NCBI RefSeq assembly: GCF_000003815.2
Contig: NC_049994.1
Coordinates: forward strand, 10,246,538-10,310,537
Direction: 5' to 3'
Length of the DNA: 64,000 nt
DNA from: Branchiostoma floridae
Lineage: Eukaryota; Chordata; Leptocardii; Amphioxiformes; Branchiostomatidae
The notes beneath the pieces were generated by a model, which was not told the origin of the DNA, did no database searches, and was given only the letters and a program-made list of their open reading frames with translations. This document shows, in pieces, positions 1-64,000 of the stretch. The number at the start of each line of letters is the position of its first letter. The stretch's first letter is position 1. Made by a program: the position numbers and the translations under genes.

Positions 1-169
1 TTTCAAGCTACCATCAATGACGAAAACACCAGGGTTTGACGAAAGAACCCTATCTCCTCCCTCTGTACGGAGGGTAAATGCTGCAGTACACGTGTGTACC
101 TCTTGGGGCCGCTGCTGCAACTGCAATCAGGATGTACGAAGGCCTGATTCGTCAAAACGAGACAGCTTC

Positions 170-480
170 TCCAGACGTTATCAAAACTTCTCCGACCATT
201 TTTAAGTCTTCCTCTGACCACTTTAAACCTTCTCCAGAACGTAGCCAAGCATTCACATTTCCAAACCTCCTGCAAACCATAGTTATACATTTAAACACAT
301 TTTCCAGGCCTTCTCCGGACCTTTTCCAAGCCTCCGTCAAACTATTTCCAAGTCTAAGTCTTCTCCAAACCACTTGCAGGGATACCACAAACCATTCAAA
401 ACCTTCATTAGTTATTTCCAAGCCGCCCCAAAGTTATTTTAAAGACCATTTTCAAGCCTTTTCAAGGCCGTTTTGAACAC
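170..480 (+). repeat. Degenerate minisatellite, about 20-bp unit
   Basis: A loosely repeated motif of the type CTTCTCCAGACC-TTTCCAAG recurs through this stretch with many substitutions. It keeps a long frame open by chance, but the resulting Phe/Ser/Pro/Lys-rich translation has no domain. The same motif appears in reverse orientation at 2020-2130, beyond the first assembly gap. The two blocks may be the ends of one inverted structure or two arms of a variable repeat that broke the assembly. It is seen by eye; period and copy number are approximate. Confidence 0.6.
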
Positions 481-499
481 AGGAGCTAAGGTCTTCCAA

Positions 500-1827
500 A
501 CCCTTACGAAGGGGTTCCGACGAACCGCAAAGTCTAAAGACCCTGGAAACCCAGGGCTGAGGCTAATTGTACAGCGGACGATCCCTGGTGGGTCAAGGGT
601 GACATGAAAACATGAAATTATGCTGTCGGTGTAGACCTAGTATTTTCTTTGAGCGTCTACCATTCATAACACTGTTCTTGATACTTGTAAGTTATTCCAC
701 AACGTCAATCTGGTATCTTTCCTTTCTTCAAAATTTGTTCGAAAACATATAGTATAAAAAGGGAATGATTCGTAGCATACTAAATCACACGACAAAACAT
801 TCCAGTATTGTGTGTGTGTGTGTGTGTGTGTGTACGCGTGCGCGTTGGGGGATCAAATAACACATTTTTACCCAGTTGCCGACCCTTAATCTAAATTCAA
901 AACCTCAATCAATTACTGAGTGTTGCCCATTGGGGAAGTCTAATTCCTACTGACAATATGTGTCGGATTCTTTGATATATACTGTTTGTTTAAGAATATT
1001 TGATATGTGATGATATCAAAACAAAAGTTGGTACCTAAACTTTGTCACCGTCCCACGTGTTGAGGGTATTATTAGGAACAATAAGCTAAGTAAACAACGG
1101 TATTTATTAAAAACAAGTCTTGTTGTTGTGATGCAAGAATGAACATTAACTTCAAGAACATATGTGGCTTTCCTAGATTTATGAATCGAAAAAGTAAAGA
1201 TGCGTGTAAGATGTACAATTGCATCATATGACACAGGTATATGCGTCTATATCTACGAAAAAGTTTTGGATATATGAAAGTTTTTTTTTATTTAATCTTG
1301 CTGCAGGCATAATATTGATTTACTCTTGAAAAGCTCATCATTGCATTTTCATCAGACAAAACCATTTGTTCAACATATTGAAACATATAGCTAAAACCAT
1401 GCGTCCATATAGGATCATCACTATAGGTCAATTGCTATTGCTGTTTTTCATTGCTGGTAGGTACGTATTAGATACAGTTTATTGAAAACTGGCGTTGCCA
1501 TCTAAAGCCCTCTTGGTCTTTCTCTCCGAAGGCCTATTATATTTAGCTGCCTTTAAGCTGAAAAAAAGATGAAAATGGATTAAACTAATAAACTTAAAAG
1601 ATGCAGACGATCACAAATTCCAGAATGTTTCTGTACTATGCTATATTCTTTCATAATTCATCACCCCTGATTCATGCAATATGCTGGCCAGACATAATCG
1701 TGGCCAACTTGAAATCCTGCATCGTCAAGTTGTCTAAGGCAAGAAAAGTTCATTTCAGGTCCGGAATGTCAAATCTCAGAAACAAACGATAGTTCAGACA
1801 AAAAAAAGCATCCATTGCGCTCACCAC
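500..1827. other. Non-coding stretch with a (TG)12 microsatellite
   Basis: No coding exon is supported here. A perfect (TG)12 run lies at 809-832, followed by a purine-pyrimidine alternating ACGCGTGCGCG tail, the kind of sequence that can adopt Z-DNA. The homeodomain-start exon of gene A was looked for here and not found. Confidence 0.6.
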
Positions 1828-2000
1828 NNNNNNNNNNNNNNNNNNNNNNNNNNNNNNNNNNNNNNNNNNNNNNNNNNNNNNNNNNNNNNNNNNNNNNNNN
1901 NNNNNNNNNNNNNNNNNNNNNNNNNNNNNNNNNNNNNNNNNNNNNNNNNNNNNNNNNNNNNNNNNNNNNNNNNNNNNNNNNNNNNNNNNNNNNNNNNNNN
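1828..2000. other. Assembly gap (173 N)
   Basis: A run of N. The right flank is minisatellite-like, which suggests the gap is caused by a repeat. A missing 5' exon of gene A (homeodomain residues 1-44 need about 132 nt) could in principle fit, but the flanks show no homeobox sequence. Confidence 0.95.
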
Positions 2001-2019
2001 AGCTTTAGAAATGCTATTC

Positions 2020-2130
2020 AGAATTCTTGAAATGGTACGGAGAAAGCTGTCTTGTAAGGGCTGAAAATTGTGTTAAGAAAGATTGGAAATGGTCCGGAGT
2101 GGGCTTGGAAATGGTCTGGAGAAGCGTTTC
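2020..2130 (-). repeat. Minisatellite block, inverted relative to 170-480
   Basis: Contains tandem variants of CTTGGAAATGGTCTGGAGAA, the reverse complement of the motif at 170-480. At least three units are visible between 2030 and 2125. Confidence 0.55.
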
Positions 2131-2501
2131 TTGCGATTGACGGTCTAGGCCTTCATACTTTTCAGTACCCACTCAGGACTTGCCCCACCCCGTGTTGTGG
2201 TGCCCTTCCACTAACACGGGTGGTTTGACCAAACCGCTGTAGCATAGAATGACATTTGCCTCTGTACATCCCCAAATTTTGCAGGCGAAATGATTTCGAC
2301 AAAATATTTATGCTAGAAATTTCTTTTGAGGATAACCATACATTCGTATTTAGCAATGATGGATTCTCCTACAGTTATTAGTGAGAACTGTGATATTTTC
2401 AAATGATTGTAGAAAGATCGTTGAGACTAAATTTCTATGATGTTGAATTGTGAAGATGGATACACAATGTCTCTATATACGCATTTCTTATTCCCCATCA
2501 G

Positions 2502-2576
2502 GTCAAGATCTGGTTCCAAAACCGACGCATCAAGCAGAAGAAACTGGACCGACGGAATAGCGAGATGTGTCCTTAA
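2502..2576 (+). CDS. Posterior-class Hox gene A, last coding exon (C-terminal end of homeodomain)
   Basis: This exon encodes the end of helix 3 of a Hox homeodomain and a short tail of 24 residues: [18 protein letters not shown], then NSEMCP and a TAA stop. Homeodomain transcription factors bind DNA in the nucleus through this helix; W48, F49, Q50, N51 and R53 are all present. The exon follows a strong acceptor (a pyrimidine-rich tract ending TTCCCCATCAG at 2501), so the intron falls between homeodomain codons 44 and 45. That is a known recurrent intron site in homeobox genes, for example in Abd-B and labial. Ile at position 54 differs from the Met of most Hox proteins and matters because residue 54 contacts DNA. 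The upstream exon is not visible in the window. Being 5' of two other posterior Hox genes on the same strand, this should be the most posterior of the three. Class is secure; paralogue number is not. Confidence 0.9.
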   Translation, partial: VKIWFQNRRIKQKKLDRRNSEMCP

Positions 2577-3362
2577 AGACCCCCCACCACTTGTACAAAT
2601 TCTCATCCATAGTACAATCTATTAATTATAAGTCACGTATACCTACATTATATTATTGTTATGTATATGCAAAAAACGCAACTTGAAATGAGAGATATTT
2701 TGACAAAGATGTTTTTTGAAAAATATGATCAACATGTTCTAGTGTGGATGTTAATGCATACTTATATCTTGCCGTCTTGAACGTTTACGGATGTAATGTA
2801 AAGTTACGTACGTTCAATGTTGCTGTTACATTCGCTCCATTTTGTCCATTACTAGATATATAACCAAATCTGAAAAAACCTTATACTATAGCTGTAGTAG
2901 ACGCACATGTGTTTCTATTGTATCGAATGTCACCAGTTTCTTGCACATAGAGAAGATTTAAATCTCTTGTTATGTTATAATATATATTGTTATATTTACT
3001 TTCTTTTCACCTTTTTTTTAATCACAATGCAACACTTTTGGTTCCAACACATATCATTCAATTGATCAGTTGACGCTACAAATTTGAAAGATCCGAGTTT
3101 AACTTACTTCCTCACAGGAAGATTCTATAACGTGTCAAATGTATACCTAGTGCCAAAAATTGGCCTGTCAGACTTTGGATAGCCCGGAAAAAACGGTGTA
3201 TGTACGTAAGTGGGGTTAGAGTTTAGGATAATACAGTTTCAGGATGCGATGTTGTGTAGGGAAGGGTAACTATATGGTGCAATGTGTTTACTGTACACCA
3301 CAATCACTATAGAGGGGAAGTGTGTTCGTACGCTTTTACCATTTGGTCAGTCAAAGGTTTAT

Positions 3363-3368
3363 AATAAA
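3363..3368 (+). terminator. Candidate polyadenylation signal of gene A
   Basis: The first AATAAA downstream of the gene A stop codon, about 790 nt away. In AT-rich DNA such hexamers are common by chance, so this is only a candidate. Confidence 0.2.
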
Positions 3369-5703
3369 CTTCTCAACAGCTTGAAGCTTTCTTGTATTTC
3401 TTTTGGTGAAAGGAGGACAGAACCATTACAAATCCCTATGTAGCTCTCAACTAATCCAAGGATCACCGGAAAAAATCGAACTTCCATCGATTTGTAGCAT
3501 GTATTGGGCTGGTAACGACCTCTCTTGCCCTCCATCCTTGCCCAGCTTTCCTTCTTCAAAGCAGATTCTATATACCTGAAAGCCATTGATCGAACTGTCC
3601 GTACACACGCCACGTGAATGAAATACGGCTGAGTAAAGACGGTGTGATGGTTCGCTCCCTTGATAGTTAACAGTCCTAGTTTTCAAACAGAATAATCCCC
3701 AAAGAATACACAGCGTGCCACCGCCGTGTCCCGAAATGACTGCAATGGCCAGACAGCTTGAAAACAATTCCAGATGACCATGTTTGTCTCTGCGTGAATA
3801 AGGGGCAATGACATTTCAGACATCCAATCAGCTTTTTTCATCAACCTTTTGAAAAGCACGAAAACCTTGAACTCTATGTCGAGTGAGGACGTATCCTTTG
3901 TATCACGAGTCATAAATAGATATATTTGACATTATATAAATGAGCACCGGGGCAATGGGTCAGAAATAAAGACATATTTCTCTCATCATGTTTAATCATC
4001 TCAAAAGCAAAAATTGCCAGTAACATCTTTTGAGGAAAACAAATTCATCATTGGTAATTCATAAGCAACTGTAAGGATTCTACTTTCCATTGACCACCCC
4101 GGTTGAACGTTTACCAACACGTGTGTTGTAAGCTGATATGCTGAGCTAGCGTTACTAAATATGCAGGCGAATCCAATTAGAAAGGACGACAACACCCTTC
4201 CAGTCTAGCGAACATTAAACGCCCGATTTTTTTCCAGTCTTTGCATCCAGGTGAACGGTTATGGTCTGTTTGGCAGGAGATGGATGTTTACAGAGATGGT
4301 TCAGACTTGAGCACATCCTCGGAGATACATGTGGCGCCACCATACCTACCCTAGAGCGCTATACAGGACGCGTATTTAACCATAGGGGTGTGTCCATCTG
4401 GGCGGTCTGATAAAGTCAGCAACGGCAATGTGTATACTAGTATTGTGTACATACACACTAAAAATTTGTTTTTCATTACAAAATTGCTAGCTATAGTTAG
4501 ACTATGTTGATAAAGTCACTGCAATTGATGAAAATATTTCGACAATACGTCCATTAAAATAATTGTCATACGGAGCGACGTTCATCATTGCCCTGAGGGA
4601 GTGGCCGTGGCTTCTAATTTATGAAGTATATTGAAGATTGTTATCACCCTTTTCCTACTTAGTCTTTCAGCCAGTCTTGTGCTAGGACACAAGGTTACTT
4701 CAAGAAGATTGTATCTCATGTTTATTACTTGTAATACTTATTGGGTGAGAAATTGGAGCACTAGCCCCTTTGTGTCGTTTTAGTGTTAACATAACTATTT
4801 GGCAGGAATGTTGTTTAGGGTGTTTCCAAGCATTCCCTGAGTTATGCTCTCCCTCTGGTGTTTATAAACTATAAATATGACGTACCAAATGTTATGGCAA
4901 ATGGGGCGAAGTTGCTGAAAGGCACACATAAAAATTAACCTCATAATTATTTTCCGTTACGGTTGTCATAATAACTATGAATGATGGAAGAGCGAATGTA
5001 GGCATTGACTTTTTGGAAAGTTAGTTGTTTGTTTTATAACTTCGGATGATGGTGTTGTAACATCACAGAGTTAGGCATTGCAGTTTTTCTTCACATAGTA
5101 TTTATGGGATTTGCGGGTATTAATGCACTATATATTGGGTTACCACATGTACAATAGAACAAGTTATGACAAACTCATTTGACAAAAAAACGCGTCTTAT
5201 TACAAATGACACTGTTGCAAAGCCAGGCTAGAACGTATTTCTTACAAACTTTATCTCAAAGCAAGCTGCCATCATTGCAACATAACTTTTGCAAGCAATA
5301 CTACTCTTTTAAGTTAGATGTTAGATCATGTGTATATGCAATTCGTGCATATACTCTAGTTATGTACGTAGTAAACTTATCTTCAAAGTCATATGTTAAG
5401 TACAACTCTTCCACGCTGAATTGACTGCGATATTTGTCTATCTAGCCATATGAATTAAAACCTCAAAGGTGTATGGTGTACAGAATACAGGTAAATAGCT
5501 ATACATTTGTGTTTTTTTTCTTCTATTCTGGATGCTAAATTTGAGACATATCCACTCAAAGTTGTTCAATATTCTCTTGCCATCAGTACCTCTAAAGTTG
5601 TACACACACACTCTATAGAAGCAAATTAAGTTTTATCCTGACTCACAACTAACGATAGGAACTTCAAAACTGTTTTGATGCACAGTATGTGTAACAACAT
5701 GGC

Positions 5704-5737
5704 TGACCTATGGCGAAGAGATGACCTCTGACCTTGA
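5704..5737 (-). promoter_or_regulatory. Nuclear-receptor half-site cluster with a perfect DR1
   Basis: Three exact TGACCT half-sites lie within 31 bp. The second and third (5722-5727 and 5729-5734) are separated by one base, so the - strand reads AGGTCA-G-AGGTCA, a perfect DR1. DR1 is bound by HNF4, COUP-TF and RXR-type receptors. The last half-site extends to TGACCTTGA, which on the - strand is TCAAGGTCA, the extended monomer site of ERR and NR5A receptors. Function is inferred from motif only. Confidence 0.35.
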
Positions 5738-8700
5738 AAATTATTCATGGCGGCTGAAATCCCCGAAGACCCCGGGATGTCAATCAAATGGCAGAAAATG
5801 CTCTACAATCGTTCTTTTTGTATAGGCTTTTTTCAATGTATGCACACACACAAAAAAACAACACACACATTCACCACTTCTTATATCACACATGGTAGAA
5901 GTACCTATGCAAGCTTATGTTTACAATCGTCTTGACTGGCCTAGAAGTGATATGTTTCTGTCTAACGTCTGCCTTCATGAAATACTTCGGTTGCATTTAT
6001 AGAAATGGTGAAAAATAAAGTTTGTCACCAAAGTTTGAGTAGGGTGAAAGGATTGAAAAATAAAACGAAAAACCGAATGGGTCACTGTTGCAAAATAGGG
6101 ACACTTGAAACGGGACCGAAACAACACAACAATAATACTTTTTGAACCAGATGATATTGTCTTTCAATTAAACATATATATGTTGAAATGATATCTCTTA
6201 CGGTAGAAGTACTTCTTCTAACAGCTTGGAAGTTTGTGTTCACTTTTATTAAGGAATACTTGTCTCAAAGACTCCCTCGATCAACATTTTAAGAAAAGGA
6301 CCTGGACTCACTATTCAACAAAACACTCCCATTTCGCTCATGACCAAACAGATTCCGCAGTTCATCTCATACGGCTCCGGCTAAACTTCAACCAGTTAAA
6401 CCACTGTTTATTTCAACACCATGCATTATACTGATTATCCTACAAGTACATGCGGATATCGTTGTGAAACAAATGAACACTATATTCCAGACGTTAAACT
6501 TTACACCAGCCAAAGTCAAAAAGAAGTAATTTGTTATCATCTCTCCACAGCAGACCTACAACGACTAAATTACAGTACATTATGTTCCTTACACTTTTAC
6601 ATTTACAAAACTGTAACATCTTTGATATAGACCATACTTTCATTTGTTTTACATGTAGATTCTCATCATTGATACAGCACCAACTTGTCTTGTTTACGTG
6701 TACTTTTCTGTTATCCATATTTTGTATTTATGTATAAATGTATGTATGCTAGAATTGTGTTTTGCTCTTGTTTTGTATTTCTGTTTCGAGTAGAATGCGA
6801 TGTGATTTTACCTAATACTCACAACATAAATGTTGATAGAATCTAGACCTATACTGCATGGATGATACACGCACATTTTACTCGAGTGAAGATGTCAAAA
6901 TAAGCTAACCAAAAATCGGGTGTTGGAAAGAAAACGAATAACGTTTCACTCTTTGTTGCTTATTCCTGATTTAGCTGACAGTGTTAGTAGATACTGACTT
7001 GGATCCAGTCTGTTGTCAATTAAAATTTCTGTTACTCTTTGACATTTTGTCTCTACAACTTTATCCAACTTGTATGCGCTCTAGCCCGTTTTTGTTGTTA
7101 GTATTTTTGTTATTCTTATGTTGCGTAATGACTTAGTTTATGTTCATGTCATCTTAAGTTATACGTTTCGTTATAATCTCAATTTTGTTACTTTTGATTG
7201 TCATTGTATGTCATATACAGAGCAGAAGACCTCCATAAACTCATTGTGAGCTTCTTGTCCCATGCTCAAAAAATGAATGCGAATAAAATAAAAAATAAAA
7301 TAAAAATAACTTTATCCAAGCATCTCTTTCGTTTCAAGTTAGTTCAATTCTTTTGTAACTATTCTTGGCATGCCTTTTCTTTAGGCTGCTAAGAATATTT
7401 AAAAAATGCGGCTTCAAATATACAAAAGCCGGCAAAACGCGTACAACTGAAGCATACGATGTTAACTTTTAAACCTATACATAGGGACTATTTCCGAAGT
7501 AGTTCATTTTTTTAAATATGTCGAAAAACATACAGTAGAATTCAGTCAGTTACTTTATCCAATGCTGTAAGATAGAGTACATGAAGAAATGGATTGCAAT
7601 TTACAAGAAATGACAACAGCTGGTAATCGAAACGTTAAAGAAATCTGTTGCCAAAGAAAGGAACTCTAAAAGACAAAATCAAATAGTTCCCTTACAACTT
7701 ATACATAGGAAATGCTAGCGCTCTGAAGTAGGGAAAAACTAGAAAAAGGAGCATCATTCATATCTGTTTTCTGCTTTTCATACTTTCAATGGTGCAGCGC
7801 AGAAAAGCAGCAGCTTGAATGAATGGCATGTTAGTCTCATGATGCCAAAATGTTTAAAGCTACAACTTTTGTTCCTTGCGTGGTTTGTTGTTTACTTTCT
7901 TGCTACCTTCTCTATTCTTTATCTTCGCGTTTCTCTCTAAAATAGTGACTTAGAGTCAGAAGTATGTTGTAACATGGACCGGAAAACTTCTCTTGATTTC
8001 TCCATAGATTTCAGTTTGTAGTTTGGATTATTTCTGAGATTTCAAATGGTTGATGCCTCGCATAGCTTTTATGTCTATGTGAGCATATACGAAATTTAGG
8101 TTAAGGTTCCGTATAGTTGATCAGAGAAATAGTACAAAGCTGAAGTTTTCTAGTTTGCTTAGACGAAAGTCGGCTAATACACAATGTTTAAAAAAAGAAA
8201 TGCTCGTTTGTAAAATTAAAGAATGAAGCGTCAGCATTGCAGTGAAAACACCTACGTGCTGTACGTTTGACAGAGTTCGAGTTTAAATATCTATGTGATG
8301 GTTGCTTGATAGTATAGCTTTATTTCTTCCGAAACAGGCTGTCGGTTTAGTTGTGGTGAATTTGAACTGCTGTTACCAGAGTTTTAACATTAGTCCCATT
8401 TGATCAGACCTACACAAAGCAAATCGCTGTATTGCAAACGGTTTGCTATGCAACATCTACCATTTTTTGCACAAATTGTAACTCTATAGAGTTCCACACA
8501 GTAACCATAATGCAATATCTGTCTATATTTCTAGCATTTGAAGAGAAGAGGGTAAATAGTTTTACTTTCAAGTTGTAGATGTGTATATTTGTTCCTGTTC
8601 TTTCTGATATTTGCCGTTGCTTGATGATTCCGTGTATGTGCTTTTGAACGAAATACTTTATACCAAACGTTGTTTCTAGCTTAACTCGTGGCGAAATAGT

Positions 8701-10649
8701 TACATTTGATATGAACCTCTGTTGTAGTAGGCTGTTTTGTTGTAGGCTCGTTCTCTTTAAGTAAGACCCCTAAAGCAGTTGGGAGTTTGGAACATATGCC
8801 CACTTTGTATATCCGAACACAACATGTCTGCTACTATTTTAACTTCTTCTAAAACAACAACTGATATTTTGCACAGAAAATAGCCATTTTAACGCTATAC
8901 GATACAAATACTACTATTCAATCAGCTGATATTATGAACTTTTGGGGGGCCAGTGAGGTACACATGGAAAGCAGTTTGAAACACGAAAAGTTGAATATGA
9001 AGTCGTCACAACTAATGGTACGTGCATACTGATTCATATTCAACCTCTCTGTAGAGATACAACCAACAAAGCAGATCGACAAAAGTATCAAAATTTCAGT
9101 TAAACAGAATGCCTTATGCTGAATTAATCAAACTCTCAAACAAACGTGATAAAACCAAGAAAGAGTACACACGTTTGGATAAAAATGCAGTCAGAAACAA
9201 CGTATCAATAGTTTTTTTCTGTTATTTCATTCTCGTCCACTGTCACCTATAATAGCACATGGCTACGTTGAACAGCTTTCACTCACGCAAAGTTGTGAGA
9301 AAAACACCATGACGCAAACATTTTCAAGTGGTTTTCACTCAAAGCTGTGGCATTTTGCACATTAGTACAATGAAAAACAGTCCCAATTTCAGACATGTTC
9401 ACTCACCTCAGTAACAAGAACTTTTATGGCCGGCGTGTCGCATTGGCAAAGAGGGAAACGAGCTGAAATAATGTGCCAGCTGGCGTACATTTTACCCCAA
9501 AACCTATCATTTTCACCAAAATCTACATACTTGTTGACAATTATTTCCACACACACAGTTCCCAAGAGGATGTCACTATAACCTGCCGTTGAATTTTGAT
9601 CAGAAAACGGGAGCTGGGCTTAGATTTCGTTAAGCGATTAAATCTTTGAATGCGACCTTCGCTCATAAAATGTGTCCGGGAACACAAGAACGCCCACTAA
9701 AAGTTCAAGTGCAAAAATTTAAATGCGCTAGAAATGAAGTGGCCGTCATGCTGCGCAGTTGACTGGTAGATATCGTCCCGACAGGGACTGTTTTCGAGAG
9801 TCGCAGTAACTTTGTTCAACAACAGAGGGACACTCCATACAGAATATTGACAGAAAAACTCGTCATCGACATCTTCGAAAGGTAAGACTTTGAGACCAAT
9901 ATTCAAACTGTAAAATTCACACTCTGAAACTGTATCCGTCACTGTGATACATTATGATATTTCTGCTGTTAACGGTAGATGTGGCGTATAAGACGGATAT
10001 GTACATTGATGAGATCTACTGTCACTTTAACACTTGACTCTACCACAGATATGACTGTAATGGCGTCGGTGTCACTCATTGGCGTTGCAGAAACTTGGCG
10101 ATCCTTTCTCTGAGTACTCCAAGAACTGTATACAGTTGCAAGTTGTTGAAAAGACGAACATTTATGTTACGATAAGGGTGTATTGTTTGATCTCTTGCTT
10201 GCACTTGTCATGGAATAGAAATAAAATTTGTATTATGATATCAGCCGATACGTCACAGATTTCATATGCGGCCATCTTGGTGCATCAGAAAATGCAATCA
10301 GCGCATGAATGACGTTTGAATGCATTTTGAACCGATAGCGTTGTCATAGTTGTGATGAATATAATTGATATAATCCCTGTGTTGTGAAGATGGTATTTTT
10401 ACATTCTATAGTTTCATGGTTTAAAGAATCTGAATCAAAAAGGGTGATTATACTTTTGCAATACACAGAGTGCTTCTGACAAGGGTGCGCAGGGGTCAGT
10501 CAAGTAAGGTATCAAAAGCGTCCCGTGCATTTTCTCTCTAGAAGTGATGTTATTAGGAATATAAGCATTGGATTAACATATTTAGAGAGAGTTTGCAAAA
10601 CAGTTTACTTCTAGATTTGTTATTACTTCATTGAGAATGAGAGAAACCA

Positions 10650-13600
10650 TCCACAATACTCTAACGTCAGCCAGATAGGTGCACCAAGTAATTGTAAAGT
10701 ATTGTCAAAACATGTTTTTCATTACTCCAAACAAAATCCCAGCAGAACTTTTGATGTCACTAACTATCTACATAGTTCACATTTGCTTTACATCTATTAA
10801 AATCCGTTTCCTGGTTACAAAAAATGCACACTCTTCTGGAAATGATAGAATACAGATATACATGTATTTCACGTAAAACAGGCATTGATGTCATATGCAT
10901 GAAACAACGTTATAACAGTATAAAGTTTGAATTGTTACAAAACATAACTTCAACAAAATTAAAGACAACACCATTCTAAGTGAATCTGTGTGAATACTTG
11001 AATCCACAAAGAATGCCTCAGATGGTTCCTATGGCCTATAGTAGAAATACGAATTTTTATTCAAAATTCTTCTTCCTTATTTACATAATAAGGAAGAGTA
11101 CATTTGTGATATAATATAGGACCCGCATTGCCCAGATCCCACAATACATAAAGCGGTACGTTGATAATATGCCCTCTAGATCTGTGTCAACAATAGAAAG
11201 ATATGTTGACAGCACACAGGGCAAATTTTTGTACTTAAAAGATCCATTTGATTTTAACGTTTTGCCATAGTACTCTTCGTAACTTGACATGATCAACATG
11301 GTTATTTGGTGTTCCAATCTATAACTCTCAATAGGAACATTCGAACAGAGAGCCCCTTCTGTGCAATACTGCACCTGTTTGCATATTATTACACCTTTTT
11401 CAAAAAGGAAGGGAATTCATACGCAGGATTAGACATACATGTACATGTAAAACATTACTTCTCTGGCTCTACGCATTCGGGACCATACTTGAAAACATTA
11501 TGTATTATACTAGTACATGTCCCACCAAGGGATACACTTTGTACGACTCGGATGAGTTCATAACTCATTATGGTCCATGAAACACACTGGCACCTTTGTT
11601 GCAAAAGAAGAAGTTATAATATTAAATATCATTGATCATGACTTCTTGGCCCCATTAGTCGTGACCTCCATTCATCAAGATTCTGAAGTTTAATAACTCG
11701 CTTGAGCTGAAGTCTTCCTCCATGGGTCAAGACATCAGAATGGCTGTAAAAGAATCGATAGGAGACAAAAGAGGTATCAGTTGGTCATTTGTATGGCGTA
11801 GAAACCTTATAGAAATGTCTGAATACATCTTACTATGGGCAGGTGAATGCTGTGACGATACACCGGTCTACGTCATGTTATAAAGATGTTCCTGGCGTCT
11901 TTTGGGTCATGATTCTCCAAGTTAAAAGGATGGCTGGACTCGGTCTAAGTCGCGTACCTTACCCACAATAATGTACCATACATCTTCTGTAATGTTTTGC
12001 TGACGATTTATTAGAAATTCATGATGCTACCTTATTAAAGATATTAATCTTGATATCTCTAATTTTGCCTCTCATTTCAACTCACTTATACTATACGCAT
12101 TATATGTGTCCTATGCGCTGTTTCAAATATGGTGGCAAGGGGGGCTTATGATTAGGCTAGATCGTTTTCTTACATGTCAAATATTAAGGTTCTGAGTTCG
12201 AATCCCTAGAATACGGCAATGTTATGCTCTTGGGAAAGGCACCTATCTTCTCATTCGATTCAGATGAAAATGAGTAACCAGATTAGTCCTGTCAGATGGG
12301 GCGTATAGCCTATAGAACCGTGTTAGAGGGGAGCCACGCACTGAACATGTTAAAGATACCACTTATCAAAACGAGTTGGGGTCCATCTCGCTATGAGTGA
12401 ATCAAATCCCAAACACTCCGGTCTAAGACAGCTTAAAAATAAACTTGTACGAAAATTGTGTCTTACGCCTAGAAGCACCATGCTTATCATGCGAGAAAAT
12501 AAAGACAAATAAACACATGCAAAAAACAACATTTAAGATGATAATTCTTAGCAAGAACGTTAAAGAACCATCAAGTTTGTCTTATAGCTAAGCGGCAGTG
12601 TCTATATTACGTAGATTCCTGTTTTTTTATCTAAATACAATTGTCACATGTTTCCTCTTTTCATATATTACTTAAAAATGTCATACGCATGCGGTATAGC
12701 TCTTACACATTTATACATGGTATTCTGGGAAAAGGCAAATGGCAGTTGAGGTCAATGTAACTGTGACATGTCAAAGTGCTTGGCGGACATACATTGCTTG
12801 GCGTGCATACATTGTTAACCATGTTACTACAATCGTTTTAAAAAATAGGGATATTTTACAAAGATGTAAGGAAAGAATGTATCTACCCGTCGTCATCGAT
12901 AGTTTTCATCTTTATTCTTTTTATTCATCTATTTGTATCATACACAGGGTACCTATCCAAGAAACACTGATGCAGAGTTCGAAATATATAGAACACTTTA
13001 GAAATACACCAACAAATTTCCTCTCCATACCCTCTTAACTATATACAGGTAAATACTACAGGATAAAAACTAAATTGTCGTACTGCCACCAGAAAGTTCT
13101 TTAGCAGTATATATCATGAACGGTTCGGAATCAAGAAGCAATTGATGATAGTATTGTTGGAAGACAGACGGCAAAATACAAGGTACGTAGCTGAGTTTGG
13201 ACGATCAATAGTGTCAAGACCACTGGTGGCAAAAAGATAACTGGTAATAGGCATTACATATTACATGGACACTTACGAGTATTTAGAATTTTGAAGGTAT
13301 GTTAAATGTTAGTATGGTAAGAAAAACGATCGACAGTATAGTTTTTAGTTTTCCTAGTAACTTGAATCTCAAATCCATTGCCTTGTCCTTTGCACAAACA
13401 AAATTAGCTGATTCATTTTCCGCAGAGTTTCTAGATTTATTTTGCACATAATGTCTAACTGTCCCGGACGCTTGTTCCATGTGCAAACTGCCGTTGAAGC
13501 TCTCCAAAGAGGATAGGAAGTACTAAAGAAGAAGGGAAGTTGAAAATATTATCTGTCTGACACAGATAACCACTCGCTTTTGTCTGAAAAATATGTTGTG

Positions 13601-16490
13601 TTTCTTGCAGATATGTTTTAGTTTCTGTTCTATAACACATTTATATGTTTATGAAGTATTTGGTCTGAATGCTCTGTCTGCTTTTAAAGTTTACCATGAT
13701 TGCTGGAGAAAGTAATTATCATTAGTCTGATATACTGAAGTTGGGTATTCAGGCAGTATATAGTGTATACTTGGCAACATATCTTTGTTTGAGAAATATA
13801 TCAAGTTCTATTCTCCTTCTGGAGCTCTATTTGTTTCTGACTTTCCGCACACCAAAATTCGTTATAACAGTACATTCTGCGATACCAATACATGAACAAA
13901 GTAAGTTGATTAAGTTCAAAAATACAGCATGTTATAAGATATTACGCTGTAAATACTTTCTATCGCTGCTCGCAAAATGTTCAGCTCTTGACTCCCGTGC
14001 TTACCTGTGTCACAGAAGTTTCTAATGATGCTATTTTGTTATATCAAATAGCATCTGTACCATGACATTTTTGTTGAAGTAAGAATATGTGTATTTGAAC
14101 AATAAACCAAATTCTTTTATTACTTATCAGACACACCATTTGATTTGTATTACCTTTGCTTGATATAATAATTTAAGTTTTATTTCCATGAACTAGCTCA
14201 TTGAAGCAGCTAGAAATTGCTTGCTCTGTGTACTGCAAACTTTCGGATTTATCACATTGTTCGGTGTACCCTTACTTTTGTAATTATATATTTTGCAATC
14301 GTTTTCTAAAGAATCAATCTCTTCTTTTTATCAGTTTTGTTCCATATCTGCCTTGTATTCTAATGTTTCAGAATAACAATCCTAAATGTTTGCTAGAGAT
14401 GTCTACGTTGCTACATTCCATTTTATCCATTTTTGTCTCAACACATAACAAGCAGGGTTGTGTGTATAGAGCTACAATTGGTCCTCAACAATGTTGTGTA
14501 GTTTTGAGACTTTCAGTCATTTGTAATTCGACATTTTTTGGGATTAGAATGTTTTGTCCGTTTCTTCTTTGACAGAGTAACTTATCATGATATGACAAAA
14601 GCTGCACAAAATAAAAACAGAGATTAGTTTTCAAATCGTACATGATATTGACACATTTACGAGAAATACAAAGTAATTGCCATATGTCTTGAGAAGAAAT
14701 ATGATAGACAACCATGGGTCTTTCGTTTAAGTCGTAGATGATATGCTACCCTTGAAATGTTTTGACTTTTGATGATACAAAAGGTTTATGTGCAATTAAG
14801 ACTTAAGGTTTCTGTAAATGAATGAAGACTTCTGATTCTTTCATCATACCAAGGCCTAAGAAACAAATGTCACTCGCATTTCATTGCAAAATGTTAATAC
14901 CACTGAACATCTGCTTTTGGTATATATTTACTACGTTAGAATTGAATTAGAAATATTCTCCCTATAGCAAAAAAATGATGAAAACAATCGTATATCCCCA
15001 TATTCCTGTACCTACTACTCGTATATATAAATATATGTCTGTTTTTACTTTCCACGTTACTCCCCTAAAATCACGTGTAAATTACAGTTATGCGAACGAA
15101 CATTTGCTTAATGTATTCGAGAGAAGAACCTTATATCTTTTTTTGTAAAATGTAGGTTTTGAGTACAGCAATGGGCATCAATTGCAACAGAAGTTTCTAT
15201 TATTTTTGTCCGTTACAAACATTCTGATCTTCGTCCTATTTCCAGCATCTAAAGGCAGAAACGTATAGAACAATCTATGACAATCTATGATATTAACAAA
15301 TCGAATCAAATCAAATATTATCAACGAAATTCTTCATGCTTCTTAAGATGTCTAATGTATTTTGTTAAAAGTAGAACTTGGTATCATTTCAATAATAGTC
15401 TGTTAGATTTTCGTTTTCCCAATATTTAACGAATGCACCGGTGAACGAACTGAACAGTCGTATCTGTTCGTGCTCCACTTTTAACAGTTATCCACAGGTT
15501 ATGATACAATTCCTGAGACAATGTCAATGGAAAGCTAGCTTTATTACTAACAAGATGTCTTGGTCACCTTCTGTACTACAATAAGTAGTGAGTGAGTGAG
15601 TACTGCAATAAAATGAACACAAGCACAAAAGGTGTCAGTTCTTACAAGCTAGTTACTCACTTGACACCTGTGTTGCAGCCATTGTACTTTCAGACGAACT
15701 TTCCACAGTGTAGTCTGATGCTACATTGGACAACACTGTATTATACCATATTAGTTGTTCTGATGGCGTGGTGATGGCACTACTTCCATGTGAGTATTTC
15801 TACAATAGTTGTACCCAGAAGTATACTTTACAACAGCCTAACACGATGCCTTTTAGGTGTTGATATTTACCTTTACTGTATGTTCCTTTGATGTTAAGCA
15901 ACATCGAGACCTACACATTATCATGGGATAAATTGTGTGGATACCACATGAAAGCTTTTCACCAGCAGCAAACTAGTCGTAAGTAACAGTTCAATTTCTT
16001 GGATTGGATTGGTGGAGCTTCTGTGATGATATTGTTGTTTTTCCATCGTAGACATATTTTTTTTACTGCAAATATATTCAAAAGGAAAATTTTTCAACGA
16101 CCTGTACTTGATTTTTGATGATCGGATTATCTGAGATTTTTTTTAGCTCTAAAGTCCTGTGAGGTTTAACTATACATAGTACGGCGGCCATCTTGGTCGG
16201 TCTGGATATCGGAGACATTCTGGCTTGTTGCCATTATCGTTATGTTTGAATTTACAGTTGGGCTGCAACTTTTCACTTACCCTGTTTAAAAACACACTAC
16301 ACCTGTTACTGATAGAGCAATATACAATATACAAAATTTGCATACAGAGGTATGTAAAACATTTTCTACTTCTGTTTTGTAATTTTCTCAATGGTAATAG
16401 AAGAACTTATCCAGAATCCTCAGTCTGATAGGTACACTGAAAAGTACCGTCTTGATAATATGTTTTTCCCTACTTTAGGCATACTCCAAG
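10650..16490 (+). repeat. Array unit 1
   Basis: Aligns with unit 2 at an offset of about 5.7 kb: GTTGCAAAAGAAGAAGTTAT occurs at 11598 and 17298, with a well-conserved stretch after it (about 11640-11960 against 17330-17650). It carries an older SINE copy at 12131-12360. Boundaries are approximate. Short ORFs here are not conserved in the other units. Confidence 0.75.
12131..12360 (+). mobile_element. tRNA-derived SINE, copy in unit 1
   Basis: The 5' part carries a pol III B-box-like sequence, GAGTTCGAATCCC (12194-12206). It is followed by a body of the type widespread in invertebrate deuterostome and mollusc SINEs: CTTGGGAAAGGCACC, then CAGATGAAAATGAG, CAGATGGGGCGT, and an end at CATGTTAAAGATACC. 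The tRNA-like head is decayed and would not fold into a functional tRNA. A paralogous copy at the same place in unit 2 shows that insertion predates duplication of the unit. Confidence 0.7.
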
Positions 16491-17842
16491 ATTTTCTTAC
16501 TTTAGGCATACTCACTAACTTTGTTGAAACTTCACGTTTGCTTTACATCAAGCCTATTCTAAGCTTTCAAAATATGCACCGCAGTTCTCTGGAACCAATA
16601 GAAGATTGATGCATGTGACTTCAAATTTGACGTAAAACAGATCTTGATGTCGTAGGCCTGAAATACATTTATAAAGGTGTTATAAAATATAACTTCAACC
16701 AAAGACAACACTGTTCTCACTTTGTTCTGATTGCATATTTGAATATTACAGCTGGTGCATTGCAAAACTCCTCTTTCCTTTTTTCATCATTCAGGACATT
16801 AGATTTATTGTATGATGTAGGGTCACTATAGATCAGATATCATGATACAACATTCGAGGGTCACACTGATACTGTGTTGTCATAATGACATCACACCAGA
16901 CAAATCTTCGTACTAAAAGATTATACATTTCTGTCATTGTCCTCTTCGTACATGACTTGCCATGTATCAACACGGTTAGATGCAGCTATTTGGATTTCCC
17001 AGCTATAACTCTCAAAAGGAACAGGTAGCCGCGTCTTTGAGATATAACCCCTGCTTGTACAATATTACACCTGTTTCCTTAAGCATCAAGGCCTAGGGAA
17101 TAGGTTCATTTGTAGCATTACACATGCAGGTACATCTTGTGTATTTAAAAATATGATTTCTTCGAGCCTACGCATTCGTGACCATGCTCGAGAACATGTA
17201 GCATTATACATAACACCAAGGAATACGCTTTGTATGGCTTTGATGAGTTCATAGCTCGTTAAGGTCTTGGCCAGATAAGGGAAATTCTGGTACCTTTGTT
17301 GCAAAAGAAGAAGTTATTGATCATGACTTCTTGGCCCCATTAGTCGTGACCTCCATTCATCAAGATTCTGAAGTTTAATAACTCGCTTGAGCTGAAGTAT
17401 TCCTCCATGGGTCAAGACGTCAGAATGGGTGAAAAAGAATCGATAGGAGACAAAAGAAGTATCAGTTGGTCATTTGTATGGCATTGAAACCTTATAGAAA
17501 TGTCTGAATACGTCTTACTATGGGCAGGTGAATGCTGTGATGGTGCCACGGTCTGAGTCGTGTTACAAATATGTTCTGAGATCCTTTTGGGTCATGATTC
17601 TCCAACCAAGTTAAAAGGATGACTGGACTGGGTCTAAGTCACGTACCTTGCATTACCTTCAATAATGTCACATATACGGGTCGTTTAATACTTGCAATGG
17701 TTTGCTGGTGATTTATCAGAAATCCATGGTGCCGGCAGTTTATCACCTTATTAAAGATATTAATCTTAATATCTTTAGCATTGCCTCTAATTTTAAACTC
17801 ATTTATACTCAGTGTATTTCGTACTTTGTGCATTGCTTCGAA

Positions 17843-18073
17843 TACGATAGCAAACGGGCTACAGATTAGGGTCGTTTGCTTTTATTTAAAATCTGAAGGT
17901 TATGAGTTCGAATCCCTAGAATACGCCACTTGTCATGCTCTTGGGATAGGCACCTATTTTATTATTCGTCTCAGGTGAAAATAAGTGCCAAGTTTCGTTC
18001 TCTCAGATGGGACGTTAAACCCGTGAAAGCGTGTTTCAGGAGAGCCGCACATCGAGCATGTTAAAGATACCAC
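17843..18073 (+). mobile_element. tRNA-derived SINE, copy in unit 2
   Basis: Co-duplicated counterpart of the SINE at 12131-12360. It has the same B box, GAGTTCGAATCCC, at 17904-17916. The body is better preserved in places: CTCAGGTGAAAATAAG and GATGGGACGTTAAACCC match the usual SINE body more closely than unit 1 does. It ends at CATGTTAAAGATACC next to the assembly gap. Confidence 0.7.
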
Positions 18074-18105
18074 CACACATGTACATATCTAAATAGATAA
18101 GGGTC

Positions 18106-18798
18106 NNNNNNNNNNNNNNNNNNNNNNNNNNNNNNNNNNNNNNNNNNNNNNNNNNNNNNNNNNNNNNNNNNNNNNNNNNNNNNNNNNNNNNNNNNNNNNN
18201 NNNNNNNNNNNNNNNNNNNNNNNNNNNNNNNNNNNNNNNNNNNNNNNNNNNNNNNNNNNNNNNNNNNNNNNNNNNNNNNNNNNNNNNNNNNNNNNNNNNN
18301 NNNNNNNNNNNNNNNNNNNNNNNNNNNNNNNNNNNNNNNNNNNNNNNNNNNNNNNNNNNNNNNNNNNNNNNNNNNNNNNNNNNNNNNNNNNNNNNNNNNN
18401 NNNNNNNNNNNNNNNNNNNNNNNNNNNNNNNNNNNNNNNNNNNNNNNNNNNNNNNNNNNNNNNNNNNNNNNNNNNNNNNNNNNNNNNNNNNNNNNNNNNN
18501 NNNNNNNNNNNNNNNNNNNNNNNNNNNNNNNNNNNNNNNNNNNNNNNNNNNNNNNNNNNNNNNNNNNNNNNNNNNNNNNNNNNNNNNNNNNNNNNNNNNN
18601 NNNNNNNNNNNNNNNNNNNNNNNNNNNNNNNNNNNNNNNNNNNNNNNNNNNNNNNNNNNNNNNNNNNNNNNNNNNNNNNNNNNNNNNNNNNNNNNNNNNN
18701 NNNNNNNNNNNNNNNNNNNNNNNNNNNNNNNNNNNNNNNNNNNNNNNNNNNNNNNNNNNNNNNNNNNNNNNNNNNNNNNNNNNNNNNNNNNNNNNNNN
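18106..18798. other. Assembly gap (693 N)
   Basis: A run of N inside unit 2. By comparison with unit 1, the missing sequence should correspond to roughly 12370-12730. That suggests the gap size is somewhat overestimated, or that something extra was inserted there. Confidence 0.95.
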
Positions 18799-21700
18799 GG
18801 AGGTCAGTATGGCAATTGAGGTCAGTGTGTCCATTCTCAGATCTGGGACATGTCAATGTGCTTTGCCTACATATTATAATATCATTCCAGACTACAACAA
18901 TATATTCAAAAGATAGAGATGTAGTTTGCAAAGGTATAATGAAAGCATGTATGTACTATTTGCCATCATCGGCATGTTTTTTTCCATGAATTTATTTGTA
19001 TCAGGCACATGGCACCTATCCAACACTGATACAGAAATACATACAACATAGAATACACCAACAAATCTCAATTCACCAACAATCAACAGAGAATAACATA
19101 AGTGAAACATACAGGATAAAACCCGTGTTGACGTGATACTGCTGGAAAGTGTTTTGGCACTGTGCATAACGCTACGAAATTATGAGGTAAACTGATGATG
19201 GCATTTCAGAAGACAGATAACAACATGGGTGAGTTTGTACTAAAATTTCCATAGGGTTGATGGCAAATAATGTAACTGGTAATGCATGGTCTTTTTGAAT
19301 TTTGAGAATTTAGATATGGTAAGGACGACAATCGTCACATTGCCCATATAAAACTGTTGCGGTCGGTGCCTAGATGCTCTCTAAAGCAATCAAGATTTAG
19401 AATAGTAACATGGACAGTTACATCTGTTAACGTTTTTGTTTTTCCGTATTAGGATCAGTTTCTGTTGTATTATACATTTTTTTTAATGTTTATCTATGAT
19501 TTGCTCTGAATGTACAGTCGGCTTAAAAAGCATTAGAAGCGATTACCACTCGTCTGCTATGCTGAGGTTTAGTGTTCAGACAATACAGTTGACAACTAAA
19601 GTTTGGTTTAGAGAAACACTGCGAGTGCTGTTATTCTTCTTGTAACTTCCTTTTTTCATCAATATCGATACATCCAGGATTTTTCAAAACAACATATTAT
19701 GTCCTAAAAATACGTGAACAAAGTAAGTAAATACCAAGTAGAATGACAGTTTGTTTATAAAATAGCATACGCTATTCTATTTACATGTTAGGCTGTGTGA
19801 CAAAAGTTACGAATGATTTTATGTTGTTACTTACCATCATAAAACTTAAAAACTTCAGGATATGTATATGTGTACATTTAAACAATAAAGCAAAGTTATT
19901 TAATCAGTGACCATACTTACCAGGTACATTTCCAGATCTGCCATCTTTGCTTGACATGTTCTAAACATTTCAGTTCTACAGAAATTGGTCAAATAACAGA
20001 AAATTGTGTACTCAAAGAAAAGCAAGAAACAGATTCTTTGAAAAAATTCAATACGAAAGCAATTCTAGTAAAGTCTTCTGTCTAATCTGGTTGTACTCCA
20101 AGCATTTGGATTTATACCTTTGCTCAATGTACTACCTTTTGGATTAACATGCTGCAATAGTTTTGAACGCATCAATTGCGATTTTCTTCTGATCCCCTTT
20201 CATATTTTCAATATCTTATCATTTTCTAAGCTTTATATTAAATGTTGCTGAAAAACTGTTATCAGAGTCTTCTTTTCTTAATATTTCTTTTTTGTCTCAA
20301 AACATTACAAGCAGGGTTGTGTGTATAGATCAGTCATTGGTCCTGAAATAAAGTTTTGTAGGTTTGAGACTTTCTAGTTATATTTGCCGTTCAACGTTAT
20401 TTTTTGTCCCTCTTTTCCTCGACAATGTGACCCACCATGATCTCAAGGCCAAGGTATTTTCTTCATATTGGAGACTGCATCGAAACATATACGAGATGAC
20501 GCAAATAAAAATAAGTTGTCGTCTGCTTAGATCTAGGTTGGTAGATTTGTCATAAAAAGACATATGATGGACAACCATAGTTATTCCACGTTAGCATGGT
20601 ATTCGAGTCTACGATTGTTTTGCAGATACTACAGCAATTGAGCTTGATCCATTTCATAAAGAATCAAGACTTTTGATTCATATCTAGACTTCTGAAGTCT
20701 CGGTCTCAATTGTACAGAATCAGAAGTCTACAGTATTTTACCAAGGCCTATAGTATTTCATCTATGTGTTGTGCAAGCAAATATTACTTGCATTTCATTG
20801 CAAATGATCATACGATTGAATATCTGCATTTGGCATCAAATTAATACATTAGAATTGAATTAGAAGTATTATTTCTATAAAAACGAAGATAAGAATTATA
20901 CACCCATTGTACACTTGTACCTACTATTCGGCAATGAAATCTGGAAAATTCTGAGCAACATGTCTGTTTTTGTTGTACACATTATTCCAACCTCGGCTTT
21001 GCTTCGTGGACGAAGATCATCTATGATAAAACTGACTGAAAAGTACGGTGGTGCAGCTATTCGAGGGAGAAATCCTATAGTTTTCTGTAAAACGCAGTTT
21101 CTGGTTATGGCACTGGATATGTCTACAACAGAGATTTAAAAACTGTAAGCTTTGTCTTACTTCAAGCAATATTGAATCTAAAAGTAGAAAGCTCAATTAT
21201 AGAACTATCGAATCAAATTAAATCTCATCAACGGAATTTTTCATGCTTTCTTTTAGTTATCCTATCCTATATTTTGCTTTCTCAATTCTATATTTATATG
21301 TTATAATCGATGATTTAATTATTATTCAACGATCCAATGATTAGTCAACGATTTGATAAATGCAAAAGTGAACGAATAGAATCAAACAGAAACAAACAGA
21401 AACTTGTATCTGTTCGTGCTCATCTTTTAATAGTTATCTGCAAGTTTTAGTACAACTCCAGTGACAGTGGAAAACCAGCTCATACCTACTATTACTCACA
21501 AGTTTCTAGGTCGTCTGTTGTACTACAATAAAATGAACACAAACGCAAAATGTGGCAGATCTTACAAGCTAGTTATTCTTTTGGCACCTGTGTCACAGCC
21601 ATTGCGCTTTTTGTCGAATTCTCCATGGCGTAGTCTATGATACTAAATGAGCAACAGTTGTTCTGAAGTCGTGTTGTGGTGATGCAGCACTACATTTGAA

Positions 21701-22224
21701 ATGTGTAGCTTCCACGTAAGTATTTCTACAATAGTTGTACCCAGAAGTAGAAAGCAGACTTTTTATCCGCCTAAAACGATGCTTTTAAGCTGTTAATATT
21801 CACCCTCACGGTATTTTTCGTTGATGTTTTAAAGTACTGGTATAAGGACCTACACATCATCTCAAGAATGGGGTGGGGCTTTTTTCACGATAGTGTCTTT
21901 ACGTTAGATGAGATTATCTTTCTGTACCAAATATCATTAAAAGGGAAATGTTCAAACGATCTATACTTCATTCATAATTATCGGATTCTTGGAGATATTT
22001 CAGTCCTGGGAGGTTTGAATAGCACGGCGGCCATGTTGTGAGGCCTGGATGTCAAGGACATTCTGGCTTGTTGCCACTATCATTATGGCTTAATTGACAG
22101 GAAGGGGTCTGTAACTTTTCACTCCCTTATTTCAAAACATACTACACCTGTTACTGATATAGTAATATACAATATACTTGCTGCACGCATTAAAGAGGGT
22201 AAGAGGCAATGTATTTTGTATAAG

Positions 22225-25200
22225 ATGTCAACTACAACTACCAATGCTCTCTCAAAAGTAGGGCTTTTCAGTGTTTGATGTCCGAACCTTTTAGGTTTAG
22301 AATAAGTCTTGATTGACCACCAAGAGGCTTAAAAATTGTTAGATCAGGGACAATACCAATTGCAACAAATTCAAATTATTGTCAATATGCCCTCACACGC
22401 ATGTGGAAGATAAAGTAAATGCTATGGATACGTTTCTTGCAGAAATATCCTTCAAATCCACACGCCCTCTTCAACCATTCTACCTGTCCGTGAGCCTGGT
22501 TTGGTTTTCGCATAGGAGAATATAACCCCCCGTATTCGGGGGCTGTTAACGTTCGACAACAAATACGTGAATGAGCTATCGAAACTGAACAAGCCACTGT
22601 TATTTTGCTGATATTCCAACAACTTTGGCATGTGTATTCGTACAGTTCTTGTAACAAAGGATCGTAGACGCAAACCATTAGCATACTTGTACACGTACCA
22701 TGGTTGACAAAGATTACAAAGTACTATAGGGGCCCTTTGTAATTACAATAAAACCAACAAAACCACAAAAGGTGTCAAATGTTGCAAGCTAGATCTTATT
22801 CTTCTAACATCTGTGGCTACATATGCGTTGTTCATTTCGGAGTGCAGTCCGTACTCGCTATACCGTGCAATACCCAGCTCGGACTATTCGGACTAACTGT
22901 ACGAGCATGGAAACTGCAGCAGTTGCTCCGGAGGCAGGTTGATTCAGCATATTATATTTTGAAGATTTCTGCTTCAATGTGAGTATTTCTACAACGGTTA
23001 AAACCTGCCATATATAGAGTAGTCTTTTACCATCGTAACGCAGTACCATTGGTGTGTTGATACGTACCATAACAAACCGTTTCGTTAAAGTTTCATACAA
23101 ACCTACACATTATTTGGTAAATGGAGGGCTGTCTGTATCTCGTTGTTTTTCTTTCTTTCTTCAACACCGTGGTTATATTGAAACGTGTGATTCAATGATG
23201 GAAATAGCTGTATTCAATCCCAGTTGATATGATTGTAAAGCTTTCTGAAGACCACTTACTACATTGTGGCGGCTAAATGTCGTGGTATATATATCTGAAA
23301 CGTTCTAGCTTGTTGCAGCAATTGTAAAATTTACGAATGATACAACGGGCCTAAAATCTTCAAATATAGTATGGAAATAAACGGCAACTTTTATTACGAT
23401 GTAAAATCGACATATTCCACAGATTGATAGCGAGGAAAGTACGGTGTGGATTGGCATCTTTGGGGCAGTAATCCTCAAAGCTGGCAACTACTACTATCAT
23501 GACTCTCGCTAAGATCTGCGTTTCATCTTTTGCCACTTGCACAAATTTGTTTCTGCCATCTTTGACAGCTATTTCATACTTCACACTTTATTGAAAGCTT
23601 ATAATATAATTCAATCCTAATTATAAGTCAATATAATATCGTAATCTCGACGATTCCGAACACGAAAGGCCATGTTTGGTTGTGTGGTTTTCTGGTGCGC
23701 CGGCCATATTGGATGCCTAGATGACTTTCTGACTTATCTTCATCGAACTTCTGAAAGCATTGATAGCAAGGATCCGGATCTCTTCAGTTGTTCTACCTGG
23801 AACAGACAACACCTGTTATTGAGGTGTATTATCAGTAAACATGTTGCACACGTTAGTGGATATAGAAATGTATGTTTCAATACCATTTTTCATTGTTCAA
23901 CGCAGGCTACTCTTGTAGAGTGGAACTCGTTGTCACTGAGAATGGTAGAGATAGCCTTGTGTTATACCATCACATACTGACACATGCGAAACAAACACAT
24001 GCGAAAAAAACGACAAAATGTTAAGATGATAGTACCTTAAGCGATAACGTTTAAAAACCGTCAAATATGTCTACGTAGGTTCCTGTGTTATGAATAACAT
24101 TGTCGCATGTTTCTACTGCTTACATACGGATTTTATACATTTTGAACATTGTGTTTTAAGATATGGGAAAATCGGGATTAGTGTGTTCCATTCCCAGATC
24201 TGGGACATGTCAAAGTGGTTTGCCTACATATACTATCATTCCAGACTACTACAGTATATCTAGGTAGATGAAAAGAACCCAATCAGCATGTATCTACCCT
24301 TTGCTTTAACTTTATTTGTTTGTATAATCAGACAACATGATTCCTATCCAACACTGGTAAAGAAATACATAGGGCACTTTAGACATATACCGAAAAACAT
24401 AGATCTTTTACATATATCAGTACAGCATATAGGATAAAAACCAAGCTGGCGTAAAATAACGGAAAGTTGGTAGCGTACATAAAGTATCGGAGGTAAACTG
24501 ACTGAAAGCATTTTCGGAAGACAGAAGGAAAGATACAACTGACTGGGTAAGTTTGCATAAACTGTTGATACCGTTGATGACAAAAATGTAACTGACAATA
24601 GGCATTACATCGAGACTTATCTATGAATTTTAGAATGTTAAGTACGGTATAGAAGACAATCGCCACATTTACCATATTTACTATAGCATTGTTGTGGTTG
24701 GTACCAAGATGTTCTTTTAGCAATCAAGATTTAGAATATCAACATGGACAATTTCATCCTTCAACATTTTGTTTCCTCCAGATCAGTTTCTGTTGCCTTA
24801 CACATTTGCATGTTTATCAATAATTTGCTCTGAATGTGCAGTCTTCTCTAAAAGCTACCAGGGTCGCTAGAAAAGCGATTCAATCGTCTGATGTGCTGAA
24901 GTGTAGTTTTCAGACAGTACAGCTGACATCTGAGGTTCAATTTAATTGTTGAGATAAAAAGGCTTGTTCTGCTGTTATTCTTCTTTCTTAGCCTACGTCA
25001 ATTCAATACACCAAAGGTTTCTCAAAACAATATATTCTGCTTTGCAAACACATTTACATGACAAAGTTAGTAAACACCAAGTTGCAAGATACAGTATGCT
25101 AAAAATGCATTATACTACTTTTCATGTCTAGCGCAAGTTAACTTTCTTGCTATGTTATGTGACAAAAGTTATGAATGTTGTTATTTTGTTACTTATCATA

Positions 25201-26335
25201 ATAGCATTTAAAACTTCAGCATGAGAATTGATACATAACCATGCATACCAGTCCCCTTTTCAGATGTGTAATCTTTGCGTCATATGTTCCATTCAGTTCT
25301 GCCATCTTACTTCAATAAAATAGCTCAAATCCGGAAGGTTAAAGAGACCAAAACAACTCACAGATTCTTTGGAAAGAGTCAATGCGAAAACAATTCTAGT
25401 AAAATGTTCTGTCTAATAAGTTGGCTAGGTGTACACCTAGTTTAGGATTCATACGTTTGCATTTATATTTGAATATTTCAACAGTTTTAAACGCATTAAT
25501 AGCAATTTTCGTTTGATCCTTTTCTGTTCCATGTTATTCCTTTCTCTCTCAAAAGTATAGATCTTACTTCAAGACCGTTATTACATTTTTTTGTCTCAAA
25601 ACATAACAAGCAGGGCTGTATGTATAGATCAGTCATTCGTCCTAAAATGTTTTTTGTAGATTTGATACTTTTTAGGCATTTGCTATTCGTTATTTTATGC
25701 AAAGCACCAAAGTATTTTTTTTTTCGAAAAATATTCGAGATGAAGCAAATAAAAAAATCATTTGTCATATGCTTAGATAGGTTAATAGCTTTGTCATCAT
25801 AAGAAGTATTATAGACAGTCATAGTTATATCATGTAAACTGTGCAGATTGTTTTGCAGATATATACTCCGTATGTATTTGCAATTGAGATTTATCTATCC
25901 TAAAAGAGAATCAAGACTTCTGGTTTATATTTTTCTATAAGAATCAGAAGCATGTAGTACTTTACCAAAGTCTATAGTATTTACCAAGGCCTTACGAACA
26001 AATATAACTTGCATTTCATACCAATGCACATTTTCTGGTTTTCATTTTCTACGTATATCATTAGAATAGAATATTATTTCTATAGCTAAAACGATGGTAA
26101 CAGTCGTATGAGCCCTGATATATACCTACAACTCGGCGACGAAGTGTATCGGGAGAATTCTGTGCAAAACTTTGATACCATCATATGTCATTTTTCCCTT
26201 TATACGTTATTCAAATAAAACCGATTGAACAGTACTGCAAAGTGAACATTTCCTTAAAATAGAAATGGAGAGAAATCTTGTAGCTTTCTGTAAAATGTAG
26301 TTTCTCTTTATGACAATGGGTATCTCTACGACAGA
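22225..26335 (+). repeat. Array unit 3
   Basis: Lacks the SINE-containing 5' segment of units 1 and 2. It begins with a module shared with units 4 and 5: ACAATACCAATTGCAACAAATTC at 22350, matching 26425 and 31775. It also has the block around GGTGTCAAATGTTGCAAGCTAG (22768), which is almost unchanged in unit 4. The later part (24000-26300) aligns with 12510-15050 of unit 1 and 28530-31400 of unit 4. Confidence 0.7.
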
Positions 26336-27184
26336 AGTTTCTGCCATTTGTGTTTAGTATTTGATATCCAAACGTTTGAGGCTCAGAACAAGTCTTGGTT
26401 GACCTCCAAAAGGCCTTGAAAATGAGCAGGGGAAATACCAATTGCTACAAATTCGAATTATTGTCAATGTCCCCTCACAAACAGACGAATGATTAAGAAA
26501 AACCAAAGGAAACGTTTCTTATTCAAATCTTATTCAAATTCCAATGCTCTCTTAAATTACTCTGCCTATGTAAAGGCCGTATTTTGGTTTTCAGGTGACC
26601 ATAAACCTCCGTACTTGGAGACTGTTCGACAACAAATGTGTGAGTGAGCTATCGAAGCAGAAAAAGCCACTGTTATCTTGCTAATATTCCAACAACTTTG
26701 GCGTGTGATTTCGCACAGTTCTTATGAAAAGAAGACTGTAGACCTTCAACCATTAGCATATATACGCACCGTGGTTGACAACTATTACAAAGTACTATAG
26801 AGGCCCTTTGTAATTACAGAAAAACCAACAAAACCACAAAAGGTGTCAAATGTTGCAAGCTAGAGCTTATTCTTCTAACATCTGTGGCTACATATGCGTT
26901 GTTCATTTCGGAGTGCAGTCCGGACGTCCGTACTCGCTATACAGTACACTACCCAGTTCGGACTATTCGGACTAACTGTACGAGCAAGGTAACTGCAGCA
27001 GTTGCTCTGGAGGCACATTGATTCAGCATATTATTATTCAAGATTTCTGCTTCAATGTAAGTATTTCTACATCGGTTACAACCAGCAATATAGAGAGTAG
27101 TCTTTTCCCATCCTAAAGCGATACCTTTGGTGTGTTGATACGTACCAAAACAAAACGTTTCGTTAAGTTTCATACAGATCTAGA

Positions 27185-27630
27185 TAGTGGTGCGTACCTA
27201 AAGCCCGGACTTGGAATCGGACCTAAAAATGTTTAGGTCCAAATCTAAAAAAAAAAACAACTAAATGTCCGGAGCCAAGTCCGAACTTGCAAAAAGCTAT
27301 CTGTCACTTATATTCCCTTCTATTGTTCTAAACCATCTAAAACCTTCCATAGACAGTGAAATTTGCACTAGAAAAAGACCAAAAACATTTTGTGTTTACA
27401 CTGGCTGTATAGAATCTGCATGTAGTTTTCACATTGCATTTCAATTCATGCTAACATTCAATTTTATATGCACCATCCCCCCTCCCGCCCCCAAAAAAGA
27501 AAACTTTCTAGCGCACAAAATATGCAATGTCGATGTGTTCAGGTCCGGACTTTAAGTCCGGACCTGAACCTGAACTGCTGGACCTGAATCCGGACCTGAA
27601 CCTGAATATGAGTTTAGGTACGCACCACTA
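27185..27630. mobile_element. Non-autonomous hAT-like DNA transposon (446 bp)
   Basis: Perfect 18-bp terminal inverted repeats: TAGTGGTGCGTACCTAAA at 27185-27202 and its exact reverse complement at 27613-27630. The TAGTGG end fits the hAT superfamily. The flanks share ATCTAGA on both sides, consistent with a 7-8-bp target-site duplication. The interrupted site is seen uninterrupted in sister units (near 23100 and 32470), which is direct evidence for insertion. The interior has no transposase, carries many copies of a GGACCTGAA/GTCCGGAC motif, and contains a near-perfect 33-bp palindrome at 27537-27569 with 16-bp arms. It is therefore a MITE-like passenger that needed a transposase in trans. 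Confidence 0.85.
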
Positions 27631-28763
27631 CATCTAGACATTATCTGATAAATGGGGGTTGTCTGTATCTCATTGTTTTGCCATCTTTAACACCGCCGTT
27701 ATGTTAAAACTTTCTTAAAAGATTCAACGTTGAAAGAGCTGCATTCAATCTCATATGATATGATGCTAAATCTTTGTACAATTGTTTGTAGGTACTACAT
27801 TGCGTCGGCTAAATGTCGGGGTTTATATATCTAAAACGTTCTAGCTTGTTGCAGCAATAGTAAAAAATTATGTATGATCAAATGGGCCTAGACTCTTCAA
27901 TCGTACTATCGAGAAACCTGTTAGTACGATGTATAATCGACATATTGTATAGATTGATAAAGAGGAAAGTATTTGTGGCTTGGCATCATTTGTGACACGA
28001 CTCCTCACAGTTGACGACTACTACTATCATGGCTCCCGCTAAGATCTTCATTTTACCCTCTGCCGCTTGCACAAATGTGTGTCTACCATCTTTAACAACT
28101 CCTTTATACTTACAGCTTCATTGAATGTTCTAATATATAATCCTAATTATCAGTAATTATCATATGGTAATCTCGACGATTCCGAACACGAAATGCCCTG
28201 TTTGGCTGTTCGGTTTTCTGGTGCGCCGGCCATATTGGATGCCTAGTTGACGGTGACTTTCTGACTTATCTACATCGAACTTTTAAAAGCATTGATAGCA
28301 AGGATCCGGATCTCTTCCGGTGTTTTACCTGGAACAGACAACACCTATTATTGAGGTGTATAATCGGTCAACATGTTACGAACGTTATTATTTGATAGAG
28401 AAATGTATGTTTCAGTACCATTTTTCATTGTTCATTGTAGTTAATTCATTCTTATAACTCTTGTGGAGTGGAACTCGCTTTCATTGAGTATGGTAGAGAT
28501 ATCCTTATTATATAATCTCCTACTGGCATGTGAAACAAACAAACACATAACGACAAAAGTTAAGATGATAGTACATTAAGCGAGAACGTCTAAAAATCGT
28601 CAAAAGGTCTACGCAGGTTCCTTTGTTATGAATGACATTGTCATATGTTCCCACTTTTTATATACGGCTTTTATACATTTTGAACATTTTGTGTTATGAG
28701 AATGTTTATCGAGGTCAGTGTGTTCCATTCCCAGATCTGGGACATGTCAAAGTGTTTTGCCTA

Positions 28764-28901
28764 ACACGAAAATTCATCTGTGTTGGTAGAATGCATTGTA
28801 GAAATTGCTAAACTTTCTTTCCAATACTGAATTAATATAGGGACTTACCCTACTTACCCTATATTAATTCAGTGTTGGAAAGAAAGTTTAGCAATGTCTA
28901 T
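28764..28901. mobile_element. Foldback/MITE-like insertion with 13-bp target duplication
   Basis: A 138-bp segment lies between two copies of AGTGTTTTGCCTA (28751-28763 and 28902-28914). Units 1-3 show only one copy of this target type and no insert. Its centre is an inverted repeat with 39-nt arms (28804-28842 and 28857-28895) differing at one base, separated by a 14-nt loop, so it would form a long hairpin. The near-identical arms suggest it is young. The family is not recognised. Confidence 0.75.
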
Positions 28902-29702
28902 AGTGTTTTGCCTACTTATACTATCATTCCAGACTACTACAATATATTCAAAACATAGATGAAAATCATGTATCTACCCAATCAGCATTTATATACCCTT
29001 TGCTTTATCTTTATTTTTTCCAATTATTATTTGTATAATCAGACACATGATGCCTATGCAACACTGATAAAGAAATACATAAGACACACATCTTTTTCCA
29101 ACATCAGAACAACATGCAGGATAAAAACCAAGTTGGGGTAAAACTGCCGGAAAGCGTAGTGTATATAACGTATCGGAAGGAAACTGATGAAAGCATTTTC
29201 AGAAGACAGAAGGCGAGATACCACTGAATGAGTGAGTTTTCATAAAAATGTTGATGGCAAGCAATTTAACTGGCAATAGGCATGGCACTGAGACTTTATG
29301 ATTTCTAGAACGTTAAGTATTGTAAGGAAGATATTCGTCTTATTTACCATGTATAGCACTGTCTGTGGTCGGTGCAAAGATGTTCTTCCAGCAATCAAGA
29401 TTTAGAATAGCAAAATGGACAGTTTCATCCTTCAATATTTTGTTTCCTCCAGATCAGAATCAGTGTCTGTTGTCTTACACATCTATATGATTATCAATTG
29501 TTCTTTTCTGAGTGTACAGTCTGCTTTAAAAACTACAAATGAATGTTAGAAAAACAATTCAATCGTCTGATATGCTGAAACTGTATTCAGACTGTATAGT
29601 TGACAACTTGAGTTCAGTTTAGAGAAATTTCTTGTAACCTTCTTTCTTCGACATCTGATATATCGATACTGTTTCTCAAAAACAATATATGTATACTGTT
29701 CA

Positions 29703-30240
29703 AAACTTGCCAAATATGAACAGCTTAAGGAAGATTTAAACTCGCATAGTGACTATAGTGCTACTGTAGTTACAATAGAGGTTGGTAGCAGGGGGTGGGT
29801 GAACAGTGACAATGTCAAAAAGCTGAAATCGTTATGCCCTGTACGTGAAAGACAGTGAGGTAAGAAAGTTGAAGCGCAGGTTAGGACACTGTGCCCTCTG
29901 CACATCGTACGCAATATACTGTGCAAGGAACAACCCTGTATGGGAGTCGCCGTCCGGGCTGTTTTCCAGCCGATGATATCATAATATTATACATCTGATC
30001 ATTTGTGCGATATATATGTAGTTAATGATGATATCTGTGCAATAGTCAAGAAGCGATGTATACAATTGAAATGTTGAAATGCTAATGTATAGCACCTTTT
30101 TCTTTAACCTTGCGCCCTGCAGATCTGTGTTTATCTGATTAAGGAGTCGACCGAGGTGAATTTTTAACCTTCATCTTGTATTCGTGTTTTAAACGTGTCC
30201 TTTTTAAAGTGTTTTTGTGCGAAATAAAGATGATGTTGTA
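29703..30240 (+). pseudogene. Decayed non-LTR retrotransposon tail (C-terminal ORF end plus 3' UTR)
   Basis: A coding-like frame from 29703 to a stop at 29856-29858 encodes ...KYEQLKEDLNS..., then TIEVGSRGWVNSDNVKKLK. A shifted frame continues to 29974-29976 with KLKRRLGHCALCTSYAIYCA, then RNNPVWES. This Lys-rich stretch followed by a conserved TIEVGSRG-type motif and an ALCTSYAIYxAR-type end resembles the extreme C-terminus of reverse-transcriptase ORFs in invertebrate non-LTR elements. One frameshift breaks it. The following 260 bp would be its 3' UTR, ending near GAAATAAAGATGATG. The segment is absent from the equivalent place in unit 3 (about 25040), so it inserted as a 5'-truncated copy after duplication. 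Family-level assignment is from memory of the motif style, not a search. Confidence 0.6.
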
Positions 30241-31689
30241 CACATACCCTGCAAGTACATAAACAAATTTAGTAGCTACTTAGTTGCAAGAGAGTAAGTT
30301 TAAATAGATTATGCTACAATTACTTTCCATGTCTTCTGTTAAACTCCAGCATGGGTATATCTGTACATTTGAACAGTAATCCAAAGTTTTTAGCAATAAC
30401 CATACATACGAGTTTCCTTTCCTGATGCGCCATCTTCATCTGGTCTAAACAATTCAGTCCTACAATCTTATTTCAACAAAATAGCTCAAATCCCGGCGGT
30501 TAAAGAGACCAAAACAAATACACAGATTATGTATTTGGAAATAGTCAATGCTAAAACAATTCTAGTAAAATGTTGGCTAGGTGTACTTCTAGTTTTATGA
30601 TTCATACGTTTGCATTATATTTCGATTTTGCAATAGTTTAAACGCATTAATTGTTTGATCCTTTCCATGTTCCTCCTTTCTCAAAAGTATAGATCTTACT
30701 TCACGACCGTTATTACATCCTTTTTTGATTCAAAACATAAGAAGCAGGGTTGGATGTATAGAGCAGTCATTGGTCCTAAAATGTTTGGTAGATTTAAGAC
30801 TTTTTAGTCATTTGCCATTCATTTTCTTTTTGTGTGTGTTGGGTTCATGTTTTTTTACCTCCCATCTACAAGTGCCCAGGAATGATATAAAGAATAATAA
30901 TGATTGTAAATATGCACAGGACCAAAGTATTTATTTTTCATATCGGAGACGAAAAACATGCGAGATGAAGTAAATAAAAAGCATTAGACATATGCTTAGA
31001 TAGGTTAATAGATTTGTCATCATAAGAAGTATGATAGACAGTTCATGTTAGCCATACATGATATTCAATTCTGAGATTGTTCTGCAGATACTCCAGGTTT
31101 TTTTATTTGCAATTAAGACTTATCTATTCTATAAGAGAATCAAGACTTCTGATTCATATTTATCTATAAGGATTATTTTACCAATGCCTATAGTATTGAC
31201 CAAGGCCTTACGAACAACAACACGTGACCTGCATTCAATACCACTGAACATCAGCTATTTTCTACGTATATCATTAAAATAGAATACCATTCCTATAGAA
31301 CAATCATATAATCTCTATATACTAAAACTACTACGCGGAGACGAAGTATATACCAACCTGTTTAGAAATAGCCAACACTAGTATTAGAGTAGAATATTGT
31401 TCATGACTGTCCATTGTAACTATGTTTATACCATTGTACTTGCAATTAGCCCTCGGCCACGAACTTGCAAATACACTTCTTCTTCTTCTATATCGGGAGA
31501 AATTCTGTGCAAAACTTTGATACCATCATATGTCATTTTTCCCTTTATACATTATTCCAATAAAACCGAGAAAAGTATTGTAATGTGAACATTTCTTTAA
31601 AGTAAGTTGAGATAAAAAGAAATCTTGTAGTCTTCTGTAAAATGTACTTTCCATTTATGGCAATGGACATCTGTACGACAGAAGTTTGT

Positions 31690-33400
31690 GTCATTTGTGT
31701 TCAGTATTTGATATCCAAACGTTTTAGGCTCAGAACAAGTGACCTCCAAAAGACATAGAAAATGATCAGGGGAAATACCAATTGCAACAAATTCGAATTA
31801 TTGTCAATTAAGAAACGGAAGATTAGGAAAACCACGTGGATACGTTTTTGTAGAAATATTATTCAAATCCCATGCTCTCTTCAATTATTCTATCTATCTT
31901 AAGGCCGTATTTTGGTTTTCAGTCAGGTGGCCACAAACCTCCGAACTTGGGGACTGGTCGACATACACTTGCGTGAAAGAGCTATAAAAGCTGAACAAGC
32001 CATTGTTGTTGTTGTTTTTTGCTGATATTTCAACATCTTTGGTGTGTGTTTTCGCACAGTTCTTGTAACAAAAGACTGTAGACCTTCAATCATTAGCATA
32101 TATACCGTTGTTGACAACGATTACAATGTAGTGCAGTAAAACCAACCAGACCACAAAAGGTGTCAAATGTTACCAGTTAAATCTTATTCTTTTAACACCA
32201 GTGGCTACATATGCGTTGTTCATTTCGGAGTGCAGTCCGTACTCGCTATACAGTTCAATACCCAGCTCGGACTAACTGTCCGAGCATGGAAACTGTAGTA
32301 GTTTCAGAGTGATTCCGCATATTATTTTCAAGATTGCAGCTTCAATGTAAGTATTTCTACAACGTTGTAAACCAGCAGTGTAGAGAGTAGTCTTTTCCCA
32401 TCCTGAAGCTGTACAGTTGCTGTTTTGATACTAACCATAACTAGACGTTTCGTTAAAGTTGCATACAGATCTATACATTACTTCGTGAATGGGCGTGCTG
32501 TCTGTATCTCCTTGTTATTGCCATCTTAAACACTTCCGTTATATTGAAGCTTTCATAAAGGATTTGATAGTGAGAATAGCTGTATTCAATCCCATGTGAT
32601 ATGATTCTAAAGCTTTGCACAATTGTTTTGAAGTTGCTACATTGCGGCGACTAAATGTCGGGGTTTATACGTATATCCGAAACGTTCTAGGAAACGTTGT
32701 AGGAATAGTAAAAATCAAAGCTCTGTAAGATAAAACGGGCCTAAAATTTTCAATTGTACTATCGACATAAACAACAGCTGTTAGTACGATCGACATATTG
32801 CACAGTGAAACTAGTGAATTACGCAAAATGATGGTTTCATGTTCGAATACTACATCCATTCTTCCACTCAGTTTTAGAATAAACCAATCAAACACGAAAC
32901 ATCGTCTTGACAGGTTGTCCAACAGCAATTGAAGTTGCTTTATCAAGGGTAATAACATTTGCAAGTTGCCTTTAAACATGTCACAAACGTAACATATTCA
33001 TATTCAACTGTATTTCATGTTATATTCTATTATAGTCCTTATTTAGTGTACCTCCAGACATTACACTTAAGGCGTTTTTCATAGTGGGTAAATTTGCACT
33101 AAGGGCATTGCGATACAACGCCACATTCACACTTGTAGTTAGTTCAGTGCGTTGAAAGCATTTTACGATATAGATATTCAAGTATATGCCAGAAAAGAAA
33201 AAAGAGTTTTTCCAACCTAAAGCCATGACTGCTGATATCAAACTAAATATGATATTTTGTTTAAAGATGGAAATAAAAGATACAGGGAATATTTTCCGAT
33301 GTAGAGATGACGAGCTATATGTTTGGGACGTTTTGGCTTGATGCCACATATTTTATGATTGTATTAAACATATGGGTCTGGAACTTTTCAATTGTCTTGT
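31690..33400 (+). repeat. Array unit 5 (partial)
   Basis: Carries the first module of units 3 and 4 only: TTTCGGAGTGCAGTCCGTAC at 32223, GCGGCGACTAAATGTCGGGG at 32644 and TGGGACGTTTTGGCTTGATG at 33323. It then loses similarity, which marks the right end of the array. Confidence 0.6.
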
Positions 33401-34100
33401 CTTGAAACAAACGACGCCTATCACTTAGATTGGCAATATACATGTTTTACTTGCCCACAAGAAGACAGCTGGACCTCTATGGTTTACGTTCTTCCCAATG
33501 TAAGAAGTGTGTACAGTCGACAGAGAGTATCTTCTGATTCCCAAAAGTAAGAGAAAAAGACTGGCGAACACTAAGTAAAATTTTGTTTGGCTGCCCAATA
33601 GTTGCAAAAGTTATTCAATCATGGGTAATAACAATTGCTATATATCACAAGTGCAGTGAAGTTGTTTTTAAGGCGGACAGAGGATAACGAAAACACCAGG
33701 GATATGTACACTCATCTCTATGGAAATCTTACTTGTATGTTACTTTTATAGTGAGGAAAGTCCAATGTAAGATGTCACATTCAATCATTTTACTCATTTA
33801 TAGCCCAAAAGGTAGATATTAGACTTTTTACATCATGAAAGGAATGCTAGAATTGGCTTCTATATCGTTAGATTACCTTTGATATACTTAATACGCTGGT
33901 TATAAATCATCATTCCAACTTGGAAAACGCGCCATGTTTTGATACGAAGGCCTTGTGGTAATGGGGCTTTTGACGACCCAAATATACACGACAATATACT
34001 ACGGAGTAGAACCGTCTAATGGTAGTCAACTTTTCTCTCTTATGCAATCTCAATAAGGCCTGAGCTAAACTTCAAAACATAGCAAGGTAAAGTTTTCTTT
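33400..34100. other. Intergenic DNA right of the array
   Basis: No coding or RNA feature seen. One YY1-like GCGCCATGTTTTG lies near 33930. Confidence 0.5.
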
Positions 34101-34107
34101 CCACCTC

Positions 34108-34419
34108 TCAGCGTTCGCTTGCACTGTTAAGTTCTCTTTCCTCTAGACGTCTTTTGCTGAGCCAATCGCCAGACCAAATCTTCATGTGTGGAACCTTTGA
34201 TTTTATAATTAGAACATGATGGATGATATCAAAATATGGTTTGAAATGAACGTCAAACGGGTGTTCTGTGTCTACGAAATTTGTTGCGAGATCTGTGAAA
34301 TATTTGGTCGAGCATTCAGCAATTGCAGCTTTTGGAGAAAAGGGGTGGAAGCAAGTTTGCGCATATTTCATCGCAAAGGATGACAGGGAATTAGGAGAAT
34401 TTGCTGTAGACTGAGTCAA
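34108..34419 (-). pseudogene. Protein-like open frame, unrecognised
   Basis: A 103-codon open frame on the - strand with balanced composition (Trp, Cys, His, Pro and charged residues well mixed, for example MKIWSGDWLSKRRLEERE near its end). It looks more like real protein than the Ile/Phe/Tyr/Ser-rich translations typical of this AT-rich DNA. There is no ATG at its 5' end, no promoter and no domain that I recognise. It lies just beyond 34804-35190 in the same orientation, so both may be fragments of one degraded gene or transposon protein. Confidence 0.3.
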
Positions 34420-34803
34420 CTATTTGTCACACTGCTGGCACCATCGCAGACGACGTTTGGTCGTGACAACGGCGCCATCAGATAATTAGGAAGCTTCCAA
34501 TGTCTGATAGTGACTAATTTGATGAAAGAAGCGAGGCAGGTTCCAATTCATCAAGGATCTCGTGAACTCAACATGTGACACTCATCTTTGACATTGGGCA
34601 GGACTGTAGCAACATCTGAATACATCCTTTTTTTTACCAAAAAATACAAATCTAAGATGAATAGAAGCATGCAAATATTGACTAGGAATCATACGTATTA
34701 CAAAGCAAGCAAAGGAATGCTGTTGGTCTATGGGGTTAAAGTAATAATATCCTGCGACAGTGTGATTTTGCTAATCTTCAGGGCGCTCAACAGCATCAAC
34801 TCA

Positions 34804-35190
34804 TTAAACCATATAAGCCAGTACGCCTGACATGTGAGTCTTCATTACTTCTGAACATAATATCTGCAGCTGTTGCCGTATATATTTCGTTGGGATGTGA
34901 CTTGAAAGGACAACCGTTGCCAAACACAATCTGGTAGAATTCCACATATGTAGCCACGTTGCGCATGTCACAGCTTGAAAATGACCCCTTTCGATTGATT
35001 TGGTCACATGTGCGTACTTGGAGATGATACGTGCAGTTTTAGAAAGGTTGTGATGTGCAAATGCGATAGGTATCAGGTTATCAGTCCACGTTGGTGTAAC
35101 CTTGATATTCTGGGTCAGTACGTGGAACGGACCGTGTTCAAGTGCAACACGGCATCTAGACTGATATAGGCGACTGGATTCCTGCCATAA
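34804..35190 (-). pseudogene. Protein-like open frame, unrecognised, possibly an exon or transposon remnant
   Basis: 129 codons are open on the - strand, from TTATGGCAG just after a possible acceptor (TGTTGTCCATAG) to TAA. The translation is protein-like: SRCRVALEHGPFHVLTQN, later RGHFQAVTCATWLHMWNS and IPTKYIRQQLQILCSEVM. I do not recognise the family. The other two - strand frames are also rather open, which weakens the argument. No start codon opens the frame, and several stops separate it from 34108-34419. The most likely explanation is a decayed insertion. Confidence 0.3.
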
Positions 35191-35577
35191 CTATGGACAA
35201 CACGTTTGCATTTTCATCAAGTTCTGTCAACCATCCAACTATTGAACCAGTTCTGTGCTTTTATGATGTTGGGAATGCTGTACATATACAATATTACAAT
35301 GTTACCCGAACTTTAAGACTTAAGATGAGTAAAAATAGTGACTCAATCTCTTGCTGTACTATGTCAGTGAGAAACGAAGGAGGTCTCTTTTTTTTCGTAA
35401 GACCAAACTGTATCGTTCATATTCACAGCAATCCTCACTTTTTACTTGCTTTCAAGTTCAGGAGAAGTGATGCAGCTTTGTCACTCAAAAACACAGAAGA
35501 ACAAGAGAGTACATACTACTAAATATCAAGTTGTTGGAAAGAGATAAATGTTGTGGTTCACGGTAACATAAGTTTTG

Positions 35578-35622
35578 TGTGATTTTCTGTGGAAGTTATT
35601 ATTCATTCCACAGAAAATCACA
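35578..35622. repeat. Perfect 16-bp inverted repeat
   Basis: TGTGATTTTCTGTGGA (35578-35593) and its exact reverse complement (35607-35622) flank a 13-nt loop. It could be the core of a small foldback element or a cruciform-forming site. No terminator function is expected in this eukaryotic context. Confidence 0.7.
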
Positions 35623-35629
35623 ATATATC

Positions 35630-38600
35630 AAAAGTTACTTGCCTTATACATCGCAAACATTTGTCAACTAAATGGAAAAATTACATACATACATGCCTGT
35701 AATTCGCGTAAGAAAAAGTGATATGTGCAATCTGAACATCAATCACAAATGTCTTTTCAGGTGCTAGACATATCGAGGCATTCAAACATTCAGCCACAAA
35801 CGTATGATGAAATCTAGTTTTATATCCTCCAACTGCATAATATTCTTGATGAAATATATACGAATAGCCAGCAAAAATGGCTGTATGTATACAAATATGG
35901 ATATAAATCTAAAACTTACTGATAACTTTACCTTGATGCTGAAGCTCACTAGAAGGCTTTCTCTGAAACTCTCTTTGAGCAAGCCAAAAACACTTCAACG
36001 TGAAATGTTTTCCTCCAACTCATACTCTCTAGGGCTCTATATCTAAGCAGAGTTTGTTTCTTCTTGTATTCTCTTGGTATGGGTTGTTATGTTTACCAGT
36101 AAGAACAGCATATATTCTGAACACTATTGTATGTAGTCAACATCTTTTGATTTAAATCATGTTAAATCTGCGGGCACACGTAAATCCTCGTAACACGCAC
36201 CGAGAAGCTTTCAACAGCTCCTTCTGATGTAGAGTCACGTTCAGTGATGCTTTGGGACAAACAAAAGTAATAATCAGCGTCGTCTTGGCGAATACTGATG
36301 GCGACCCGGCAAGCCACGGCATAAATTGTCATCTGTGTTTTGGACGCCGCTGCTTCGATCCACAGTACCCTGGACCAGACATATCATTCATGATTCAAAC
36401 ATTGCTGTTTTTTCTTTCATTCCATAGTTTGTCATTTACTACTACATGTCTGTACAACATGTGCAAATTTTTGTAAGTTTGTGCATCGCAGTCGCAGGAT
36501 AAAAATCTCTGCCTTCTTGAGACTCGTTGACAATATTGACTACATATGCATCGATGCAGAGATGTTAGCTGGTTTCCTACTATTATAATTATTGACTGTA
36601 ACTGTTCCCTTTTCAGTAGAAAATGGGAATCAGATTGTATGAAAGTGTATTCTAAGAAAATGTTACACGAACATGTTCTTGGAAACATTTCAACTCTAGA
36701 ATCTGGGGACAATCTGCGCTTATATTTCTTGCATAGAGTTGAATATGATATCGGTACTCCACACTGAAAATACACACAGACAGATAAAAATCATGTAACA
36801 CACGAAGACACACTTTCTGCCTTTTAACTATACAAGAGGTTTACAGCTCTAAAAAAGGGTGGGTTACTTATATCCATGTAGAATTACACAGAAATGCGTG
36901 CAATAAATTTCCCTGGCTACACCTATTCACGAAATGTCAGCAGAAGCCTATCTTCTGTGGCTGCCCATTGATGTGAAAATTGCCCAAATAAGTCTTCAGG
37001 CTCTTTAACCACAGGTTAATGGTTTCAAGGCTCCCAGGTTCGCTCTTTTCCGGAGGAGGAGATCCCAAACCTGTTCCTAACGCAGTCTCTACATCATACT
37101 TAATCTTTATTTTGCTCCTTCGCTGACCTGGAAGAAATTGGATGTGTCAAGAGGTCATGTTGCGGCGCCAGGATGTCCAGATATGTTTTTACTGTTAACA
37201 CCTTCAGAAGTAAATACACTTCTTTGATAACTCGGTGATATGGCGATATTTCTTTCCTGTGCGTCAGTTAAATGCTAAGTTTTTTTTACGTCAGCTTTTG
37301 TGACCAAAACATATCATGCCATTGTACCAACAAGGTTGATGATGTTCTTCGTTTAAGAAATATGCTCGCAGTCCGCATCGTGTTTTTGAATTCTGAAACA
37401 ACAAGTTGACTGTCTTTCTTCATGTCCTGCCTCTTTTCTTCATGTGCAGACAACAAAATATCTTTGGCAAAGAGTTCAGCTTTGAATATTGCGTTTAGCT
37501 AAGTATTGGAGTATCTATTTCATGTTTTTCCATGTGTAACTTTGCCCTGTTATAGTAGATCCAAGAAGTAAAAGATGAGTAGAAGTTCGCACCAAACAGG
37601 GAAAAGCAGTAGCGGTCTATGTTTGGTTCATCCTGAAAGCCAGAAAATATCTACCGGCATATAACCTCGAAAATGTACCGCACAGAAGTTCCTACTACAA
37701 ACACTTGCTTGTTTCGGGAGTACACTAATTTTCGCTCAAATTCCAGTGCAACATAATTGGTACATATGTGATAATTCCGATCTCTATCTTTGCCTGTCTG
37801 TCTGGTAGTGTTCTCTTTTTCTTTCAAACGTATTTCATACAGAGTATCCCCATGGCATGTTTTGTTTTGGATGCTATACGCTACGGGTGAACATCAACTT
37901 CGTTTTGTGGACCTCTATAAGATAGAGTGAATCAAGCACACATGTTATAACTGAAATACGTACTGTACTTGTATATGTACTTCTCTGTTAACTAAAACGG
38001 CTCTATCTCTCCCAGATTGATGAACATTGCATGCGTTTAGTGAACGTCTATAAGACCGGGTGTGCGAACTACACATTTCAGAACTAAAATACGTGCTTCC
38101 CGGCTGTATGGTTTTCAGTTTGAACATACGTACAAAACATATGTTTTAGTTGGCATATTTAACAGAGTGTGTGTCAAACACAGATTTCAAATCTGAAATA
38201 CATACATCCATGTCAACGAAAATAGTTCCCTCGCTGCCATATTGTGTGTCACGTCTTTTCTAATGATATAGTTAGCTCCTGTAGAAACCAGAATTCGTAT
38301 GTATACGTTACCTAATGGACATATTTAAAAGTATAGGTCAGTTAACAGCATATGTAACATTTGTTACTTGTAAGAACAATACCTACTCTCATACATACAT
38401 GTCGTTACAAAACAACCTAGTACCTATTTCTAAAAGGCCCATTTCTAGGTGGACAAAAAAAAGATATTTATTCTTGCGATTCAAGAATTGTACTACTACT
38501 TTCCTCAATTTATTCGATACTCTCATTGATTCATATCACATTTCTCTGTCTTAAGCCTTACAGACTAACTACTTTTTCTAGTTTTCAACTTTTAGTGCGT

Positions 38601-39400
38601 CTATGCAAATACAACTGGCGTCGTCAACCACAGGAAAGAACTTCTACGCATCATTGCAAACGGAATGTACATTATTCAGTGATATATTGACACCTCCCAA
38701 TGTTGTATTTTCTACATTAGCACCCTCGTAGTGATGTTTTTTGTACATGCAAGTGCTACGAGTGTCACCATATCAAGCACTCAATGTGACGCTTTTGACA
38801 ACACGTGATACTGAATACGTCAAATATATCAAACTCTTCAACAGTTATAGGATATTTTACTACTAGAAAATTCGTGTAAAACAGGTAGTATTCTGGCAAT
38901 ACAACACATACACCTAATGAACGAAATGTTAGAAAATTATCTGCAACAATATGCTTTGTAAGTTTATGAAGGCAATATCTTCCATGGGATATTGGTCACA
39001 ATATCACAAGTGACTGCAAATGATTATAAACTTATGGAAGTACTTGGATGTGGTAAGATGCAGTGAAACAACTTTGCCATTTTGACACTTATGTCCATGG
39101 TCGTCAACATGCCTTAAAAGATGTGCTCGCCTTTCTTTCACACATTGCAAAGTAGATATGCACACAGTCTTTTGTCAAATATTCAACGCGTTGTTAACTT
39201 TTGGATAATTGAAAAGTTAAAACAGTCAATTACCATCATTTTGTACAGTAGAAAACTATGTGGTTAGACCCTTTAATCTTTTTTAAATCATTTTATGCAT
39301 TTACATGATGTGTGGATGTATTTCATTGCATACGAAAATGAGAAGATAAAATACGCGTATGTTTGAAAAAAAACTTTTAGTTTATTACACTCTTGTCCAA
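35630..39400. other. Intergenic DNA
   Basis: No exon or RNA gene supported. 36280-36380 is a short GC-richer island without a convincing frame. A YY1-like GCTGCCATATTGTG lies near 38237. Confidence 0.5.
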
Positions 39401-39684
39401 AACCATATGTATGATACTTTGAAGTATACTTTCTGGGTTGTCAGTCAAATGTTGATGGAGAACACATGCTGGGTTGGGGTGAAGCTGGCATCCTTTTGGC
39501 CGACCTTTTGGTAAATGATCTATAGAAAACTACGTGCAAGAATGCACCTCAGGATTGCTGCAGTCCGTCTGATTTAATCTCTCCCGCAAAAGATCATCAA
39601 GGTTCTATTTCACCCCTGACCGATGTGGAATGATGGTCGATGTCGGTGTGGTTGACATGTCGGTTCCAGTGATATCCTAGCTGT

Positions 39685-40263
39685 TTAGTTTAAGGTACCA
39701 TTCCTGACTAACAAACGTGACAGCTTCACAGAATTTACGATACGAGATTTTGGAAGAATCACAGACTGCAAATAATATGTCAACTCCGGACAAACAATGG
39801 AAGTGTAATCAAGGCAAGGCCAACATAATGCACCTGGCTTTTGTTTGATGAGTATTGAAGAGAAGCAGATGGCAGTTGGCGATCTCAAGGTTCTTAGAGC
39901 TATCACCTGCACAGTGGGTATGTCTTTGAAGATGGGATTATCATTATGAAGATAAGATCTAGTTTTCATATCCATATGATATTGTATTTGGGTACCAATC
40001 ATTCCACTATTTCTCTTCTGCTCGATCAAGCAAAGCCATGCAAACTAGAGCATTCGTAATCTCTGGCTTTAAATCTTCATCATGAAGAGAGTCAAGATAC
40101 AACTTCTAGAAGAAAGGAAGCAGATCTTGACCTTTTTGGTCTCTTAGCTGATCCAGATATCACTGTCTTGGAGAGCATTGCCAAGTTGTCAGTTTGTCAA
40201 TTTGGTAAATATCAGGGGACGATCGAGTTACAGAGAGTCTCTCTTCTTTTTGTGAACTTATGA
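39685..40263. pseudogene. Decayed coding-like island, unrecognised
   Basis: On the + strand, 67 codons are open from 40060 to a TGA at 40261. They include SRRKEADLDLFGLLADPDI, then TVLESIAKLSVCQFGKYQG, which has the composition of a soluble protein. On the - strand, 39685-40029 is open for 114 codons with a mixed composition. Neither has a start, promoter or splice context that I trust. An old transposon-borne gene is the likeliest source, but the family is unknown. Confidence 0.25.
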
Positions 40264-40299
40264 AATCAATTTCTTTGGGCAAATCAATTCATCATGTTA

Positions 40300-41620
40300 G
40301 GAGTGAATTCTGCACGCTTGGTAATACGATTTGTAAGGCTTTGTGAATAAGGAAAGTGATCCCAATACATTGGCTATGCGCTAATAGTCAATAAAGCCGA
40401 TTGGCTATAGATGAACAAATAATTTCTTTAAAAAACAACAACAACTCATGTAAACATATACAAACTGTGTTAGTTTTATAAACTTTTAATATACGATAGA
40501 ATTACCATTTTCCTTACATCATCAGTTACTTTTAAGATTGCAATCCTGATGAAGCTATCATTTATCATATATGGAGCCTGTCAAATCTGAGTTACGATCT
40601 AATATCATTTTGAACTTTATATGTCTTCAGCCGGCTGAGTTCACATAAAGGTCGTTGTTAGGTCTAGGCCTTGTCAGATATTAAAATTTTCGGGCAACAC
40701 CACACAAGTTTTTTTTTTAAAGTTTGTCCGGGAAACTGTTTTTCGAAGAATAAGCAAAAACTATTTTGTCGACAGAAAACCCACACAATTTGATCTGAAT
40801 GTAGTTCTGAAATGATATATGATTCCACTATTACCCCAGTTATTGTTAATAAATGAGAGCCCTGAAGTTATAAAGACATTACATTATGTTGAGGAGAATA
40901 GTTGACGGAGAGGGCATGCGTCTATCCCCGTTCGCTCGTTGTGCGTACTCTGAGAGGTGAACTAATTTGATGTGTGTGAAAGATAGTGTCACCGAGTGCA
41001 GAGAAAGGGTAACGGGAAAAGTGCCGCAAAGGGAACGAACGGTCGTCATGATTTCCCCTGAAATATTAGGCTCAGATTTGATAATCCCTACTCGGACTGT
41101 GCGGGTCAGAGATGCCTAAAGACTTCACGTTTCAGTAGCCTCTTGGGCATGCTCAAGATTTCTGCATTTATTTTTTGTCTAGGCGTATCACAATGAAGAA
41201 AGTTGCAGATAACATTTTTCATAACTATACAATATTCATCACATTTTGTTGCGTTCATACGCGCAACAAAACTGTCACTCAAAACTATTCTACATGTTGC
41301 CATCTTCTACCTGCTTCGCGAAGTGCTGAGAAAAGTTATGTTGTGGTTGTATTATGCCATTTCTACAGGGTAAAGTTTATCACTGGGTTGCACATTGCTG
41401 TAAAAACTCTTAATGTATAGACGTAGTGAGTTTTTAAAAAACGGCATGGTATTTCTGTGTCGTTTTCCTCTGCATTATGGATCGACATCACACGCTAAGG
41501 TTCCCCTTTCACCTTCAAGCTGACTTTCCTCACCTCAATCTGGCGGCCCGACCTATAGCGGAGCCGTCTGAGGGGTGATTTTGTATGTATTGCAACCTTC
41601 TAGTGCACTTTTCCCTCGCA
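40300..41620. other. Intergenic DNA
   Basis: No gene seen. 40880-41100 is relatively GC-rich but lacks a coding frame. Confidence 0.5.
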
Positions 41621-41627
41621 TTTACAG

Positions 41628-41771
41628 CCCTCTGAATGAAGCCGACGGGATTTGGGCAGGAGGCCTGCGTCCATACATCTCTGACAACTTTAACAACGCC
41701 TTGGATCAAGGAGTCAAAATGCGGCGAGAGGAGCTCAACAATCGATTCCATCTGGGCACTGCGTTGGAAAG
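41628..41771 (+). CDS. Candidate orphan internal exon (48 codons), unknown gene
   Basis: A 144-nt segment is bounded by a strong acceptor (CTTTTCCCTCGCATTTACAG, ending at 41627) and a good donor (GAAAG then GTGATA at 41772). The frame is open throughout and is phase 2 at both ends. The translation begins PLNEADGIWAGGLRPYISDN and continues FNNALDQGVKMRREELNNRF. Codon third positions are richer in G and C than the surroundings, as in the Hox exons here. I do not recognise the domain. It could be an exon of a non-Hox gene nested in the cluster, an unannotated exon of a neighbouring Hox transcript, or an exon-bearing piece carried in by duplication or transposition. No partner exon was found nearby. 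Confidence 0.4.
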
Positions 41772-41779
41772 GTGATAAA

Positions 41780-44700
41780 TGTGAAGATTCCTTTTGTAAG
41801 GCTCCGAGGGGCCAAAATAGCCGTTAAGTGTACTGCAGGTCTAAATAGCAGTATACTGCATATTGGCCGGCATAGGATTATACCTTAATACATCTTCCTT
41901 CAGAATATCGACAATTGGCCAAAACAAAGTGGCTTTTATGTCCCCAATAGTGTGCGTTTCTTCGAGTCCGGTAATCTGCATTTTTACCGAAGGGCCAAAG
42001 CGCATCCACAATTAATGTGGAGACGTCGATAATAATTCTTACCTCACCTAGCACATGATGAATAGAGGGCTTCACTACACGGTTTTATGTAAAACCTTTG
42101 ATAGCTAGGAGCGGGAGATGGACGACTCAAGCGCACTGCCAAGAACCCTGGCCGTGACCCCTTGCCCTTAAACTTGTCAAAGGCTTCAGTTTTATAAGTT
42201 CACGTGTTTGATAATTAAACGAACACATTTAGGGGCATGGAAATGTTACGAAAATGTTACTGGGTCGATCTAGAAGCCCAGCAAAAAGTGCACGGCGTCT
42301 AGCACCACCTCCATTACAAATTACACGCTGGAAAAAAATAAAGTACATGTTGTATATGTAAAGTCGGTATTGAATAGTTAAAGACAACGAAGTCTCTGAT
42401 AGTTTTGCATAAGACTTTAATCGTCTTATTCATTAAATGATTTTACATTTATGTTGAGTCATGAAAACTGTATGATACATAATTAACGCCACAGATTCTC
42501 CAATGCACTTTTTAATAGGCACGCATTATCAAATATTATCAAGTGCAGAATAGCATTGAAAATGCATGTCTAAAACAAAGTCGGGTTGGCTAATAATACA
42601 TATGCGGAATGCGTATTTTTTCTCAATGATAATTCGTAGCATAAAATTAATCGACTAGAAACCGTTTTCATTGGGTTAACCCCGACCCTCTTTCCTAATT
42701 TGAAACATATCCGGAATGTCAAATTTCCACTGGTGTTCATAGAAGATTCCTTCTTGCATGTGATAAAGCATGTTTTTATCGAAGAATATACAAGAAGTGT
42801 TTTGTTAGTGGGTCGAACCTTAATCTAACGTTGTACATGTAGCGGTTCACATAAAACGGTGGTGTCAGAATTAAGTGCATCGGTTAAAGCCGGTTTATGT
42901 GGCCTAGTTTTATAGAACCACAAACATGTTACAAAATCCTTAAAGGTACTTAAGCATTGAAAATCAGCGCTAAGCACGCGTGTCTTACTTCTCGGTTCTT
43001 GTAAGTCGTCAATCAGAATCCTGCTGGAATAAAACTCGGACTGGGCCTTCCCACGCATAGAGTTTTAGGGATGTAATCAATGAGAAACCATCAAAGAAAA
43101 TGAATAATGAATAGAGACCCGATCCGTCAATCTATCTGCCAATACTACCGCTAAATGACTCAAGAAATTAATATTGAATCGTCGGAATCTTAAGGAGGTA
43201 ATGTGAGCATCTTATGACTGATTTTATGTCGGGTTTCCAAGAACTCGCATTGAAATCGTTGTTCGCCTTACCTATTTTCTGCCAATAAGATGGACAGCTA
43301 TTGCTGCCGTCTTGGATTTATTTACAACGCAAAAATGGTACCCCTCTTCATATAATGTACTCATGTTAATCTAAAAAAAGTCAAACTTTAGTATTCACAT
43401 AGTACAATCATACTTTAATGATTCTAACACATTTATGTTGTCCTGAAATGCTGAAATTATATCAATGACATATATGGTCACAGCCAATATGTTTATGAAA
43501 CAATTTTCTAGACAAGGTTTTGCACAAGGAAGTGAAAACAAAATTATTTCACTCATTCGGTCGCCTATAGATGCCTGTATTTTTGTAAACTTTAGGTCTT
43601 CGACTACAAGTTTTTTTCGTCAAAATTCTGACCACATGATAGCGACAGAGCACTGCGTGTTCTGCACTGCAAATGTTCCACTGCGCTTCTGATATCCAAA
43701 TTCAAATGGTGTAAACGTACTCGTCCCCTTAAACTGTTCTAGTACATAATTTCATTTCAACATCAACATCTTAACATGGACAATATTAGATACTGGTGCT
43801 CCACCCGAAGAGATGTATTGATGATTCCTCGCGTGCATGTTATTTTCCGCCATGTTTCGAACTCCGCCATCTTGAAAATGCTATTTCTTTCTCGTCGCTC
43901 GTCCATAGCTATATCTACTCGTGAGTCCGTTGGCTTGTTTTAACAGAAACAGTTAGTAGAATAACTTATCAAACAATTAGATTTCAATGTGGAATGTATA
44001 GAATTCGCACGTTGTAGTAACGCCAAGTAATGGCGGCCAGATATTTCAGTTACTTTCAAGCCGACTGAGGACAAGAAGATCCATTCATATACGCACAACG
44101 CTAGAAAAAATACTCTAATATAACAATACTGAATTATTCCTTTACTTGACAAAGACTGGAGCCGATTAGTGAAAAATGTGGATAGATTCTTGTGTTGAAA
44201 ATTACAGTTCAGCTTTATCCAGAATTCATTCGTATAACTTTTACATTTCGTCAGTTGGACTATTTCATGTTGATCCCTCTTTCCCAAAAGACAGCAAAAT
44301 TTGTCAATTTGTCCCTCTATTATCAACTCCAAAGCTTCAACTCCAAAGCTCCGAAAAGGGAAATGCATGAATACCAACAAATGACATATTTCTATGTACA
44401 TTTCTAGATCGCCTCTATAGCTAATTCAGTACTGTGCAATGGTCGAAAGAAGTATTTTTTTTCCATCAAAATATGCTTGGCTTTTTGCTTTTTAAATGTA
44501 CTCTTGTACCACAGTTGTTGTTTTTTTTTTGAGATTATAGTATTAGAACTAAAACATTTCTAAGTCTTTTCCTTTCTTTCGTTTGTCTCATATCATATCA
44601 GTTCTTTGATTCGGCAACAGATCGTCGCGAAAATAGCCATCTAATCTTTCTTTTACTACGACATAAACATCTCCAACATGTGTATCAAAGTTAGTGTCTT

Positions 44701-47700
44701 GGTTCCATTGCTTAGATGGAGCGATACAGTCCTATAAAGATACAAAACTACCCAGACATATATTTACAGCATTTACAGCACAAGAAAAAAACTTTTACAA
44801 GCATCAACGTACGTCAAAAATAGGTACAACAGGCAAAACCTTCTAAATGGACAACCGGCTACATTATTTTCTCGTACAATGACACGGAATGAATTGATAA
44901 TTTTCACCAATGTTTGAAACATAATTACGTGGAAACAAATAAGGCAGATGTTACTTCCATGTGTTTTGCTTTATGCAAGATATTTCGTTCCAATACATTT
45001 CTAATCTAAAAGAACAAGCGCAGAAAATATTCAGTCCACTTGTTTTTTTCGATTTACACAATCAAATATGACATCAATATTTGTATTTCTAATGCTACGT
45101 TTTTACTTTCGCTCAACCAGCAAGCATAGAGCGCATGAGATACAACGACAAACTAAAGCTCCGAACATGTCTACGGTTTTCGATTCAAACTTATATCTTA
45201 CAAACTCGAACGAACAGTCAGAACTTCTACATATCTATTTCTTCTATTTATCATAATTTCAGTAGTTCAAATCTTGAGATGTCCTTGGTCTGTTTTGACA
45301 CTTCCTGGTGAGAAAAATCTCGCTATTCCGTCTCGTGCTTTTCTGACACAGTTGTAACTTGTTGTGTTTTTCTGGGGTTTAATGCGCGAGTTAGGTGAAA
45401 GGTCAACCAGTAACTTTATGATAATGTGTACCCCACTATACGAATTCGACACCTTCACTACAAGTACTGTGTTCACAGCAACACTTGAATTATTCACAGT
45501 GCTACACTTGTCCTGGTCTTCGTTTTTACGTTCCGAATGAAGTAGTAGAGAGAAAATGTCTCAGATGACATATTATCACTCGTGTGTTACTTGTCGGGGA
45601 TACTTGTATCAGTAACGAACCGTAAGTACACCGTTGGCGTTTTTGTACAGCAGAAATTAGCACACTTACTGACGTTTTAGGGGTACAGTTTCCGACACCC
45701 AAAACTCTTTACAATGTTGTAAATTAGGAACCAAGGCCACAGAGCCAGTAACTTTATGGGTTAGGTGAAAACTTTTGGTCAAAGGTTTGAGGAAAAAAAC
45801 GACAAGGCATCCGACAGCGAAAAGCAAAATGTGTTGATGGTTTCAAGGCTACGACGGATAGTATATGGTAAGTGATCACATTTCGGTATTTGTATGGCCA
45901 GGACATTAGAAAGATTGCTGTTCACATTTCCAAATTTGAAAAACCTAATGAAATCACAGAAGGTATAAACTGCGGGTAGTCGACCGCCTATAATCTGGAT
46001 TTCTTATTTCATAACTAGATTCTGTACACTTTCACTGGATTTCAATTCCTCGTGGGAAATTTGTGAATGTGTATAATCATATAATCAGGTTTTCCTTTCT
46101 GCAAAACAAGTGCAATTATTAATGTTCAATTCAGTTTGGTCCGTAACTGTTCCATGGATGTTTGGCTTTCATTGGTGATCAAAGTACGAGCGTATAAAAG
46201 CACCGTTTTTTAGTTACAGTAATGATTAATGTAATGATATTGGGTTAAAGTTTTCTCTTAAGAAGAACTTAAAGCTTGCATTTTTTAGAATAAATATTTT
46301 GAGTGTAGAACTCTATTTATTTCTCCATATAAATGATATTCTGTGGAAAAACTATAATTCACTTATAATTCTCCATTGTCCTGTTTTCCAAATCGCGTTC
46401 TTTATTGGTGCACCAAGGTATTATAATGAGCGAGGGCAATGGGAGTTAGCAGGGCTTTTTAAACGTACCAAGAGGGCCTTCATTTCCCCACTTGTTCATG
46501 ACTTCTGACGGTCTTAACAACAATTTGCCATGAAACTAATTAATCTTTCCCATCGGTCCAAGTCATATAAGATTCCAAGAGATACGCAACAGACAGAGGA
46601 ATTAGATCCCCTCAACAACCTTTCATTAAAATGCATTATTCTACGAACTTTTTAGCTGCTCTTTTGACTTTTTCTCGTGAAAAATGTCCATATATTGTTG
46701 TGCCCCATTTGAATCGCTAAAGCCTATGTACATTTTTGTAGATTAAGTTCCGAGTGCATGGAGTCAGATGTGGCAATCTCCTTGGGACAAATCCCATTTA
46801 CGGATTTAGGCTGGAGGTAGTAAACAAAGTCTACAACCTCACGAACTCGACCTTTTCCCCCCTTTTCTGAGCTGTTTTTGGGCATAGTAGACCATACCGT
46901 GATACTTGTGTCGAAAAAACGTGCGGAAGTGCAAGTTGAGTCAGCTTGGACAAGTGTTGAACTATATATATAGGTACTGGTGGTATTTTTCTTCTTACCA
47001 CAGATAACTTCCAACATACCAGCGTCAATATATAATAAGAATGTTAAGTGTCTCTGTTTCATTTTCACGATGATATAATCGATGTATGTGTATACATGTA
47101 TGCTATTTTTGCTTCACGAACCGTGAAAAAAAGATATTTCTGTGCACCGTCCTTATCTGAACCCGAATCGAGCGATATTAGTTTTACTCTAAAAGCTGGC
47201 TGTCCTCCAAGTGGCCGCCTCACTGCAGACAATTTATATGCTGACTCGGTCCCTGTCTTTTATCGGCCGAATTACCTGCTACGTGATTGCTGAGACAGCC
47301 AGACTACATGGACCGAGGATTTGATTTTCCGGAGATCACATGAAAAAAAAAATCAGTCTCCCACTTTTCGCCCTCAGAAAATTGGACGCCTAAACTTCAT
47401 TCTCATCACAGCAAAACGCGAAGAGCTCCAATTAATAACGTAACAGTCAACGTGACCTGAAAACAACCCCGAAATCCATCGATTTTTCCCTGATAGAATT
47501 GCACATTTCTTATCCCTTCAACCTACGGGATGAATGTCGCTAAATATTTCAAAACATTTACGAGCAATGTTAATTTCGTACCGGACTTTTACTTCTTTAG
47601 TTCTTTATTCGGGCTTAGCCCTTTTGGAGGGGAAATTTTATACAAGCTTAAGATTTTCATAAAAATTGACCCAGAAAGATCCCGCGTTAGTGAGATCAAT

Positions 47701-49440
47701 AAGAATAGATTATTTTAGCCCGACTTAACTCCCGTTTTGCCCCTCTTGTTTTCAGGGGTTACGGCTTGGGTCAGGGAGATCCGCTCTATCGAAGAAACAC
47801 CCACTAACGCCGAACCCGCTCCATTACTGATATAACGCCCTCGACGTTCTGGAATAAATTTCTGGTTCATGACCGAATGATGGACGATGGCAAGCCAAGG
47901 GCAGGTGCAATGTGACATCAGAGATAGGATGAGAGGGTCTCGTCCCTTATTAGAATTTCCATGTGAGTTTTTTTTCTACACGGGGTTACTGAAGGTTGTT
48001 TGTATTTCGTTGAAAGTGAGAAAGATGTAAAAAAAATTCGTTTGAATGTTCAATCCATTTCTTTCGCTGTTGTGAGGGGAATCATTGTCTTTAATGTCAC
48101 CGAAATATTGAGAATGTGGTCGCCAAAATTGTGGAAGCAAAAATGTCCTTAGAATGTTAAATTTTGTATGTACACGCAGTGTACATGCATGCATATGTAT
48201 GTAGGGCAAAGTTCGGTCAGCCTTCCCCACTTTTTTCCTGTATTGTAGAGCAAAACTATTTCTAGTGGTACCAAAAATGATATAATAAGGAATTTTCCTT
48301 TTCCTTGACAAACAGAAAAAGATGTGTACAAGGAAAAGAAGCGACACGCATTTCGGTCTTAGCTACGGTATTTATAACACTGAACTGGTATGCTAGGAAG
48401 TATGCCTCAGAGAACTAAGTTTCTTTTGAAATAAGAAGAGCACTTTTCCCTATATTTTGTTATATTTTTGATATAAGATATAAAAGAATGTATAGGATAT
48501 AAGAGAATGTATCAGATAGACAATAAAGATACAAAACCTACCCGATGTGTTTGTTTTTATGCAGGTTGAAGACAGACACTGACAGGACTGCCTAGAATAT
48601 CGCTGTTTGTGGTTTTCGTGGTGTGCATTAAATCAAGAGGAGTGACAAACAATACTCCAGCTTCCAAAGAACTAGTACACTTTTTACAGATGAATGATCC
48701 ACATACATTTTAACTTGTACACAGAACTGAGCACTTCCAATTTGTCACTATTTGCTGGAACAAAAACAAAAACACATATACACATCTAGTGTAATGCAAA
48801 AGTAGTGCAAAACATTTTGTAGCAATTTCATTTCGGATTTTTAGCATTTTATTATGGTAATATGGCATACGACATGCGTTAGATCAATGTTTAAGATTTC
48901 TTTAAGCCTGTAGGAATGTAGTAAGAAGTAAGAATGTAGAAGCAGGATTGGAAAATGCTGCATTTCGGGAGTTTTTGGTATGAAAATACGTACCGAACCT
49001 CGCTGAAAACACAGATGACTCAAATCAAAATGGCGGCGCATACGAAGCTTTGCACTAAATTGTTCAGAATTCTACTCAGGTATTCCCATTTTTCATTCCC
49101 GTCATATGCAATTTTACCAGACATTTTAAAAGCATAATATTTTAGCTCTCTCGGCACTCTCTGACATACCCTATATAATAAGACTCATACCAAATAGCTT
49201 CCTTTTTTTCACAATTTGATTGAATTTGTGGTTCCTCATTTATTTGCATTATAATACTGTTGAATCAATTATCATTGGCAGTGCAGTAAACATAATTTAA
49301 TTATAGAATTTAGGAAGAATTTCTTAAGTCGTTGAAATCTTATTGGTAGATTTTTAACACAGGTAACTTATGGGATAATTAAAACTATAGCATACTATTT
49401 GATTTTGTCCAGTTCTTTACGTTATGTACATATACTAAGC
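41780..49440. other. Intergenic DNA with several moderately complex, regulatory-like blocks
   Basis: No gene is supported. Two stretches stand out as less repetitive and of balanced composition: 46280-46640 and 47100-47920. The first includes the homeodomain-type site CTAATTAATC at 46536. They would be the first places to look for conserved non-coding elements. YY1-like sites occur at 43847, 43864, 44030 and 49027. Confidence 0.4.
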
Positions 49441-49448
49441 TGCTGCGC

Positions 49449-50170
49449 TGTATGTGAATATGAATTGTGAATATCTCTGTGTCTCCGTATCTTTCTTCCA
49501 AGATACATTCATAATAATAACTTTGCTAGAAACAGACGTTCATAGAATACGAAAATTAGTAAATACATAGCAAACACATAATCCACGTCCTACGTATCAC
49601 AGAAAAAAATGATTATATGCATGTATTTACCGTATGTGAATATGACTTGTGAATATCTCTATGTCTCCGCATATTTCTTCCAAGATACATTCATCATAAT
49701 AACTTTGCTAGAAACAGACGTTTTTAGAATACAAAAATCAGTAAATGCATAGTCATACGAATACCAAAATTAGACAAAAACATAGCCAGACGTCCTACAT
49801 ATCACAGAAACAAGATTACATACATGTATCAAGTTGTTGTGTTTGCCGTATGTGAATATGAATTGTGAATATTATTATGCTTCAGTCTCTTTTTTTCCTA
49901 GATACATTCTCAATAAATCCTTTGCTAGAAACACACGTTTTTAGAATACAAAATTCGGAAGATTTGCAACCAGATACACCACAAATAGCCAAGCGTATCA
50001 CAAAAACAAGATTACATACATGTATCAAGTTGTTGTGTTCCCGTTGTGTGAATAAAAGATGTGAATATTTGTATCTTTTCGTCTCTGTCTTCCTGCATAC
50101 CTTTTAGATAAACCCTTTGTTAGAAACATACGTTTTTAGAATACGAAAATCATTATATGCATAGCTACAT
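49449..50170 (+). repeat. Four-copy tandem repeat, unit about 180-215 bp
   Basis: Four direct, diverging copies start at about 49451, 49633, 49849 and 50042. Each begins with a TGTGAATATGAATTGTGAAT-type block, followed by an AGATACATTC-type block, then TTTGCTAGAAACAGACGTTT and AGAATACAAAA. Copies 2 and 3 share the longest common tail (CAAGATTACATACATGTATC, then AAGTTGTTGTGTT). Copy 4 is the most diverged and partial. Confidence 0.85.
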
Positions 50171-50179
50171 ACACAACAC

Positions 50180-52490
50180 ATGTCAGAATTAACAAGGAAC
50201 ATTAGTCTTGTTGCAACGTTCCTAATCATATTCAACACAAATTTCACGTCAGAATATTCTTACTATTTCCAATATTTCAGGAATGATTTTTATGTAGATG
50301 ATAATCTGAAGATTCGTCTTCTTTGCGTTTCATTTTGGAATTGTCTATTACGTTTGTACTCAAATGAACAAAACACTAAGAAATAAACGAAAGAAATATT
50401 TAGAAACAAGTCTTGCAAAATCGTTTTGTTCCAAGCTGACGGCAGCATTCCTCACCATACTTATGCGACAACAAGAATGGATTGAACGTAAAAGCAGTAG
50501 AGAAAAAAAGGCCTGAATATTGGAATATTCTGTTCTTGACCTATGATTGTCTTTCAACTTTAACCCCGTTTTATGCCTACTCTATAAAACAGTGCGTTAA
50601 ATGATGAAATGTGATTGAAACTGACACATTTATTTCGTTCTGTAGTCGATGTAGGCTAGTAAATATGCTCTCGTCGGTTCTTTCAGCCGTCATAATTACA
50701 ACTTGTAATAGCTGTTGCCACGGATGTCTGTACTCTGTTCTGATATTCCTAGCTATGGCATAGCTCTCCGCTGCGGTGCTACAACTCACATAGACGGTGT
50801 GCATTTTCACAGTCACCACGATTGACCCGAGAGCTAGTCGTAAACGTTAATAACAACAATTCCAGTTCGTTAGCGTTAGTCCGATGGTGAGCATTTTGAC
50901 CCCTTCACTCGTCGTCTTTCTACAATACACGGAGGCGCCATGTCAGGAATCAAAAAGGCATAGTTAACTATGGCTGTAAAACCTTGGCGACGACCGTTGC
51001 TGCAAATTAAGCGGGGTTAAGTGTCTTCTAACGAAACATCGTCGCCAACAAATTTCTTCCGAAGGATACATTTTCTCTCTTTCTCTCGTGTTGTTCTCGT
51101 TGAGGTTTTAAATCGGGAATAATCTCTGAACGCTCTGAACATCAATTTGTTATTCCCTGTGATATAATAACGTACAAATAGACGGAGTTTTTTTTTTACA
51201 GCGGAGAAAACTTTGCAATGTCTAGACGAGAGCCTGATGTTATCATTTTAACAGTTGTTTTTACCACTCGGTGTAGATTGAACCGGACATTGGCACCATA
51301 ATTAAGGAACCGATTTTCGCTATTGGTGGAATCTTCGTCTAGCTTGAGAATTCTCGCTGTGAAGTCAGACTACATTGAACAGCTAGAAAATCTCACTTTT
51401 GATTTGTGTACATTCGTGACTTGACCCTTTACTGAGATACAGCCTAAGACGTTTTAACGTTCCAAGATACACTGACAGTAAAAAAAATAAGAAGTGGATA
51501 GCATCTCCACGGGTATGTCCGATAGTTGGGAAGAAGTACTATCTTTGGTATCGGCACCATTCCAAAACTACAAAACCGACAAAATGACTGTGCGATCTTG
51601 ATGGGAGTAGTGTGTTGTAAAACTTTTCGTCAGACAAAATGTCTATCCCTAATCCACGATATAGGTACGTGAACTTGTGATGATTCTAAGATATAGACTA
51701 AAATTTCAGACTACTTCTAGTAAGAAAATCTGGTGGTAATCTTAGTCTGACAACTTTTTTCAGTGCTGACGCAAAAAAAAGTTCACATCTCGAAGTGGTT
51801 TTTGATCAGTTTGCACGGAATTCCTTCACGCCCGGAAGATTTATAACTGTGATACATTCTTCCATGGGAATGGGTGAATACCAAAGTATCGGATGGTCCA
51901 AACTACCAATACAAGCCGGCGTATCCAAGAAACCTTACGGAACTGCTTTCCTCAGATGACACACACACATACACACACACACACACACCCTGAAACTACT
52001 GAGAACTCAACATGACCTCAGAAATTACATTTATGACATTGTCTCCTGGCTTCGCATTATGATTAAAACTGGATATGGGGGTGACAGAGTTCAAAATCAT
52101 CCGTGATGCTCGGAGAGAAAACATAATTGGGCCTTCTACACGTTTAGCGAGGGGAGATTATGATATATCCCTTTTCATTGCATGTTTTCTCCGTGGGACA
52201 GACGAGAGGTGAAGAGGCTAACGAACTAGAGCTAAGCTCACCCATCCCGCGACTCCAAGGCGAGACGCAGGCATGACACATTACAATGAGAGCCATCTCC
52301 TGAATAACTTTATCTCAACATTTTCCGTCCCAGTTCAAGGACTAAATTTTACACTTCTTGCGTGATGTTCAACCCCATGGCTTTTCATGTCTGTAGAAAG
52401 AAAGAGAAAGAAGAAAAGTTTAATAAGTTTAACTTTTTTGTCCGAGCTCCGGAATGAAAGACATCAGAGGCGCACAGCTGCGTTTTTTCA
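50180..52490. other. Upstream intergenic region of gene B
   Basis: No gene seen. It holds an (AC)n run at 51959-51988 interrupted by one T. The last kilobase before gene B becomes more GC-balanced. Confidence 0.5.
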
Positions 52491-52495
52491 ACCGT

Positions 52496-52509
52496 ACAGC
52501 AGGGGGCGT
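52496..52509 (+). promoter_or_regulatory. CTCF-like core motif upstream of gene B
   Basis: ACAGCAGGGGGCGT matches 12 of 14 positions of the CTCF core CCASYAGRKGGCRS. It lies about 285 bp upstream of the TATA box of gene B. CTCF sites organise Hox cluster chromatin in vertebrates and flies; binding here is inferred from the motif alone. Confidence 0.35.
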
Positions 52510-52780
52510 CCATTCTGCCATTATTCTGAAATTATTTTATGCCACTTAGTCCACGTGAATGGCGGCTTTGAGAAAGACGCCGGTTAGAAGGGCAGTGACG
52601 TCTTGTGCCATAACCGAACCGCCATCGGCAATTGGGCACAGGTGATGGTACTGTCGATATCGATCTGTGGGCCGTTGCTTTTTGAAACGTAGGCGGGCAC
52701 CAGAAGTTATGATTGTGCCAATATGATATCTGCGTGCCGTATTACCGGGCGCGACTTTAATCTTACTGCTCGCAATATGC

Positions 52781-52788
52781 TATAAAGG
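52781..52788 (+). promoter_or_regulatory. TATA box of gene B
   Basis: TATAAAGG lies 136 bp upstream of the gene B start codon. An initiator-like TTCAGCTT follows, with its A at 52807, about 26 bp downstream of the TATA box, slightly closer than usual. A transcript starting there would have a 5' UTR of about 110 nt. Confidence 0.5.
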
Positions 52789-52916
52789 GTCGTTGGGATA
52801 ATTTTCAGCTTCTGCCTGATTGACCCTTTTGAGCCCTTTTCTGAAATCGAAATTTTTAATCACATCGCACACGCCGCCTTGTCTGCTGTTGACTAAAAAG
52901 AGGTTGATTTATAGTC

Positions 52917-53499
52917 ATGGCAGACATGCGGAATTGCCTTCAGTCACAAAGCAAGCCGTCCGACGCGCATAAGGGAGTCGCCCCTCGACCGAATACACCG
53001 ACGTTTGCGCGGCAAACAGCGAGAGTAGTAAATTTGGGGGCGATGGAGTCCTACACAGGATATCACTCCCAGTTTCTGGGGCCGGGGCCGGCCCCGTACG
53101 ACTCACGCCAGGCCATGGGGCAGACGTTGAACCAGTGCCCGTGCCAGGGCTGCTCGCTACGATGGCAGCAAACAACACAACCGGCAGGACCGCACAACAA
53201 CGCCCTCTGTCCACCCTACTCGTCCTACGACCACAGCCTGCTCAAGCCGACCTGGAACAACCAGGCGAAGGACTTCGGCCCTATTTTCTCAGGGAGCAAC
53301 TTTTCTCAGAACTTTGGTGGACAGAACTATCCTGTACATGACGGACTCAACAAGACAAGCGGCGTGAGAGAGAACTGTACGGTGGGGAGTTTAGACCCGT
53401 CTTCCTCCCTACCCCCGTGCAGGTATTCCATGGCAGGGCCGTCCCAGAATTTGGGACTCCCTCCTTCAAAAAACGTCCCGGACGGACCCGTAGTCGCAG
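52917..53499 (+). CDS. Posterior-class Hox gene B, exon 1
   Basis: Encodes residues 1-194 of a 270-residue homeodomain transcription factor. ATG at 52917 is the first Met, has G at -3 and +4, and follows an in-frame TGA at 52905, so the start is firm. The region is low-complexity and rich in Pro, Ser, Gln, Asn and Gly, as expected of the regulatory N-terminus of posterior Hox proteins. It contains a compact cysteine group (CPCQGC at residues 74-79) and several aromatic patches (YSSYDH; FGPIFSGSNFSQNFGGQNY). A second Met at 43 begins MESYTGYHSQF and could be an alternative start. The donor is CGCAG then GTGGGT, phase 1. The exon is much more GC-rich than its surroundings. No Trp motif for PBX binding precedes the homeodomain. 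Confidence 0.85.
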
Positions 53500-53879
53500 G
53501 TGGGTTGCTTAAAACGCAGACCAGGTGTTCAGCTAAACGGTATGCATGAAAAGTAGGCTAGGCAACAAGAAAATGTATCAGCATTTTTGTTAAATGTGAC
53601 AGGGTCGGAGTACGTAATCGATGTTCCCCTTTGACCCTTTCTGAAGGTCAAGCAAAATGCCTGTCCTCCAAACGTGACATTTTAATCTAGGAGACAAGTT
53701 TGACGGAGAGCGGTGCACGAAAACGGGTATCAATATTCCTAACGTGGCACATGCACTTTCCTACCATGCGAAATGTACGAGCGCGTTTGTAGAAAGGGGG
53801 CGGTACGCGGCTGGTTTCTAAATTTTACCTCTCATATGTCATGTGGTCCTGCCGCCAACCAATATCCAGTTGCTCATCT

Positions 53880-53910
53880 CATATACATATTCGGCGGGAA
53901 TATGTATATG
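53880..53910. repeat. 13-bp perfect inverted repeat around an E2F-like core
   Basis: CATATACATATTC and GAATATGTATATG flank GGCGG. The centre reads TTCGGCGGGAA, containing GGCGGGAA, an E2F-type site. AT-rich symmetric arms around a GC core are unusual here. Confidence 0.65.
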
Positions 53911-54488
53911 TTTATTTTCCATGATTGACTGCCCATCGTAGCTTTACAAAGGCAAAGCGTTTAAGTCGTTAAACCATCAAAATTCCATTGGGTTCGCTCA
54001 CATGTCAGGAAGACAGGGCAAAATACAACTCTGTCACGTGGAAACTAGGAACATGGCGGCCGCCTTCAACTCACCATGCTGAAATGATACCCGACAGTTG
54101 TCTTCCATCGAATTAAAACTAACGACAACGGATTTTGCAAAGAAATAGCAACATCTCCCCGCTAGATTCAACCACACGCTCTACAATGGTAAAAGTACGT
54201 CGTTTTTAGGCTTCTTTACCGAGAAAATAAGCAATATTTGATATGTTTATAGCGCTCTTTTGAGGAATTCTTGGAATACAAGTTAGGTCGGTTTGCCTTG
54301 CCGATGTTTAAAGTTGTGGATAAAATTTCCATGTAATAATTCTTCTTCTCACAATATCTAGATAGTATTGAGTAATTTTATATAATTGGGGTTAATTGTA
54401 GTTATTGTGCTTGCACCTCAAGTTCGCACTTTCATTATCTTTGAGACGCGCCCACGTCTCAAGTACCGATTACACATAGCCGAACATG

Positions 54489-54535
54489 GCTCCCGACCGC
54501 TAGCCAACCACTGGGGTTGGCGGTAGGTCGGGAGC
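54489..54535. repeat. GC-rich hairpin, 21-nt arms, 5-nt loop
   Basis: GCTCCCGACC (54489-54498) pairs with GGTCGGGAGC (54526-54535), and GCCAACC (54503-54509) pairs with GGTTGGC (54515-54521). A symmetrical 4x4 mismatch separates the two helices. CCAGCCAACCACC-type repeats follow at about 54598-54618, so this may be the end of a decayed transposon. Confidence 0.7.
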
Positions 54536-54905
54536 AGTTTGACCAGCTTTTAAGAGTTACATTTTACTCCCAAATACACCCTGCCCAATTCCCATCCACC
54601 AGCCAACCACCAGCCAATCCATTTCAGATCAAATGTTTTCAAAATTTCAAAACATTCGGTTGGCGAAAATTATTTCATCCTTGGCCTTCCATTTCAATGC
54701 TGTCCTCATAAATTATTTACCCAGACAAATTACATGTCTCTGATTGTTTTTCCATGCCATTAGAATGACAGAGTAGCGGTTGTATTATGAGTGTTGACTG
54801 TTGCGTTATTATGCCGAATGTCATGTGGGGACAGGGGCCCGGTTACTGTTGCGTGCAAGGTGTAGTTAAACGCAGGGTGGGTCAGCTTGTCTGGTCTTAA
54901 TAACT

Positions 54906-55001
54906 GGTATCAGACACGCTGGTCTAAGCGATGACCCCTGGTCACCTAACCTTGCGGTCAGTCAGTTCAACTGACCCTCTGTGACTCAGACCAGTGATAC
55001 C
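54906..55001. repeat. Nested inverted repeat in gene B intron
   Basis: GGTATCA (54906-54912) pairs with TGATACC (54995-55001), and CTGGTCT (54919-54925) pairs with AGACCAG (54988-54994). The inner part contains further short complementary pieces (GGTCAG/CTGACC). Together these could fold into a branched RNA or DNA structure. Confidence 0.5.
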
Positions 55002-55505
55002 TGCATTCACTTTTTAAAGGGGCATAGTCCCAACCTATATATAAAACGCAGATAACACGCAACCCTTTGCGGTACGTTTAGTACCCATTGACCACACATA
55101 ATTTCTTCATTTTTATTTCTAGAAATAAATCTTCACAACCGCATATTTCTCATTGATTTACGAGGAGCGATATTTTTTTTTTAATTTTTATTTTCTGTTG
55201 TGACATGTGAGACCTTAGCTGTGCTGAAAGTAGCACGAGGTTCTGCAACCCGTTGTGACAGAGATGCGGCTGAGCTGTAAAAGTAGCACGAGATTCTGCG
55301 ACATCCGACCCAAACGACATTTAGGATGGACATGCGTACATCTTTTGAGCACGTCACCTTTCTGCGTTTCCCACAATGAGTATCAGTCTTATTTTCTTAC
55401 AGGTCACAGGGAATGAAATATGCTAGGAGAATGATATAGTAGCTTTAAAAGAAAACGAACGCTTTTCAACCAAACGTTGTGTTTTGTTTGTGTGTTTTTC
55501 TCCAG

Positions 55506-55735
55506 CCGCTGACCAATCAGTTGCACGTGGTGGGAGGAAAAAGCGCTGTCCGTACACCAAGTACCAACTCTCGGTCCTGGAGCAAGAGTACATCCAGAAC
55601 AGATACGTCAGCAGAGAGACACGTCTTGAACTGTCCCAGAGACTCAACCTGACCGACAGACAGGTCAAGATCTGGTTCCAGAACCGGAGAATGAAGCAAA
55701 AACGTCTGGAGTTTCGCTCTAGAAACCAGACCTAA
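55506..55735 (+). CDS. Posterior-class Hox gene B, exon 2 (complete homeodomain)
   Basis: Encodes residues 195-270. The homeodomain spans residues 204-263, starting [12 protein letters not shown] and ending with [21 protein letters not shown]48, F49, Q50, N51, R53 and the basic N-terminal arm are intact, so it should bind DNA in the nucleus as a Hox factor. The [10 protein letters not shown] arm and the [15 protein letters not shown] segment mark it as posterior class (groups 9-15). Helices 1-2 ([20 protein letters not shown]) diverge from vertebrate Hox9-13. The tail is only seven residues (FRSRNQT) before TAA. Acceptor and phase match exon 1. Unlike genes A and C, this homeobox has no intron. 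Orthology to a vertebrate group should not be assumed. Confidence 0.95.
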
Positions 55736-58700
55736 TACAGACTCGTTCTATAACCCCATCTCTCTTTTTTTAGAATGTTTGTATTTCTCATATCAGACCC
55801 GACAGAAACGCAACATACGACATCCTTAAGTTGTCGTCTCTTTCTTAGAACTTCTATTTCTGCTCCGTGCCATAGCGTCTTCATGGAAAAAGATACAATG
55901 TATTTTTTCTTAGGGTAACAGGGTTTTCTATATACTACACTCATATACAACATAGAATAGTTCGGAAACTTAAAGCTGATAAAGAATCGATCATCACTCA
56001 ATGATACCATGTGTCATTGAAAAGCTTATTCATTTTATTCACAGAGATGCAAAATTAGTCAAAACACTACATTCAAAGGTCTAACATCAGGACTGAGTAC
56101 GTGCGTCTGTCAGAAAAGTTAAGTGCCGAAATTCACCTGCCAATAGTGTCCGACATTGGGAAGGAGATTTTGACACTCTTCTGGCAATCATCAAAAAGGA
56201 AAAAACATCATTTTGATGACGCAATACACAATGCTAAACATTATAAAACGAACACATGACCAATTGAAAATTCGGCATTTTTTTCTTGCTATAACTACAC
56301 AATCATAACAAACCAGGGATGTATCGTACAATATCAATGCGTGTATGAAAGCAGGGATACTGTTGATCAGATTTAAGTTTCCGAACTTTTTATGTTGTGT
56401 GTAGTTTCTCTACACTAATGCATTTGTGTATCTAAGGCATTTCTGCCAGTAAATAGTTCAAAATGCTAAAAGGAAATATTTTCCTTATCTGTTTTGGCTA
56501 CATACAGGGCGTAAAAAGTACGTTTCGCCTACTAGTAGGTAGTCTTGAAATTATGTTGGTTATTGGAGCCAAGAAGAAGAAAAATGGACCTTATTCAGTA
56601 GTGTAGCAAAGATTGGTTTATTGGGACATTACAGACAAAATCTGAATGGATATAAATATCTATCTATATGCACAAATTATCATACACATAGTCAAGTCTA
56701 TTTAAGATTGTTCAACTTGAGATTATTCATAAAGCGTTATACAGATGTACTTATGGAAGGGTTATATATTCGCATGACAATCTCAAGTTCATTTTTTCAC
56801 TTTGACTCAAGTTGAGTGTTCGGTAGGGTGTTACAGTGTTTACGAATTTGTATGTGTTCTAAGAATGCTGAAATGTATAATCGCGGTGGAAACGTGCACG
56901 TGGTAAGACGGTAGTGTATTCTTTACACTTCACAAGTCGAGTGGTGTACTAAATCTAATCGTAGAATTACGGGTGATAATAACTAATGTTAAATGTGTGG
57001 TTAAATGAGAAAGTAGGGTATCTAACAAATGTATGGGTAAAGTGAAGCATGTGGTGTTTGTGGCTAGATATTGTCGGAGAACAGGATTTTATATTATGAT
57101 ACCTAAACGGTCTATGTTGCTATGCTTGCACAACCAATACCTCATTTCTATCGCCAGGGTCCTCATTCAGAATCTATGGAGAAAGTTTATATTATCCAGT
57201 GCTCCACTCAGAAATGTACTCTGTACTTTAAAACAGGTGTATTGTGTGGTGTATTTAGAGAAGCACTTGTACGATTGCACATTTATAATGTCTACGGTGA
57301 GAGATTTGCAACGGGCAGGGATATTCTTGAACTGTGACTTGAATACATGATTCGTCTCTACTTTCTTGTTTTTGCCTTTTTATCACAAGTTGTCCGATTT
57401 GGTTTCTCTTAGAAAACGTGCGTGTTAATGCGTAGCCGATAGCTCACGAAAAGTACAGGAGTTCTTCTGTCCAACTACTGACGTGTAACTACAAACGTTT
57501 TCCCCATGTCTATGAAAGAAGGAAATATTTTCTACTGCCAATGCCAAATTGTGCAGTTGGCAACGAAGAAGGAATAACATTTCATATCACACCACAAATA
57601 AGCTACATAGTTCAATTTTAGGACATACAAACTTTATATATTCCCGTTACAAAACAAAACACCACTACATCGACCGAAGAAGAATGATAATACACATTAC
57701 AAGAAAGGTGAAAATAACAACCAACACAGCTGCCTGTAATATGAACTTAAAGCTCTCTATGTTTGTTGTCTTTTTCACGCTACACAGTCAGTTATTCGTA
57801 TGCACAGGTGCTCCAAACCTATAGAAGTAGGTTTTCAGAATAGAAAAGTATGTTTAAATCTCGAAAACAACACATCTTGATTTCTTTTTAAAGACTCCCA
57901 GATAGATATGGTAAAATAACCAAGACTGGAAGAATGAATTTCAGACTATGGCTTTAATTTGGAAGAAACGGACGCATTTTTCTCGTCGAACAATTAAACA
58001 ACACATCCAGTTTACTTTGCGCTTCAACCGTTCCATTGGTACCACAAGGATGAAGGCACTAGACGAAAGGATAGAAACTCTATATGTTTATATAAGGACA
58101 AAATTTGTTAACGACACATGAACAAATTCCACTTGGGCATGGACGATTTGTAGAAACGTTTTCACCTCCTATAACGTGTACTTTTATTCAGGAATGTAGT
58201 TTTACAATCTAGCTGTACAAGCTGGCATTTTATCAAAGTTAGAACTACACATATGCTATTCAGAACAATTCTTACAAAAAGACCTGCTGCTGTTTGGATC
58301 TAGCTGAAAATGCCAACAGTATGTGGCGTGTGTTTTTTGTACTACTCGCAATCAAATTATGTACATACACAAGTTTCTCCTTCCACTTAACTTATGTGCT
58401 CAACTTTCTTATTTCATTCTAGATTCGGAAAATGTGTAATCATTTTACGTCGAACCACATGTCCTACTAAATCTCAAGTATAAAACTATGGGCCTGTATC
58501 TGATTTCTTGCATTTCGTTTCCGTGATTTAGATACATATTTCGGCCACTATGTATTGGCTTCGTGAACGAAAAATACTGTGACAACTGTGTGGAGTGTTG
58601 ACAAATACAAATTCCCAAACAGGCACTTCTACCCTTTCTCGCTGTGTATGTTTAACTAGATTATCAAATGACGAGGTGGAATTTAGATTTCACTTGGAAG

Positions 58701-61102
58701 AAACTTCTTGACATACTGATAAACTATTAGCACTGATACAGAAATATCGTACTCAAGCGGGTATTCCATGGTTGTTTATCGAATCTACTGAAAGGATGTC
58801 GGCTCAGCTTGGTCAGTTTCTCTTCAGTTTGGGCCTTCTCTTTAAACTATCGACAGAAGATTATCAGGGAAAACTTCTGAAATCCGAACCTAGTTTTTGA
58901 TCCCATCTAGAATGGGTACGTTGCATTATTGTAGCTTCATTCGTTTAACAAATCTTGTATAAAACATCATGTGCAGCCTCGCCCAGTGCTTAGGTGGGTT
59001 TCGCCCAGTATGTTTTCTGTCACGTAGAATGTGATTTCCTTGCCTTTAGGGTACCAGAGAATTATTGAGAACAGCTGCAATTTTACAGCAACGTTGATAT
59101 ACAAATACTTCCAACAAGGCAACCTTTTCTGCTGGGAGGTATGTGAGCTAAATAACTCCAAATTTGGCCAAACACTCTACCCAACAAAATTACACTGCGA
59201 TATCTTATTCCGTCATACCTATTCCTAAACGAGTAACCAGCAGCTTTTTGACGAAATAGTGTTGTATCATCCAAGTTGAACACCGCCTCTTACGACAAAC
59301 AACGTTTGAAAGTACAGGATCAAAATTAGGAATGTTTTATAATATGACATACTTTAAATCGCAAGTTAGAAATATCAGAAAACGTAAAAAATTCTATGTA
59401 TTTGCTCTCTTGTGTGTATTCTTTTTCCAGCACTTCTGAATAAATGCAGAAATTGCATCGAGTGATTCATCTTCAGTGTTAAGATGTTTAAATTTTACGT
59501 TGTACATGGCTAGCTTATATACGCGTATTTCGTTGTATGAAAAAATTATATTAGCCGCGTTTGCATGTATCAATCTCTGTCAAATTGACGCAAGGATACC
59601 GTGATACTGCTGAATCATTTAGGACATTTTAGTCACGATATACTTCCTGAATGTATCTAATATGTATCCGTCCACCCAAACATACATAGTCAAGCATGTA
59701 TTAGGTCTGTTTTCAACTGTCTCGTTTCAGTTGAAAACGTCTAATTTAACGATAAAAAAACAAGTGTTCTTCTATGCCGGTTTAACATTACGTATGGAAA
59801 CAAACTCGAGCTAGTATTGTAATTATTATTGCGGCAATGCTGACTTTTTGACAAAGTACAGGACATTTTCATCTTAAATAATGTATATCATAATCGCCTT
59901 TGACCACGGAGTCGATCAATTTTTCGTTCTATTTTCATCGCCAATCACCCAGGAATAGCAGATTATGGACAATCCGATTTTTTGCCGTGGATTTTCGGTA
60001 ATCTATTATTGATTCTTTCACATAGTTTCTCTGATACTACATACTGCCAACGGTTGTTCACAACAACATATTACATGTAGACCTAAAAGCAACCGTTACA
60101 AACTAGTATAAACCTGTATATATCTCTGTGAAATGTATTCAAATAAAAAAAAAAAACTTCAAATGTTCTATATGTAGCCATAATGTCACAAATTTATTTC
60201 GAACAAAAGAAGCTATATGGCCTTTTAAGTGAAGCAGCTATAGCTAGACCGTTTGGATACATTGTCTAGCGCTGTATCTATTTTTCGTTCCTTTTCGTGA
60301 TTTATCAAAAATAGAATACCTCCATTTCGGCATATCCAGTCAAATGTTACCACCACAAATGTCCACAGTGAGATGTATGTGCAATACGTATACTTGAAAT
60401 GTTTCCAGCCTGAACGTAGCCTGCATGTAGCTTCAATCTGGCTCAGATTTAAAGTTGTACGCGTTCACTATCTAATTTAAAAAAAAATCCTAGATCAATA
60501 CACTTATATCAGTGAAAAATGACCGTTTGTCTCTTCTTTTTTCTTACTTTCCTACTTTGCTTTCCTAATTATCCTCTATAAACGTATGGCACATAACAAG
60601 ATCACACAATCTCTCTCTCTTTCTCTCTAACTTATTCTGTTCTGCTGTAATAGGTACGTATAAACTTATATCCATATAAAAATTTGTATTCGTTGAAGGC
60701 AAGTTTCACAGTCTTATCATTCGTTAAAAGATGAAGAAAAAAAAACATGACAAACACAAAACTAGAAAACTACACATGACGAACATAGCAACCGCAATGG
60801 TGTCTGTTGGACCTCCCTTTTTTGTCACCATCCCTAAACAGCTAAACACATGTGTAGACGCCTTCTCTTGTTTTTTATTAATGCGTGTGAAACTATTCTC
60901 CAAGAGAGGGAGCTGTGCTTGAAGTTTTGCTATAAACGAAGTAAAGCTTGTCAGTGGTGTGCCATGTTCCTTCGAGGTTAAACCTGAGTTGTAGTACCTT
61001 GCCGGATCTAAATGTATATCATCTTGTTAAATTTTTCAACAGTTAGTTTTCTTTTCTTGATCGAACAAACATTCACACTATAAATAGTGCTAATCTACTG
61101 CT
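55736..61102. other. Intergenic DNA between genes B and C
   Basis: No exon or RNA gene supported. The 3' UTR of gene B should be near its left end, but no AATAAA was found close to the stop. A CT-rich microsatellite lies at 60611-60628. Overlapping open frames at 57033-57350 are not convincing. Confidence 0.5.
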
Positions 61103-61202
61103 NNNNNNNNNNNNNNNNNNNNNNNNNNNNNNNNNNNNNNNNNNNNNNNNNNNNNNNNNNNNNNNNNNNNNNNNNNNNNNNNNNNNNNNNNNNNNNNNNN
61201 NN
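61103..61202. other. Assembly gap (100 N)
   Basis: Exactly 100 N, the conventional length for a gap of unknown size. The distance between genes B and C is therefore uncertain. Confidence 0.95.
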
Positions 61203-61800
61203 GCCTAAATTTTCGTATCAGTAATTAGCGTAACACATTGAAAATATTCATAATCAATACAAATCCATTCACATAAAATACATCATCTAAAGAATCAAAT
61301 AATCCGTCAAAAATGAAAAGAAGATAGTGGGTTAATCCTATGATGTATTTACTAATGTTTACAGGAGGCAGAAAGTTTGGTATGCGACGTTATCCAGGCT
61401 TGTACTATAAAGTTCGCGAGAAAAGTTTGGCAACAACTTTTGGGTCATCCGGAGGTCAGAGCCTGCGTAGTGTTATATAGCTGCGGGAAGCTCTACGCAT
61501 CTAAAGCTGACAGTGAAGGAGTATGATTGGTTTGTGTGTATGAAGTTAGCTCAAGTTCTCCAGCGATAATGAAGTTGTAGTGCGCCTAAGACGCGCTGGA
61601 ATTAGATATGAAGGATGGGCTGTCACGGGTGGGTAAGAGGGCACGTTGCGAGGGCGTTGGATGGTGTTATGTGGACAATTGTATGATACTCGCAAGATCC
61701 TAGCTTGCAGTAGTGTTCGCTTTTTGTTTGTCCATCCGTGAATGTATGAAACCGAATTTGATAAATTCCAGTGACGTTATCAGGAAAACAATCTATTTCC

Positions 61801-61810
61801 CCTATATAGG
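61801..61810. promoter_or_regulatory. Perfect CArG box upstream of gene C
   Basis: CCTATATAGG matches the SRF/MADS consensus CC(A/T)6GG exactly and sits in the 12-bp palindrome CCCTATATAGGG. It is 358 bp upstream of the gene C start codon and could alternatively act as a TATA element. A homopolymer of 14 C lies at 61983-61996, between it and the gene. Confidence 0.35.
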
Positions 61811-62167
61811 GAAAAACAAAAACCGCACTTCTATCTATTCACATTCAGATTCTGCCAAACGCCCGTCCATTGATAATTCGTCGCAACGTCAGAAGTATTT
61901 CTACTCATCCGATAATCTTGTCGTTAAAGCCATAGAAGTCGTAAAGCTCAGAGCCAGCGTTGGATTCAAATTTCTCTCATCACCCCCCCCCCCCCCTTCC
62001 ATACCCGGAAATGTAATAACGACCGAGCAACCTTTAACCTCTGAACGGAGAGCTCCTCCGGCAATTGCCTCAGAGGAGTCTTTACTTGCGCCAAACAGTC
62101 CCAAAAGTCTCCCAGCAGGACGTCTTAAAGTTTAAGTACAAGACTGAGGATCACTTTCTCCAACGAG

Positions 62168-62447
62168 ATGTCTTACATACATTACAATGGGACTGCCGGC
62201 TTTTCCTCGTTTTGCACCGCTCACCGTATGCTCCCTTCACCAACATGGTTGTACGGACAGAGGTATCTCTACCACGGGTTTCAAGACTCGGGGCACGGCG
62301 CCAACTTGGAGAATGAGAAACGTTTTCAGGTTGGGCTGTGTCCTACCGGCATCGAGAGGTCAGCCAGTGAAGACAGTGGCTGTTCTAGGGACTCCAAGAA
62401 GGGAGACACTGCAAACTGCAGTGGAGACCCCGATGCCGATCCAAATG
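62168..62447 (+). CDS. Posterior-class Hox gene C, exon 1
   Basis: Encodes residues 1-93 plus one base of codon 94. ATG at 62168 is the first Met after an in-frame stop at 62126 and has G at -3. The N-terminus (MSYIHYNGTAGFSSF) is aromatic and Ser-rich, like the N-termini of many Hox proteins. A later acidic, Ser-rich stretch (SASEDSGCSRDSKKGD) precedes the donor AATG then GTACAT, phase 1. The join to 63456 keeps the frame (DPN-G-TDVWW). The exon is shorter than that of gene B. Sequence just upstream (61979-62135) is also GC-richer and may be 5' UTR. Confidence 0.8.
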
Positions 62448-63455
62448 GTACATTCACGCACATTCGTAAATATCTAACTCTTAGCTATCGCTATGCACAA
62501 ACCTAACACTTTACCTGCAGTTCTTAACTTGATAAATACATATAAGATTCCCATGTCATAGATATTGTTTTTGTTTATTCCTTATGCACACATTTCAATA
62601 AATTAATAAGAAATATAAATCTGTTAGATATGTCTTCAGGGTAAAAACTGGCCGCTAACTTGTGATGCAAATATAAAGTCTTCTTTTGGGTCTATCGAAA
62701 TCAAAATATCAAGATATTTTCAGCAACAACTGTTATCAATAAATACAGATGCTTTTTCTTTTTTCTTTACACCGTAAATCGAAAGATTCATCTATCTAAG
62801 AAGTGGAAATGACAAGCAACGAAATATTATGGACGTCATTCACGAATCTCGTGGACACCATATGTATCTGAAGAATGGGACCGTGAAAATGTGTTTGGAT
62901 GTTCAACTCTTTTTATCAGATCGTTCACAATTTTATCAGGTTGTTGCATGCTGTGAAAATGAGCTGGCCGTAAAAATAGTGAGGATACAAAATATGTTCT
63001 CCATTATAATTTCCGATGATGAACAAAACGGCATAGTAACACCTACTCTGATCTTTTCTTGGTTAAATGTCTCTTTGTAACCATTCCTCCCTACAGATAG
63101 ACCGTATGTAGCAGTTTGTTTACAAGCAGTCTACAACTACGATCATCTTTGTAGACTCTGTGTTCATGTATACGTAAAAAAAGAAGAGAGGGCATTATTA
63201 TTCAATTACTTCGTCGTATTTCTTAACTCACTTAAGTCCCCTTCAAATACCTTTTAGAAGATTAAGCAACAAAACATTCAAATCGTCTTCCCAAAAATGT
63301 GTAATAACATAAAGAGTATGGGATCTTGCTTTCCACATGGGCTACGCCAAAGTGTAGTATTTATAAACAATGCAGTTTTTACTACATTAGCTTCGCACGT
63401 AATTTCTCTTGATAAATGCTGTGTAATAATGTAATATTTTGGTGATTCTTGCTAG
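62448..63455 (+). other. First intron of Hox gene C (1,008 bp)
   Basis: AT-rich, from GTACAT to TTCTTGCTAG. It lies ten codons before the homeodomain in phase 1, the same place as the gene B intron, so the two are likely the same ancestral Hox intron. No other feature was seen in it. Confidence 0.75.
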
Positions 63456-63595
63456 GTACGGATGTGTGGTGGAAGCTTCAGAGCTCCAGGAAGAAACGCT
63501 GTCCGTACTCCAAAGTCCAGCTCCTGGAGTTAGAGAAGGAATTTCTCTATAACATGTACATCACCAGGGAACAGAGGGGAGAGATAGCGCGCAAG
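63456..63595 (+). CDS. Posterior-class Hox gene C, exon 2 (homeodomain residues 1-37)
   Basis: Encodes residues 94-140. TDVWWKLQS precedes the homeodomain; the first Trp is six residues before homeodomain position 1, exactly where the PBX-contacting Trp sits in Hox9 and Hox10 proteins. The homeodomain begins [20 protein letters not shown], then [17 protein letters not shown], very like groups 9-11. After K37 the frame turns into unrelated hydrophobic sequence, while AAG then GTCATA offers a (weak) donor. The recognition helix must therefore be on a third exon beyond 64000. The intron would fall after codon 37, not at the 44/45 site of gene A. Without that exon the protein could not bind DNA normally. 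Confidence 0.85.
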
Positions 63596-64000
63596 GTCAT
63601 ACTCATATGTATATTACCACATATAGCACCTTTATTTCATCGCTTATATGACACACAAAACACGAGAAATTTAGGTATACACTATAGCAAACACAGCACA
63701 AGCTGTTAAAGTTGTAAATGTGTTGCTAGTACTCTTTGATGGACAAAAGCAGAGGGCGTTTACATATAATCTTTGTCGAAGATGTAAACAGAACATATAC
63801 TGTTTCTAAAAGCGGTCCAAGTCATCAGGACTTTGTAACTTTTGTCAAGTGCAATAGGAAATTGACTGTGCAATATGAAGACTGTGGTGTCGAGGAGAAG
63901 CGTTTTCAGCATAAGCAAAATAACGTAAGAATTTGTTGTAGCATGTGGTACCAATTTCATCAACAAATACCGCACAATGATTTGATTTTTTTCTTGGTTT
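63596..64000 (+). other. Start of the inferred homeobox intron of gene C
   Basis: No sequence for homeodomain residues 38-60 is present. Read-through from exon 2 stays open to a stop at 63707-63709, adding 37 unrelated residues. A second CTCF-like core (AAAGCAGAGGGCGT, 63746-63759) lies here. Confidence 0.6.

Follow-up and report, generated by a model that had tools for sequence, protein, structure and literature searches.

Homeobox introns at two different positions in the Hox14-Hox13-Hox12 region of the amphioxus Branchiostoma floridae

Two of three neighboring posterior Hox genes in a stretch of the Branchiostoma floridae genome have homeoboxes that break at different codons, with an undivided homeobox between them, raising the question of whether the breaks are introns and, if so, whether they share an origin. 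The stretch analyzed in this study, hereafter the window, is 64,000 nucleotides long and corresponds to C16:10246538-10310537 of a 513 Mb assembly; fetched flanks were identical base for base to both window ends across the overlaps. A preliminary description had placed three homeobox pieces in the window, belonging to genes designated A, B, and C, and all three were recovered at their coordinates by a six-frame homeodomain profile scan (the profile consisting of ten homeodomains) and by Pfam. In the profile scan, gene B contained a complete homeodomain (101.3 bits, 55535-55708, profile positions 2-59), gene C the 5' part of one (57.3 bits, 63488-63604, profile positions 2-40, a match that overruns position 63595 by three codons), and gene A the 3' part (35.1 bits, 2484-2546, profile positions 39-59, a match that begins six codons ahead of position 2502). 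Among 20 first-order Markov resamples the top score was 10.5 bits, and the reversed window reached 5.7 bits. The Pfam Homeodomain matches covered profile positions 1-57 in gene B (4.5e-23), 1-36 in gene C (6.1e-8), and 44-57 in gene A (1.6e-4); the gene A match scored 21.9 bits, just below the 22.9-bit cut-off, which is unsurprising since only 14 positions were matched. The next best profile match, a candidate fourth homeobox piece at approximately 36469-36531, scored 12.3 bits, slightly exceeding the best Markov resample, and was rejected as a chance match, since the surrounding sequence lacks the conserved residues of a homeobox. Scans of the window found neither of the missing homeobox halves of genes A and C inside it; both were found outside. 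Within the window, Rfam at gathering thresholds returned no matches and ARAGORN no genes. The window includes three assembly gaps, at 1828-2000 (173 N), 18106-18798 (693 N), and 61103-61202 (100 N), none of which touches a split site.

The window represents the Hox14-Hox13-Hox12 portion of the single amphioxus Hox cluster. A genome homeobox search placed matches, all on the plus strand, at C16:10164257 (Hox15), 10246243 (Hox14), 10302072 (Hox13), 10310025 (Hox12), 10325607 (Hox11), and 10357986 (Hox10), with the series continuing beyond in the expected order, so that genes A, B, and C form part of one collinear, same-strand series. Hox numbers were given by cluster order, anchored with published Hox11 primers. 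The B. floridae Hox11 exon 2 primer (PMC3534614) has an exact match in the assembly and the B. lanceolatum Hox11 exon 1 primer a match with one mismatch, the pair spanning 2,487 bp where the reported product is approximately 2.5 kb long (PMC3534614). The B. floridae cluster is assigned to BFL16 in PMC11175523 and lies here on C16, and its uniform orientation is consistent with the account of amphioxus Hox genes in PMC3707753 and PMC3534614, where all cluster genes share one orientation. The posterior type of the homeodomains is evident from the Pfam matches, from the best PDB matches of genes B and C (Hox-C9 and Hox-A9), and from the reconstructed homeodomains described below.

Gene A is Hox14. 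Its last coding exon (2502..2576, plus strand) encodes homeodomain codons 45-60 followed by eight more codons and a stop, while homeodomain codons 1-44 are encoded by exon 2, located outside the window at C16:10246205-10246371 (plus strand), 166 bases upstream. This numbering takes the V preceding RPKRRPYSK as residue 1, hence the end of exon 2 as codon 44. The intervening intron lies at 44/45 in phase 0 (CAG/gtaaac...catcag/GTC); its 3' part occupies window positions 1..2501 on the plus strand, and its assembled length is 2,667 bp, although the true length is uncertain because the 173-N gap at 1828-2000 falls inside it. Splice sites were scored with position matrices and ranked among all AG and GT sites that the window contains. 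The Hox14 acceptor, which the preliminary description had called strong, has the top score among 3,381 AG sites (top 0.03%), and the donor ranks in the top 1.6% of GT sites. The B. lanceolatum Hox14 3' UTR is reported to have a 45 bp intron (PMC3534614); in the present sequence, many GT-AG candidates of 40-50 bp occur within 1 kb after the Hox14 stop, none of them distinguishable from the others. A DR1-type element, TGACCTCTGACCT, is found at window positions 5722-5734, approximately 3.1 kb beyond the Hox14 stop on its 3' side, and is the sole exact match to the DR1 pattern in the window; DR1 elements have been reported in the Hox14 locus (PMC3534614).

Gene B is Hox13 and has two coding exons, both on the plus strand. 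Exon 1 (52917..53499, with an alternative ATG at 53043) is open in frame through the splice into exon 2 and has a donor in the top 0.03% of window GT sites. Exon 2 (55506..55735) contains the complete homeobox (homeodomain 55532-55711) and the stop, in agreement with the earlier claim of an intact homeobox in this gene. No Pfam family was detected in exon 1 of either Hox13 or Hox12.

Gene C is Hox12. Exon 1 (62168..62447, plus strand) is open in frame through both splices, and exon 2 (63456..63595, plus strand) encodes a W-containing linker followed by homeodomain codons 1-37 (PDB match to Hox-C9, 4.9e-15). The homeobox stops at codon 37 before a GT, as had been proposed, and codons 38-60 and the stop resume in frame in exon 3, which starts outside the window at C16:10311596 (plus strand, window-equivalent position 65059). 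The intron between them lies at 37/38 in phase 0, is 1,463 bp long, and has GT-AG ends (AAG/gtcata...tatccacag/GTAAAC); its first 405 bp occupy window positions 63596..64000 on the plus strand and the rest lies beyond the window. The donor at 63596 is weak, with 19% of the 3,855 window GT sites scoring equal or better, and the 37/38 position therefore rests more on where homeobox similarity ends and restarts. The weak donor, together with a frame that stays open beyond it as far as 63709 and so makes a read-through product conceivable, could be taken as a sign that the homeobox of gene C was truncated or wrongly assembled, with no intron interrupting it. This is, however, extremely improbable given that the remainder of the homeodomain follows in frame 1,463 bp downstream, preceded by an acceptor that ranks among the top 1.3% of window AG sites, that the 6,001 bases of C16:10308500-10314500 around the split contain no N, and that the Hox12 coding sequence of B. 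lanceolatum has been obtained by RT-PCR (PMC3534614).

When joined, the halves of both Hox14 and Hox12 give ordinary posterior homeodomains. Splicing of the two homeobox introns in vivo is predicted from the genomic sequence. Because the missing half of each gene exists, correctly ordered and oriented and in frame with its partner, with no N at the splits, a homeobox read-through past 63595, an assembly break at 63590-63600, and a stray duplicated fragment at 2502, all raised earlier as possible sources of error, are not supported. The exons for codons 1-44 of gene A and 38-60 of gene C, which the preliminary description had proposed to locate from transcripts, have thus been located in genomic sequence.

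Among the other Hox genes of the same assembly, Hox11 has a homeobox intron at 44/45 in phase 0 (3,106 bp; acceptor in the top 3.4% and donor in the top 0.08% when ranked against window AG and GT sites), while the homeoboxes of Hox15, Hox10, and Hox9 are unsplit. According to a 2013 review (PMC3707753), amphioxus Hox11, Hox12, and Hox14 carry homeobox introns; that of Hox11 and Hox14 occupies the site found in dipteran Abdominal-B, vertebrate Hox14, and lamprey Hox13 beta, and that of Hox12 occupies a different site, not common to those genes, and was secondarily acquired. The equivalence of the Hox14 intron observed here (44/45, phase 0) with the Abdominal-B position is taken from this review. 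The pattern in the assembly is the same as that given for amphioxus Hox12, Hox13, and Hox14 in PMC3707753 and PMC3534614, where Hox13 is absent from the genes named as split, and no difference was found. The observed splits and the review together thus indicate that an old intron is kept in Hox14 and Hox11 and that a separate one is present in Hox12. Accordingly, the most probable explanation of this Hox14-Hox13-Hox12 region, at a probability of roughly 0.96, is that Hox14 would have kept the old homeobox intron at 44/45 common to Hox11, Hox13 has no homeobox intron, and Hox12 would have separately acquired a GT-AG intron at 37/38. The independence of the homeobox introns in these posterior Hox neighbors, which had been suggested from the window, is therefore upheld by the completed genes and the review; the novelty of the arrangement does not hold, since the differing, secondarily acquired intron of Hox12 was already reported in PMC3707753, as were the split homeoboxes of Hox14 and Hox12 in general. 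The present analysis contributes the precise codon and phase at which each homeobox intron lies, together with its length as assembled. A published codon number for the Hox12 intron did not turn up in the literature consulted but may well exist, and a literature query with homeodomain residue letters returned no paper.

The origin of the Hox12 intron can be considered further from its surroundings. An AG/GT context is a proposed site of intron gain, and the joined Hox12 exons provide one (AAG/GTAAAC). Parsimony, rather than observation, suggests that Hox12 lost the old 44/45 intron and gained the one at 37/38. It is quite unlikely that the Hox12 intron is instead the ancestral 44/45 intron, slid or converted exactly seven codons upstream without a separate gain, although the introns at 37/38 and 44/45 are both in phase 0, and Hox12 lacks a 44/45 intron while Hox11 has one and, of six homeodomains compared with that of Hox12, is also the nearest (identical at 49 of 60 residues, followed by Hox9 and Hox10 with 47 each). 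A distance of 21 nt is long for an intron slide, and a slide of the Hox12 intron, if true, would be a rare long-distance event within a homeobox. Comparison of intron sequences gave only chance-level similarity between Hox12 and Hox11 (E 0.56) and between Hox12 and Hox14 (E 0.48), a comparison with no power to separate gain from slide because the presumably homologous introns of Hox11 and Hox14 are also similar only at chance level (E 0.29). A separate gain is the most economical reading of how the Hox12 intron arose, and this is also the reading of PMC3707753, which regards the intron as a secondary gain and so speaks against a slide.

As to how such a gain may have occurred, introns can originate from mobile elements or introners. 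It is very unlikely, however, that the Hox12 intron derives from a mobile element or introner family still recognizable in the genome, as the sole assembly match to the 1,463 bp intron at E values up to 0.001 was the intron itself (the search passes over simple repeats and very frequent words, and a common repeat may thus have escaped it), and the best exon-like stretch within it was 15 nt long (E 0.085).

Relationships among the homeodomains were also compared. The Hox13 homeodomain is equally near to those of Hox14 and Hox10 (42 of 60 residues each). In a FastTree analysis of 11 homeodomains, Hox13 grouped with Hox14 (0.72), and the order of Hox10-12 was unsettled (support 0.26).

Across the genome, at least 58 of the 135 Homeodomain matches listed have profile ends at positions 44-48, and at least two end at 37 (Hox12 and a gene at C1:15507921), where 150 of 246 candidates were scored and match ends serve as a proxy for intron sites that may overrun by one residue or more. 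A split near 37 therefore looks rare, but not unique, in this genome. The second case (C1:15507921-15508031, minus strand, locus L036) is a homeobox that is apparently not Hox-like, in which the match ends after residue 38 at a gtatgt donor and the 3' half, SETQVKTWFQNRRTK, is found approximately 330 bp downstream, making another split near 37-39. The positions of homeobox introns in posterior Hox genes have been treated as markers of chordate gene multiplication (PMC3707753), and in this part of the cluster one old marker (44/45) and one lineage-specific marker (37/38) stand close together.

The sequence between the Hox genes of the window includes repeats, and repeat islands have been described between amphioxus posterior Hox genes (PMC11175523). 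A large tandem array extends from 11207 to 32805, between Hox14 and Hox13, with units of 4.1-5.7 kb each; unit starts inferred from self-BLAST lie near 11207, 16886, 22267, and 26353, with a partial unit at 31700. Aligned blocks longer than 800 bp are 64-81% identical, and some short blocks are more similar. When a 1,156 bp segment taken from the third unit was searched against the assembly, with very common words skipped, four matches were returned, all within the array, and units 1 and 2 were not reported. A small direct-repeat array is located at 49447-50164 and consists of four copies spaced approximately 182-217 bp apart.
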